Assembly (NCBI GenBank): GCA_964036045.1
Contig: OZ038384.1
Coordinates: 29,059,771-29,123,770 of the forward strand
Length of the DNA: 64,000 nucleotides
Source: Eutreptiella sp. 'Long Island Sound 2002'
Taxonomy: Eukaryota > Euglenozoa > Euglenophyceae > Eutreptiales > Eutreptiaceae
Direction of reading: 5' to 3'
Both the position numbers and the translations under genes were made by a program. The notes under the pieces are model-generated. The model saw only the letters and a list, made by a program, of their open reading frames with translations. It searched no databases and was not told the origin of the DNA. Of the stretch, positions 1 to 64,000 are shown piece by piece (position 1 is the stretch's first letter; every line of letters starts with the position of its first letter).

Positions 1-1325
1 TGGCCCCTCGATTTGGGGTGGAGGACACTCGCCCTTCGGCGTTGCACCCGGAGTTGGGGATAGCGGTTGTCGCCCTTAAATGTGGCCCCTTGAGTTGGGG
101 CAAAGGACTCCCACACTCCGGTGTCACAAATTGAGTTCGGGTACAGACTCCCCCACTTTGGTGTGGCCCCTTGACTTGTCGTTAAGGACTCCCATGGTTT
201 GGCTCGGCCTCTCGAGTTAGGGTTCGGGACTCCGACGTTTTGGTGAGGACCCGGGACTCAGGGTGAAGGACACCCAATCTTCGGTGTGGCTGCTTAAGTT
301 GGGGACAAGGACTCCCATGCCTCCCTATGGCTCCTTGAGTTGGCGAAAAGGACTTGCATGTTTCAGGTTGGCCCCTTCCGTTGGAAATTCGGACATTCAC
401 ACTTTGGTGTGGCCCCTTGAGTTCGCGTTCAGGACCACACCCTTCGGTGCGGCTTGTTGAGTGTGGGTTAAGGCCTTCCATGCTTCGGTGTGCCCCAATG
501 AATTTGGGTGAACAATGCCCATTCTATGATGTGGCCCCTTGAGTTGGGGTCAAGGACTACAACGCTTCGGCGTTGCGCCTTGAGCTAGGGTTTTAGTGGG
601 GCTCTAGGAGTCGGGGTTAAAGACACCTAATATTCGGTGTGGCCCGTTGAGTTTGGGGCAAGGGCTGCCGTTTCTCCCTTTCGCCCCTTAAGTTGGGCGT
701 AAGGTCTTTTAGGCTTCGGTGTGGCCCCTTGAGTGAACGGTAACGACACCCATGCTTCGTTGCGGCCCCTGGAGTTGGGATTCGCGACTCTTGCTCTTCC
801 GTGTGGCCATTTGAGTTTGGACTAAAGACCTCCACGCCTTGCTATAACCCCTTGAGTCGGGGTTAAGGACTTTCACGATTCGGTGTGGCCCCTTGAGTTC
901 GACTTGAGGACTTCCATGCTTCGGTGTGGCCCCTGGAGTTGGGGTTAAGGACTTCCATGCTATGGTGTGGCCCCTTGAATTGGAGTTGGTAATTGTTGCT
1001 CTTTGGTGTGGCCCCTTGAGTTGAGATTTAGGGCCCGCACACTTTGGTATGGCTCCTAGACTTAGCATTACGGACTTCCATGCCCCGTTGTGACCCCTTG
1101 AGTTGGGGTTAAGGTGAGTTGGCGTTTATGCATTTCCATGCTATGGTGTCGCCAATAACGTGGGGTTCAGGACCACCATGCTTTGCTGTAGCCCCTCAAC
1201 TTGGGTTCAAGGACTCCCGCCCTTCGGTGTGGCGCCTTGAATTGGTGACGGTGACCGCAAATTTCTGTGTGGCCCCTTGAGTTGAAATCAAGGACTCACA
1301 TGTTTTGCTGTGGCCCCTTTTACGG
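1..1325 (+). repeat. 41-bp minisatellite array, forward orientation
   Basis: Degenerate tandem units of about 41 bp follow each other without unique sequence. Each unit carries GTGGCCCCTTGAGTTGGGG, then a TTAAGGACTCC block and a CATGCTTCGGT block. Units differ at many positions, so the array is old. Several short open frames occur on both strands, but they only reflect the repeat and I do not call any of them a gene. Confidence 0.9.
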
Positions 1326-1329
1326 TCCA

Positions 1330-3054
1330 AACGAAAGAGAGAAAGTCCTCAACCCCGAGTCAAGGAGCCACAACGGAGCGTGGGAGTCCTGAGCCCCAAC
1401 TCAAGGGGCCACACTGAAGGGTGAGAGTCACTATCCCAAACTCCAAGCGCCACACGGAAGGGTGGGTGCCCTTGATCCCGACTCAAGGGGCCAGAGCAAG
1501 CCATGGGAGTCCTTAACCGTGGTTCATTGGACCACATCGAAGCATGGAAATCCTTGGCCCCAACTCAACGGGTCGCGCCAAAGCGTGGGACTCCGCAACC
1601 TTGACTCTAGGAGCCCCATTGAAAGGCGGGTGTTGCTGTCTCCAACTCAAGGCGTCACACTGAACCGGGGGGGTTCTTGACCCCAATTCAACGGGCCACA
1701 ACAAAGAATGGGTGTCCTTAACCCCAACACGTGGGGGCCGAACAAAGCGTTGGAGTCCTAACCACACCCAAGCATGGATATGCTTAACCCCAACTCAAGG
1801 GGCCACACCCAAGCATGTGAGTTCCTAAGTCCAACTCAAGGGGCCATACTGAAAGTGGGAGTCACTATCACCAATTCAAGGTGCCACACCAAAGGGCGGG
1901 AGTCCTTGAACCCATGTTGAGGGGCTACAGCAAAGCGTGGAGGTCCTTAACCCCAAGTTATTGGCGACACCACAACAGGGAAATACATGACCGCCACTCA
2001 AGGTCCACACCAAAGAGAGAAAGTCCTTAACCCCAACTCAAGGGGCCACACCGAAACACGAGAGTCCCTAACCCGAATTGAAGGGGCGAAACCGAACCCT
2101 GAAGGACCTTAACGCTAACTCGAGGGGCCACATTGATGCGTGGATGTCCTGAACCCCAACTCAAGAGGCCACACCAAAGTGTTGAAGTCCGGGAGCCCAA
2201 CTAGAGGGACAACACCAAGGTGCGGGGATCCTCAAACCCAACTCACTACGCCACACCGAAGCATGGGAGTCCTCAATTGGAACTCGACAGGCCACACCGG
2301 ATGGTAAAAATCCTCAACCGCAACCAAAGGGGCCACAACAAAGTGCGAGAGTCCTTAACCCCAACTCAAGCGGCCACAACAAAGCATGGCAGTCTTTACC
2401 TAGGACTCAAGGGACCACACCGAGGACTGGAAAACCTTATGCCAAGTCGAGCGGCCAGGCAGAAACGTGGGAGTTCTTAAACCCAACCAAGTGCGCCACA
2501 CCCAAGCATGGGATTCCTAAACCCGAACCCAAGGGGCCACAATGAGGGGTGAAAGTCGAGACTCATAACTCAAGGGGCCACACCGAAGAGTTAGAGTCCC
2601 TGTCCCCAACTCAAGGGGCCACCCCAAAGTGTGGGATTCGTTAACCCAAGCTCAAGGGCGGACACCCAAGCATGGGAGTCCTTAACCCCAAGTCAAGGGG
2701 CCACATTGGGGTATGGGTATCCTTAACCCCAAAACAAAGGGGCACACCAAAGCGCGTGAGTCCTTATCCACAGCTCAAGGGGCCACGCCGAAGAGTGGTA
2801 GTCCTAAATCCCAATTCGTGGGGCCAAACAGAAGAGTGGGAATTCTGAACCCAACTCGAGGGGATACTCCAAAAAACAGTAGTCCTTAACTGCAACTCAA
2901 GGGGCCACACTGTAGAGTGGGAGTCCCCATTCCCAACTTAAGGGACCATAGTGAAACATGGCAGTCCTTAACCCCGACTCAAGGGGCCATGACCAAGCGT
3001 GGGAGTCCTTGAACCCAACTTGAGAGGCGTGCCAAAGCATGGGAGTCCTTAAAC
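1330..3054 (-). repeat. 41-bp minisatellite array, inverted orientation
   Basis: The same 41-bp unit continues as its reverse complement, recognisable by CCCCAACTCAAGGGGCCAC followed by a GCATGGGAGTCC block. The strand switch falls within a few bases of 1,325-1,345. Individual units are as diverged as those on the left side. Confidence 0.9.
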
Positions 3055-3072
3055 CTCCCAAACAAAATATAG

Positions 3073-3099
3073 CCCGGGGGTATATCAAATACCCCCGGG
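3073..3099. repeat. Perfect 11-bp palindrome
   Basis: CCCGGGGGTAT is followed five bases later by its exact reverse complement ATACCCCCGGG. It lies at the left edge of a roughly 330-bp non-repetitive insert in the 41-bp array. It could be a hairpin or a remnant of an inserted element's end; no target duplication is visible. Confidence 0.7.
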
Positions 3100-3245
3100 T
3101 GTATCGTGGGCCGCGGGGTGTACTCGATAAAAAGCCCTCCAACGAGTGATACCGGTCCCGGTTTGAGGGGCAACATGTGGCCTCTTTGTTAGTTGCCGTG
3201 ATTCTATTACATTCCAGAACTCCCGTTGCTCACACTTTTTTGAAC

Positions 3246-3400
3246 ATGAGTGGCAATAATGAAGCTCCATTGGTTGACAATGAGGAGTGGTTTGATCCTT
3301 GGGATGAAAGTAGTGCTGTGGGGTGTTGAGGTTGATGGGGAGGATGAATTCGAATTTGATGAAACAATGAATGCGGCGTGGGTGATCTTGACCCCAACTC
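3246..3400 (+). pseudogene. Short acidic gene fragment inside the 41-bp array
   Basis: An ATG opens a frame beginning MSGNNEAPLVDNEEWF and continuing with an acidic stretch. It then stops, and an acidic continuation (VDGEDEFEFDETMNAA) appears in a neighbouring frame, as expected after a small insertion or deletion. The 41-bp array resumes directly behind it near 3,385. The fragment is about 45 residues, too short to assign a family. It is probably the 5' end of a gene carried in with an insertion. Confidence 0.3.
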
Positions 3401-3695
3401 AAAGTGCCACCCCAAAGCATAGGAGTCCTTAACGCTAACCCAAGGGGCCACGCCAAAGCATGCGGGTCGTTAACCCCAGGTTCGGGGGTCACACCAAAAT
3501 GTGGGAGTCCTGAACCCCAGCTCAAGGGGCCACACCAAAGCATGGGAGTCCTTAACCCCAACTCAAGGGGCGGCGCTGAAGCATTGGAGCCCTTAACCCC
3601 AACTCAAGGGTCCACACCCAAGTGTGGGGGTCCTCAACTCCAACTCAAGGGGCCAGTGCGAAGCATGGGGGTCCTTAACCCCAACTCACGGGGCC
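3385..3695 (-). repeat. 41-bp minisatellite array, continuation
   Basis: Seven to eight further units of the inverted 41-bp repeat follow the inserted segment. These copies are closer to one another than those further left. The array ends at the AT-rich boundary near 3,700. Confidence 0.85.
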
Positions 3696-3935
3696 AATTT
3701 TGTTTTGTACAACTTAGAAAAAAAGCTTTTCTTCTAGTTTTTGTTCTTAATGAAAAAATTTTGTTTCTACGAGGTTTTATACTTAGGGTGAAAACTTTTT
3801 CGAATACGAAGAAATTTTCTCTACTATGTTATGGAACTTAGTAGACAACCCACCCGTAGAAGAAAAACTTAGGAACCGCATATTTTTTACTAAATTTTGA
3901 AGCTTAAAAAATTTTTTTACTAAGTTTTACCACAG
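3696..3935. other. AT-rich spacer
   Basis: About 240 bp of A/T-rich sequence with several homopolymer runs. I see no open frame, RNA gene or repeat here. Confidence 0.6.
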
Positions 3936-4650
3936 ACCCATGTTAGGCAGTGCATTTTTGAACCACGGCACAAACCGGTGTTGCCCTTGGCGCGTAGCTT
4001 GGCAGAGAGCCGTGGTGGGCACCGCAGGTGCCCTTGGTAAGCAGGAGCCCTTGGTAAGCAGCTTTCAAATTACAGCCTATGGCACCAACCTTGGTCGAGG
4101 TCTGGCACACCGCAATTCGGATTGGTTGGCAGCTTTGCAACGCACCACATCTTGCCTACTGCAGACACCTTGGCAAAGCTATGGCTTGCGTTGCGGGTGC
4201 CCAGAGTAGGCAGCATGGCAGAGTGTTGTCGCAGGGTTATGGCAAACTCGCTGCCTGTTGTAGGCACCTTGGCAGAATTGAGGCACGCGCTGCACTTATC
4301 CATGGTTGACAACTTGTTAAGATGTGAATTGTGCTGGACGTGCCCATGGTCTGATATGCACGTCGAATTTCCAACCCAACTCTGCTCTGTGATGCGTACA
4401 GCAATTGATTTGCCTTTAGAAAACGCGTTACCTGAAAAACGCCAAGTTCCAGCAGAGCATTCCAGCAACGTTGCGGCCATTCCGGTGGTCGGAACAGGGG
4501 GTAGTGGGGGTGATTGCACCGTGGCAGAGCTACTGTGCACATGGCAGTTGCCCATGGCAGGCATCTTGGCAAAACAGCGGCGCACACTGCAGCTGCTCTG
4601 GGCAGGTAACATCCTTGCAAAGACCTGTGCAACCCTGCACAAGTGAAATC
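3936..4650. repeat. Degenerate tandem repeat with recurring CCTTGGCA motif
   Basis: A motif close to CACCTTGGCAAA recurs at irregular intervals near 3,990, 4,168, 4,263 and 4,563, each time within GC-rich sequence containing TGGCA and CTGC words. The overlapping open frames on both strands look like by-products of this repetition. It is probably a decayed minisatellite. Confidence 0.45.
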
Positions 4651-4792
4651 AAGGGATTCAAGCGACATGAACCATCAAGAACTCCACATCTCCCACCAGC
4701 AGCCCCAAAAAATACTTGCTCGAGGGAGAGCAAAATGCAAATACAGGCCCATACTCAAACAGCCAGGAGGCCTGCACATGTCATTGGTTTGG

Positions 4793-5490
4793 CCTGGGGG
4801 GGGGGGGAGATTGCGGTCCCCCAAGTCGAAGAAAATTGGTGTAAAATTGCGGTAAATTGCAGTAAATTGCGGCAAAATTGCGGCAAAAATTGCGGTACAT
4901 TTCTTTTCTGTCCCCAGACTTGATGCCAGCCATGAGCAGCGGTGGGGCACAGGACTTTTTGCAAAAAGGTTTTGTTGACCAATGATGCACCCAATTGGTA
5001 GGAGCCTTTCGGCGCACAGCATGCACACTGCACCAAAGCTTTCAGCACAAGCAGCATCCATCCGCGTCACCATTATAATGAGCCATGAAAGCCACACGAT
5101 GGGCATTGTCGCTGATTGAATACCTCTGGTCCGTGTCAGCATATTTGCAAAACGAAAAGAACTGCTCCACAGAGCCAGGCCCCACACCATGCAAACGCGA
5201 AATCTGTGTGGCATAGCATGCCCTGTCCTTTGCCACGTTTCACAGGCCTTTTAATGTTGCCGGACGGACTGTCCCCAGTAGTGGATGACATTTTGGGAAC
5301 ACAAAAACAGAAAGCGTCCTGCCACACAAATGACATGCAGGACAGATGAGAACACATACACGTACAGTGTGCCTAGTAACAGCGAAGGTAGGGAAAGAAT
5401 TTTCCTAATAGAATAGAGGCATCACTGAAAAATTGCACTAAAGTTGCGGTAAATTGCGGTAAATTGTGGACCGCAATCCCCCCCCCCAGG
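4793..5490. mobile_element. TIR element with poly-G termini (698 bp)
   Basis: The left end is CCTGGG, a long G run, then ATTGCGGTCC. The right end is the reverse complement, GGACCGCAAT, a C run, then CCAGG. Just inside both ends are short direct repeats of AAATTGCGGT in the same orientation (4,850-4,900 and 5,430-5,465). This is the layout of a small DNA transposon with terminal inverted repeats and subterminal repeats. No convincing target-site duplication is visible. A transposase-like fragment lies inside. Confidence 0.6.
5042..5236 (-). pseudogene. Possible KDZ-like transposase fragment
   Basis: A 64-residue minus-strand frame contains the block GSVEQFFSFCKYADTDQRY followed by a segment rich in H, N and D. 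This resembles the C-terminal block of KDZ (Kyakuja-Dileera-Zisupton) transposases, where a V-E-Q-x-x-S segment precedes a stretch like Y-x-S-x-x-x-R. The resemblance is from memory and short. It lies inside the 698-bp TIR element, which would suit a transposase remnant. It lacks the catalytic core, so it cannot be functional. It could equally be a chance frame. Confidence 0.25.
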
Positions 5491-6780
5491 TTTTGCGGAC
5501 ACTTTAGGACTCACCGACAACCCCAATCTTGAGCAATCGCATTACTTCCACCACCGGAAAACTGCTGGCTTCTATTTGCACAGGTCAAGGGGAAGGGCTC
5601 ACAAGACTGTGCCTCTGTGGAACTGTACACCCTGAGGGTTCCACTGACAGATATCCCTTCGCCATCCCTTTGCAAGGAGATGCAAATACATGTGCTCAAC
5701 GCACGAAACAGCAGATGCCGCGTCACTGGGACTCGGAGTCGGATCCCACAGGGCAAAAGTCCTGATCCATTTTGCTTAGACGACGATGAAACGCGAAATC
5801 AGCAAATCTCAGAGACATGAAAGCCACATCCTTCCGCACCGTCTGTTCCCCCAGAAATTTTCGGGACACTCTGTCACTGGTTCCGTCACAGAAGTGGACA
5901 GAGGCAACGCTCTGCATGTTTGACTTTACAATGAAGGGCAAAGGAGGCCCAAAGGTTCCGAGGGGCATAGGAGTTGCCACACACCAGATTGCCAATCTTG
6001 TCATCCGCTTCTGCAAAATCCGTGTCATCTTCGTCGTCCTGAATCAACATGACACACTGCATGGCAACACAATACAATACAACACAACAAGTGCCGCACA
6101 ACGGCCACAAAAGTGAGAAGCAAAATGTATTGAGTGACCGAACAACTACAGTGACCCCAACCTGCAAACAGGCAGTGGAAGCACCTTGAGACGACTGCAC
6201 AACGCGCTCATGTACCATAATCACATGTGATATGCTTCAATGTGCTGATGAGGATTCTCACTTACATTTTTGACTTATGTCTGTTACTAACCGTACATTC
6301 GACAGCGCCATCTTAATGCACATCATTGAAAATATGCACCACAGCCTGTCCTAGACCAGTTAAATTGAAATATTGTAATTTATCAGTCTGCAGTGCTCAA
6401 TCAGTGAGAACTAATCCAACCTTCAATGTGCCACAATCAGCTTCACAAGAACTGTGCCCCGTTCCCACATGGTCACTCATGCCAAGCACATCCCAATGCT
6501 TTGGCCCAATCTGAATATGAGCTCATTGATGCTGGCTCCCCGACACCTGTGCCTGTTCTTGTTAGTGTGTCCAACTTCTGTTGAATGATTCTCAACCATT
6601 GGCACTGTGATGGAATGTTGTCTTGCTGCCTTACCGCAGTGTGATGTGCTGCCCGTGGGGGCATGCTGGCACAGCCAATTCCCACATCACGACACACAGT
6701 GATTTGGCTTTAAGCCCTGTGACCATTTCTGGATTCAAACTGTTGATCTTGCATTATGAGAACAAACCTCATTATAAAAG
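5491..6780. other. Unassigned region; possible minus-strand gene remnants to about 6,230
   Basis: Minus-strand frames of about 80-110 residues at 5,511-5,756, 5,723-6,028 and 5,886-6,224 contain plausible coding stretches, for example SKMDQDFCPVGSDSESQ and an acidic DDEDDTDFAEADD. They sit in different frames and could be exons or decayed coding sequence of one gene. No family is recognisable. From 6,231 to 6,780 I see nothing beyond short degenerate CA-rich sequence leading into the LINE-flanking pentamer. Confidence 0.3.
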
Positions 6781-6848
6781 CACATAACCACACCAAATAA
6801 CCACACCACTGCACCACACCACACCCTGAGCAATCCCCAGCTCTACCC

Positions 6849-7493
6849 ATGGGCTGGGTGCCGGGTGCAAAGCCCAATCAACAGGGCCCGGGCACCACTC
6901 CCAGGGTGCTGTATGAACAGTGTACACGTGTGTGCGGGTGTACACATGCTCCAGCACTAAACACCATCCCATGGTGGGCCACCGTAGTCAGCCCTATGGG
7001 CCCTGGGAACCGGCCAGCGACCCATAGAGAAGACGGCTGCAAAGCCTCCCCTTCTCCTCCCCACACACACCCGCCCCGCCCACAGAGTCTCCACACCACA
7101 GCCCCACACCACACATGGCCCCCCACGCCCGTGCAGCCCCTTGCTCCCCCGGCTGCCCCTGCAGCTCCGCCCTACCGTACCCACCCACCCACCCATTTAC
7201 ACAGGTATAACAGCCAGCGGCATGGAGCCCCCCCCGCATCGGGGCTTCAACGGAGGCATGGCGGCCAGGTTTGGCGCAGGGAGGGAGGGAATGGGGCCAA
7301 GCAATCATGTTTGGCTGTGCTGGTGGCTGAATTTTCCCCAAGAACAGCCCCATCCATGGTGGCCGGACAAGGCAGGGCTCCTTCTAGGGGGTTCGGGGCT
7401 GTTACCCGGCCTAGGGCCCTTTTGAGCCGCGGGTCGCTAGGGATGGTGGCCGGGGTTAATGGCCATACACCTTTGTCACCTCAAATTTTATGA
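6849..7493 (+). CDS. LINE ORF1-like proline-rich protein (E1)
   Basis: A 214-codon frame opens with ATG 20 bases from the element's 5' end and closes with TGA. It is rich in proline, histidine and alanine and has no recognisable RNA-binding domain or zinc knuckle. The N-terminus (GWVPGAKP...GPG) aligns with the same frame in element A (ATG at 28,614) and element B (42,898), which argues that the frame is genuine ORF1 rather than a chance frame. Its position upstream of ORF2 fits a LINE ORF1, whose usual role is RNA binding or chaperoning in the retrotransposition complex. The function here is inferred only from position. Confidence 0.45.
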   Translation: MGWVPGAKPNQQGPGTTPRVLYEQCTRVCGCTHAPALNTIPWWATVVSPMGPGNRPATHREDGCKASPSPPHTHPPRPQSLHTTAPHHTWPPTPVQPLAPPAAPAAPPYRTHPPTHLHRYNSQRHGAPPASGLQRRHGGQVWRREGGNGAKQSCLAVLVAEFSPRTAPSMVAGQGRAPSRGFGAVTRPRALLSRGSLGMVAGVNGHTPLSPQIL

Positions 7494-8119
7494 ATACCTT
7501 CGTGGGGTTGTTGTGGCACATGCCGGGCGCCCACCGAAAGCGAGCTTGGGGGCCGTAGGGGACCGGTATCCCACCTTGCATTTGTTGATTGCTCCCCTGT
7601 GTTCCACTGTTCTGATTGCGCCATAGGGGAGTATTGCCCCTCCACTCATTCGTGGACTGCTCCCCTCCTCATTTGTCCAGCCTGGGCTCCAATACTAGCT
7701 CAGGGGGGCCGGGCCTCTGCAATCCACGCCGCTCCGTGTGAGGGGCATGTCACCCACATCAGATCCACATTCGGAAGCCCACATCCACCATCTGCACCTT
7801 TGTACCTGCGGGCAGAGGCGCCGCATTGGGGGCTTTTCTCCGCCCCTCGCCATCCCGCCCGCGGCAGTTGTTGGGGTTGCTGCCCAAAAGCTGAACAAAA
7901 GAAAGTAAAAACTCGGAACGGAAAGCGCTCGGGGCCCAAAGGCTCCAGCACGGAGCAAGCGCACCCTCAGACAGCGGTAGTGGAGAAGTGGTGAAAACGG
8001 GAAGTTAACAAAACACAACAGCGCCGTCCCTATGGGATGTGGGATGCCCAGGCGGGCAGTGGGAAGGTGGGGGGGAAGGGGGTACAGGTCCTTCCGGGCC
8101 GTCCCACTACTCCCCATGA

Positions 8120-9187
8120 CATGCCCCAGCCCCCCTTCTTCTTCATCTACACTTGTGTACATGTCTGCACATTGGGTTCGCAACGGTGTTCGCCTTGGGC
8201 CGATGCTGCCACCACTGCCACTGCCAGCCACTAGCTGAGAGGCCTGCAAGTGGCGGTCGACCAGGTGGGCTTACCCATATGCCTGCCAAGGAAGGTCCCC
8301 GTCATCGCTCTCACCCCGACCCCCACCGGCCGCACCCATGCCCGCAACTGCGCCCGGAGGTCAAGACGTACAACACGGTGCATGGCGGATTAGCCCTCGC
8401 CCACGAACCCCGGGAAGTGTTCTCCGCAACCCTAAGACTAAGATATTACCACATCGGTGACTTCTACACCCCGGAGGGCAAGCTCCGCAGCGCCAACGAC
8501 CTACGGGCATAGGTGCCCTGGGGCCGCACAGTCGACATGACCTGGGTATGGCTCTGGCTGCACAATGCCGTGCTATGGCCCTTGGTGGGGGCCCCGGCCC
8601 CCAGATGGCAGCAGGCCGCCGAGAAAGAGTCGCTGGGCCCAATGTGGCCGGCCACCACCACGGCAGTCATCGGAGGACAACAGGCCCCGACTACCCAGGA
8701 AATACCGGTGTACCAGCGGGGTCTGACAATACAAGTTACCGCGGCAATGCAGGATGTCATGGCGGTCATGGGCTGGATAGTGGTGTTGCTCATCTACGAG
8801 CAGCCACGTCACAACCTCGATAGTGACACCCGCCTCCACCAACTATTACTGGACCTGTTGAACATCCGCACATAGGCCGAGCCCCCTTTGCATGTGTGCT
8901 TGCAAGACGAGCTGCGAGTGATCACGCCCCCACAGGCCACAGGCACAGAGGGTGTGATGATGGTATGGCACTGCAGCAAGCCGGATAACCACTACTGGGG
9001 GGTGGGTGACTCGTGCGCGACGCGCGGCGTTGACGGTCACCAACACCCCACCACCGGAACCTTGGGTAGAACTCCGGCCCGAGGCGGTGGCTCTATTGAA
9101 GTACCCCACCCAATGCTTTATCCACAAATGCCCAGGCTAGGTGGGATAGTCGTTTTGGGCGGACTTAAAAAAGAAACCCATTTTTGA
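8120..9187 (+). pseudogene. LINE ORF2 post-RT segment (E1)
   Basis: One frame runs from a TGA at 8,117 to a TGA at 9,185 with only two interruptions, both TAG (8,510 and 8,873). The segment VTAAMQDVMAVMGW...DTRLHQLLLDLL aligns with E2 (15,453-15,600) and E3 (minus, around 45,250-45,420). The TAG at 8,873 aligns with a TAG in E2 and with CAG in E3. Near 9,020 the homology moves to another frame, which carries a conserved FIHKCPG block shared by E3 and a reversed fragment at 16.5 kb. This segment lies between RT and RNase H and may bind the template or form a zinc-binding module. The frameshift shows that the copy is decayed. Confidence 0.6.
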
Positions 9188-9436
9188 CCATCATTGATTT
9201 CTCTTGAAATTCTGAGTATATTGAGTATAGACACATATGATGAAAAAATAATTTCTTACCCTGTGCCACATCAAGCAAAATTTGCTTTCAGGGCCTTCCG
9301 CGCCGATGGTCCGGCACTTTAGTGCCAATTTCCACACAGGGCGGGGGGGTCGGCGTAAAGGACTTGGGCCCGGCGACACGCCCGTGCACAGCGCTCTATC
9401 CCCGGTGAGCCCCGATGGCAACTGCCATGTACTTGC

Positions 9437-10540
9437 AGCCCCAGGCGGAGCCGTGAATATGGTTCCATCACCTCCCCCCCGCTGGCCCCGATCCGCGGGG
9501 CCATCGTGGCCATTGACGCCGGCACCACCCCGGCAGGCAGTACAATGATGATAGCATATGTGAGTGTGTCCGGGGATTATGCGGCCGTGACAATATCAGG
9601 GATGGGGAGTTCCAAAGAAGGAGAAGCCCTTACTCTGCTACTCTGCGTCAAGCAACTAGTGGCACAGCAAGGCACCTACTAGGTGGTACCTGATTTGTAG
9701 TAAGCAATGGGTGCCCTACGAACGCACTAGGAAGGAGGGAAGTGTGGGGACGGGATAAACTATCTATACGCGTGAGCCGTGGGGGCGATGCGCCTGTCCT
9801 TGAGGACTGCGATCAACGTGGTGGTCAGCCCCTCCCGCACAATCACCCCAATCAACTTTCGGGTAGATGCGGCGACCATGGAGGAGCTCCGAGCGGATGT
9901 CACCTGGACGATGGAGCGCCCATACACCGATCTGCCCCCAATACGGTACAGGAACCACTGTAAGCTACCTCCGACATACTTGCAGCAGAGTCTGCGAGAG
10001 AAAGCGGCGTTACCCGCACGGATGCGCTACGAGCACCGGTGGAAACCTTATTACCAACAAGACTTGGGCCTACCCCTAGACTAGTTCACCAACGACCAGC
10101 AACTGCAGATAGTGGCCCAGCGCATGTGCAAATTGCCCACCATCAAAGGGTTGGTGGAGTGCGCGCAACACCACAACGTGTGGATGCACATTCTGTGCTT
10201 TTTGTGCGGTAGTGGCCCAGAAGCCGCTCAACCCCTGAAGGAATGCCCGGTGCAGGCTCACGATTGGCGCCTAGCTTGGAAAAGCATGCACTCGTGGCTG
10301 AACACCTCCGTCCGGCCGCGGGCCTCGCAGGTGCAGGGCCAGCCGAAGGACCCATTCGTCTTGGAGCAGTGTGCGGTGTCCATCGCAACGCTATCCTTGC
10401 GCACGGCCCACCTAGAACTGGCGGGACCACATGAAATCGGGACAGAGTTCATGAGACTAGTGGTGACGGAAACCCACAAGGTGTGGCTCTCACACGCCAA
10501 GGCAAGGCAAGGCCTCATTAAGGCCCAAGCAAGATAAGGG
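9437..10540 (+). pseudogene. LINE ORF2 RNase H and C-terminal zinc-type domain (E1)
   Basis: The frame contains an RNase H-like order: AIVAIDAGT (first acidic residue), EGEALTLLLCVKQL (Glu), then a PDL segment followed by GALRTH, matching PDPEVVVGALRT in E3. Downstream, CFLCGSG and the C-terminal EFMRLVVTETHKVWLSHAKA align with CLPCRA and EFLRHVIEGSIGVWYAQAKA of E3. In LINEs, RNase H removes template RNA and the C-terminal Cys/His region helps bind the element RNA. In-frame TAG or TAA occurs at 9,680, 9,698, 9,701, 9,728, 10,081 and 10,535, with one TGA at 9,776. Under a UAR=Gln reading only the TGA interrupts it. Confidence 0.65.
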
Positions 10541-10689
10541 GGCATCATGGCGTGGGCCCTACGGGAGCTATAGCTGAACCAACAAGGGGAGCGGCAGAGG
10601 TTCCCCAGGGCACCCTTGAAGAGAACACGCCAAATGTTAGGGCGAACCCGGCCGCTACAAAGATGCGTACCAAACACAACACAAAGCGC

Positions 10690-10715
10690 ACACAAACACA
10701 CACACACACACACAT
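10690..10715. repeat. (CA)n microsatellite in the LINE 3' UTR
   Basis: A short run of CA dinucleotides lies in the 3' untranslated part of E1, between the end of ORF2 and the pentamer tail. E2 and E3 do not have a comparable run at this position. Confidence 0.7.
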
Positions 10716-10793
10716 CGCTATCCGTTTTGGTTTCCATACCGTAAGCCCGCAAGAAATACATCCCAGCCATTGCCTTTTGGTAACAGTGCCTTG

Positions 10794-10850
10794 GCACACC
10801 ACACCACACCACACCACACTGCATTGCACTACACCACACCACACCAACAA
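10794..10850. repeat. (CCACA)n 3' tail of LINE E1
   Basis: The conserved LINE 3' end passes directly into GGCACACC and repeated CACAC/ACACC pentamers. A degenerate stretch (GCATTGCACT) interrupts the run. This takes the place of the poly(A) tail seen in many LINEs. Confidence 0.75.
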
Positions 10851-10855
10851 ACACT

Positions 10856-12185
10856 AAAGGAGGAAGCTTAAAAATTGCCCATGCTGCCAGCACTTCACAG
10901 CGAAGCGCCGCTCCTGAGGTTAGGTATTATGAGACATACACAAGACTCACGCTTTCAGGGACGCACACATCACATAGCCCCTTTTTGAGGTCTAGCATCA
11001 TTCCAATACACACAGCTTGGTGGCTTAGTGGGCCTTCAAAATCAAATCCAAGACATACCCAGCGTGGAGTCCCAACGCCGTGCAAAGCCGAGGCAAGAGC
11101 CCGAAGAGCCACTATGCCACAAGGAGACCTCCAACTGCGGCCATCTAGGTACCGGGTTGTTGGCTGCACGCACGCTTAACCACAACTGCATGTCGTCACT
11201 CACCACGCCAACACGCACAGTCATCGCGTTCGGTTCATGGCCGTTTACCCCCCTGTTCCTTACAACGTCACGCGCCGCCCGCAACACCATGAGTGTGCCA
11301 CCCAAAGAGGCGAGACAAGCACTCCTCGGCAAAGGCGTCTTAGAGTAAAGTGTGGTGAAGCACCTTCGCCTAACAGCCACCCAGGCAATGTCCCAGAATA
11401 GTGTTTGGGTCGTTAGAGTATCTAGGAAAGCGTCAACGCACACCACCAATCACACCAAACCAGACCACTCCACACCACATCAATGGAAATTTTGGGGGAC
11501 AAGAGGAGGGAGAAGCTGTGTGCTTTTTTTTTACAGGTAACTTCCATACAGTTTGTTTTCTGTAAACTTGCATACCAGCAAAATCGAAAAAATAACTTCC
11601 GGTTTATGCCGTCCGCGTACATTTTCTTATGCGCTCCAGAAGACGTGGTCGCCCAACAACAACATCAGCAACTTGCATGAAATATATACATTCCACGCAG
11701 GAGAAAGGTGCTTGAAGATGAGCATCACATAAAATTAGAAATCAAAATGACAACAGAACCCTTGTTGTCTAGGGGTCCATAGAGCTAGGGGAGACGAAAA
11801 AAGCTACGCAAAAGGGTGTATAGAGTGGGGAGGACAAGATCATCATGGGCGTGTTGGTTGGCATTTGCTACGCTAATACAAAAAAAGTAACCTGCATACT
11901 TTTGCTTTCACGAGAACCCATGTACACTTTTTGGCAAACTTGCATACCAGAAAAAAGGGTGGCCCGAGTGCTTACTTGCTGTAGCCCATCATCATTTTCA
12001 ATTTTTTGGACGCCAATGGCACAATTAGATGCACACACAAGACAACAAAAATAGACAAACAAGTTACAGTAGACACCATTACACGCCACACCATGACATG
12101 CCACGCCCCCCAACCCCACCCCACCCCACCCCACAACGTGCCGCGCCACGCCGCATGACACCACACTGAACCGCCCGGCATCAAT
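10856..12185. other. Unassigned spacer between LINE copies
   Basis: A 135-codon minus-strand frame at 11,042-11,449 ends in TGA but has no recognisable domain. The 15-bp word AAACTTGCATACCAG occurs at about 11,562 and again at about 11,938, with similar flanks. The end of the region (12,060-12,170) is a degenerate CCACA/CCCCA tract like those that flank LINE ends. Confidence 0.4.
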
Positions 12186-12274
12186 GTCTATGTTTGCAAA
12201 TGCATCACCACGAGGCCCGCCTACTTATGGGACCGAGGCGACGGCAATGCCCCGCACATGGAGATGCTCACACT

Positions 12275-12670
12275 GTGGGTCCCGCATCATGTGCTAGCGG
12301 TGCACTCCTCTCAGTCACAAGTGGGCCAAGATGTCTAGGTCTAGTGGTGGGCGGATATGTGCGACATGTGACCTAGTGGGTGGCACGTCTATGTTGCTTG
12401 TGGCAGACAGCTATTCGGCAACGGCCAAAGGACAACAGTAGGTCCCGAGGAGAGGTTGTCAGCTACGACGTCTTCCTACAGCCCTTCAATTGCTAGGACC
12501 TTGTCAACATGCATCTAGTCCCCCTAGGCCCCTCATCATGTTGCCAAGGGGAAAGGAGCAGCATCGATAGGGTGCCCCGCCATGCTAACCCTCCGCCGGT
12601 AGTCACCTCATACCTCTTTTGGAACGCCACCCTGTTCTCCGACCACTATCTCGCCCTCCTAGTGGTTGCC
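12275..12670 (+). pseudogene. LINE apurinic-like endonuclease, C-terminal part (E2)
   Basis: The frame contains SSIDRVPRHANPPPVV and, 18 residues later, LFSDHYLALLVV. In the exonuclease-endonuclease-phosphatase family, S-x-I-D-R-V precedes the C-terminal S-D-H catalytic triplet at about this distance, so this is the last third of a LINE endonuclease. That enzyme nicks target DNA to prime reverse transcription. Two in-frame TAG codons occur and no TAA or TGA. The N-terminal catalytic motifs are absent because the copy is 5'-truncated. The family call rests on these two motifs and on the position upstream of an RT. Confidence 0.55.
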
Positions 12671-13844
12671 ACCAACCGGGTTGCCAGACGAGAAGCCCCG
12701 ATCAGATATCTTGGCTCGAACCCCGGAGATTGATGTGCGCATACTAGCCGCGAAGGAGGAGGTGGACTACGAACGCGTGTTGCATGCCTGTACACCCAGC
12801 CCCCTCGGCGGACCAGCCGATCAAATAATTGTGGTGCCCGCACAAAGCCATGTAAAGCTAGGCGCACGACCGTGGCGTGGTGGATACCAATAACTACAAG
12901 CCGCACCACCTCCCGCACCGCCCTTTGGAAAGGGCCCAAGCCACACCAGCCCCACAGTGTTCCTGCTCAGCCCAAATAATGCTGCTTCCCAAGCGCAGAT
13001 TTGTCTGCCATCCAACAGCCATCCGAGGGATGGGGGGGGGGGGGGGCAAAAAGGGATGGAGGCCTTGAAACAATCCCTCGTAGCCCTCAAGAAGGCCCGG
13101 AAGACGCAATGCCTTTGGAAACTCTGTGCGCGGGGCTGGCGGCACGCCCACACCGCAAAGAAATTGCGCTACACCACACGGCAGCGAAGTGAGGTCCAGC
13201 GGAGGACCCGTGGCCCCCCAACACACATCAATGAAGCAGTCCTAGCGAAAAGCCTTCTCTTAAACCCTAGGGAGACGTTGGCATCCATATGGAACAATTG
13301 CGAGCGCTCCATTGACATTGCTGTTGCTACCGCATCCAAGTAGACCTACTGCGGAGGCGAGTGTCCCAAGCCTTTTTGCACCCGGAGCCCTAATCCCAAC
13401 AAGGGAGCTAAGAGAGTATGTGCAGCCCGGCAATTTGCTTGGATTGCAATAAAGCAAGGCACAACGGGCGCACCTAGCCCTCCCAAGAGGGGATATATGT
13501 ATCCACACTACGTGGTAATACCGCGTCAGCGAGGAGGACCAAAACGCCCTATGCCGGGTCATGAGGACACCTGCATCCGCAGGTGGGAAGGCAAGAAAGG
13601 CATGGTAAGACTCGACCTCAAATACCCCAGCCAGCCACTTGAGCGACCCAAGATCCAGGAGATTACCGTCACCCCCCCCATCTCCAAGCCGGAGTCCGTG
13701 GACTTTTGCGCGGAAGCCTCCGGGGTATATGAGCGAGCCCAAGTAGAACCTTACCTGGTAAGGGTATGAAAGGGACATCATTTCATGAGGTCCCGCGCAC
13801 TGTCCACATCATGCCTCATATGGCAAGCCTCCGCGGAAAAAATG

Positions 13845-14218
13845 GTGGACGTGCTCAAGACCGAATTCGCAAAGTAGTTCAACGTCATCGCCTAGGAGGT
13901 CCACCCCATGGTGGGCAGCCACGTGGGGCTCGGCACAAGGGACCACCTCTCCGCGCTCACGGAGGGGTACCCATACATGATGCTACTAATGAGGCAGAGC
14001 AAGCAGCAGAATCAACTGCTGGGCACAATCGAAGGTCTCCACGTGGGGGCTATAGCAGCCATTCCCTTCGTCAACTAGGGAGACATGGCCTACAAGGTGT
14101 ACTTTGTTCCGCCTATGACCCACTCCATGATGTGGGTAGATGCTACTATCACCACCCTCGCACGGGTTGCACACACGCCGATTCAAGAAGCCCTCGCACC
14201 TATTTCTAGGGGTTGCTA
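13845..14218 (+). pseudogene. LINE reverse transcriptase core (E2), catalytically damaged
   Basis: The frame aligns residue for residue with the RT of E3: VDVLKTEFAK-x-FNVIA-x-EVHPMVG against VDVLVTDLAKFFDVIAQDLHPIVG. Motif B reads GTIEGLHVGA where E3 has GTIQGVHVGA. Motif C reads VDATI where E3 has VDDTI, so one of the paired catalytic aspartates is lost. Motif A has Glu and Asn where E3 has the expected Asp residues. Three in-frame TAG codons occur, one of them (13,893) aligned with CAG in E3. The copy is dead as an enzyme whatever the code. Confidence 0.7.
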
Positions 14219-14396
14219 AGACCGAAACTGCTAGACAAGAACGGTTGGCACTGCTCCACAAGGGACCTCCGCACCCCTCTCAATCCGAAGAAAGGGGGAG
14301 GGCTGTGCAAAATTCAGCACCGCTTCCCTCAAACCCCCAGACTCCGCTACACGGGGACCAACATCTACCTTCAAGTGCAGGGCACTTCCCGGCAAC

Positions 14397-15060
14397 ATGT
14401 CGGCCATCAAAGCGGAGATGCGGCCCCAACGCAAGGCCCGAGATGCGGCAATGATGGTCCTCAAGGCCAAGGTCCCCGCGAAACTTTACGTTCCTGCCAA
14501 CGTCTATCGCCCAACGCCTATGGCCCAACACATTGACGGCGCGTTGTTGTTGCAATGTTGGGAGCATATCAGAAGCACCTCGCGCCATGCCCAAAAGGAA
14601 GCACTTTGGGGACCTTGGAGGAATGGTTGCTCGGGGCTCCATCGCTCGGACCACTCGTAGCAGGTAGTGGTCGCCGAGGAGCGGCTGCGATAAGGCGCAT
14701 GGGCCGAGGACCACTTCAGGTAGGCGCAGTGGGCCTACGAGGCGGTGCACCATGCACCTAAAAAGGGCTGCCCCGCGGTACTCAACCCGGGCCATTGAAC
14801 CCACCACCGACGGTGCCCCCATTTATTCCACACTATGCAAATGGTTGTTGCCGAGGTGACAATACCCAGGTGGCTCCCGGGGTGCTATGGAGGTTTCCAA
14901 AGCTTCAGGGCAGGTAACACGGTCAAAAGTGGCCCACAAGTGGGCGGATTGGCTACGTCACCCCTACCGTGTGAGGGGTCCCCAACGCTACGGAGTGCAC
15001 CATGCCCATCCTCGTCTTCGGGCCCCGGCCGTGACTAGGGTGTGCATAGAAGGATATCCC
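14397..15060 (+). pseudogene. LINE ORF2 region just after RT (E2)
   Basis: Coherent coding stretches align with minus-strand E3 sequence around 45,830-46,030. The best is RRCPHLFHTMQMVVAEV, against PRCPHLIRTLQWVVDEV in E3. A TAA in E2 and a TAG in E3 fall at the same aligned position (LR-x-GAWAEDHF against VL-x-DARAKEEF). A further TAG and a TGA interrupt E2. No catalytic motif is expected here; it is the RT thumb or a linker. Confidence 0.5.
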
Positions 15061-15452
15061 GCCGTTGGTCACCACATTTCGAAGCCTATTTAGGGCGGGT
15101 ACCCACGTCCAATTGCCCCCATTAGCCTATGCGGCGGCCGCGGCGCTAGGCTAGAACCACTTGAGGGTTTGCTACGACTTGCGTGGGGCACTGTGCTGTG
15201 AGCAGGACCGATGCTCCCACATGCCCTGGCGGCGCATAGTTCACGCCATCCGTAATTGGCTCTGACCGGCATCAAGTTGCCTTGCGCCCTGTGCTAGACG
15301 TACCTACAGCCGGCTGGCAACAAAACCCCAAAGGCGAAAAGCCAGACACCATACGCCCGCGCAAGTCCAAAGTAATAATCGGTGGCGGGGACGCCAAGAC
15401 CCGTCGGGAGCTGGTCAGCAACCATTAGGGCTGTGCGATCCACCGCACCTTG

Positions 15453-15870
15453 GCCATGGAGGATGTCATGGCCACGCTACGGTGGGCCATAGTGCTCCCG
15501 CTGTGCAAGCTACCTAGGAACAACCTCCCTAGTGACATCCGCCTACATAGGCTGTTGGTGAGGTTGCTAGAAATCCATGTGTAGGTGGACCCCCCCCCTG
15601 CATATGTGCCTCCAAGAGCAGCGGTGATGGTCACGTTGCGACGGCCGCAATCCTAGGGCACACAGGGCCCTACCACGGTGTGGCATTAGGCGCCGCCGGA
15701 GGATCAATACTAGGGTTGAGTGTTGCGGGTGGAGCACCCGATGTTGACCATCATGCCCCCCAAGCCTCCGAAGCTGTGGATAGAGGTCAAGAAAGCGGCG
15801 TTGACGTTCTTTAGCTACGCGGCCCGATGCGTAACACACGATTGCGAGACAAATGGGCACAACTCAGGTT
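15453..15870 (+). pseudogene. LINE ORF2 post-RT segment (E2)
   Basis: SDIRLHRLLVRLLEIHV and the following PPP stretch match E1 (8,820-8,880) and E3 (DIRLHRLLVALVGVQV). A TAG at 15,582 aligns with the TAG of E1 and with CAG of E3. Further TAGs and a TGA follow within 150 bases. A later block, PKLWIEVKKAALTFFSYAA, corresponds to PWVELRPEAVALLKYPTQC of E1. Confidence 0.55.
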
Positions 15871-16289
15871 GTGAGTGTCAAAATCCTCGTCAGTTGGAAC
15901 GTCAAAAAAGAAAGAGCATGTCCGACGCCAATAGGCGCCTTTCTGCCGTACAAGGGACAAGACGGGTACATCTTGGACCAGGGTCAGCACGTTGATGGAC
16001 CCTAGCCAACGCTGCTGTAGCAGAGGCCTTCGGCAAACAAGGATGCTATTCGCCTCCAGCTCTGAGTACCCTCCCTTCACCAGACCCACCCTCTTCCTTG
16101 TTCTACTTCAGCGTCAACGAGGCGTGTGGATTCACTGGAACCAACACACTAGCACTTCTATATGATGTGCTTGGGGGGGGGGGGGGCTCGGGGAGAGAAA
16201 TGTGCAGTGATCGGAGCCAGTATGCACCATGATGGGTGCATCACACACATACATTGCATGTAGCCTCGTCTTTGGATGCACATGTGACG

Positions 16290-16580
16290 TCAGTGCAGGG
16301 CTGTTGCAGCCGCTCCAAGTTCTCTGCGTCCCAGCACCAGGCGACATTTGGGGTACTGTCTTGGTGGCCCCATTGGGGGGTGCGGTATTGTGTTAGCCCT
16401 AAAAATCTCCCGCAAGTGCATCCGCAGGGCCAAGCGTAGCAAATTCGAAGCGTGGAGGACCATGTATATGGGCCCCTTGTGCGGGTGCTCCGGGCACTTG
16501 TGTGTTAGGCATTCTTTTTGGGTGGGTGCTGCATACAGCTCATGGAGGCTCCCAAACAGCCTCACCGTCGAGGGTATCAA
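16290..16580 (-). pseudogene. Inverted LINE ORF2 fragment inside E2
   Basis: A 96-codon minus-strand frame carries CLTHKCPEHPHKGPIYM, which aligns with FVAHRCPGHPYKGPP of E3 and FIHKCPG of E1. The surrounding copy E2 is on the plus strand, so this is either an inversion or a separate 5'-truncated insertion. The conserved Cys/His spacing suggests a small zinc-binding module, but this is inference. Confidence 0.5.
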
Positions 16581-17061
16581 TCAGTAGCTACAACTACAGA
16601 AACAACCGGGCATATGGTTTCATGAGTTGCCGTCAATGGGGAACATCTGTGGAGCCATTGTGGTCAGCGACAGCGGCGCCACCGTAGAGGCACGATGGTG
16701 TGGGTACTACCGGAGCTCTAGCTGCATCAACAAGCGGAGTAGCAGGGTGTCCAAGTGCAGCCTTGAAAAGAAACGGCCCCATGACGAATACCAAGCCGCG
16801 CTGTCCCAGGGGTGAAACACACTTCACACACCGCGCGATCAGACACATAGAGCGCCTGGCTTGCATGTTCCTGTGTGCAACACCATACTAGCCATTGCCA
16901 TTTGGTAACGACGCGTTCGGCACACCAACCCGCACCGCAACATACCATACCACATGACACCACACTACACCACAATATGCCGCAACACGCAACACTATGC
17001 AATCGCTTCACGCCATGCCATGCGGCAATGGATCCATACACGCTATTTTGTCCCATAGTGC

Positions 17062-17217
17062 TGTGTGGTGTGGTGTGGTGTGGTGTGGTGTGGTGTGGTG
17101 TGGTGTGGTGTGGTGTGGTGTGGTGTGGTGTGGTGTGGTGTGGTGTGGTGTGGTGTGGTGTGGTGTGGTGTGGTGTGGTGTGGTGTGGTGTGGTGTGGTG
17201 TGGTGTGGTGTGGTGTG
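17062..17217. repeat. (TGTGG)n pentamer tract, about 31 units
   Basis: A nearly perfect GTGTG-type pentamer run lies between a 100-bp block on its left and the inverted LINE 3' end (CCGAAGGCGCTATTACC) of element A on its right. Read on the minus strand it is the (CCACA)n tail of element A. Confidence 0.95.
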
Positions 17218-17519
17218 CCGAAGGCGCTATTACCAAATGGCAAAGGCCGGGATGTCTACCCACGGGTACAGGTAAACGGGCTGGGCTGTGTGTGTTGTGT
17301 GCGCGCTGTGTGTAAGTGTGTTGTGGCATAGCCGGACCAGTGCACTCTCGCACTTGGCCGACACTGCCTTGCCGACGCCTGCGCGCAGTCACACAGGGTC
17401 TCGTGGGCCCACTGCACCCTGCGTGCCGCGCTGCACCATCAGTGCTTATTGTGTGGTGCCGCACTGCTTGGTGCTGTGCACTACACTGCAGTGTGTGTGC
17501 CCTGCTGCACGGTTGTTGT

Positions 17520-20500
17520 GGGCAGAGGGCAGTGGGCAGTGTAACGCACTGCCACGCCGCCTGGGGGGTGTGGGCAGTGGAAATCCTGCTTCACACTGCC
17601 GCATTGCCTGAGGGCAGTGGGGAGTGGTACTCCTGCCATTCTCTGCCTCCCTGCCTTGGGGCAGTGGGCCGGGCATCTCCTGCAATACACTGCCGCCGTG
17701 CCTGGGGCAGTGGTCAGTGGAACTCCTGCGACACACTGCGCCACGGCCCGGGGGCAGGGGGCAGTGGATCTCCTGCAATGCACTGCCTCACTGCCTGGGG
17801 GCAGTGGACAGTGCAACTCCCGCAATACACTGCCCCACTGCCTGGGGGCAGTGGGCAGTGCAACTCCTGCAGTACAATGCCGCACTGCCTAGGGGCAGTG
17901 TGCAGTGGAACTCCCGCAATACACTGCCTCACTGCCCGGGGGCAGTGGACAGTGGACCTTCTGCAACGCACTGCCCCACTGCCTGGGGGCAGTGGGCAGT
18001 GGACCTCCTGCAATGCACTGCCTCACTGCCTGGGGGGCAGTGGGCAGTGCTACTCCTGCAACACACTGGCCCACTGCCTGGGGGCAGTGGGCAGTTGAAC
18101 TCCTGCAATGCACTGCCCCACTGCCTGGGGGCAGTGGGCAGTCGAATCCCCGCAATGCACTGCCTCACTGCCCTGGGGGCAGCGGGCAGTGCAACTCCTG
18201 CAATGCACTGCCTCACTGCCTGGGGGCAGTGGGCAGTGGATCCCCCGCGATGCACTGCCCCACTGTCCTGGGGGCAGTGGGCAGCGGACCCCCTGCAATA
18301 CACTGCCGCACTGCCCGGGGGCAGTGGGCAGTGCAACTCCTGCAACGCACTGACTGCCTCACTGCCTGGGGGCAGTGGACAGTGCAACTTCTGCAATGCA
18401 CTGCCTCACTGCCCTGGGGCAGTGGGCAGTGCAACTCCTGCAATGCACCGACTGCCTCACTGCCGGCAGGCAGTGGACAGTGCAACTCCTGCAATGCACT
18501 GCCTCACTGTCTGGGGGCAGTGGGCAGTGGAACTCCTGCAATGCACTGCCTCACTGCCCTTGAACAGTAGGCAGTGCAACTCCTGCAATGCACTGCCTCA
18601 CTGCGTGGGGGCAGTGGACAGTGCAACTCCTGCAATGTACTGCCTCACTGCCCTGGGGGCAGTGGGCAGTGCAACTCCTGCAATGCACTGCCTCACTGCC
18701 CTGGGGCAGTGGGCAGTGGAACTCCTGCAGTGCACTGCCTCACTGCCTGGGGGCAGCGGGCAGTGCAACTCCTGCAATGCACTGCCTCACTGCCTGGGGG
18801 CAGTGGGCAGTGCAACTCCTGCAATGCACTGCCTCACTGCCCTGGGGCAGTGGGCAGTGCAACTCCTGCAATGCACTGCCTCACTATCTGGGGGCAGTGG
18901 GCAGTGGAACTCCTGCAATGCACTGCCTCACTGCCCTTGAACAGTAGGCAGTGCAACTCCTGCAATGCACTGCCTCACTGCCTGGGGGCAGTGGACAGTG
19001 CAACTCCTGCAATGTACTGCCTCACTGCCCTGGGCGCAGTGGGCAGTGCAACTCCTTCAATGCACTGCCTCACTGCCCTGGGGCAGTGGGCAGTGGAACT
19101 CCTGCAGTGCATTGCCGCACTGCCTGGGGGCAGCGGGCAGTGCAACTCCTGCAATGCACTGCCTCACTGCCTGGGGGCAGTGGGCAGTGCAACTCCTGCA
19201 ATGCACTGCCTCACTGCCCTGGGGCAGTGGGCAGTGGAACTCCTGCAATACACTGCCACACTGCCTGGGGACAGTGGGCAGTGCAGCTCCTGCAATGCAC
19301 TGACTGCCTCACTGCCTAGGGGCAGTGGGCAGTGGAACTCCTGCAATGCACTGCCTCACTGCCTGGGGGCAGTGGACACTGTAACTCGCGCAGTACACCG
19401 CCTCACTGCCCGGGAGCAGTGGGCAGTGCAACTCCTGCGACGCACTGCCTCACTGCCTGGGGGCAGTGGGAAGTGGAACTCCTGCAATACACTGCCTCAC
19501 TGCCTTGGGGCAGTGGGCAGTGCAACTCCTGCAATGCACTGCCTCACTGCCCTCGGGCAGTAGGCAGTGCAACTCCTGCAATGCACTGCCTCACTGCCTA
19601 GGGGCAGTGGGCAGTGGAATTCCTGCAATGCTCTGCCCCACTGCCTGGGGGCAGTGGGCAGCGCAACTCCTGCAATGCCCTATCTCACTGCCTGGGGGCA
19701 GGGGGCAGTGCAACTCCTGCAATACACTGCCACACTGCCTGGGGGCAGTTGGCAGTGCAGTTCCTGCAATGCACTGACTGCCTCACTGCCTAGGGGCAGT
19801 GGGCAGTGCAACTCCTGCAATGCACTGCCTCACTGCCTGGGGGCAGTGGGCAGTGGAACTCCTGCAATGCTCTGGCCCACTGCCTGGAGGCAGTGGGCAG
19901 CGCAACTGATGCAATGCACTGCCTCACTGCCTGGGGGCAGTGGGCAGTGCAGCTCCTGCAATGCACTGACTGCCTCACTGCCTAGGGGCAGTGGGCAGCG
20001 CAACTCCTGCAATGCACTGCCTCACTGCCTGGGGGCAGTGGGCAGTGCAACTCCTGCAATGCACTGCCTCACTGCCCTCGGGCAGTAGGCAGTGCAACTC
20101 CTGCAATGCACCGCCTCACTGCCTGGGGGCAGTGGGCAGTGGAATTCCTGCAATGCTCTGCCCCACTGCCTGGGGGCAGGGGGCAGTGCAACTCCTGCAA
20201 TGCACTGCCTCACTGCCCTCGGGCAGTAGGCAGTGCAACTCCTGCAATGCACCGCCTCACTGCCTGGGGGCAGTGGGCAGTGGAATTCCTGCAATGCTCT
20301 GCCCCACTGCCTGGGGGCAGGGGGCAGTGCAACTCCTGCAATGCTCTGCCCCACTGCCTGGGGGCAGTGGGCAGCGCAACTCCTGCCATACACTGCCGCA
20401 CTGCCTGGGGGCAGTGGGCAGTGCAACTCCTGCAATGCACTGCCTCACTGCCTGGGGGCAGTGGGCAGTGGAACCCCTGCAATGCACTGCCTCACTGCCC

Positions 20501-23485
20501 TCCGGCAGTAGGCAGTGCAACTCCTGCAATGCACCGCCTCACTGCCTGGGGGCAGTGGGCAGTAGAATTCCTGCAATGCTCTGCCCCACTGCCTGGGGGC
20601 AGGGGGCAGCGCAACTCCTGCAATGCCCTATCTCACTGCCTGGGGGCAGGGGGCAGTGCAACTCCTGCAATGCTCTGCCCCACTGCCTGGGGGCAGTGGG
20701 CAGCGCAACTCCTGCCATACACTGCCGCACTGCCTGGGTGCAGTGGGCAGTGTAACTTCTGCAATGCACTGCCTCACTGCCCTCAGGGAGTAGGCAGTGC
20801 AACTCCTGCAGTGCACTGCCCCGCTGCCTGGGGGCAGCGGGCAGTGCAACTCCTGCAATACACTGCCCCACTGCCTGGGGGCAGTGGGCAGTGCAACTCC
20901 TGAAATGCACTGCCTCACTGCCTGGGGGCAGTGGGCAGTGCCGCTCCTGCAATCGGCTGCCGCACTGCCTGGGGGCAGTGGGCAGTGCCGCTCCTGCAAT
21001 CCACTGCCGCACTGCCTGGGGGCAGTGGGCAGTGCAGCTGTTGCAATGCACTGCCTCACTGCCTGGGGGCAGTGGGCAGTGCAACTCCTGCAGTGCACTG
21101 CCTGACTGCCCTCGGGGAGCAGGCAGTTCAACTCATGCAATGCACTGCCTCACTGCCTGGGGGCAGTGGGCAGTGCAACTCCTGCAATGCGCTGCCTCAC
21201 TGCCTGGGAGAAGTGGGCAGTGGAACTCCCGCAATACACCGCCTCACTGCCCGGGAGGAGTGGGCAGTGCAACTCCTGCGATGCACTGCCTCACTGCCTG
21301 GGGGCAGTGGGCAGTGGAACTCCTGCAATACACTGCCCCACTGCCTGGGGGCAGTGGACAGTGCAACCCCTGCAATGCATTACCTCACTGCCTGGGGGCG
21401 GTGGACAGTGCAACACCTGCAATGCACTGCCTCACTGCCTGGGGGCAGTGGGCAGTGCAACTCCTGCAATGCACTGCCTCACTGCCTGGGGGCAGTGGGC
21501 AGTGCAACTCCTGCAATGCTCTGCCCCACTGCCTGGGGGCAGGGGGCAGTGCAACTCCTGCAATGCACTGCCTCACTGCCCTCGGGCAGTAGGCAGTGCA
21601 ACTCCTGCAATGCACCGCCTCACTGCCTGGGGGCAGTGGGCAGTGAAATTCCTGCAATGCTCTGCCCCACTGCCTGGGGGCAGGGGGCAGTGCAACTCCT
21701 GCAATGCTCTGCCCCACTGCCTGGGGGCAGTGGGCAGCGCAACTCCTGCCATACACTGCCGCACTGCCTGGGGGCAGTGGGCAGTGCAACTCCTGCAATG
21801 CACTGCCTCACTGCCTGGGGGCAGTGGGCAGTGGAACCCCTGCAATGCACTGCCTCACTGCCCTCCGGCAGTAGGCAGTGCAACTCCTGCAATGCACCGC
21901 CTCACTGCCTGGGGGCAGTGGGCAGTAGAATTCCTGCAATGCTCTGCCCCACTGCCTGGGGGCAGGGGGCAGCGCAACTCCTGCAATGCCCTATCTCACT
22001 GCCTGGGGGCAGGGGGCAGTGCAACTCCTGCAATGCTCTGCCCCACTGCCTGGGGGCAGTGGGCAGCGCAACTCCTGCCATACACTGCCGCACTGCCTGG
22101 GGGCAGTGGGCAGTGTAACTTCTGCAATGCACTGCCTCACTGCCCTCAGGGAGGAGGCAGTGCAACTCCTGCAGTGCACTGCCCCGCTGCCTGGGGGCAG
22201 AGGGCAGTGCAACTCCTGCAATACACTGCCCCACTGCCTGGGGGCAGTGGACAGTGCAACTCCTGCATTGCACTGTCCCACTGCCTGGGGGCAGTGGGCA
22301 GTTGAACCCCTGCAATGCACTGCCTCACTGCCTGGGAGCAGTGGGCAGTGCAACTCCTGCAATGCACTGCCTCACTGCCTGGGGGCAGTGGGCAGTGCCG
22401 CTCCTGCAATCCACTGCCGCACTGCCGCACTGCCTGGGGGCAGTGGGCAGTGCAGCTCCTGCAATGCACTGCCTCACTGCCTGGGGGCAGTGGGCAGTGC
22501 AACTCCTGCAGTGCACTGCCTGACTGCCCTCGGGGAGCAGGCAGTTCAACTCATGCAATGCACTGCCTCACTGCCTGGGGGCAGTGGGCAGTGGAACTCC
22601 TGCAATGCTCTGCCCCACTGCCTGGGGGCAGTGGGCAGTGCAACTCCTGCAATGCGCTGCCTCACTGCCTGGGGGCAGTGGGCAGTGGAACTCCCGCAAT
22701 ACACCGCCTCGCTGCCCGGGAGGAGTGGGCAGTGCAACTCCTGCGATGCACTGCCTCACTGCCTGGGGGCAGTGGGCAGTGGAACTCCTGCAATACACTG
22801 CCCCACTGCCTGGGGGCAGTGGATAGTGCAACCCCTGCAATGCATTACCTCACTGCCTGGGGGCGGTGGACAGTGCAACACCTGCAATGCACTGCCTCAC
22901 TGCCTGGGGGCAGTGGGCAGTGCAACCCCTGCAATGCATTGCCTCACTCCCCTGGAGCGGTGGGCAGTGCAACTCCTGCAATGCACTGCCTCACTGGCTG
23001 GGGGCAGTGGGCAGTGCAACTCCTGCAATGCACTGCCTCACTGCCTGGGGGCAGTGGGCAGTGCAACTCCTGCAATGCATTGCCCCACTGCCTGGGGGCA
23101 GTGAGCAGTGGAACCCCTGCAATGCACTGCCTCACTGCCCTGGGGCAGTGGGCAGTGCAACTCCTGCAATACACTGCCTCACTGCCTGGGGGCAGTGGGC
23201 AGTGCAACCCCTGCAATGCACTGCCCCACTGCCTGGGGGCGGTGGACAGTGCAACTCCTGCAGTGCACTGCCCCACTGCCTGGGGGCAGTGGGCAGTGCA
23301 ACTCCTGCAATGCACTGCCCCACTGCCCCGGGGCAGTGGACAGTGCAACTCCTGCACTACACTGCCTCACTGCCCTGGGGCAGTGGGCAGTGCAACTTCT
23401 GCAATGCACTGCCTCACTGCCTGGGGGCAGTGGGCAGTGGAACTCTTGCAATGCACTGCCTCACTGCCTGGGGGCAGTGGGCAGC
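17520..23485. repeat. 47-bp hairpin satellite array A
   Basis: About 125 units of 47 bp. Each unit contains GGCAGTGGGCAGTGC, a 12-base spacer (commonly AACTCCTGCAAT) and GCACTGCCTCACTGCC, so both arms can pair over about 15 bp with a single bulge. Units vary mainly at one C/G after the first arm and within the spacer. Because 47 is not divisible by three and stop codons are rare, long open frames appear in all three plus-strand frames and in several minus-strand ones; I treat them as artefacts. Larger blocks are duplicated inside the array (period 1,363 bp, which is 29 units). Confidence 0.95.
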
Positions 23486-26400
23486 GGTCAGTGGTCGGAG
23501 TGTCCTGCAGGGCCTGTGGGGCTGTAGAACCGGGTACACCAGCCTGGGGGGACGGGGAGTCCTGCCCAGGGGGTGGTCGGAGTGTCCTGTAGGGCCTGCG
23601 GGGAGGTAGAATCGGGCACACCGGCCCGGGGGGATGGGGAGTCCTGCCCAGGGGGTGGTCGGAGTGTCTTGCTGGGCCTGTGGGGACGTAGAACCGGGTA
23701 CACCGGCCTGGGGGGATGGGGAGTCCTGCCCAGGGGGTGGTCGGAGCGCCCTGCAGGGCCTGTGGGGACGTAGATTCGGGCACACCGGCCTGGGGGGATG
23801 GGGAGTCCAGCCCAGGGGGTGGTCGGAGTGTCTTGCTGGGCCTGCGGGGAGGTAGATTCGGGCACACCGGCCCGGGGGGACGGGGAGTTCTGCCCAGGGG
23901 GTGGTCAGAGTGTCCTGCAGGGCCTGTGGGGACGTAGAACCGGGCACACCGGCCTGGGGGGATGGAGAGTCCAGCCCAGGGGGTGGTCGGAGTTTCCTGC
24001 AGGGCCTGCGGGGATCGACAACCGGGCCCACCGGCCTGGGGGGATGTGGAGTCCTGCCCAGGGGGTGGTCGGAGTGTCCTGCAGGGCCTGTGGGGACGTA
24101 GATTTGGGCACACCGGCCTGGGGGGATGGGGAGTGCTGCCCAGGGGTTGGTCGGAGTGTCTTGCTGGGCCTGTGGGGAGGTAGATTCGGGCACACCGCCC
24201 CGGGGGGACGGGGATTCCTGCCCAGGGGGTGGTCGGAGTGTCCTGCAGGGCCTGTGGGGACGTAGAACCGGGCACACCGGCCTGGGGGGATGGGGAGTCC
24301 AGCCCAGGGGGTGGTTGGAGTTTCCTGCAGGGCCTGCGGGGATGGACAACCGGGCCCACTGGCCTGGGGAGATGGGGAGTCCTGTCCAGGGGGTGGTCGG
24401 AGCGTCCTGCAGGGCCTGTGGGGACGTAGAACCAGGCACACCGACCTGGGGGGATGGGGAGTCCCGCCTAGGGGGTGGTTGGAGTTTCTTGCAGGGCCTG
24501 CGGGGATAGACAACCGGGCCCACCGGCCTGGGGGGACGGGGAGCCCTGCCCAAGGGGTGGTCGGAGCGTCCCGCAGGGCCTGTGGGGGCGTAGAACCGGG
24601 CACGCCGGCCTGGGGGGACGGGGAGTCCAGCCCAGCGGGTGGCCGGAGTTTCCCGCAGGGCCTGCGGGAATGGACAACCGGGCCCACCGGCCTTGGGGGA
24701 TGGGGAGTCCTGCCCAGGGGGTGGTCGGAGCGTCTTGCAGGGCCTGTGGGGACGTAGAACCGGGCACACCGGCCTGGGGGGATGGGGAGTTCTGCCCAGG
24801 GGGTGGTCGGAGCGTCCTGCAGGGCCTGTGGGGACGTAGAACCGGGCACACCGGCCTGAGGGGATGGGGAGTCCAGCCCAGGGGGTGGTCGGAGTTTCCT
24901 GCAGGGCCTGCGGGGATGGACAACCGGGCCCACCGGCCTAGGGGGATGGGGAGTCCTGCCCAGGGGGTGGTCGGAGCGCCCTGCACGGCCTGTGGGGACG
25001 TAGAACCGGGCACGCCGGCCTGGGGGGACGGGGAGTCCAGCCCAGCGGGTGGCCGGAGTTTCCCGCAGGGCCTGCGGGAATGGACAACCGGGCCCACCGG
25101 CCTTGGGGGATGGGGAGTCCTGCCCAGGGGGTGGTCGGAGCGTCTTGCAGGGCCTGTGGGGACGTAGAACCGGGCACACCGGCCTGAGGGGATGGGGAGT
25201 CCAGCCCAGGGGGTGGTCGGAGTTTCCTGCAGGGCCTGCGGGGATGGACAACCGGGCCCACCGGCCTAGGGGGATGGAGAGTCCTGCCCAGGGGGTGGTC
25301 GGAGCGTCCTGCAGGGCCTGTGGGGACGTAGAACCGGGCACACCGGCCTGGGGGGATGGGGAGTCCAGCCGAGGGGGTGGTTGGAGTTTCCTGCAGGGCC
25401 TGCGGGGATGGACAACCGGGCCTACCGGCCTGGGGAGATGGGGAGTCCTGTCCAGGGGGTGGTCGGAGCGTCCTGCAGGGCCTGTGGGGACGTAGAACCA
25501 GGCACACCGGCCTCGGGGGATGGGGAGCCCCGCCTAGGGGGTGGTTGGAGTTTCTTGCAGGGCCTGCGGGGATAGACAACCGGGCCCACCGGCCTGGGGG
25601 GACGGGGAGCACTGCCCAAGGGGTGGTCGGAGCGTCCCGCAGGGCCTGTGGGGGCGTAGAACCGGGCACGCCGGCCTGGGGGGATGCAGAGTCCAGCCCA
25701 GCGGGTGGCCGGAGTTTCCCGCAGGGCCTGCGGGAATGGACAACCGGGCCCACCGGCCTTGGGGGATGGGGAGTCCTGCCCAGGGGGTGGTCGGAGCGTC
25801 TTGCAGGGCCTGTGGGGACGTAGAACCGGGCACACCGGCCTGGGGGGATGGGGAGTTCTGCCCAGGGGGTGGTCGGAGCGTCCTGCAGGGCCTGTGGGGA
25901 CGTAGAACCGGGCACACCGGCCTGGGGGGATGGGGAGTCCAGCCCAGGGGGTGGTCGGAGTTTCCTGCAGGGCCTGCGGGGATGGACAACCGGGCCCACC
26001 GGCCTGGGGGGACGGGGAGTTCTGCCCAGGGGGTGGTCGGAGCGTCCTGCAGGGCCTGTGGGGACGTAGAACCGGGCACACCGGCCTGGGGGGATGGGGA
26101 GTCCAGCCCAGGGGGTGGTCGGAGTTTCGTGCAGGGCCTGCGGGGATGGACAACCGGGCCCACTGGCCTGAGGGGATGGGGAGTCCTGCCCAGGGGGTGG
26201 TCGGAGCGTCCTGCAGGGCCTGTGGGAACGTAGAACCGGGCACACCGGCTTGGGGGGATGGGGAGTCCAGCCCAGGGGGTGGTCGGAGTTTCCTGCAGGG
26301 CCTGCGGGGATGGACAACCGGGCCCACCGGCCTGGGGGGATGGGGAGTCCTGCCCAGGGGGTGGTCGGAGTTTCCTGCAGGGCCTGCGGGGATGGACAAC

Positions 26401-26930
26401 CGGGCCCACCGGCCTAGGGGGATGGGGTGTCCTGCCCAGGGGGTGGTCGGAGCGCCCTGCACGGCCTGTGGGGACGTAGAACCGGGCGCACCGGCCTGGG
26501 GGGATGGGGAGTCCTGCCCAGGGGGTGGTCGGAGCGTCCTGCAGGGCCTGTGGGGACGTAGAACCGGGCGCACCGGCCTGGGGGGATGGGGAGTCCTGCC
26601 CTGGGGGTGGTCGGAGCGTCCTGCAGGGCCTGTGGGAGCGTAGAACCGGGCACACCGGCCTGAGGGGATGGGGAGTCCAGCCCAGGGGGTGGTCGCAGTT
26701 TCCTGCCGGGCCTGCGGGGATGGACAACCGGGCCTGGGGGGATGGGGAGTCCAGCCCAGGGGGTGGTCGGAGTTTCCTGCAGGGCCTGCGGGGATAGACA
26801 ACCGGGCCCAGCGGCCTGGGGGGATGGGGAGTCCTGCCCATGGGGTGGTCGGAGCGCCCTGCAGGGCCCGTGGGGACGTAGAACCGGGCGCACTGGCCTG
26901 GGGGGGACGGGGAGCCCAGCCCAGGGGGTG
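23486..26930. repeat. 82-bp satellite array A
   Basis: About 42 tandem units of 82 bp. Each contains GTGGTCGGAG, GTCCTGCAGGGCCTG, CCGGGCACACCGGCCTGG and GGAGTCC(A/T)GCCCAGGGGG. Blocks of 13 units (1,066 bp) are repeated, for example the sequence near 24,475 again at 25,541. Long minus-strand proline/arginine-rich frames run through it. They follow the repeat and are not evidence of a gene. Confidence 0.95.
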
Positions 26931-27150
26931 TTCGGAGCCTCCTGCTTGGCCATTGGGGGGCCATCTTCTTCTGAGAACCGGGCGCACCGGCTTGGGGGGG
27001 ACGGGGAGTCCAGCGCAGGGGGTGTTCGGAGCCTCCTGCAAGGCCATTGGGGGGCCAGTATCTTCGGAGAACCGGGCGCACCGGCCTGGGGGGGACGGGG
27101 AGCCCAGCCCAGGGGGTGTTCGGAGCCTCCGGCAGGACCCGTGGGTACTC
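26931..27150. repeat. 94-bp satellite variant, about 2.5 units (A)
   Basis: The last units change from the 82-bp to a 94-bp form: GTGTTCGGAGCCTCCTGC replaces GTGGTCGGAGCGTCCTGC, and about 12 bases (around GGGGCCATCTTCTT) are added. The same variant forms a longer array in element B at 39,850-41,400. Confidence 0.85.
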
Positions 27151-27189
27151 CCTCCTACCTCTTAGCAGCAGCAGGCAAGTAAGCAGGCA

Positions 27190-27490
27190 GTACCGGGGGT
27201 CATAACCCCGGGGTAACAGTATCTGGGACTCAACGTGAGTCCTCTTAACCAAGAACAACCCCAAACACCGCCGGGGCTTAACTCCCGAACGTAACGGTGT
27301 TTGGGGCCCCCGTGGGCCTTATGAGCCCACGGAGTGTACTGAGGCGTGGCTACCAGCACTTAAAGTCTGGCCTGCCATACCCATTTCTGGGCTCGCCTCA
27401 GTACGGCCGGTCGGGTCTGGCTCTGGGGGCTGCGGACTAAACCGGCACCGGGAGAGGGCCGTTTTACCCGGTTAAGCATTATTTATGGCA
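27190..27490. ncRNA. Conserved multi-hairpin block, copy A
   Basis: Successive inverted repeats occur: GGACTCA/TGAGTCC at 27,226-27,242; CCCCAAACACCG/CGGTGTTTGGGG at 27,259-27,306, with a smaller stem inside; and CCGTGGGC/GCCCACGG at 27,310-27,332. An ACCGG/CCGGT pair follows near 27,440-27,475. Element B keeps all of them, with a compensatory change in the 12-bp stem. The block lies between ORF1 and the satellite arrays. A structured element RNA is the likely meaning. The strand and function are unknown; it matches no RNA family I recognise. Confidence 0.5.
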
Positions 27491-27816
27491 GTAGGCACTA
27501 ATTATTACATTAGGGTTTTACTCAGCGCATTTGTTTACCCCGCAGACATGCCCCTCCAGTGGTGCGCTCACCTTTGGGGCTGCCTTTGGGGGATCGGGGG
27601 CTGTTACCCCTCCCGGACGCCCTCCCTGGTGTTGGCGCCGGGGTGGTGGCCGGGGGGCCTTATACCGTACCTCAAAGGATGTTGGATACCCTTACCGGGG
27701 CGTCCAGCCGGACGGGTGCCCTGGGGGGCATTCTCAATCCAATTTTCGTCTATCCTCTGCTTCTATTCGTGTGCGTTAAAAATCAGTCGGCGAGGCATTC
27801 AGCTACCTCAAGAGTG

Positions 27817-28614
27817 TCATAGTGGCTCCTGCCGTTTACCCACGCTTGGCCAAATCTCTTTGCACTGACAGTCAGTGCACTGGGCAGTAGTCACCTCGCA
27901 GAACCAGTCAGCAGGTCCAGCCTGCACATTGTGGACTCTTTCTGAAAGTGACTGCATCTGCAGTGCCTTTGACCTGCTCCTCTGCTCCTGTGGCCCTGGG
28001 ACCCCCAGGCCAGCTTCCAGGCACCGCGCCTCTGCTAGGGCGGGGGCCCCCACATGCACCCTCCGGGGCCCTTCCCACCTGCACACCTGGACGCTTGCCA
28101 TGAAGACCCCGCACTGGAGCCTCCTCGGTGGCGCGTCCGGGCCCAGTTGTTCACGCGGCCGGCCGCCGATGCGGGGCCCTGGAGGCGCGCCGCACGGGCG
28201 CTGCCAGCCTGTGAGAGGGGCATGGGCAGGGAGGGTTTTGGGGCGGGTGCGGCAGCAGGGGGCGAGGAGAGGAGGCGGCGCAGGGGGGAGGGGCCACCGG
28301 GGCGCGCGCAGGGGCGGCTGTGGGGGGGCTGGGGCAGGTGCGCGGGGGGGGGGGCGCATGTCTGGGCTCCAGTGTGGGCCCGGTGCGTGGGCGGGCGCGT
28401 AGGGGAGGAGAGGAGGGGGAGGCTAGGTCAGCCGTCCTCTACTGGGGGTCGCTGACCGTTCCCAGGGCCAAGGCGGCCGGTACTAGGGGCCGCGGGGTCC
28501 CTGGGGATGGTGCTTGGCACTGGGACGTGCGCGCACCCGACACTGTTAGTACACCGCCTATTGGCAGTGCCCGGGCCCTGTCGTCCGGGGATTCGCACCC
28601 GGCACCCAGCCCAT
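27817..28614 (-). CDS. LINE ORF1-like protein (element A)
   Basis: The frame begins with ATG (28,614-28,612) 20 bases inside the element's 5' end and reaches TGA at 27,817. Reading it as one 265-residue protein requires in-frame TAG and TAA codons in the first 80 residues to be sense. With the standard code only the last 180 residues are open. Its N-terminus (MGWVPGANP) matches E1 and B. The region PLTGWQRPCGAPPGPRIGG and the following VFMASVQVCRW segment match element B closely. It is proline- and arginine-rich and has no known domain. Position suggests an ORF1 nucleic-acid-binding role, which is inference. Confidence 0.4.
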
Positions 28615-28644
28615 GGGTAGAGCTGGGGAGTACTCACACACCAC

Positions 28645-28744
28645 ACTACACCACAATATGCCGCAACACGCAACACTATGCAATCGCTTCACGCCATGCC
28701 ATGCGGCAATGGATCCATACACGCTATTTTGTCCCATAGTGCTG
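28645..28744. repeat. 100-bp block duplicated at 16,962-17,061
   Basis: From CACCACACTACACCACAATA to the start of the pentamer tract this sequence appears identical to 16,962-17,061. Both copies directly precede a (TGTGG)n tract followed by a minus-strand LINE 3' end. Confidence 0.85.
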
Positions 28745-29086
28745 TGTGGTGTGGTGTGGTGTGGTGTGGTGTGGTGTGTTGTGGTGTGGTGTGGTGTGGT
28801 GTGGTGTGGTGTGGTGTGGTGTGGTGTGGTGTGGTGTGGTGTGGTGTGGTGTGGTGTGGTGTGGTGTGGTGTGGTGTGGTGTGGTGTGGTGTGGTGTGGT
28901 GTGGTGTGGTGTGGTGTGGTGTGGTGTGGTGTGGTGTGGTGTGGTGTGGTGTGGTGTGGTGTGGTGTGGTGTGGTGTGGTGTGGTGTGGTGTGGTGTGGT
29001 GTGGTGTGGTGTGGTGTGGTGTGGTGTGGTGTGGTGTGGTGTGGTGTGGTATGGTGTGGTGTGGTGTGGTGTGGTGTGCCGAAGGC
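28744..29086. repeat. (TGTGG)n pentamer tract, about 68 units
   Basis: A near-perfect pentamer run with isolated substitutions at about 28,779 (TGTTG) and 29,050 (TATGG). Its right edge is an inverted LINE 3' end (GCCGAAGGCGCTGTTACC), so it is the tail of a minus-strand LINE fragment. Confidence 0.95.
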
Positions 29087-29640
29087 GCTGTTACCAGAAG
29101 GCAAAGGCCAGGATGTCTACCTTTGCATACAAGTAGACGGGAGGGCTATGTGTGTCTTGTGTGGCCGCTGGTCCCCGCTACTTTGCCTTTTTGTGGCAGC
29201 TACGGGTTGCATGCGGCGGGGGAGGGGGAGGGGAGTGCGCACGGGGGGGCGACTACAACCGGTCCTGATGCGACCCACCCCCCAGCTATCTGTCAAAACT
29301 CTGGGGGGGCGGGGGGGAGGGGGTGGTCTGGGGGGGTGGTCAGCTGGGGGGTGTAGGGGGGGGATTTTGGCCGTGGGGGGGGTTTCCCAAGGTGGGGGGG
29401 CTTGCGCGCGACCCACTATTACCACATGCATACCTCCTGGGGGGTGTGTGTCTGGGGGGTTGGGGGTACGGAGGTATGTATGCGATGATAGCGCTTTCTC
29501 GTCATTGCCGAGAAGAAAGTATTAAGGGTCGCCGTGTTGCCCCCCTCCCCCCTCCCCCCTTCCCCCTCCGCCCTTGTTCGCCCCCCACCCCCCGGTTAGT
29601 TTGTGAGAAAAATTCGTGAGGCTTGGTTAGAGTTGGGGGT
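29087..29640 (-). mobile_element. Short LINE 3' end fragment, then G-rich sequence
   Basis: The first roughly 100 bp match the LINE 3' terminus of A, B and E3 (CCAGGATGTCTACC and CTATGTGTGTCTTGTGTG). The remainder is G-rich low-complexity sequence. It includes a block around 29,330-29,420 whose reverse complement recurs at 55,955-56,060. I see no gene here. Confidence 0.6.
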
Positions 29641-29667
29641 TAAAAGAAGAAATGGATGGACTTCCGC

Positions 29668-30378
29668 TTAGAGGTCCTTGAAAAGTTCCCCCTCTGAGGA
29701 GGAGGAGGAGGAGTCTCGGCGGGCGCGCTTCGAAGGAAGCTCACGTTGGGCTTCGTCCCGCCTCTTTTTGTTGCGCTTCCCAACGCTCTTAAGAGGCCGA
29801 GATCGCTCAGCCCCAGAGGTCGTTGCCTCTGACTCACTTGGGAGCGGGCGGGCGGGAGGCTTTGACTGGGGCAAAGGCAAGGAAGGCAAGCTTGACGACG
29901 ATGAAGCGACGTCGCCAGGTGCAGATGAGGCCGCTGCATCAGACTGGGCGTCATCAGCCTCTGCAGGAGAATTGCCCTTCTTTTTTTTGTTTGCCTTATG
30001 AGGCACCCAATTCAACACCGCCTCTTGCTCTGCCTCTGCAATGTGCATCAAATCAGGGTGCCGTGCAGTGTCATGCACATCAGCATAGTGCTGTGCCATG
30101 CAGTATGACCAAACTGTCTTTGTGCACAGAGGACACCGCACAGGATGATTCGTGCACGGGCTGCTTGCAGATCTTTTTGCAAGCGTGTTCCAGCGCAGCT
30201 TAGCTGGTTGACTGGGACAGTCAGAGATCATGAGGGTGACCAAGGCATGTGTCCGCTTGTTGCGCATGACGACCTGTGTTGAGCAGGTGACACGATCGCC
30301 ACAAAACCCACAAGCGGTGGCCAAAGAAATGTCTTCTTGACCTTTAACATACTCCTTCCGCAGAAGGTGTTGACCCAC
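29668..30378 (-). pseudogene. 5'-truncated zinc-finger-type protein with Ser-rich basic tail
   Basis: A 236-codon frame runs from the edge of a pentamer tract to TAA. It shows ACGFCGDR near residue 25, then CPLCTKTVWSYCMAQHYADVH, a C-x2-C-x12-H-x4-H arrangement near residue 82. An acidic/Ser-rich segment, a basic stretch GKRNKKRRDE and a Ser-rich acidic C-terminus follow. The Cys/His region resembles zinc modules of transposon-associated proteins in fungi and algae. This is a resemblance only. The start is missing: coding begins abruptly at the (TGTGG)n tract at 30,380. All its roughly ten Gln codons are CAA or CAG and it ends in TAA, which does not support a UAR=Gln code. Confidence 0.6.
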
Positions 30379-30380
30379 AT

Positions 30381-30420
30381 GTGTGGTGTGGTGTGGTGTG
30401 GTGTGGTGTGGTGTGGTGTG
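30381..30420. repeat. (TGTGG)n pentamer tract, about 8 units
   Basis: A short perfect run separates the truncated gene fragment on the left from the inverted LINE 3' end (CCGAAGGCGCTGTTACC) of element B on the right. Confidence 0.95.
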
Positions 30421-30724
30421 CCGAAGGCGCTGTTACCAAAGGGCAAAGGCCGGGATGTCTACCCACGGGTAAAGGTAAACGGGCTGGGCTGTGTGTGTTG
30501 TGTGCGCGCTGTGTGTAAGTGTGTTGTGGCATAGCCGGACCAGTGCACTCTCGCACTTGGCCGACACTGCCTTGCCGACGCCTACGCGCTGTCACACAGG
30601 GTCTCATTTGCCCACTGCACCCTGCGTGCCGCGCTGCTCCACCAGTGCCTTCTCTGTGGTGCCGCATTGCTTGGCACTCGGCACCACACTGCACTGTGTG
30701 TGCCCTGCTGCACCGTTGTTGTGG

Positions 30725-33700
30725 GCAGGGGGCAGTGGGCAGTGTTGCGCACTGCCTGGGGGCTGTGGGCAATGGAAATAGTGCTTCACACTGCCGCATT
30801 GCCTGAGGGCAGTGGGGAGTGGTACTCCCGCCGCTCACTGCCTCCCTCCCTTGGGGCAGTGGGCCGGGCATCTCCTGCAATACACTGCCGCCCTGCCTGG
30901 GGCAGTGGGCAGTGGTACTCCTGCGACACACTGCGCCGCGGCCTGGGGGCAGTGGGCAGTGGACCTCCTGCAACGCACTGCCTCACTGCCTGGGGGCAGT
31001 GGGCAGTGGGACTTTTGCAATGCGCTGCTCCACTGCCTGGGGGCAGGGGGCAGTGGATCCCCTGCAATGCACTGCCTCACTGCCTGGGGGCAGTGGGCAG
31101 ATGAACTCCTGCAATAGACTGCCCCACTGCCTGGGGGCAGTGGGCAGTGGGCCTTCCGCAATGCACTGCCCCACTGCCTGGGGGCAGTGGGCAGTGCAAC
31201 TTCTGCAATGCACTGCCTCACTGCCTGGGGGCAGTGGGCAGTGCAACTCCTGCAACACACTACCTCACTGCCCGGGAGCAACGGGCAGCGGACCTCCTGC
31301 AATGCACTGCCCCACTGCCACTGGGGGCAGTGGGCAGTGGAACCCCTGCAATGCACTGCCTCACCGCTTGGGAGCAGTGGGCAGTGGAACTCCTGCAATG
31401 CACTGCCGCACTGCCTGAGGCAGTGGGCAGTGCAATTCCTGCAATGCACTGCCTCACTGCCCGGGGGCAGTGGGCAGTGGACCTGCTGCAATAGACTGCC
31501 TCACTGCCTGGGGGCAGTGGGCAGTGGACCTCCTGCAACACACTGCCGCACTGCCTGGGGGCAGTGGGCAGTGGACCTCCTTCAATGCACTGCTCCACTG
31601 CCTGGGGGCAGTGGGCAGTGGACCTCCTGCAACACACTGCCTCACTGCCTGGGGGCAGTGGGCAGTGGACCTCCTGCAATGCACTGCCGCACTGCCTGGG
31701 AACAGTGGGCAGTGGACCTCCTGCAATCCACTGCCTCACTGCCTGAGGCAGTGGGCAGTGCAATTCCTGCAATGCACTGCCTCACTGCCCGGGGGCAGTG
31801 GGCAGTGGACCTCCTGCAATACACTGCCGCACTGCCTGGGGGCAGTGGGCAGTGGACCTCCTTCAATGCACTGCTCCACTGCCTGGGGGCAGTGGGCAGT
31901 GGACCTCCTGCAACACACTGCCTCACTGCCTGGGGGCAGTGGGCAGTGGACCTCCTTCAATGCACTGCCCCACTGCCTGGGGGCAGTGGGCAGTGCAACT
32001 CCTGCAATCCACTGCCTCACTGCCTGGGGGCAGTGGGCAGTGGACCTCCTTCAATGCACTGCCCCACTGCCTGGGAACAGTGGGCAGTGGACCTCCTGCA
32101 ATCCACTGCCTCACTGCTTGAGGCAGTGGGCAGTGCAATTCCTGCAATGCACTGCCTCACTGCCCGGGGGCAGTGGGCAGTGGACCTCCTGCAATACACC
32201 GCCTCACTGCCTGGGGGCAGTGGGCAGTGGACCTCCTGCAATACACTGCCGCACTGCCTGGGGGCAGTGGGCAGTGGACCTCCTTCAATGCACTGCTCCA
32301 CTGCCTGGGGGCAGTGGGCAGTGGACCTCCTGCAACACACTGCCTCACTGCCTGGGGGCAGTGGGCAGTGGACCTCCTTCAATGCACTGCCCCACTGCCT
32401 GGGGGCAGTGGGCAGTGCAACTCCTGCAATCCACTGCCTCACTGCCTGGGGGCAGTGGGCAGTGGACCTCCTTCAATGCACTGCCCCACTGCCTGGGAGC
32501 AGTGGGCAGTGGACCTCTTGCAATGCACTGCCTCACTGCCTGGGGGCAGTGGGCAGTGGAACCCCTGCAATGCACTGCCTCACTGCCTGGGGGCAGTGGG
32601 CAGTGGACCTCCTGCAATGCACTGCCTCACTGCCTGGGGGCAGTGGACAGTGCAGCTTCTGCAATGCACTGCCGCACTGCCTAGGGGCAGTGGGCAGTGG
32701 ACCTGCTGCAATAGACTGCCCCACTGCCTGGGGGCAGTGGGCAGTGCAACTCCTGCAATGCACTGCCCCACTGCCTGGGGGCAGTGGGCAGTGCAACTCC
32801 TGCAATAGACTGCCCCACTGCCTGGGGGCAGTGGGCAGTGCAACTCCTGCAATCCTCTGCCTCACTGCCTGGGGGCAGTGGGCAGTGCAATTCCTGCAAT
32901 GCACTGCCCCACTGCCTGGGGGCAGTGGGCAGTGCAACTCCTGCAATACACTGCCTCACGCAGTGGGCAGTGGAACTCCCGCAATACATTGCCTCATTGC
33001 TTGGGGGCAGCGGGCAGTGCACATCCCCCAATGCACTGCCCCCATGCCTGGGGGCAGGGGGCAGTGGACCTCCTGCAATACACTGCCTTCCTGCCTGGGG
33101 GCAGTGGGCAGTGGACCCCGTGCAATACACCGCCTCACGGCCTGACGGAAGCAGGCAGTGCAACTCCTGCAATGCACTGCCTCACTGCCTGGGGGCAGTT
33201 GGCAGTGGAACCGCTGCAATGCACTGCCCCTAGCCTGGGGGGAGTGGGCAGTGCAACTCCGGCAACGCACTGCCTCACTGCCTGGGGGCACGGGACAGTG
33301 CAACTTCTGCAATGCACTGCCCCACTGCCTGGGGGCAGTGGGCAGTGGGACCCCTGCAATGCACGGCCTCACTGCCTGGGGGCAGTGGACAGTGCAACTC
33401 ACTGCAACGCACTGCCTCACTGCCTGGGGGCAGTGGGCAGTGCAACTCCTGCAATGCACTACCCCACTGCCTGCGGGCAGTGGGCAGTGCAAATTCTGCA
33501 ATGCACTGCCCCACTGCCTGGGGGCAGTGGGCAGTGCAACTCCTGCAATACACTGCCTCACGCAGTGGGCAGTGGAACTCCCGCAATACGTTGCCTCATT
33601 GCTTGGGGGCAGCGGGCAGTGCACATCCCCCAATGCACTGCCCCCATGCCTGGGGGCAGGGGGCAGTGGACCTCCTGCAATACACTGCCTCACTGCCTGG

Positions 33701-36700
33701 GGGCAGTGGGCAGTGGACCCCGTGCAATACACCGCCTCACTGCCTGACGGAAGCAGGCAGTGCAACTCCTGCAATGCACTGCCTCACTGCCTGGGGGCAG
33801 TTGGCAGTGGAACCGCTGCAATGCACTGCCCCCTGCCTGGGGGGAGTGGGCAGTGCAACTCCGGCAACGCACTGCCTCACTGCCTGGGGGCACGGGACAG
33901 TGCAACTTCTGCAATGCACTGCCCCACTGCCTGCGGGCAGTGGGCAGTGCAACTGCTGCAATGCACTGCCTCACTGCCTGGGGGCAGTGGACAGTGCAAC
34001 TCCTGCAATGCACTGCCTCACAGCCTGGGGGCGGTGGGCAGTGGAACTCCTGCAATGCACCGCCTCACTGCCTGGGGGCAGTGGGCAGCGCAACTCTTGC
34101 AATGCGCTGCCTCACTGCCTGGGGGCAGTGGACAGCGCAACTCCTGCAATGCACTGCCCCACTGCCTGGGGGCAGTGGGCAGTGGACCTCCTGCAATCCA
34201 CTGCCTCACTGCCTTGGGGCAGTGGGCAGCGCAACTCCTGCAATGCACTGCCCCACTGCCTGCGGGCAGTGGGTAGTGCAACTCCTGCAATGCACTGCCG
34301 CACTGTCTGGGGGCATTGGGCAGCGCAACTCCTGCAATGCACTGCCTCACTGCCCTGGGGCAGTGGGCAGTGCAACTCCTGCAATGCACTGCCGAACTGC
34401 CTGGGGGCAGTGGACAGTGCAACTTTTGCATTGCACTGCCTCACTGCCTGGGGGCAGTGGGCAGTGGAACCCCTGCAATGCACTGCCTCATTGCCTGGGG
34501 GCAGTGGGCAGTGGAACCCCTGCAATACACTGCCGCACTGTCTGGGGGCAGTGGGCAGTGGAACTTCTGCAATGCACTGCCCCACTGCCTGGGGGCAGTG
34601 GGCAGTGCAACTCCTGCAATGCACTCCCTCACTGCCTGGGGGCAGTGGGCAGTGCAACTCCTGCAATACACTGCCGCGCTGTCTGGGGGCAGTGACCAGC
34701 GCAACTCCTGCAATGCACTGCCCCACTGCCTGGGGGCAGTGGGCAGTGGACCTCCGGCAATACACTGCCGCACTGCCTGGGGGCAGTGGGCAGTGCAACT
34801 CCTGCAATGCACTGCCTCACAGCCTGGGGGCAGTGGGCAGTGCAACTCCTGCAATGCACTGCCTCACTGCCTGGGAGCAGTGGACAGTGCAACCTCTGCA
34901 TTGCACTGTCCCACTGCCTGGGGGCAGTGGACAGTGCAACTCCTGCAATGCACTGCCGCATTGCCTGGGGGCAGTGGGCAGTGCAACTCCTGCAATGCAC
35001 TGCCTCACTGCCTGGGAGCAGTGGACAGTGCAACCTCTGCATTGCACTACCTCACTGCCTGGGGGCAGTGGGCAGTGCAACTTCTGCAATGCACTGCCCC
35101 ACCGCCGGGGGGCAGTGGGCAGTGGAACCCCTGCAATGCGCTGCCTCACTGCCCTGGGGGCAGTGGGCAGCGCAATTCCTGCAACGCACTGCCTCACTGC
35201 CTGGGGGCAGTGGGCAGTGCAACGCCTGCAATGCACTGCCCCACTGCCTGGGGGCAGTGGGCAGTGCAACTCGTGCAATGCACTGCCGCACTGCCTGGGG
35301 GCAGTGGGCAGTGGAACTCCTGCAATGCACTGCCGCACTGCCTGGGGGCAGTGGGCAGTGGACCTCCGGCAATACACTGCCGCACTGCCTGGGGGCAGTG
35401 GGCAGTGCAACTCCTGCAATGCACTGCCTCACTGCCTGGGGGCAGTGGGCAGTGGAACTCCTGCAATGCACTGCCTCACTGCCTGGGGGCAGTGGGCAGC
35501 GGAACTCCCGCAATGCACTGCCCCACTGCCTGGGGGCAGTGGGCAGTGCAACTCCTGCAATACACTGCCGCACTGTCTGGGGACAGTGGGCAGCGCAACT
35601 CCTGCAATGCACTGCCGCACTGCCTGGGAGAAGTGGGCAGCGGAACTCCCGCAATGCACTGCCCCACTGCCTGGGGGCAGTGGGCAGTGCGACTCCTGCA
35701 ATACACTGCCGCACTGTCTGGGGGCAGTGGGCATGGAACTTCTGCAATGCACTGCCCCACTGCCTGGGGGCAGTGGGCAGTGGAACCCCTGCAATACACT
35801 GCCTCATTGCCCCGGGGGCAGTGGGCAGTGCAACTCCTGCAATGCACTCCCTCACTGCCTGGGGGCAGTGGGCAGTGCAACTCCTGCAATACACTGCCGC
35901 GCTGTCTGGGGGCAGTGACCAGCGCAACTCCTGCAATGCACTGCCCCACTGCCTGGGGGCAGTGGGCAGTGGACCTCCGGCAATACACTGCCGCACTGCC
36001 TGGGGGCAGTGGGCAGTGCAACTCCTGCAATGCACTGCCTCACAGCCCGGGGGCAGTGGGCAGTGCAACTCCTGCAATGCACTGCCTCACTGCCTGGGAG
36101 CAGTGGACAGTGCAACCTCTGCATTGCACTGTCCCACTGCCTGGGGGCAGTGGACAGTGCAACTCCTGCAATGCACTGCCGCACTGCCTGGGGGCAGTGG
36201 GCAGTGCAACTCCTGCAATGCACTGCCTCACTGCCTGGGGGCAGTGGGCAGTGCAACTCCTGCAATGCACTGCCGAACTGCCTGGGGGCAGTGGACAGTG
36301 CAACTTTTGCATTGCACTGCCTCACTGCCTGGGGGCAGTGGGCAGTGGAACCCCTGCAATGCACTGCCTCATTGCCTGGGGGCAGTGGACAGTGGAACCC
36401 CTGCAATGCACTGCCCCACTGCCTGGGGGCAGTGGGCAGTGCAACTCCTGCAATGCACTGCCCCACTGCCTGGGGGCAGTGGGCAGTGGAACCCCTGCAA
36501 TGCACTGCCTCACTGCCTGGGGGCAGTGGGCAGTGCAACTCCTGCAATGCACTGCCCCACTGCCTGGGGGCAGTGGGCAGTGGACCTCCGGCAATACACT
36601 GCCGCACTGCCTGGGGGCAGTGGGCAGTGCAACTCCTGCAATGCACTGCCTCACAGCCTGGGGGCAGTGGGCAGTGCAACTCCTGCAATGCACTGCCTCA

Positions 36701-39700
36701 CTGCCTGGGAGCAGTGGACAGTGCAACCTCTGCATTGCACTGTCCCACTGCCTGGGGGCAGTGGACAGTGCAACTCCTGCAATGCACTGCCTCACTGCCT
36801 GGGAGCAGTGGACAGTGCAACCTCTGCATTGCACTACCTCACTGCCTGGGGGCAGTGGGCAGTGCAACTTCTGCAATGCACTGCCCCACCGCCGGGGGGC
36901 AGTGGGCAGTGGAACCCCTGCAATGCGCTGCCTCACTGCCCTGGGGGCAGTGGGCAGCGCAATTCCTGCAACGCACTGCCTCACTGCCTGGGGGCAGTGG
37001 GCAGTGCAACGCCTGCAATGCACTGCCCCACTGCCTGGGGGCAGTGGGCAGTGCAACTCCTGCAATGCACTGCCGCACTGCCTGGGGGCAGTGGGCAGTG
37101 GAACTCCTGCAATGCACTGCCGCACTGCCTGGGGGCAGTGGGCAGTGGACCTCCGGCAATACACTGCCGCACTGCCTGGGGGCAGTGGGCAGTGCAACTC
37201 CTGCAATGCACTGCCTCACTGCCTGGGGGCAGTGGGCAGTGGAACTCCTGCAATGCACTGCCTCACTGCCTGGGGGCAGTGGACAGTGCAACTCCTGCAA
37301 TGCACTGCCTCACTGCCTGGGGGCAGTGGGCAGTGCAACTGCTGCAATGCACTGCCTCACTGCCTGGGGGCAGTGGACAGTGCAACTCCTGCAATGCACT
37401 GCCGCACTGCCTGGGGGCAGTGGGCAGTGCAACTCCTGCAATACACTACCTCACTGCCTGGGGGCAGTGGACAGTGCAACTCCTGCAGTGCACTGCCCCG
37501 CTGCCTGGGGGCAGTGGGCAGTGCAACTCCTGCAATGCAGTGCCCCACTACCTGGGAGCAGTGGACAGTGCAACGTCTGCATTGCACTGCCTCACTGCCC
37601 TGGGGGCAGTGGGCAGTGCAACTTCTGCAATGCACTGCCCCACTGCCGGGGGGCAGTGGGCAGTGGAACCCCTGCAATGCACTGCCTCACTGCCCTGGGG
37701 GCAGTGGGGAGTGCAATTCCTGCAATGCACTGCCGCACTGTCCGAGGGCAGTGGGCAGTGGAACTCCTGCAATGCACTGCCTCACTGCCTGGGGGCAGTG
37801 GACAGTGCAACTCCTGCAATGCACTGCCTCACTGCCTGGGGGCAGTGGGCAGTGCAACTGCTGCAATGCACTGCCTCACTGCCTGGGGGCAGTGGACAGT
37901 GCAACTCCTGCAATGCACTGCCGCACTGCCTGGGGGCAGTGGGCAGTGCAACTCCTGCAATGCACTGCCTCACTGCCTGGGGGCAGTGGACAGTGCAACT
38001 CCTGCAATGCGCTGCCCCACTGCCTGGGGGCAGTGGGCAGCGCAACTCCTGCAATGCACTGCCTCACTGCCTGGGGGCAGTGGGCAGTGCAACTCCTGCA
38101 ATGCACTGCCCCACGGCCTGGGGGCAGTGGACAGTGCAACTTCTGCAATGCACTGCCTCACTGCCCTGGGGGCAGTGGGCAGTGGAACTTCTGCAATGCA
38201 CTGCCCCACTGCCTGGGGGCAGTGGGCAGTGGAACCCCTGCAATACACTGCCTCACTGCCCTGGGGGCAGTGGGCAGTGCAATTCCTGCAATGCACTGCC
38301 TCACTGCCTGGGGGCAGTGGGCAGCGCAACTCCTGCAATGCACTGCCCCACTGCCTGGGGGCAGTGGGCAGTGCAACTCCTGCAATGCACTGCCTCACTG
38401 CCTGGGGGCAGTGGGCAGTGGACCTCCTGCAATGCATTGCCTCACTGCCTGGGGCCAGTGGACAGTGCAACTTCTGCAACGCACTGCCCCACTGCCTGGG
38501 GGCAGTGGGCAGTGCAACTCCTGCAACGCACTGCCTCACTGCCTTGGGGCAGTGGGCAGTGCAACTCCTGCAATACACTGCCGCACTGTCTGGGGGCAGT
38601 GGGCAGCGCAACTCCTGCAATGCACTGCCCCACTGCCTGGGTGCAGTGGGCAGTGGACCTCCGGCAATACACTGCCGCACTGCCTGGGGGCAGTGGGCAG
38701 TGCAACTCCTGCAATGCACTGCCACACTGCCTGGGGGCAGTGGGCAGTGGACCTCCTGCAATACACTGCCTCACTGCCTGGGGCCAGTGGACAGTGCAAC
38801 TTCTGCAACGCACTGCCCCACTGCCTGGGGGCAGTGGGCAGTGCAACTCCTGCAATGCACTGCCTCACTGCCTGGGGGCAGTGGACAGTGCAACTCCTGC
38901 AATGCACTGCCCCACTGCCTGGGGGCAGTGGGCAGCGCAACTCCTGCAAAGCACTGCCTCACTGCCTGGGAGCAGTGGGCAGTGCAACTCCTGCAAAGCA
39001 CTGCCCCACTGCCTGGGGGCAGTGGACAGTGCAACTTCTGCAATGCACTGCCCCACTGCCTGGGGGCAGTGGGCAGTGGAACCCCTGCAATGCACTGCCT
39101 CACTGCCCTGGGGGCAGTGGGCAGTGTAAATCCTGCAATGCACCGCCTCACTGCCTGGGGGCAGTGGGCGGTGCAGCTCCTGCAATACACTGCCGCACTG
39201 TCTGGGGGCAGTGGGCAGCGCTATTCCTGCAATGCACTGCCGCACTGCCTGGGGGCAGTGGGCAGTGGACCTCCGGCAATACACTGCCGCACTGCCTGGG
39301 GGCAGTGGGCAATGCAACTTCTGCAATGCACTGCCTTACTGCCTGGGGGCAGTAGGCAGTGGAACTCCTGCAATGCACTGCCTCACTGCCTGGGGGCAGT
39401 GGACAGTGCAACTCCTGCAATGCACTGCCCCACTGCCTGAGGGCAGTGGGCAGTGCAACTCCTGCAATACACTGCCGCACCGCCTGCGGGCAGTGGGCAG
39501 CGCAACTCCTGCAATGCACTGCCCCACTGCTTGGGGGCAGTGGGCAGTGCAACTCCTGCAATACACTGCCGCACCGCCTGGGGGCAGTGGACAGTGCAAC
39601 TCCCGCAATGCACTGCCCCACTGCCTGGGGGCAGTGGGCAGTGCAACTCCTGCAATACACTGCCGCACTGTCTGGGGGCAGTGGGCAGCGGAACTCCTGC

Positions 39701-39765
39701 AATGCACTGCCCCACTGCCTGGGGGCAGTGGGCAGTGGACCTCCGGCAATACACTGCTGCACTGC
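30725..39765. repeat. 47-bp hairpin satellite array B
   Basis: About 190 units of the same 47-bp hairpin unit as array A. Internal duplications are visible: sequence near 35,052-35,466 recurs at 36,839-37,253 (offset about 1,787 bp, close to 38 units), and 33,158-33,400 recurs at 33,760-34,000 (offset about 602 bp, with partial units). The longest plus-strand open frame covers 34,316-39,355, but its peptide simply repeats every 47 residues. Confidence 0.95.
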
Positions 39766-41400
39766 CATGGGGTGGTCGGAGTGTCCTGCAGGGCCTGTGG
39801 GGATGTACTACCCGGCGCACCAGCCTGGGGGGATGGGGAGTCCACCCCAGGGGGTGGTCGGGGCATCCTTCAGGGCCTATGGGGGGCCATCATCTTCGGA
39901 GAACCGGGCGCACCGGCCTGGGGGGGACGGGGAGTCCAGCCCACGGGGTGGTCGGAGCCTCCTGCAAGGCCCATGGGGAGCCAGCATCTTCCTAGAACTG
40001 GGCGCACCGGCCTGGGGGGACGGGGGGTCCTGCCCAGGGGGTGGCCGGAGTATTTTTCAGGGCCCATGGGGAGGCGTCATCTTCGGAGAACCGGGCGCAC
40101 CGGCCTGGGGGGGACGGGGAGTCCAGCCCAGGGGGTGTTCGGAGCCTCCTGCAAGGCCCACGCGGAGCCATCCTCTTCTAATAACCGGGCGCACCGGCCT
40201 GGGGGGGACGGGGAGTCCAGCCCAGGGGGTGGTCGGAATCTCCTGCAAGGCCCATGGGGAGCCATCATCTTCCAATAACCGGGCGCACCGGCCTGGGGGG
40301 GACGGGGAGTCCAGCCCAGGGGGTGGTCGGAGTATCCTGCAGGGCCCATGGGGAGGCATCATCCTTCAAAAACCGGGCGCACCGGCCTGGGGGGGACGGG
40401 GAGTCCAGCCCAAAGGGTGGTCGGGGCATCCTTCAAGGCCAATGGGGGGCCATCTGCTTCACAGAACCGGGCGCACCAGCTTGGGGGGGACGGGGAGTCC
40501 AGCCCAGGGGGTGTTCGGAGCCTCCTGCAAGGCCCGTGGGGAGCCATCATCCTTCAAGAACCGGGCGCACCGGCCTGGGGGGGACGGGGAGTCCAGCCCA
40601 GGGGGTGGTCGGGGCGTCCTTCAAGGCCAATGGGGGGCCATCTGCTTCGGAGAACCCGGCGCACCGGCCTGGGGGGGACGGGGAGTCCAGCCCAGGGGGT
40701 GTTCGGAGCCTCCTGCCAGGCCAATGGGGGGCCATTATCTTCGGAGAACCGGGCGCACCGGCCTGGGGGGGACGGGGAGTCCAGCCCAGGGGGTGTTCGG
40801 AGCCTCCTGCAAGGCCCGTGGGGAGCCATCATCCTTCTTCAACCGGGCGCACCGGCCTGGGGGGAACGGGGAGTCCAGCCGAGGGGGTGGTCGGGGCATC
40901 CTTCAAGGCCAATGGGGGGCCATCTGCTTCGGAGAACCGGGCGCACCGGCCTGGGGGGGACGGGGAGTCCAGCCCAGGGGGTGTTCGGAGCCTCCTGCCA
41001 GGCCAATGGGGGGCCATCTCCTTCAGAGAACCGGGCGCACCGGCCTGGGGGGGACGGGGAGTCCTGCCCAGGGGGTGTTCGGAACCTCCTGCAAGGCCAA
41101 TGGGGGGCCATCTGCTTCAGAGAACCGGGCGCACCAGCTTGGGGGGGACGGGGAGTCCTGCCCAGGGGGTGTTCGGAGCCTCCTGCCAGGCCAATGGGGG
41201 GCCATCTCCTTCAGAGAACCGGGCGCACCGGCCTGGGGGGGACGGGGAGTCCTGCCCAGGGGGTGTTCGGAGCCTCCTGCAAGGCCGATGGGGGGGGGTC
41301 ACCGTCTCCAGAGAACCGGGCGCACCAGCCTGGGGGGGACGGGAAGTCCTGCCCAGGGGGTGCTCGGAGCCTCCTGCAAGACCCGTAGGGAGCCACCATC
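39766..41400. repeat. 94-bp satellite array B, with one or so 82-bp units at its left edge
   Basis: About 16 units of 94 bp follow one GTGGTCGGAGTGTCCTGCAG unit of the 82-bp type. A local three-unit periodicity (282 bp) is visible, for example 40,547-40,735 against 40,829-41,017. The array directly adjoins the hairpin block and the 3' part of ORF1. Confidence 0.9.
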
Positions 41401-42898
41401 CTGTAAGGCCCCTTACCCCTTGTCCCACTACGCTAGGCAGCAAGGCAGTAGGGCAGCAGTACCGGGGGTCATAACCCCGGGGTAGCAGTATCTGGGACTC
41501 AACGTGAGTCCTCTTAACCAAGAACAACCCCAAATACCGCCGGGGCTTAACTCCCGAACGTAACGGTATTTGGGGCCCCCGTGGGCCTTTTAAGCCCACG
41601 GAGTGTACTGGGGCGTGGCTACCAGCACTTAAAGTCTGGCCTGCCATACCCAATTCTGGGCTCGCCTCAGTACGGCCGGTCGGGTCCGGCTCTGGGGGCT
41701 GCGCACTAAAACTGGCACCGGGAGAGGGCCATTTTTACCCGGTTAAGCATTATTTATGGCAGTAGGCACTAAATATTACATTAGGGAATTACGCAGCGCA
41801 TTTGTTTACCCCGCAGACATGCCCCTCCAGTGGTGCGCTCACCTTTGGGGCTGCCTTTGGGGGATCGGGGGCTGTTACCCCTCCCGGACGCCCTCCCTGG
41901 TGTTGGCGCCGGGGTGGTGGCCGGGGGGCCTTATACCGTACCTCAAAGGATGTTGGATACCGGTACCGGGGCGTCCAGCCGGACGGGGACGGGGACGGTT
42001 CCTCCAACAACTTGACAGGGCGCAGCCCCGCAGCACCGGTCTTGAGAACACCAGCGTTGCCACTGGCCCTTCTCAGCAAACTCTCTGAGAAAGCGTTCTG
42101 AGTATCATCAGTCAAGACCCTGGTACCAGCGTGCCGGAATATTAGATTCGTCTGCCTGTTCGCCACTCCTGCAAGGCAGAGCCTTGGCACCGAGCAGTAG
42201 TCACCTCGCGGAACCAGTCTGCAGGTCCAGCTGGCACATTTTGGACTCTTTCTGAAAGTGACTGCATCTGCAGCGACTTTGACCTGCACCTCTGCTCCTG
42301 TGGCCCCGGGACCCCCAGGCCAGTTTCCAGGCACCGCGCCTCTGCTAGGGCGGGGGCCCCTCACATGCACCCTCCGGGGCCCTTTCCACCTGCACACCTG
42401 GACGCTTGCCATGAAGACCCCGTACTGGAGCCTTCTCGGTGGCGCGTCCGGGCCCAGTTGTTCACGCGGCCGGCCGCCGATGCGGGGCCCTGGAGGCGCG
42501 CCGCACGGGCGCTGCCAGCCTGTGAGAGGGGCAAGGGCAGAAGAAGGGGGTGGGGGGGGGGGGGGGCAGTGGGCAGGGGAGGTGGCAGGGAGCGGCCGCG
42601 GGAGGTAGTGCATGGGGGGCACCGAGTGCTGCATGGGGGTGTGTGGGATGGAGTTGGGGCAGAGGGCCCTGTGGGTGGGGCAAAGGCGTTGAGGGGAGAT
42701 GGAGGGGGAGGCTGTACCAGCCGTCCTCTCTAGGGATCGCTGGTCCGTTCCCGGGGCCCTGGCGGCCGGTACTAGGGGGCCGCGGGCTCCCTCGGGGGTG
42801 GTGCTTGGCACTGGCGCGCGCGTACACCCGACACTGTTAGTACACCACCCCTTTGGGTGGTGCCCGGGCCCTGTCGTCGGGGGCTTCGCACCCGGCAC
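41117..42898 (-). CDS. LINE ORF1-like protein reading into the satellite (element B)
   Basis: Read with TAA and TAG as sense, one frame runs from 42,898 (GTG; the ATG of element A is ACG here) to TGA at 41,117, 593 codons. With the standard code it breaks at TAA near 41,789. Homology to A and E1 supports the first half: PGAKP, then PLTGWQRPCGAPPGPRIGG. The second half crosses the hairpin block and enters 94-bp repeats, so it is proline-rich and repetitive. At least one single-base length difference from element A occurs in the hairpin block, so the second half may not be protein-coding. Confidence 0.3.
41465..41760. ncRNA. Conserved multi-hairpin block, copy B
   Basis: This has the same series of stems as copy A. 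The 12-bp stem is CCCCAAATACCG (41,528-41,539) with CGGTATTTGGGG (41,564-41,575). Compared with copy A, both members of one base pair have changed (C-G to T-A) and the stem stays perfect. The next stem, CCGTGGGC/GCCCACGG (41,579-41,601), is unchanged while its loop differs by two bases. Confidence 0.5.
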
Positions 42899-42930
42899 CC
42901 AGCCCGTGAGTAGAGCTGGGGAGTACTCAG

Positions 42931-43652
42931 GGTGTGGTGTGGTGTGGTGTGGGGTGGTGTGGTGTGGTGTGGTGTGGTGTGGTGTGGTGTGGTGTGGTGT
43001 GGTGTGGTAAGGTGTGGTGTGGTGTGGTGTGGTGTGGTGTGGTGTGGTGTGGTGTGGTGTGGTGTGGTGTGGTGTGGTGTGGTGTGGTGTGGTGTGGTGT
43101 GGTGTGGTGTGGTGTGGTGTGGTGTGGTGTGGTGTGGTGTGGTGTGGTGTGGTGTGGTGTGGTGTGGTGTGGTGTGGTGTGGTGTGGTGTGGTGTGGTGT
43201 GGTGTGGTGTGGTGTGGTGTGGTGTGGTGTGGTGTGGTGTGGTGTGGTGTGGTGTGGTGTGGTGTGGTGTGGTGTGGTGTGGTGTGGTGTGGTGTGGCGT
43301 GGCGTGGCGTGGCGTGGTGTGGTGTGGTGTGGTGTGGTGTGGTGTGGTGTGGTGTGGTGTGGTGTGGTGTGGTGTGGTGTGGTGTGGTGTGGTGTGGTGT
43401 GGTGTGGTGTGGTGTGGTGTGGTGTGGTGTGGTGTGGTGTGGTGTGGTGTGGTGTGGTGTGGTGTGGTGTGGTGTGGTGTGGTGTGGTGTGGTGTGGTGT
43501 GGTGTGGTGTGGTGTGGTGTGGTGTGGTGTGGTGTGGTGTGGTGTGGTGTGGTGTGGTGTGGTGTGGTGTGGTGTGGTGTGGTGTGGTGTGGTGTGGTGT
43601 GGTGTGGTGTGGTGTGGTGTGGTGTGGTGTGGTGGGGTGTGGTGTGGGGTGG
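42931..43652. repeat. (TGTGG)n pentamer tract, about 144 units
   Basis: The longest pentamer run in the window. A variant patch of four GTGGC units lies at about 43,297-43,317, and single changes occur near 42,951, 43,008 and 43,634. It joins the 5' end of element B on the left and the inverted 3' end of LINE E3 on the right. Confidence 0.95.
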
Positions 43653-43881
43653 CGAAGGCGCTGTTACTAGAAGGCAATGGCCGGGATGTCTACCGACGGG
43701 TACTGGTAAAGTGGAGGGCTGTGTGTGTAGCATGCGCGCTGTGTGTAAGTGTGTTGTCATTGGCAAAACGCGGAGAAAGGGGGAGACCTAGAGGCCATCG
43801 ACCAGGAGATGGCTGTCAGCCCCAGAGCTCACGCGAGATCCCCTCCTGTTCCGCTTGCTAATGCAGGCGTAGCTCGTGCAA

Positions 43882-44742
43882 CTACCACACCACTGTGCTG
43901 CTTGGGCCCGCACGGGCCTTCAGCAATGTGGCACGCGCCTTGGCTTGGGCGTACCAAACTCCGATGGACCCCTCGATGACGTGGCGCAGGAACTCAGTCC
44001 GCAGTATGTGGGGCGGAGAGCATTCCATGTGAGCTCGCTGCATCGAAGGGGTGCGCCACACAGCCGCCCACTGCTCTAGAAGAGCCGGCTCCCATAGATG
44101 GTTGCACACCGACACAGCCCGGCTCCCCAATTTCTTCTCTAGGCACGCTAGGGGCCGCTGGCGGGCTGGTCGCCACTCATGGGACTTGGCCGAGTGGTCC
44201 CAGACGCGGGGCGCCGTTTCCTGTTGCGCTCTACATGGGAGGCACATCATGTCCAGCACCGTGTTACGGTCAGAAGACCAGTGTGCCAGGACAATAATTG
44301 TGGGGATTTTGTCCTTGCGGTGTGCCCATATATGGCGGTGCTGGTCACGGTTGAACCATTCGAGGGGGAGGCCACTCCCCGGCGTGTAGGTGGCCCCCGA
44401 ACGAGCCTCATAACCAACATGCGCCGAAATGGAGGCCTGCTCGTGCAACAAGTGGCTCAGCGCCGTGGGGGAAAGCTGGCACTGATCCCCGCAGATTACC
44501 GGGGGGAGGTAGGAGAAGGGGCGGCGGAGGAGCCACGTGAGGTCCACTTCTAGTGGATCTTGCGTCGCTGCAACTACTCGGACATTAAGGTCCGCGATAT
44601 AGTGGCCTTCCTCCTTGTAAGTACGGAGGGCCCCCACCACGACCTCAGGGTCCGGAAAGAGCCAGTACACCCCTGGCTGCACGGCCAATCGCCAGACGTA
44701 GGACAGGAGGATCACATCCTCTCCTTCCTGGGAGGTGCCCAA
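43882..44742 (-). pseudogene. LINE RNase H (C-terminal part) and C-terminal zinc-type domain (E3)
   Basis: A 286-codon frame starts GTSQEGEDVILLS. The E of EGED and the D of PDPEVVVGALRT match the second and third acidic residues of RNase H. The first acidic residue lies upstream, beyond a TGA. Further on, CLPCRAQQ and a conserved H-x-W motif (HEWRPARQRPLACLE) form the C-terminal Cys/His domain, followed by EFLRHVIEGSIGVWYAQAKA. The frame closes at TAG; if UAG is sense it continues about 20 residues to TGA, through two TAG codons, one of which aligns with CAA in E1 and E2. All three LINE copies share this domain order. Confidence 0.7.
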
Positions 44743-44859
44743 CCCTGAGGCAACCTGGGCCTGGTAAGCCTCATGCCCAGCTAAGGAACCCCCGCCACAG
44801 CCGGCTCAGTCTTAGGAGCTAGGATTTGGGGGTGTCGGTAGCCAAGCCGTGCAGCGCTA

Positions 44860-45425
44860 GTAGCTCAAGGTCTCCGTGGTGTTCCCACAGGTGCGTCTTC
44901 AAGGCCGGGTGTGCGTCGGCCGGCAACTTTCCCACCGTGTGGTGCGAGTATTACGGGGGCCCCTTGTATGGATGCCCTGGGCACCTGTGTGCCACGAACA
45001 CCGCGGGATATTTGAACTTGGCCACCGCGGCGGGGGCGATGGCAATCCATGGCCATGGCAGCACCGCTATAGTCACCGTAACCAGGGGGGTGGGCGACGT
45101 CCGCGCCCATTGCCACTAGGCCGTCGTCAGCCGCCCCGACAGCCAGATGATGGTGGTCGCCAGCACCCCCATGCCCTGAAGATGTTCTACGGGCACGTGC
45201 TGGTGGTCATCCCGCAGCGAGACGTGCAGAGGCGCATTCGCCTGCACTTGGACACCCACAAGGGCCACAAGGAGGCGATGCAGCCGGATGTCGCCATGCA
45301 ATGCGCCTGGGGGCTCGCAACACACCTAGAGCTCTAGTGCCCAGTGCTCGGCCTCCATGGTGTCCCTCATGGCGGTCGTGACCTTCACGGCATACCCCCT
45401 GTGGTGCACGGTTTTGTCCTTGGTG
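44860..45425 (-). pseudogene. LINE ORF2 post-RT segment and Cys/His module (E3)
   Basis: VKVTTAMRDTMEAEHW and DIRLHRLLVALVGVQV align with E1 and E2. Downstream in another frame is FVAHRCPGHPYKGPP, then a stretch ending ALKTHLWEHHGDLELL, in which Cys and His are spaced like a C2H2 finger. One TAG (EL-x-VC) and one TAA (GPP-x-YS) interrupt the frames. A Gln codon, CAG at 45,244-45,242, aligns with TAG in both E1 and E2. Confidence 0.55.
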
Positions 45426-45429
45426 GTCG

Positions 45430-46389
45430 TAGCCAACCGCCCCCCCTATGACCACCTCCTCCGAGTAAGCAAGCACAGCGTCCGGGATCTGGTCCATGGG
45501 AGCGAACTACCACGGCGCCATGAACGCTCTGCGGAGGGGCACTAAGACGGCACTGTGGCGGGCAAGCCACACTCTGAGGCCGGGGATACCTTTGCGGGTC
45601 GACGCCCTTTCCTTCACGGCCCACTACCTAGCGACCCGGTAGTTTGCAATGTACACATCCCCCAGATGGTAGTACCCCAGAGCTTGCACCGTCTCGTAGA
45701 TCGTGGGCGGGGACAACAATCTGTGTGGCGTCGCCATACTGGGTTTGGTACACCTCCACACGGGGGGCGGGGGTGCCCCCGCCCTCGGCCCGCCGGGGCC
45801 TCGCAGAAGTCTGGGGGTAGTACTGGAGCACTAGTCCGGCATCCGCATGGGCAGGGATACCTCATCGACCACCCACTGCAGCGTGCGTATGAGGTGCGGG
45901 CATCGCGGATAGTGTATGTAGTGCCCCAGGGTAAGCAAAGGCGGGCAGCCTCCCCGAAGCGCCTGATGAGCCTGCAGGGTGGAGGCCTTGGGCGCGCGGA
46001 ACTCTTCCTTCGCCCGAGCATCCTACAAGACCCACTCCCGCCATCATGGTTGCGTCTAGAAAGAGCCGTTGGGGGGGCAGTTACTTCCAAATGGCCGCCC
46101 GTACCTGAGGCAGGTTACAAGGGGCCGTGGGTGTGCCCTAGAGGTGTATGTCGGTCCCCATGTACCTGGGGACCTGGGTGGGCGGGATTTCGGGGCCATT
46201 GACCGGCGCCTCCTCCCGTTCCTCCGGGCTATCCGTCACCCATGCACGGCCCACATGCCAGGCCATGGCCTCCCGCGTGGGCGAGCGTAGCGGCTGGGGG
46301 TCTGTGGTGCACCCGTGCTAGATTTTGCGGTCGGGGACATCCACACGTAGGATACCCTGGTAGTACGTCCGCTGATCCAGCAGAACCCC
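45430..46389 (-). pseudogene. LINE ORF2 connecting region (E3)
   Basis: Coding-like stretches in more than one frame link the RT to the post-RT segment. They include VLLDQRTYYQGILRVDVPD directly after the RT, and later PRCPHLIRTLQWVVDEV, which matches E2. In-frame TAG codons occur after the RT near 46,391, 46,320 and 46,140, and a TAA near 46,083. At least one frame change occurs near 46,030. Confidence 0.5.
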
Positions 46390-46770
46390 CTAGATGGGGC
46401 GGGTATCACCGCGCTCCACGATGACTATAGTGTCATCCACCCGCACGAGCCCCAAGAAGCGAAAGGGCATTACTGCGAAAGCAGGGTAGGCGATATCCAT
46501 GAATCGCAGGAATGGAAGAGCTGCCATGGCTCCTACATGGACGCCCTGGATCGTTCCGTAGGGGGTGCCTAGGGGCTGCGTCGAAGGATCCGATTGCCAT
46601 GGCCCAGAGGCAGGGCATACGAGAAACCCTCCATGTTGGTGGCCGGCGTCTCCCAGGCCCACTCGGGCCCCCACGATCGGGTGGAGATCCTGGGCGATGA
46701 CGTCAAAGAACTTGGCAAGGTCGGTGACCAGGACGTCCACCACCCGACGCTGAAGCCTGGCCAGGTCCAC
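46390..46770 (-). pseudogene. LINE reverse transcriptase core (E3)
   Basis: This 126-codon frame has the three central RT motifs in order. Motif A is VTDLAKFFDVIA, with the catalytic Asp. Motif B is TPYGTIQGVHVGAMAALPF. Motif C is VRVDDTIVIV, with both catalytic Asp residues (x-V-D-D, a variant of Y-x-D-D). The spacing fits a non-LTR RT, which copies element RNA at a nicked target. All catalytic residues in this part are intact, unlike in E2. The N-terminal fingers and endonuclease are cut off where the degenerate TGTGG tract starts. The frame ends at TAG. Confidence 0.75.
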
Positions 46771-46776
46771 CTTCGC

Positions 46777-47040
46777 ACGGTGTGGTGTGGTATGGTGTGG
46801 TATGGTGTTTTACCTTGTGACGTGTTGTGGTGTTTTGTGATATGTTGTGTTGCGTTACAGTAAGTTGCCTGGAATTGGTTGCATTGTGTTGTGTCGTGTT
46901 GGGTTGTGATGTGGTGTTCTGTATTGTCTTGTTTTATTATATGGTGTTGCGTTGCCTGGGCTGTGCTGTGCTGTGCTATGCTGTGCTGTTCTGTGCTGCG
47001 CTTTGCTGTGCTCTGCTGTGCTCTGCTTCCCTGTGCCAGG
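46777..47040. repeat. Degenerate pentamer tract grading from TGTGG to TGTGC
   Basis: The tract begins with (TGTGG), passes through TGTTG and TGTCG variants, and ends as a run of GCTGT pentamers (46,955-47,030). It borders the truncated 5' end of LINE E3. Confidence 0.8.
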
Positions 47041-47329
47041 GGACTATCACAGGTCATTGGAACTTTTATCCTTAACAAGAGTGCCAGTTATGAATGTGCC
47101 CTAAGCCAATTCCAGTTGATGCACAATCCACAGGGTCCACTCCTACATTGCCAAGAATAGCATGTTAATTTAAATGTGCTGTCGCTGTCCTGCTCATGGT
47201 ACTTGATAATCGTAATTTCTGCCTTTTTTCGACATTTTCTCACTTCCTGTGTTCTTGTTATTGGTCAAGATGAAGCACATTGTGCGAATCCTGTGACCAT
47301 AGAAAAAGCGACAATTGTGCCCAACCCAA
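47041..47329. other. Spacer without recognisable features
   Basis: Moderately AT-rich sequence between the pentamer tract and the next coding-like frame. I see nothing in it. Confidence 0.5.
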
Positions 47330-47695
47330 TCACTTTTGTTTTGCTACGTTGCTTGTAAATTCTATGTTCTTTGCACGTGCGGTCCCATATGTACCCGGCC
47401 CTCCACAAGAATGCCTCAAACTCTAGACCGCCCAAATGATTAGCACCTGCTCGGGTTCAGATTCCAACTTGGAGAGCATTGCCTGCATGTTGCATTGCAT
47501 CGATTTGTACTCTTGCTGTTGGACCTGGAAATGCAGTGCCAAACAGCTGCGAGGGGTGGACGTTGGGGGCTCGGCAGCCCTTCGAGGGTTGCCATTGAAC
47601 TTCTGTTTTCTGCCTTTCAAATCATCATCGTCATCATCATCAGGGCTGGGTGCAGCACCAAGCAAGTCTAAAACTGATACCCATGGTGCATCCAT
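47330..47695 (-). CDS. Unrecognised protein with Asp tract and helical tail
   Basis: ATG at 47,695 opens MDAPWVSVLDLLGAAPSP, followed by seven Asp, a basic segment, then FQVQQQEYKSMQCNMQAML, which looks helical. With the standard code it stops at TAG after 90 residues (IIWAV). If UAG is sense it runs on to TGA at 47,330, 121 residues in all. The Asp run comes from an imperfect ATC/GTC trinucleotide repeat. No family is recognised. A TGA upstream at about 47,710 supports the chosen ATG or an exon border there. Confidence 0.4.
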
Positions 47696-47817
47696 GTCAC
47701 GAATGTTTCATGGGTTGGCTCGACAGGTAGCGCCTTTCAACACACGGAAAGAAAATTTTCAAATGAGCAAGAAACCAATCCTCCAAAGAGGCGCTAACCG
47801 TGGCCCCTATGTTTAAC

Positions 47818-48164
47818 ATCTGCTGCAAAGTTTAACATCCATTTTGTTGTTAAACAAATAGCTCAAGGAAGTGGGATGCAAATGGTACTGTGAACCGGCA
47901 GTGCGACTGTACACTGGTACTATCACTGTCAGCCCACAATCAGCCCCCACATCACTTGTCTTTGGCTGCCTGCCCTCTACACAAACCACTCTTGAAAAAT
48001 ATGCCAACATATTTAGAAGGCCTGCCCTACTGATATTCGGAAACATTCAGAAATATTTGGAATATTCGGAACTAGCAGGTCCAGCTCTGGTTCGGAAATA
48101 TTTGGAAATATTCAGAAATCTTCATTTTCGAATCAGTGACAAACCCTGCCTTTAGTCTGTTGAC
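47818..48164. other. Spacer with degenerate GGAATATTCC cluster at 48,028-48,130
   Basis: Repeated GGAAATATTTGG, GGAATATTCGG and similar half-palindromes fill about 100 bp. They resemble the subterminal repeats of the TIR element at 53,779-54,605, so this may be a relative of that element with eroded ends. I see no gene in the rest of the interval. Confidence 0.4.
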
Positions 48165-48740
48165 ATGAGGCTTGCAGCAGAAAACTGGGCTGTCATCACA
48201 CCAACGTTTGCGCAGTTAAATGGGTGCTCCAATTTAAATCACCGTACTTCAGTGGGTGTGATCATTGATGACTCATGTCACATTGAGCACTTTGTGTGTA
48301 GCCACCTGCAGCCCCCGCCTACAACGCCTGTACTGCCGCCCCTATACAGCACCCCCTACCGCCCCTGCACACCCCTGCAGCACCCCTTGGTCCCTGCACA
48401 GCCTCCCTGCAGCCTGCTCCCTGCAACCTCCCTGCAACATTATCCGCCTCACCCCACAGCTCGGCTGAAGCACAAGCCAGAGTGGCGCCAGCACCGGAGG
48501 ATAGCAGCAGGCACTGCCACTAGCAACAAGGCACAGAGCACCAGCAAATAGACAATGCCCAGTCCAGCAGTCCATGGCCTTGGCAAAGTGAGAGGGTGGC
48601 ACCTGATCTGCGCAGCGGCCAGACAGAGCGCAGCAATGGGTGTCTGGCGAGCTCCATGTCAGGGGCACACTATACTGACCAGCCGGAAATGGGGTACTGC
48701 CACCCCAGAGGGATGTTCAGGCAAGGCGCGGCGCAGCTGA
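48165..48740 (+). CDS. Unrecognised proline-rich frame
   Basis: ATG opens MRLAAENWAVITPTFAQL, followed by a proline/leucine-rich middle part and a basic end. With the standard code it stops at TAG after 128 residues. With UAG as sense it continues in the same frame to TGA at 48,740, 191 residues. It has no domain I recognise, and a chance frame is possible in this GC-rich stretch. The (GCAGT)n tract begins 150 bp downstream. Confidence 0.25.
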
Positions 48741-48884
48741 GGACCCGTTTATGCCACAAACAAATACAACAAAAGCCCCCGTACAGCACTCCTTCGCCCC
48801 TTGCAGTACCCAGCAGCCCTCTTACGCCCCGCCGCGGTATCATACAGCCCCAAATGCTGCACTGCAGCCTGTTCAGACGTCCGT

Positions 48885-49490
48885 GCAGTGCAGTGCACTG
48901 CAGTGCAGTGTAATGCGTGCAATGCAGCGCAGTGCAATGCAGTGCAGTGCAGTGCAGTGTAATGCAGCGCAGTGCAATGCAGGGCAGGGCAGGGCAGGGC
49001 AGTGTAGTGCTGCGCAGTACAATGTGGTGCAGTGCGGTACGGTACATTGTAGTGCAGTGTAATGCAGGGCAGGGCAGTGCAGTGCAGTGCAGTGCCCGAA
49101 TTGCAATGCATGTGAGTGCAGGGCAGTTCAGGGCAGGGCAGTGCAGGGCAGGGCAGGGCAGTGTACTGTAATGCAGTGCAGGCCAGTGAATGCACTGCAG
49201 AGCGGGGTAGCCAAATGCAGTGAAGGGCAGTGCAGTGCAGTGCAATACGGCGTACTGCAGTGCAATGCAGGGCACTGCACTGGACGGCAGTGGAATGCAG
49301 TGTGGTGCAGCGCACTGTAGCAGAGTGCATAACAGTAAGCGTAGTGCAGTAAGTGTAGTGCAGTGTGGTGCGTGTAGTGCAGTGCAGTGTAGTGTAGTTC
49401 AATGCAGTGTAGTGCAGGGTGGTGCAGGGTAGTGCAATTCAGTGTCGTGCAAGGCAATGCAATGCAGAGCACTGCGGGGCAGGGCATGGG
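48885..49490 (+). repeat. (GCAGT)n pentamer tract
   Basis: Degenerate GTGCA/GCAGT pentamers over about 600 bp, with many GGGCA, GTGTA and AATGC variants. The right edge passes into a G-run and a G-rich segment with the word ATTTTGGCC. Confidence 0.9.
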
Positions 49491-49892
49491 GGGGGGGGGT
49501 GCCCAAAGTGCAGCCCTCGACACCGACACTCCCTGAACATTTTGGCCCCCTAAAAAGGGGGGAGGGCGAGGGGCTCGCCGGGGAGGGGGCAGCCTCCTGG
49601 GTACCCCAACATACATACCTCAAAATGATCCCCTCATCACTCTCATCATTTTGAACACAAATATGTGGGGTTTCTCAAAAAATTATTTTTTATCCACTGG
49701 AGTGACCAGTGCCAACAGCCACTTTGGGGCGGCTAGATGGGGGAGGTCTGGTCAGAAAAAAATTTCATGTTCTGAATACAAAATTGAAATCCCCATGAAA
49801 TTATGAGCATTATGAGTTTACACACATAGAGCAAAAACAAAAAATGACCCCCCACTAGAAGAAAAAATTTTTCCAGCACCCTGGGTCCCTAA

Positions 49893-50204
49893 TTGGGACA
49901 AAATATGGTGTGGACCTTGGTGAAGGAGGACCGCAAGCAAAGGCTTCAGGCAGTCTTCAACACCACGAGTGGGATGATGCCGTGGAAGTGCCCCAACAAG
50001 GAGGTACTTGTTCCCGAGTGCAAGACAAAAGTTGCACACTCACTGCTGACTGTGAAGGGTCAAATTAAGTCACAGGAGTCAATTAACTCATGCATCTGGC
50101 ACATCAGAATCCTCGATTTCGAAACGGGTGCAGGGGGCATGCGAACCTTGAGGGTGCAAAATCTGTGGTTGGTTGTCTTTTCCCACACCTCGGGCTTGAT
50201 CTAG
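49893..50204 (+). CDS. Unrecognised basic protein fragment
   Basis: A 103-codon frame reads MGQNMVWTLVKEDRKQRLQA, then CPNKEVLVPECKTKVAHSL and CIWHIRILDFETG. It looks protein-like and is open upstream to a TGA near 49,841 if a TAA is read as sense. It overlaps the 3' end of the minus-strand gene that follows. Only one of the two can be real over that overlap. No family is recognised. Confidence 0.3.
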   Translation: MGQNMVWTLVKEDRKQRLQAVFNTTSGMMPWKCPNKEVLVPECKTKVAHSLLTVKGQIKSQESINSCIWHIRILDFETGAGGMRTLRVQNLWLVVFSHTSGLI

Positions 50205-51556
50205 GTGAGGTAGTCTAAAAATGGGGGGTCTTGCTAAACGGCAAATAAGATATAGAGTGGTTTCATCAAATCTAGTGAAAGTATAAAGTCCACATTGTAA
50301 AGGGGTGTGCTATTGCACCCACTCCTAGATCAAAGCGTGCGTGATTATGGTGCCATTACGACACAGCCCACAGGGTGCGTCTACATGCTCAGCCAACAGG
50401 TCGTATGCTGGTAATCCTAGGTTGGCGTTGTCCGAGTAGTTCACAAGGTAATACTTTGCACATGTTTGTGAAGTGGTTGTTTGGGATTTTTTAACAAAAT
50501 TTGACTCGGCTTGTTGTTCTTCCATTTCGTTTTGTTGTAGACAATGTTGTCTACTTCCTTAGTTGTACATAGCAATGTGAGGCAACGCGGACAATGTCTC
50601 CTTCGATAGACAAATCCCTTACATGTGGCATCAATGTTGCATTTCAATGTCCAACACTTCTTGCATGCCCGTGTGTTTTTGCTCGGGTACAAGAATTGGA
50701 CTGAATGCATTCGAGGAGGCACCGTTCCATTTTTCTCAACAATAGTACTATACTGACCATTAAATTTGACAAATGCATAAATGATGTGACTCATTTTTGT
50801 GTGAATGATACAGCAGGCGGCGCGCTTCATTAAATCCGGCAAAACTACCTAGATGACTAGATAGTTTGAACAAGTATCGTGTATGTCTAGCCACACTTGC
50901 TAAATTTTCCATCCCCCCAAAAACTGCCAATCGCTGTTCCACATATCCTGGTCATTGGTGCCCATGTTATGAGGAGGAATTTGTAATGTTCCCGCCCCCT
51001 CCAATCCGGACCCAATTGCCTACTATTTATGTTGGATCTGCAACTCATGTGTAATCTCTGGGTTCGGCTTTAGAACTTTGTACAAAACGGTTGTCATGCC
51101 GGTGACAATGTGTAATGCATGAGGACCATTCGGAAAGAACAAATTGTTAAAATGTCTCTACCACAGCCAGTTACTGTATACAGGTCTATGAGTAACAAAT
51201 TGGTACACTGGACAAACAAAAACATGCAGAAACATGCATGACAAGAGGTCCAATTCATCACCTTAACCTTAAGGGTTGGAAAAGCGATTTTCAGTGTTTT
51301 ACATAACGGCATCTTTTGTTTGGTTGCAAAATAACTTGGGCAACAACTATAGATAGTGCTCTAAGAAATATAGCAACAACACATGAAAGGAGTGTCCCAT
51401 ACCAAAAGCCATGTGTGTGACCGGGACAATGCAGGTCAATAAAAGGGTGGAACTATATGTTGAGCTCATGCATGTCACATAGTCTTCTAGCACATTACGG
51501 TAGAAACATACCGCATTACTCTAGATATTTTTCACCGGATCTGGCTAAACTCGATG
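50088..51556 (-). pseudogene. Unrecognised protein with Cys cluster; frame rich in UAG and UAA
   Basis: One frame runs from a TGA at 51,557 to a TGA at 50,441, 372 codons. It contains seven TAG and three TAA but no TGA. Reading those as Gln gives coherent segments such as LLPKLFCNQTKDAVM and VTGMTTVLYKVLKPNPEI. The last third, with no UAR, carries ACKKCWTLKCNIDATCKGF and RRRHCPRC, a likely zinc-binding cluster. A second frame takes over at about 50,525 (MEEQQAESNFVKKSQ) with CGLCRNGTIITHALI, and after two more UAG it ends at TGA 50,088. A one-base indel near 50,525 would join them. The first ~10 codons lie in a small TIR element. Function unknown. Confidence 0.5.
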
Positions 51557-51662
51557 TCACAAAAAAAATTCAAAAGCGGAGGGAGGTGAGATTTCGTAAA
51601 ATCAGGAAAATAGGCCTTTATCCGGATCTCGCGAAAGTGGGCTAAAATTCCGGTGAAAAATA
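51526..51662. mobile_element. Small TIR element (MITE-like, 137 bp)
   Basis: Left end TATTTTTCACCGGA and right end TCCGGTGAAAAATA are exact reverse complements of 14 bp. Both ends are followed inside by GGATCT and GGCTAAA words. No clear target duplication is visible. It abuts the 5' end of the minus-strand reading frame. Confidence 0.6.
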
Positions 51663-51839
51663 GAGCTTAGATGGCAGCCGGGGTACCCCAAAGCCTTTGT
51701 ACACATTAACGCCCCCAAAATCCACACATTTTGGCCATTTTGAGGGCTGAGGTGGGGTTCGGGGGTTGATGTCAAGGGCTGCAGTTGGGCACCCCATGTG
51801 GGGTAGGGTAGGCTGGAGCAGGGTCAGGCAGCAGTACAA

Positions 51840-52670
51840 GGCACTGAAATGCAGTGCAATATGGGGCAGGGGAGTATAGTGTAGTGTACTCGACTAATGT
51901 GCGGTGAAGTTCACTGCAAAGTAGAACATTGCCGTGCGTTGTAGTGCAGTGTAATGCTGGGCACCGTAGCACAACACAGTGTTGTATACACGACGATGCA
52001 TTGCAGTGCACAATATTGAAGTGCAATGTTGCACATTGTAATGCAAGGGAGGCCAACGAAGGGTAGTGCAGTGTAGCACAATGCAGTGCACACAACGCGT
52101 GATCATTGCAATGTAGTGTTGTGCAATGTGGTGCAAGCAGCGCATCACAGCACAGAGTAGAGCACTACCAAGCAATATGGGCGGTGCAAGGGAGCGCACG
52201 AAGTGCAATGCACTGAGGCGTAGTGCAGTGCAGTGCAATACTTTGTGTAGTAGTGCAATGCAGTGCATCGCAGTACAGTGCAATGCAAGGAGTGCAGTGC
52301 AAGATAGGGTAGGCCAAGGAAGTGCAATGCGATGTAACACACTACAAAGCAGGGTAGCAAAGGGCAGCACAGGGTAGGGCAGTGCAATGGAGTGCACTGC
52401 CGTGCAAACTGGTGCAGAGCAATATGATGCAGGGAATGGTGGGGTAGGGAAAGGCAGGGGAGTGGAGCATAACACATAGCAATGAAGTGCAATGCAGCAA
52501 TGTGTAATGATGTACAAAGTAGTGGTGCGGCACAGTGCTGTGCAATGCAATGAAGTGCAATGTAAGGCAGGGCAATGAAGTGTAGCGTGATGCAGTGTAC
52601 TACAATGCATTGCAGAATTGTGCGGAGCAGTGCACTGGAGTGTGTTGAAGTGCAGTAGCACATGCAATAC
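51840..52670 (+). repeat. (GCAGT)n pentamer tract, strongly degenerate
   Basis: GTGCA/GCAGT pentamers can be followed for about 830 bp, with many substitutions. The left edge is a G-rich segment (51,690-51,830) with ATTTTGGCC, as at the edge of the tract near 49,500. Confidence 0.8.
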
Positions 52671-53778
52671 ATGCAACTTCATGAATTCATTTGTTCTAGC
52701 ACTGCAAGTATCCAATGCAAGCATGCTATGTTTCTCTAATTGGATGAGATACCATGGGCCTTTTGTGGTAAGCTAGCTGGGGGTATCACTTGACAGGTTT
52801 TTGAACACCTATTCAAGTGGTTTGTTGTGATCTGTTGCGACCGCAACATTCACGGCGAGAAACGATGTGTATTGTTTATCTGTTGCGCCACCATTTGTGT
52901 GTGTGTGTGTGTCCGAGGATGAGTGCATGGGGGAGGCCCTTGTGCCTTGTGCATTTCTGTTTCGACGGAAAGCCAAAAAATATTGCAGGTTGAAAAACCT
53001 AAGGACCTGCCTTTGCATTTTAGCAAGTGTGGTGTGGTTACTACCGATTTTTGCGTTGTTTTTGAGGACCCTGCGCTCGTCTTCAACGATTTTGCTACCA
53101 AACACGTTGTTGGGACCAGCGGAACGCGATTCTTGGGATGTAATGTAAAAGTGGTCTATGAGGTTGCAAGCATGGCTTTGATACAGCTAGGTCCAATGAT
53201 CGATGCATTGCTGAGACAATATTTCGGAGATCAATATTTTGCCACGTAATAGGCCATGGTTGAGGCACTGCCCGTTGGTACCAACGTTCCTTGAGCAAAG
53301 CTCATGTCTCTCATGCTCCAATGGTCTTGTGAATGTTTGGTAGGTGCTAACTGCAATCTTCTTCCATGTCCAAGCTTTTGGAACACTTTTGCAAATACCG
53401 GTGACAATGATGAACCTTCACGAGTTAACGACAAAGAATGCTATGGTCGCAAGGATGATAGTAGTGCGGACAATGTTGGGGCTAATGGAGACGATGAAAT
53501 CCAAGCTGATGGCATATTGAACACGGTAAAAATAGACAAAATGACTGAATTGTTGGCAATTGGGAGGGAGTTTGATGCAGGTGGTGCAACTTTCGGATCT
53601 TTTTGATCCCCAAGAGGAATTGGCCAACGATGCATGTTTGGCATATAATGGGGTAATGAACGGAAAACGATGTGGAAGATGGCAGAAGATTTGGAATAAA
53701 ATGAAACATGGTGAAACATACACCACATCAACGGCTACCGTACGCAAACGGCAAGATGGTACCTATAACAAGGAGTGG

Positions 53779-54605
53779 CAGGGCCAGGCCCGTATTCCGG
53801 AACGCCGTTTTCAGAATATTACGGAATATTCCGGCAATATTCCGGAACATTCCGGAATATTCCGGCAAATATTACGGAATATTCCGGAACCATGTACACA
53901 CAATTCAGGCGGTTGTGACCGGTCAGGGAAGGTTGTTCCAATCTGAATCACAGAAATAGCATCATCCCGGTCAAAATTACAGGTTTTTATTTTTAAAACC
54001 CACCCTGCTCTCTTGGACCCCTTGGGTGCCTGGGCGTCCTCCCCCCCCCCCCCCCAGTAGGGCAAGAAGGTGAAACCTGCCTGCCCAGGCACCCAGCCAT
54101 CGGATAGCACCTGTTTAACTGAGAAAGGATGGTTCGCCAAAAACGAAAAAATAAAATTGCAAAGCGGTGCTATCAGTGGCCCCCTGTGTTTAACTGACTT
54201 TTGTTTGTTTCCTTGCTAGGGGCTGGTTGCTTCGGGGAAGGGGTCTAGAGCAGGGGGGGGGGGGGCTTAAGGGGTATGTGTGGCCGTGACTGACTGAAAA
54301 GGTCCCCCCTGATGGGGGGACCTGTAGCAAACTGTCCTGGCGGGGGCATGCACATGTGAACATGCAAACATGAAGACATGAAAAAGACCAAAAAAGCGAA
54401 GGTAAAAATGTTGCAGATAAATGGGTTTGAACCCAGGACCTTTGAAGTTGGAATCTAGTACCACTACCAACTATGCTACATCAGGATCTGCAGCCCCCAA
54501 CCGTGATCGGTATTACGGAATATTCCGGGTATTACGGATATTCCGGAATCTAAATATTCCGGAACATTCCGGATATTACGGGACCGGAATATGGGCCTGG
54601 CCCTG
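53779..54605. mobile_element. hAT-like TIR element with 7-bp target duplication (827 bp)
   Basis: The left end CAGGGCCAGGCCCGTATTCCGG and the right end share 22 bp of inverted repeat with one mismatch. GGAGTGG stands directly outside both ends (53,772-53,778 and 54,606-54,612). Inside each end are clusters of GGAATATTCCGG palindromes. No transposase frame is present, so it is non-autonomous. The CAGGG start and 7-8 bp duplication fit the hAT superfamily. Confidence 0.75.
54419..54482 (-). tRNA. tRNA-like sequence (pseudogene or SINE head)
   Basis: The minus strand carries TAGCATAGTTGGTAGTGG (A-box/D-arm type) and, 33 bases later, GGGTTCAAACCC (B-box/T-arm type). The T stem pairs over only four bases and the acceptor and anticodon stems are poor, so a functional tRNA is unlikely. 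It lies inside the hAT-like element. Confidence 0.4.
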
Positions 54606-55009
54606 GGAGTGGACTACCACAAAGCATGCTAAAAGCATGAAATTTGGTGTTTTATGTCCGATCAAATGGTAGAGTAGTACTTCATGGGGCACAACCCAAT
54701 GAAGAAGGAATGGCTAGCAAACGTAGAAAAATGTTTGAGTGCAACAAGGTTGCAACAACGAAATGCGGCCTTTGGTGGTGGAAAAAGTGCCACGCAATTT
54801 CGGGTGGCAGAGTAGTTCTACCGCTTCTTCAAGCTGCATCGAGATCATGGTCGGTTGCAAGTCCCATACAACTTTGTGCCTGCCACCAAACGGTTGTCAG
54901 GTTTGGAGAAAGCGTCATTCCTTCGTGGCGAACCCGGACCAACGAATGTGTCCCATCCCAGGGAGGAAATTTTGACAAGGCGACAATTCATTGCCTTTCC
55001 TTCTTGTGC

Positions 55010-55600
55010 TCTACACTGTACTACATACGCTGCCCCACTGCACTGCATACGCTGCCCACTCCACACTACATCGCACTACATTGCACTACACTCACTATAC
55101 TGTATTGCACGACACCACAATTCACTCCGCTGTGTGCATTGCTACACCATACTACAATGCGCTACCTTAGCTTGCAATAAAATACCCCACCCTACATTGC
55201 TGAGCTACCCTACCATACACCCCCCACACTGCAATGCACTGCACGCTATTACACTGCACTCCACTGCACTACACTCCTATTACACTGCACTCCACTGCAC
55301 TACACTGGAGTGCGCTGCACTGCACTGCATTGCACTGCAATGCGTTGCACTACACGGCAGTACACTGCACTACACGGCATGGCACTCTGTGCACTGCATT
55401 GCACTGCACTACGTCGTATTGCAGTGCACAGCGTTGCGCACTATAATGCACTGCGTTCCACTACATTCCACTATATTGCAATGCACAGCCCTACCCTGCA
55501 CTGCCTTTGCACTGCAGTTCACTGCCCAGCACTACACTGGAGTGCATGCACTACCCATGCACTCCACTGCATGACACAGACCTGCCCTGCCTGAAGTGCG
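55010..55600 (-). repeat. (CTGCA)n pentamer tract, reverse orientation
   Basis: CACTGCACTACA-type pentamers cover about 590 bp. They begin exactly where the preceding coding sequence ends. Confidence 0.85.
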
Positions 55601-55634
55601 CGGCAGCTCCCATCCCACCACTCTTTCAATATAC

Positions 55635-55805
55635 CCCCAGTGCAGTGCGTTGCAGCGCGAGGTAGAGCATTGCCGTGCTTGGAACAGTGTAGTACAGTGC
55701 AGTGTGGGGTAGAGCATTTCCGTGCACTGTGGGCAGTGAATGCAGTGCAGTGCAGTGCGCTGCAGTGCAGGGCAGGGCAGGGTAGAGCACTGCCATGCAC
55801 TGCAG
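55635..55805 (+). repeat. (GCAGT)n pentamer tract, forward orientation
   Basis: About 170 bp of GTGCA/GCAGT pentamers, opposite in orientation to the preceding tract. A short unique segment (55,601-55,634) separates the two. Confidence 0.8.
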
Positions 55806-55954
55806 TGTGCACGCACCGCCACCGAGTGCCCCAGCCGCAACATATGCTTGTGCGGGCCGTGAAAATGGTAATACCCTCGCTTAGAGTCGCGGGGTGTCAG
55901 CCCAAAACCTTATCCGTCACCTCTGTGTCATGCGTGGCAAGCTTGACCCATCCT

Positions 55955-56125
55955 CGTCAACCGGTCGCACGCAAGCCCCCCCCACCTTGGGAACCCCCCC
56001 CCACCCCACGGCCGAAATCCCCCCCCTACAACCCCTAGCCGACCCCCCCCAACTGCACTCCATTGCACAGCACTGGACTGCACCGCACAGCCTCGCACAA
56101 TACTGCACTGCACGGCACTGCACTT
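55955..56125. repeat. G/C-run block shared with 29.3 kb, then short (CTGCA)n
   Basis: GCAAGCCCCCCCCACCTTGGG and the following C-runs with AAATCCCCCC are the reverse complement of 29,330-29,420. A brief (CACTG) tract follows to 56,125. Confidence 0.6.
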
Positions 56126-56253
56126 ATGTTATGCCATATGTGAGGCGCATGGAAAAGAAAGGAGGTGCCTTTGATGGGGAGGGGAGAAGTAGGTTTCGGG
56201 GGTGCAAGGCGCGCGGGGGGGGGGGGGGGGGATTCGCTCCGAGGCAAAAAAAT

Positions 56254-56652
56254 ATGCTTGGGTGGGAAAGGGATTGTAGCCCGGAAGACGCCAACCGTGG
56301 TGGCATTACCGCGAAGCCAACGAGCACGTGCCGCGGTGCTAGTGACCAACGGCAGCACTTCAACTGCGCCCATCCCGTGGCCCTAGCGTCCATCACTGCA
56401 CCGACCCATGTCGTGGATGTAGACACATCCTTCGCGTGGCATTTGCCCGGTGCCAAACCTTGCTCAATGAGAGGTTGCTCTAGTCTCCGAGCGCCTAGGT
56501 TACCGGCAGTGCTGGCACCACCACCTACCATCTACAGCCAGCTTATCGCTTGGCGGCGCCTGCCACTGGGCCACACCACAAACCCCCAAAAGGAGGTGTG
56601 GTGCCCAACAAAGCCAAGCCATAATCAAGAGAAGCAAAAGCAAAGTGGTTAA
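56254..56652 (+). CDS. Unrecognised protein fragment, possibly continuing to 56,810
   Basis: The frame from ATG at 56,254 reads MLGWERDCSPEDANRGG and later YSQLIAWRRLPLGHTTN to TAA at 56,652, 132 residues. In another frame just downstream (56,663-56,810) is a coherent segment, VLLPTAINAQSYSYLAYLHG followed by LVAHVVHLALKSTDGLM, which may be a continuation after a frameshift or intron. The upstream part of the frame crosses C-rich repeats and is probably not coding. No family is recognised. Confidence 0.35.
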   Translation: MLGWERDCSPEDANRGGITAKPTSTCRGASDQRQHFNCAHPVALASITAPTHVVDVDTSFAWHLPGAKPCSMRGCSSLRAPRLPAVLAPPPTIYSQLIAWRRLPLGHTTNPQKEVWCPTKPSHNQEKQKQSG

Positions 56653-56983
56653 AACTATGAGCATTACAAAATGAGGTTGTCCTCCTCCCCACCGCCATCA
56701 ACGCCCAGAGCTACAGCTACCTTGCGTACTTGCATGGCTTGGTCGCCCATGTTGTCCATCTGGCACTCAAAAGCACTGATGGTTTGATGAAAAGGCAGCA
56801 TGCACTAAAAAAAGGGGGCGCTGTTGGCACCATGCGAAAAAAAGGGGGGCGCCATTGGCGCCATGCAAAAAAAAGGGGGCGCCGTTGGCGCCATGCCCCC
56901 AACCCACTATCTCTCAAATCCGGGGGGGGGGGGGGGCTGGGGGGTGTCGCATACAAGGACCGGGCCCGGCCGCCCCCCCCGGG

Positions 56984-57325
56984 TGCAGTGCAGTGCAGTG
57001 CAGTGCAGTGCAGTGCAGTGCAGTGCAGTGCAGTTTCAGTCCAATGCCATGGAGTGCAGTGCAATGCAGGGCACTGGAGTGTGGTGCAATACAGTGCAAT
57101 GCAGGGAAGCGTGGTGCAGTGCACCACACTACTCTGTGGTGTAATGCAGTGCAGTGCAGTGCAGTGCCGTGTAATGCAGTGCAGAGCACTGTCATGCACT
57201 GCAGGGCGGTGTAATACAGTGCGGTGCCGTGCACCACCACTGTGCAGTGTAATGCAGTGCAGTGCAGTGCAGAGCACTGTCATGCACTGCAATGCGGTGT
57301 AGTGAAGTGCAGTGCAGGGGTGGGG
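56984..57325 (+). repeat. (GCAGT)n pentamer tract
   Basis: The tract starts with nine near-perfect GTGCA units and then degenerates. Its left edge is a G-run followed by a C-run, like the edges of the other tracts of this family. Confidence 0.9.
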
Positions 57326-57331
57326 TACCCT

Positions 57332-57694
57332 TCACATGCATCGGCACACCTCCTGAGCCAGTGCCGCCTCATCATCGCTGTTATCACTCAACAGGGACCC
57401 CGATGCCTGGCGGAGGTACGGGGCATTGACAACGACAGGGGGTGGGGACTTGCTGATGGGTGACACGGGGGCATTGCGTGCTGGGGGCGTGCCGCCCCGT
57501 GATTCGGAGGGGCCCAACAGCGGTTTGCTCGCCCTCTTTGCACTCAGCTCTGGTGCAGAGGCACAACGGGCCTGGCCATTCTGGTCCTGCGCTGTTTTGG
57601 GCTGCATGAAATGCAGGTTCGGAGCCGAAGGCGCTACGTCTTGACATGCATTGTCCTGAGTACAGGGGGCAAGTACTGCAGGGTCGGGTGACAT
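57332..57694 (-). CDS. Unrecognised Ser/Pro/Ala-rich frame
   Basis: MSPDPAVLAPCTQDNACQ is followed by a low-complexity middle part and an acidic end (SDDEAALAQEV), closing with TGA; 120 residues. Another frame just upstream (57,906-57,700), with MQLLDLFALTTRTC, may be its 5' continuation after a frameshift. No domain is recognisable. It ends 7 bp before a (GCAGT)n tract. Confidence 0.35.
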   Translation of the reverse strand: MSPDPAVLAPCTQDNACQDVAPSAPNLHFMQPKTAQDQNGQARCASAPELSAKRASKPLLGPSESRGGTPPARNAPVSPISKSPPPVVVNAPYLRQASGSLLSDNSDDEAALAQEVCRCM

Positions 57695-57854
57695 GTGTGG
57701 ACCAAGGCGCCGAGAATGGGGGGGAGGGGGAAAAGCTCAGTAAGTGTGCCGGCTGGTACTTGCGGGTGTACGCATTGGTCTGGGGGAGGAGCACGGAGCA
57801 TCAAGCGCCCAACGATTGCGGTGCAGGACAGAGGGAAGCACGTCCTAGTAGTCA

Positions 57855-58622
57855 GTGCAAAGAGGTCCAGCAATTGCATGTCGTCCCTGCCTGCCCACAT
57901 TGACAAAGAGGAGAGGCTGGACTGTGGCTGGACTCAAGAGATTTCAGGCTCCAAGGCCAAGCGGACTAGTGATAGCCTCCAAACCTCCCGGAGCGCTGGT
58001 GAGCGGCAGACAGCGTCATCCTATGTGTATGCGTGAATGTGGGGAAGGGGGGGACCTTGCACGTGGGGGTTGCGTGGCTTGGTGCTCCAGGCCCAGTGGG
58101 GAGGCTTGGGAGCTTTACACTGAGCCCACTAGGGAGATGTGGGCTCAAGGTCACAAGGACATGCTACCAGGCCGCCCCATGACAGCATTTGCATGGAGGC
58201 AACGGGGACAGGGCACAGCTAGGGGGTACGTGCACTCCTTTGCTGCCAATTGGCAAAGGCGGTGCTAGTTCGAAGGCTAAACCCCACACTCTTATGGCTT
58301 GGATGCACTCAGAGCAATGGGAGGACTTCCAAGGCACAATGAGTGCTCCCCTGCCCTAGGTACCAACCAAGGAAGACTCTTGGGTTGTGCCACTATAGCC
58401 ACTAGTCGTGGGGCCGCCAAGGCACACTACTAAAGTAGCCTCTCCTGTCAAGGGAGGGGGGGGCTACTGATCTTGATCGGGCAGACCTGTGCGACAACAA
58501 AGAGCATGAAAAAGCGGCCTAAGTGGCGTGCCCAATCTTTTGTCCCCAATATAAGGCTTTATCAAGCGGCCTTCGGCCGAAATGGGCCTAAGCATCTTCA
58601 AGAGGCGACTTCATGCCAATGA
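57855..58622 (+). CDS. Long frame if UAR is sense (plus strand)
   Basis: The frame is open from about 57,855 to a TGA at 58,620, 255 codons, with TAG and TAA read as sense after residue 137. Segments such as GEAWELYTEPTREMWAQG are protein-like. It overlaps the minus-strand frame at 58,309-59,136, so at most one can be real over the overlap. A chance frame cannot be excluded, because with TGA as the only stop such lengths are not rare. Confidence 0.25.
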
Positions 58623-59136
58623 AAGAATCGTCCTCATTCAAACTTCCTTGGGGTGGTGACAGCAACAGGGCACCACAAACAGGAGATGCCAGTTTTACTT
58701 GCAGATCTAGTTGGGTGAATTTCGCAACATTTGAGCAAAAATGGTTTGGGGCTTCCGGAAAACTTGATTTCTTAGCAAAATTCTGAGGGCAAGTAAAAAG
58801 AAGTAGCATTTTGTAGTTGCCCATTGTGGTTGTAGAGACCGCATTGTGAAAAGGAAGTTCACTGTGCTTGTGGCAATTGTATGTGGTATATTTGCACAGT
58901 TGTTGGTGCATCTCGTTGCACGGATGGGGTCCGCCTTGGTGAAGGAACGGATGTCCCCGGTGTCTCATAGTTGTCCCAGCACTTTTCGGCTCCGAAATGA
59001 ATACACAAGCATGACCCTACCGGTGCACACATAGGCAAGAATGCCGTTGGTTGCGGCCGTTGTCTACTTTTGAATGGCACTGCACGTAGTGGGTGCGCTC
59101 ACTACATACAACATCAAAAATCCCAATGAGGTGTGG
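58309..59136 (-). CDS. Long frame if UAG is sense (minus strand)
   Basis: The frame runs from a TGA at 59,137 to a TGA at 58,309, 276 codons, with five TAG and no TAA or TGA. The central 126 residues are open in the standard code, beginning MRHRGHPFLHQGGPHPCN and ending FIGMKSPLEDA. Upstream, Cys and His are frequent (ERTHYVQCHSK, HSCLCVHRQGHAC). The two neighbouring frames on this strand contain several TGAs over the same span. No family is recognised. Confidence 0.35.
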
Positions 59137-59776
59137 TCATGGGCTATGTTGGCAATGATGCCCGTGCACACCAACCTCCCCATTGATAAGTAGCCGCCCT
59201 AGATTGATTTAGGGACCTATCACCTTGACTTTTTATTTGAAGATGAAGGGAGTATTTTGAGGGTGTCTTGTGTCTTCTACATTTATGCATGGCAATAGCA
59301 TTGGTGCAGCGTGATTGAAACGCGCTGGCCGCATTTTGGACAACGCATTTATCCATGCATCGTGCAAAACCATATGATTATCGTAATATCATGCTATACC
59401 CGCACTGAGTGGGTACAAGAAAACCCATCCTTAACATGCAAGAAACCTCAATTAGCTTGTTCATCCACCAACAAAACCCATTTGTGTGGAACAGTGTGAG
59501 CTGTGAGCCATTGCCGTGTGGTGGCATGCAATGCGCTTGCAACGGCACAGCATCGCCTTGAGGTAGCGCAATCACACACGTTTATGAGTGGCCACCCACT
59601 AGCAAGTGTGCCTCGATAACACCGGCCCATGGATACCGCGTTCCATAACAATGGTGTGGCAATGTTTCTCCGTGCGTTGTACGTAAAAAGAAAATGGTGG
59701 TATCCGTAGCTGACACCGTGGGGAGGATAGGAAAGTCGCACCACCACTGTGCACAAAGTTATGCACACAATCTAAG

Positions 59777-60142
59777 GTGTGGCACATTTTGAACCCCCAC
59801 CCAACCCCACCCCAACACATCCGAGCCCACCTAGGGCACTCCTTGCCATCCCCGTCGGAAGAACCCTGGGCGGAGAAGGTGCCGTGTTGTGAGGGACAAG
59901 ACCATCCCTTGCCGACCCCTCCCCCGCTTCCTTGCACAGCAAAATGGGCAGGAGGGATTGCACGCCACAAGCTTTTGACGTCCACTACCATTCCGCTCCA
60001 CAGGTACAACAAGGCCGGGTACCTCAAGGAGCGCGGGGGATACCTCAATGTCAAAGAGGTGCAGCATCTTGCCTGCCTTTCGCTCCGACCTCTTAGTCCA
60101 CAGCTAGCCCCAACAATGCAATACAAGCCAAAAGTGTGGTGA
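59777..60142 (+). CDS. Unrecognised 121-residue frame
   Basis: The C-terminal half is protein-like: HRYNKAGYLKERGGYLNVKE, then VQHLACLSLRPL, ending with TGA. The N-terminal half is proline/histidine-rich and may be out of frame or intronic. A longer minus-strand frame (59,599-60,126) overlaps it. I favour the plus strand because of its more even amino-acid composition, but the choice is uncertain. Confidence 0.3.
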   Translation: MWHILNPHPTPPQHIRAHLGHSLPSPSEEPWAEKVPCCEGQDHPLPTPPPLPCTAKWAGGIARHKLLTSTTIPLHRYNKAGYLKERGGYLNVKEVQHLACLSLRPLSPQLAPTMQYKPKVW

Positions 60143-60375
60143 TGGGACCACGGAGTCCCCTCCTTCGGGGAAACACGTGCAAGGCGCAGTTCACTTAGCC
60201 GGGACCCAAACGGGGAGCTAGCCGGGGCAGATGCCTTCCTACGTGTTGGGTTGCTGCAAGGGCCATCCGACTAGGGGAAGAGGGGGGGGCGTGCGAAATG
60301 TGACACCATGAGGTTTGGTGCAGAATTCTGACAATTAAAAGGGGGGGGGGTTATTTACCCCCCTTTTGGTGCAAA

Positions 60376-60811
60376 CAAACCCCCCCCTATCATTATCACG
60401 CACCGAAATAATATCACGCATGCATGATAATGTTTTATACCTCCCAAATAATGTCACGCATGCAATTCTTGACGTTAGAGGTAGCAACACAAAAGGCGGA
60501 AACCAGGATTTCTTGCAACACCATTGCTACTTGGTCCAGTTATTTGGAGAGAAATGCGGACATTGACAACTGCCTTGAAACTGGTTTAGGGTTGGGCTTG
60601 GGCTTGGGTTTAGGAGCGGATGCATCTCCCCTTGGGAGATCGGCACGCTGGGGACTACTATACACTCTGCATTCGTTCTCTGAAAGCAAAGGGGGGTAAG
60701 GGTGAGCGTGATTTTGCGCATCCCTGGGCGGCGGTCAAAATAATATCACACACCCCCTATTATCACGCACCGAAATATTATCACGTGCATGATAATGAAA
60801 GGGGGGTTTTT
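60376..60811. mobile_element. TIR element with CATTATCAC subterminal repeats (436 bp)
   Basis: The left end AAAC, a C run and TATCATTATCACGCAC mirrors the right end, which is GTGCATGATAATG, AAA, a G run and TTTTT. A block TATCACGCACCGAAATA, followed by ATATCACG and TGCATGATAATG, occurs near both ends in direct orientation. No transposase is present. Confidence 0.55.
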
Positions 60812-61289
60812 AAAATGTTTTTCGTTCTGTGGGTCATTGCATGAGAGTCTCCTCATTTGATGCTCATGCCCACACAAATTCTTGTCCCTCCCTAGGTGGG
60901 TCATCTTGGTAGGAATTTAGGACATCTTGGTAGGAATTTGGCCATCTTGATTGGAATTTGGGCAATTTGCGTAAGGAATTTGAGTCACCGTGTAAAGCCA
61001 TGTAACACGATCCTTAGAATGGCGTAAAAACCTAGCTGCCGAAAAAGGGGGGGGCATGCGAAACCCTCATGGTGTGCCTCCCTGTAGCCCCCCCCTGCAT
61101 CCGGCCCGCCTACAAACGAGGCGTGTGTGGGGGGCAGCTTTCCCCTACATATTGTTTTGAGCAAAAAGCGAAAAAAAAATCACTAGTGGTGGTGGGGGCA
61201 TACCATAGATCAACAAGCACTCAAAAGGCAAACTACTTCTCTTTCGTTGATATATGTACTAGTACTGCTATTAATAGTGGGTAGGTATG
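60812..61289. other. Spacer without recognisable genes
   Basis: The word ATCTTGGTAGGAATTT is repeated two to three times at 60,905-60,965. Otherwise I see nothing. Confidence 0.5.
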
Positions 61290-61356
61290 TAGATGGTGCA
61301 ATTTGAACTCGAGGATGCCAAACGGCAGTCTAGGGGGTTGCCCACTCGGCCAGGCG
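61290..61356 (-). tRNA. Weak tRNA-like sequence
   Basis: The minus strand has TGGCCGAGTGG, typical of Leu/Ser tRNA D-arms, and 38 bases later GAGTTCAAATTGC, a B-box-like word. The stems do not pair well, so this is at best a tRNA relic or SINE head. Confidence 0.3.
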
Positions 61357-61630
61357 TTTGGCAATAAAATAGGGCGTAGGGTGTGAGTTCCATTGCACTC
61401 TACTATTGCGACCGCACTGCTGAAGTGAATACGGACAGAGCGGCCCAAAACACCTATCGTCGTCGGAGTGCTGACTAGTGCCAAAGGGCGGGCGGGGGAG
61501 GGGGGGGGGGCGATGAAAAAAATATGCCGGGGCAAGTAAACTAGGACACAGTGGTGAGAGACAATCAGCCAACACAGGGTTTTCCAACAAAAAACACCAA
61601 TGTAGTAGTGAAACAACGCCAGGCATTTGA

Positions 61631-62144
61631 AAGGAAAAGAATTAACTACGTAAACAGAAAAGAGACCTTGAGGAATCGAGGAATGCGGAAAAAGCCCAAA
61701 AGGAGAGACCGCGGGAACTGGAACTGAAGCGCAGAAGAGAGGAGGAGGCAGCAGAGGATGCCAAGGACAAACCGGACAAAGTGGTGTTGAAGAGGAAGAA
61801 GGATGAGCAAGCAGTGTCCCAGGCATCAACAACGGGTGCAAGGTTAGCAACTCTTATTTGATTGGTGTCTAGTGCGGTCGTCACTGCCCACGGACTGAAA
61901 ATTGCCCAGGTGGTCAAGGAAAGGGTGGAACGGACAACTGCAAAACAGTGAGCAGAGGTAGAGCAATTGGAAGCTAGTTTGCGCACACGAAGGGCACTAG
62001 AGAGGTGGGGGGGGGGGGGTAATGAAGTATGCATCTGCTTTGCCTGAGGTGCAAACTTTGACAAATGATTTGATGGCAGAAATGCGTAACCCTACGCAGG
62101 ATGGCACTTCACAGCAGCCCACAAGTTTCGGAAAACATCCACCC
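61631..62144 (+). pseudogene. Charged coiled-coil-like protein fragment
   Basis: After a TGA, one frame gives a strongly charged, helical sequence: KEKN, a TAA where Gln would fit, LRKQKRDLEESRNAEKAQ, then ELELKRRREEEAAEDAKD. It continues through two TGAs (about 61,858 and 61,951), with EVEQLEASLRTRRALE between the second TGA and a run of 12 G at 62,007. In a shifted frame behind the G run, PEVQTLTNDLMAEMRN continues in similar style. It is probably one gene with several lesions, or exons with short introns. The TGAs inside count against intactness. Confidence 0.45.
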
Positions 62145-62594
62145 GTGCCCCCCCCTTGTAACCTTTTCGTATGTCCCCATCCTTCTCTCATCAGTCCCCA
62201 TCCTTCCCTCGTCATTCCCCAATGAGACCATTTCCCCCATTGCAGGCTTCGCTTTCAGGCTAGCATCAACCCACTGTTGCTCTGCTTGATGCCCCATATG
62301 CTTCTTACACCAATCGTGCGGTTCATTCACCCCAAAGGTTCCCTTGGTAATTGGATATTGATCTCCGTTGCCTCTCATGTGGTCTCGTTTGGTGTGATTA
62401 GAGGGTTTTGTGCTATTTTCTTTTTGATGCATGGCAGCCCTGCTACCCAACACAGTACTGCTTTTGCCATGGTGCCAAAAATGATGCATTGCACCCCTTG
62501 CACTAAAACGCCCGTCAACAGTCACATGTTTTGTAGTGTGTTGGTCATTTTTTTCATTATTTTTGCCTACTAGATCCTTTGCTGAGGCCTCCAT
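62109..62594 (-). CDS. Unrecognised hydrophilic His-rich protein
   Basis: ATG opens MEASAKDLVGKNNEKNDQ, followed by AMHHFWHHGKSSTVLGSRA and further on MGHQAEQQWVDASLKAKP, and the frame ends with TGA after 161 residues. It is basic and histidine-rich, without transmembrane segments. A small duplicated unit near the end (RRMGTYE, after GRMGTDE) reflects a 22-bp tandem repeat. All Gln codons are CAA or CAG. Its 3' end overlaps the plus-strand frame by about 35 bp. No family is recognised. Confidence 0.45.
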   Translation of the reverse strand: MEASAKDLVGKNNEKNDQHTTKHVTVDGRFSARGAMHHFWHHGKSSTVLGSRAAMHQKENSTKPSNHTKRDHMRGNGDQYPITKGTFGVNEPHDWCKKHMGHQAEQQWVDASLKAKPAMGEMVSLGNDEGRMGTDERRMGTYEKVTRGGHGWMFSETCGLL

Positions 62595-63656
62595 TCGAAC
62601 TCTTAAGTTTTGACTTCCTCTTAGGGAGCATAGTTGTAAAGATTTTGTATTTTTGCCGATGGACGGCCGGGTCAGTCAATCCTGGTGCTTTTAGAAGCAC
62701 TGCCGAGGCATATACACATGCCTGCACACACTTGAGATTGAGGTACAACCTCTGCTGCAGCCTCCAATTGCGCGACTTTAGGGTGCACATGCACCCCCTT
62801 CTATACTTATATTCTAGTCAACAATTAATTAGACCTTTGGCATCTCCTAGATGATTGGTGCCTTTCTTTGTGCAGTGATTAGTGATTCCACAGTGTAGCT
62901 TTTTTTTTGTGCCACCACAGTGCGGGGTGCATCTATCCTGCGCCGATTTTGATTTCGTCGTGCGGCGCAACTTCCCTCTGCTTCCGCATATGGTGCTGCA
63001 CAAACGCGGCATGTGGCACCTTTTTCAAAAAAAAGTTTTCAAAAAAAAGGCACCTAGCCCGTTGTGAGGCCGGCGCGCCATTGCAAAGCAACCTGCTCGG
63101 TTTGCCAAGGGCCGAGCAGCACTGCCCTAATGTTTCCCTCACCAAACCTGCGGTTGAAAAAACAAAAATGGGAAAAGTTGAAAAAAGCGCAAGTGGGTAC
63201 CAGAGTTTTGGTTGAAAAAGTTCAAAAAGTGTGTGGACAGTGTGCTTACCTAGCCCCACCGCGGGTGGCCTAGCTGTCCTACCCCTAATAGTGTTCGGCA
63301 TGGGGTTAATGATTGCGCAATGGGTTAGCCCCAAGTAGCTTAGAGAGGTGGTGGGGCAGCCCCGGGCAGGGCCGTTGTTTATGGCCGGTCTGAAGGGGTG
63401 TGTGTTTGGTCCAAATGGCCTAAAATTGCGAGTGAGCTACACCCACTTCCCCCTCTTTGTGGGTGCCTATTTGGTGTCTGTGTGTGGCTCATCGCTGGTT
63501 TGGTGTGGATGGTATCTTTAGTTTGAGGTTCCAATCATTGGGATCATTGGTCCGATGGAGGCAAAATTTGTGCTCGTTGTTTGAGGAAAGTTGCTTGCTG
63601 GTGTTTTGGGCACCATGAAACAATTTTCTAATTATGTGTGTTTGTCAATCTTCAGG
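62595..63656. other. Unassigned region with overlapping short frames
   Basis: A plus-strand frame (63,064-63,273) contains RLKKQKWEKLKKAQVGTRV, and a minus-strand frame (62,933-63,334) contains TLFELFQPKLWYPLALF. Neither is convincing enough to call. No repeat or RNA gene is visible. Confidence 0.3.
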
Positions 63657-64000
63657 TCCCCTCACTATAGTGTCAGCATCCTCCACACCCCCTATGGTTG
63701 ACGCCCCCCCTCATGCCCCGTACAATATCGAAGCAGGGTGGCGGGACCGGAACATGGCGGCTAAGAAGGGGCGGCCTTGTGGGAAGGTTGTGCCCATTAC
63801 TATGGGCCCTAGTATCAAGGCATTCTCTGAGCTGCACAGCAAAGGGGTGCAACACAAAGGCTATCTGCGATACGGGAAGGTGGTCATGGAGTATTTCCCT
63901 CAGGCTGCCCCTACGGGCTCCCACACCCGTACCGGGCATGATTATCCACGTGAACGAAAAGCCGCTTCAGCCGGCCGCCGGCGCGGGGGGAGCGTAGGTA
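63657..64000 (+). CDS. 5' exon of an unrecognised gene, running off the window
   Basis: From 63,657 one frame stays open to the last base. It includes ATG at 63,694: MVDAPPHAPYNIEAGWRD, then GRPCGKVVPITMGPS and HKGYLRYGKVVMEYFPQAA, and a basic end. Upstream, TTTTCTAATTATG and a pyrimidine-rich GTTTGTCAATCTTCAG look like a branch point and 3' splice site, so the exon may begin at 63,657. Otherwise the ATG is the start. The sequence is evenly composed and contains no UAR or UGA. No family is recognised. It is one of the more credible host coding segments in the window. Confidence 0.5.

Follow-up and report, generated by a model that had tools for sequence, protein, structure and literature searches.

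Satellite arrays in a dispersed family of elements with LINE ends in Eutreptiella sp. 'Long Island Sound 2002'

Elements A and B, which lie 1.8 kb apart and in the same orientation within the window (the whole stretch of 64,000 nucleotides that was analysed), are members of two subfamilies of one dispersed family. They are without reverse transcriptase and share their 5' and 3' ends with a partner LINE of the same genome, here named LINE X. Most probably they are non-autonomous composite retrotransposons derived from this putatively autonomous LINE, and the family apparently copies kilobases of satellite DNA to new chromosomal sites, in much the way that a primate element is known to spread the repeats that it carries. 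It has long been asked how satellite DNA gets to new places in chromosomes. In this family, two satellites ride as kilobase arrays at fixed positions within a retroelement and their unit order is kept between the loci compared, so that array turnover is measurable across many near-identical copies.

Structure of elements A and B

From 5' to 3', the family is made up of a LINE-type 5' end (terminus TGAGTACTCC), a mosaic of LSU-rRNA pieces, a structured block, an 82/94-bp array, a 47-bp array and a short 3' end (Table 1). TRF analysis found the arrays in identical order in A and B, bearing out what the sequence-only reading had claimed. Identity between the two elements is 95-96% over the structured block, about 83-84% over the 5' modules and 93% over the final ~325 bp. 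The final ~105 bp and the pentamer tail also occur in the LINE remnants C (43653; 87%), D (29079; 81% over 93 bp), P2 (16920; 71%) and P1 (10795; 68%).

The 82-bp and 94-bp repeats had been taken for separate arrays; both are present, but they are one satellite, the 82-bp unit being the 94-bp unit minus 12 bases. In A, TRF placed 82-bp repeats at 23491-27145 and ~3 units of 94 bp at 26880-27134, and in B it placed 94-bp repeats at 39810-41380; a fragment of a single 82-type unit lies at 39765-39810. Array sizes differ between the two copies, as had been noted, for the 47-bp array (Table 1) as well as for the 82-type repeats. GC content over the 47-bp arrays is 0.62-0.65 (in 2-kb windows). Folding of the 82-bp and 94-bp consensus units was no better than that of shuffled sequences.

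Table 1. Coordinates of elements A and B, their modules and neighbouring features in the window
Feature	Position	Strand	Remarks
Element A, 11.4 kb	17218..28635	-	5' end 28635, 3' end 17218
5' leader of A	28240..28635	-	Also in LINE X (310 bp, 92.6%) and P1 (378 bp, 68.5%)
LSU-rRNA piece in A	27911..27984	-	rDNA unit L034 4258-4332, 92%; in 20/20 fetched A-type copies
LSU-rRNA piece in A	27762..27918	-	L034 3544-3700, 86.6%; Rfam RF02543, 74.5 bits; in 20/20 fetched A-type copies
Structured ('hairpin') block of A	27160..27720	-	RNA fold z = -4.9 (27150-27720); 95% to block in LINE X
82/94-bp array of A	23491..27134	-	TRF
47-bp array of A, ~126 units	17546..23484	-	TRF; consensus unit folds as hairpin
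3' module of A	17218..17546	-	Last ~105 bp common to LINE X (93%)
A target-site duplication, upstream copy	28638..28743	-	106 bases identical to 16957-17062
A target-site duplication, downstream copy	16957..17062	-	106 identical bases
(CACAC)n pentamer array behind A	17063..17217	-	TRF
Element B, 12.5 kb, second subfamily	30421..42930	-	5' end 42930, 3' end 30421
LSU-rRNA piece in B	42221..42294	-	L034 4258-4332, 86.7%
LSU-rRNA piece in B	42187..42228	-	L034 3544-3585, 88%
LSU-rRNA piece in B	42021..42195	-	L034 2560-2734, 95.4%
Structured block of B	41437..41987	-	Alignment to A block
94-bp array of B	39765..41390	-	TRF; 94-bp array also present in LINE X
47-bp array of B, ~192 units	30750..39772	-	TRF
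3' module of B	30421..30745	-	Last ~105 bp common to LINE X (95%)
(CACAC)n pentamer array behind B	30381..30420	-	TRF
LINE remnant C (family X)	43653..46773	-	ORF2 residues 744-1845 with gaps and 105-bp 3' end; B behind C
Pentamer array behind LINE remnant C	42931..43652	-	B 5' end abuts array
P1, decayed LINE X copy	6826..10795	+	A-like 5' leader, then only later ORF2 (residues 1158-1847)

The LSU-rRNA pieces of the mosaic are sense-oriented. They lie in the stretch that had been named as ORF1: the shared LINE 5' end stood, but an ORF1 in A and B found no support, as two ORFs tested there had no Pfam match and overlap the rRNA pieces and as the long ORFs of LINE X sit behind the arrays. An Rfam scan of the whole window gave no match at gathering thresholds, and the LSU piece was missed by it as well. 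An R2-type 28S-specific LINE was rejected, the LSU pieces being internal to the element and the insertion sites being pentamer arrays in 17 of the 18 copies in view. In the rDNA unit used for comparison (L034), the SSU match spans 2226 nt and the LSU match (856.8 bits) is broken into pieces; such a unit would seem unlike that of a primate and may suggest a euglenid.

Dispersed copies and the partner LINE

A search with the 5' end of A (40 of 1206 candidates scored) gave 42 rows on many large contigs, with identities of 96-99% (the window's own rows aside). Twenty of the 39 other full matches were fetched, as stretches of differing reach, and all of them repeat the module order of A as far as they extend, which places this order beyond chance. 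All of them contain the 82/94-bp array, preceded by the structured block, the rRNA pieces and the 5' leader; the 47-bp array comes next in 18, the other two stretches stopping within the 82/94-bp array. The 3' module is reached in seven, seven more stop within the 47-bp array and in four this array is interrupted by other sequence. Unique parts of A-type copies have a mean identity of 98.7% (21 rows, A included); as the copies fetched are closely related to A, older members are under-sampled. For the private segment of B, 13 near-full-length matches including B itself were obtained (40 of 638 candidates scored), and two partly read loci, L035 and L036, are further copies fitting B. The genome search that had been recommended thus found many copies of the same order, and the LINE termini and arrays occur together well beyond this locus. 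These copies and their shared LINE ends support the earlier view that A and B represent a non-autonomous derivative of a LINE, bearing megasatellite arrays and perhaps spreading them.

LINE X (11.8 kb) matches A and B at both ends and also has their structured block and 94-bp array. In LINE X, the structured block (95% identical) and ~18 units of the 94-bp satellite follow the 5' end and precede ORF1 and ORF2. The proposal that satellite DNA had replaced the coding body consequently holds for the 47-bp array alone and fails for the structured block and 94-bp array, which are present in the LINE X leader. No significant match was found when a progenitor of the 47-bp unit was sought inside LINE X, and the LINE X copy read is without the two rRNA pieces of A-type copies.

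All 25 scored places for ORF2 of LINE X (of 8850 candidates) match at 94-100%, and ten of them are stop-free within the match; in the only copy read at full length, ORF2 has frame breaks. Inspection of this protein by eye picked out candidate motifs of RT, RNase H, APE-like and zinc-knuckle type. Searches of it against Pfam and PDB returned nothing at cut-off, with only sub-threshold zf-RVT matches, and a structure model of one ORF2 piece was uninformative (mean pLDDT 27). Separately, a 'phages' search gave no match. Within the window, X ORF2 has no match in A or B; among the 20 fetched stretches, 13 of which stop short of the 3' module, it matches only upstream neighbours in L009 and L020. 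LINE X is the likely helper of A and B.

A third type of derivative was also identified, in which a 47-bp array is directly joined to the last ~600 bp of LINE X (the end of ORF2 and the 3' end). A second LINE, LINE Z, has sub-cut-off Pfam matches to RT and endonuclease, and comparison of X ORF2 with LINE Z aligned just the zinc-knuckle part or nothing. In L017 and L025, LINE Z is nested inside the 47-bp array. The Z body behind this array was considered as the missing body of A and B and was rejected, as the array resumes behind Z and L019 carries Z in the opposite orientation.

Insertion sites and spread of the arrays

Pentamers lie directly 5' of the element start in 17 of the 18 copies with the start in view, and a LINE 3' end is found less than 1 kb upstream in eight of the 18. 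The identical 106-bp duplication of A reaches the pentamers and is itself non-pentamer. Mapping of target-site junctions, as had been suggested, gave a clear duplication for A only; the flanks of L012 are ~80% similar, and L010, L011, L015 and L021 have pentamers on both sides. The sequence-only reading had described a shared 3' end with a pentamer tail. The last ~105 bp are indeed shared, but the 'tail' looks like target sequence, because L015 carries (CACAA)n on either side whereas most other copies carry (CACAC)n. A telomere-addition model is disfavoured for A by its internal duplication.

In gapped alignments of arrays from different loci (18 chosen pairs, A-B left out, one shuffle each), identity was 95-99%, compared with 91-95% for unit-shuffled controls, and most printed gaps were whole units. 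The arrays compared keep the order of their units, and the differences between them are mostly of whole units; they therefore move together with the element. Alignments of the A and B arrays showed identity no higher than that of shuffles, but greater coverage and fewer gaps needed.

In the mechanism that we propose, the derivative would be an X-type element in which the 47-bp hairpin-forming array occupies the place of ORF1 and ORF2, the LSU-rRNA mosaic follows the 5' end ahead of the structured block, and X sequence is retained for the final ~105 bases. Its transcript would be recognised at the 3' end by X proteins supplied in trans and reverse-transcribed, arrays included. Synthesis of the cDNA would start from a nick in a pentamer array of (CACAC)n type, in many cases the one that trails an older LINE copy. 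Priming in such tails would cause the copies to form head-to-tail chains, and reverse transcription of the arrays with the derivative RNA would bring whole satellite arrays to new loci. Array length would shift between copies mostly by gain or loss of whole units, and the rRNA mosaic may have arisen by template switching. A more tentative and rather doubtful extension is a three-level system, consisting of an autonomous LINE with a leader satellite, a gene-less derivative of it that has acquired a second, hairpin-forming satellite and rRNA pieces and distributes kilobase arrays through the genome, and LINE Z, specialised on the 47-bp satellite as a landing site; the arrays would then be a working part (RNA structure, promoter or helper binding) and not passengers.

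The flanks in view are nearly always pentamer arrays, and spread at the DNA level would give the same junctions, if ectopic recombination, gene conversion or circular DNA moved blocks that begin and end in pentamers from one such array to another. This is an unlikely origin, however, as the pentamers are followed by one and the same 5' terminus in 17 of the 18 copies in view, A has a duplication of non-pentamer sequence and the element shares its ends with a LINE family in which some ORF2 copies are open. The third type of derivative indicates that a 47-bp array can be joined to more than one part of X, as would be expected if A/B-type elements were many independent internal deletions of X joined to a satellite already within it, with no replicating family. 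The same two rRNA pieces in every fetched A-type copy, absent from the X copy read, together with the unit order shared by the chosen array pairs, point instead to one derived, replicated lineage and make independent deletions quite improbable.

Long tandem arrays are difficult to assemble and the assembly alone was examined, yet separate loci have arrays of the same unit order, set between unique modules, and it is very improbable that they are assembly artefacts. The proximity of A and B, with their common orientation and module order, would also fit a local segmental duplication of a single odd locus, an explanation that had been named as a possible refutation and that is scarcely tenable: the two belong to subfamilies with ~83% identity over the 5' modules, each with copies elsewhere, their flanks differ and the target-site duplication is private to A. 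The dispersed copies refute it.

Relation to known elements

Retrotransposition of a LINE derivative, the reading preferred here, has its closest analogue in SVA/LAVA. SVA, LAVA, PVA and FVA are VNTR composite retrotransposons, described as hominoid-specific, with a CT-hexamer/Alu-like 5' end and, in the centre, GC-rich units of 30-50 bp repeated in tandem in a non-random order, and they are mobilised in trans by a LINE (PMC4432496). The A/B family is likewise non-autonomous and a composite of unrelated pieces with non-random unit order, and the 47-bp units of its central GC-rich array fall within that size range (PMC4432496). Mobilisation in trans, stated for the SVA/LAVA group, may also apply to A and B, which have the 3' 105 bp and pentamer context in common with X (PMC4432496). 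A and B depart from that group in several ways: their 5' end is of LINE X type with no CT-hexamer/Alu-like region, their ends come from a different LINE, they carry two arrays of up to several kilobases as well as an rRNA mosaic, and their target is a pentamer array (PMC4432496). The family would be an SVA counterpart built from other parts. Among the matches listed, the titles and abstract beginnings of open-licence papers showed no LINE derivative of the A/B form.

Non-autonomous elements that derive from LINEs by deletion of coding regions are a known class, in which both LINE ends are kept and ORF2 is absent. A and B likewise keep both ends without ORF2, but kilobases of 47-bp satellite take the place of the ORFs and the elements have rRNA pieces in addition. 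Zepp and other LINEs insert into repeats or each other's tails and form head-to-tail chains; to our knowledge, no satellite-carrying derivative accompanies Zepp-like LINEs. LINE copies around A and B also lie in head-to-tail chains, a likeness by description. Plant retrotransposons carrying satellite-founding tandem repeats are LTR elements, and Helentrons are DNA elements of the Helitron group. Tandem repeats inside plant retrotransposons give rise to satellite arrays (PMC7004042), and in oyster, Helentrons are non-autonomous mobile elements that spread satellite-like arrays through the genome (PMC7492417). A and B also carry repeats, but they differ from the former in belonging to a LINE family and in having two satellites whose positions are fixed (PMC7004042) and from the latter in being LINE-derived (PMC7492417).

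Architecture of the satellite-carrying elements

The minus strand of the window carries a chain of elements with (CACAC)n pentamer arrays between its members, among them A and B, two gene-less elements that carry satellite arrays and belong to two subfamilies.

Members of the minus-strand element chain, in chain order
Feature	Position	Strand	Remark
LINE remnant C		minus	first in chain, before B
Element B	42930..30421	minus
Element D, 1.3 kb	30380..29079	minus
Element A	28635..17218	minus	starts 106 bp beyond D

The claim of the sequence-only reading that the arrays follow the same order in both elements was borne out: both run from a 5' leader through a structured block, then an 82/94-bp satellite array and a 47-bp one, to a 3' module of ~330 bp. 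The 82- and 94-bp units belong to a single satellite, the former being without 12 bases. Folded as a dimer, the 47-bp consensus forms strong hairpins on both strands (RNA fold z -7.1 and -7.7) and the structured block has a folding z of -4.9; folding of neither the 82- nor the 94-bp unit exceeds that of shuffled controls. Three plus-strand open frames of 1679, 1447 and 1143 aa (raw lengths) occur in the 47-bp array of B (34316-39355 and overlapping frames). Element D possesses a 3' end of the type of LINE X (described below) and a pentamer tail yet an unrelated body (29079-30380), whose 236-aa ORF (29668-30378, minus strand) shows cysteine/histidine motifs by eye and is without a Pfam match. 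Elsewhere in the window are diverged arrays of 41-bp units, some in opposite orientations (1-3700), and degenerate arrays of other pentamers (GTGCA, CACTG; 48883-49486, 55227-55571, 56983-57317).

The 106 bases before the 5' end of A recur behind its pentamer tail with zero mismatches, and A is therefore an insertion. The origin of A and B by a single segmental duplication, named in the sequence-only reading as something that would refute its proposal, is ruled out because the two are only about 83% alike across their 5' modules and their flanks differ.

A dispersed family with rRNA-derived pieces

Searched with the 5' end of A, the 2.28-Gb genome (2205 contigs) gave 42 rows, for which 40 of 1206 candidates were scored; leaving aside those of the window itself and two short pieces, identity is 96-99%. 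The structured block matched at 98-100% identity in the 40 of 1468 candidates scored. Stretches of 10 kb were fetched for 20 of 39 further full matches to A's 5' end; most of them ranked at the head of the list, so the sample is biased towards close relatives of A. The same order was found again as far as these stretches reach: leader, rRNA pieces, block and 82/94-bp array follow each other in 20/20, even in L012, which retains 405 bp of the block and a 183-bp array, and the 47-bp array comes next in 18, the remaining two stretches stopping within the 82/94-bp array. Seven copies were seen through to the 3' module, seven stretches stop within the 47-bp array, and in four copies (L017, L019, L025, L027) that array is interrupted. 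Over the 18 complete cases the 82/94-bp array measures 183 to 6512 bp (>8.3 kb in two cut by the stretch end); the 47-bp array measures 2922 to 5679 bp in the seven cases reaching the 3' module. Among the 40 scored of 638 candidates for B's private segment, 13 match over nearly the full length, B itself being one of them. Two of these, L035 and L036, were fetched in part. In each, 5' block, rRNA mosaic and structured block, at 98.9-99.7% identity to B, are followed by the 94-bp array and then by the 47-bp array. One pentamer separates the start of L035 from a LINE 3' end, and the stretch fetched there stops within the 47-bp array. The alignment of L036 covers only 88 bp of leader (94%), and 4.4 units of its 47-bp array are in view.

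Pentamer arrays look to be the insertion target. Of the 18 copies whose 5' junction could be seen, 17 have pentamers directly before the element start, the exception (L027) being degenerate. A LINE 3' end lies ≤1 kb upstream, with pentamers between, in 8/18 (L009, L010, L011, L015, L017, L019, L020, L025), and the same pentamer type flanks both sides of L015. Comparison of flanks showed no clean target-site duplication in L010, L011, L015 and L021, because these flanks have only pentamers in common, nor in L012, where they are about 80% similar.

A stretch of A missed by the whole-window Rfam scan was assigned by Rfam to eukaryotic LSU rRNA (RF02543, 74.5 bits, threshold 50). The same kind of search gave no rRNA match in B; its counterpart has 95.4% identity to part of a 9557-bp tandem unit on contig C4, an rDNA unit according to Rfam (SSU, 5.8S, LSU). 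The first two LSU pieces, one from unit positions 4258-4332 and the next from 3544 on, are the same in both subfamilies; B then changes to positions 2560-2734. Piece order is reversed relative to rDNA, every piece lies in element sense, and both A-type LSU pieces occur in 20/20 fetched A-type copies. This mosaic probably arose by template switching in the course of reverse transcription. Tandem rDNA was seen at L034 and G000:C4:42673017-42768587 with a spacing of 9557 bp; the SSU match has a span of 2226 nt, and the match to LSU is poor and broken into pieces.

LINE X as likely helper

A full-length LINE X of 11,849 bp was identified upstream of L020, consisting of 5' leader, block, ~18 units of the 94-bp satellite, long ORFs, the last 105 bp and pentamers. 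Its identity to A is 92.6% over 310 bp of leader, 95.2% in the block and 93.3% in the last 105 bp. This X copy is without a 47-bp array and has no rDNA match at the corresponding place. The structured block and 94-bp array are common to X and the A/B elements, and the 47-bp array and rRNA mosaic belong, on the copies read, to the derivative alone. The proposal of a coding body replaced by satellite DNA is not supported for the block and 94-bp array, both present in X, and stands for the 47-bp array.

ORF2 of this copy has frame breaks. Elsewhere, all 25 scored places (of 8850 candidates) match ORF2 protein P0074 at 94-100% identity, 24 covering residues from 365-461 on and 10 of the 25 being stop-free within the match. 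P0074 is without ~820 bp present in other copies, a part which by eye we take to be APE-type endonuclease-like; RT-, RNase H- and zinc-knuckle-like motifs are likewise presumed by eye in X ORF2. Pfam and PDB searches of X ORF2 gave no match at cut-off, only weak zf-RVT matches (4/10 in one Pfam search, 1/6 in another), and the predicted structure of an ORF2 piece was uninformative. P1, P2 and C in the window are decayed X relatives; a P1 stretch (7332-7485) resembles a portion of the structured block at 63% similarity (1.4e-5), inverted relative to element direction. In a third kind of derivative (L033 and L032 joined, 1-4489), a 47-bp array directly adjoins the final ~600 bp of X, namely the end of ORF2 and the 3' end. 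Predicted protein P0072 combines a TRIP13 N-terminal domain (Pfam 5e-10), a pentamer-encoded stretch and X ORF2, which suggests an X insertion by a TRIP13 gene.

X is likely the helper of the A/B-type elements, which would be transcribed, mobilised in trans by X and inserted through a priming step. In this the family may work like SVA and its relatives, described in PMC4432496 as non-autonomous, LINE-1-mobilised, specific to hominoid primates and possessing a GC-rich central repeat of 30-50 bp. The A/B family lies outside the SVA group because its 5' end differs.

Inheritance and interruption of the arrays

Across A and the 20 copies, the unique parts have a mean identity of 98.7% (96.4-99.8%). 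Leaving A-B apart, 82/94-bp arrays aligned at 96.5-98.8% identity in 10 chosen pairs, against 92.6-95.0% with one partner's units shuffled, and 47-bp arrays at 95.0-98.7% in 8 chosen pairs, against 91.1-93.9% (one shuffle per pair). Most printed gaps are whole multiples of the unit. These alignments indicate that the arrays travel with the element. Between A and B, identity is no higher than with shuffling for either array (0.897 vs 0.912; 0.904 vs 0.916), whereas coverage is greater (0.69 vs 0.59; 1.00 vs 0.88) and fewer gaps are needed (17 vs 23; 23 vs 50); little shared unit order remains between the subfamilies. In pairs of 18 copies, the difference in array length did not follow sequence divergence (Spearman 0.10, p = 0.21).

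A different LINE, Z, with a (CTC)n-type tail, interrupts the array in L017, L019 (recognised by eye from its protein) and L025, in both orientations, and is apparently specialised on this satellite. These are 3 of the 18 47-bp arrays that the fetched stretches show whole or in part. The Z loci studied were L017, L019 and L025 with L029 and L030. In L025+L029, ORF1 of Z is open over 1031 aa and ORF2 over 1830 aa, and Z ORF2 shows Pfam matches below curated cut-offs to RVT_1 (2e-5) and Exo_endo_phos_2 (5e-4).
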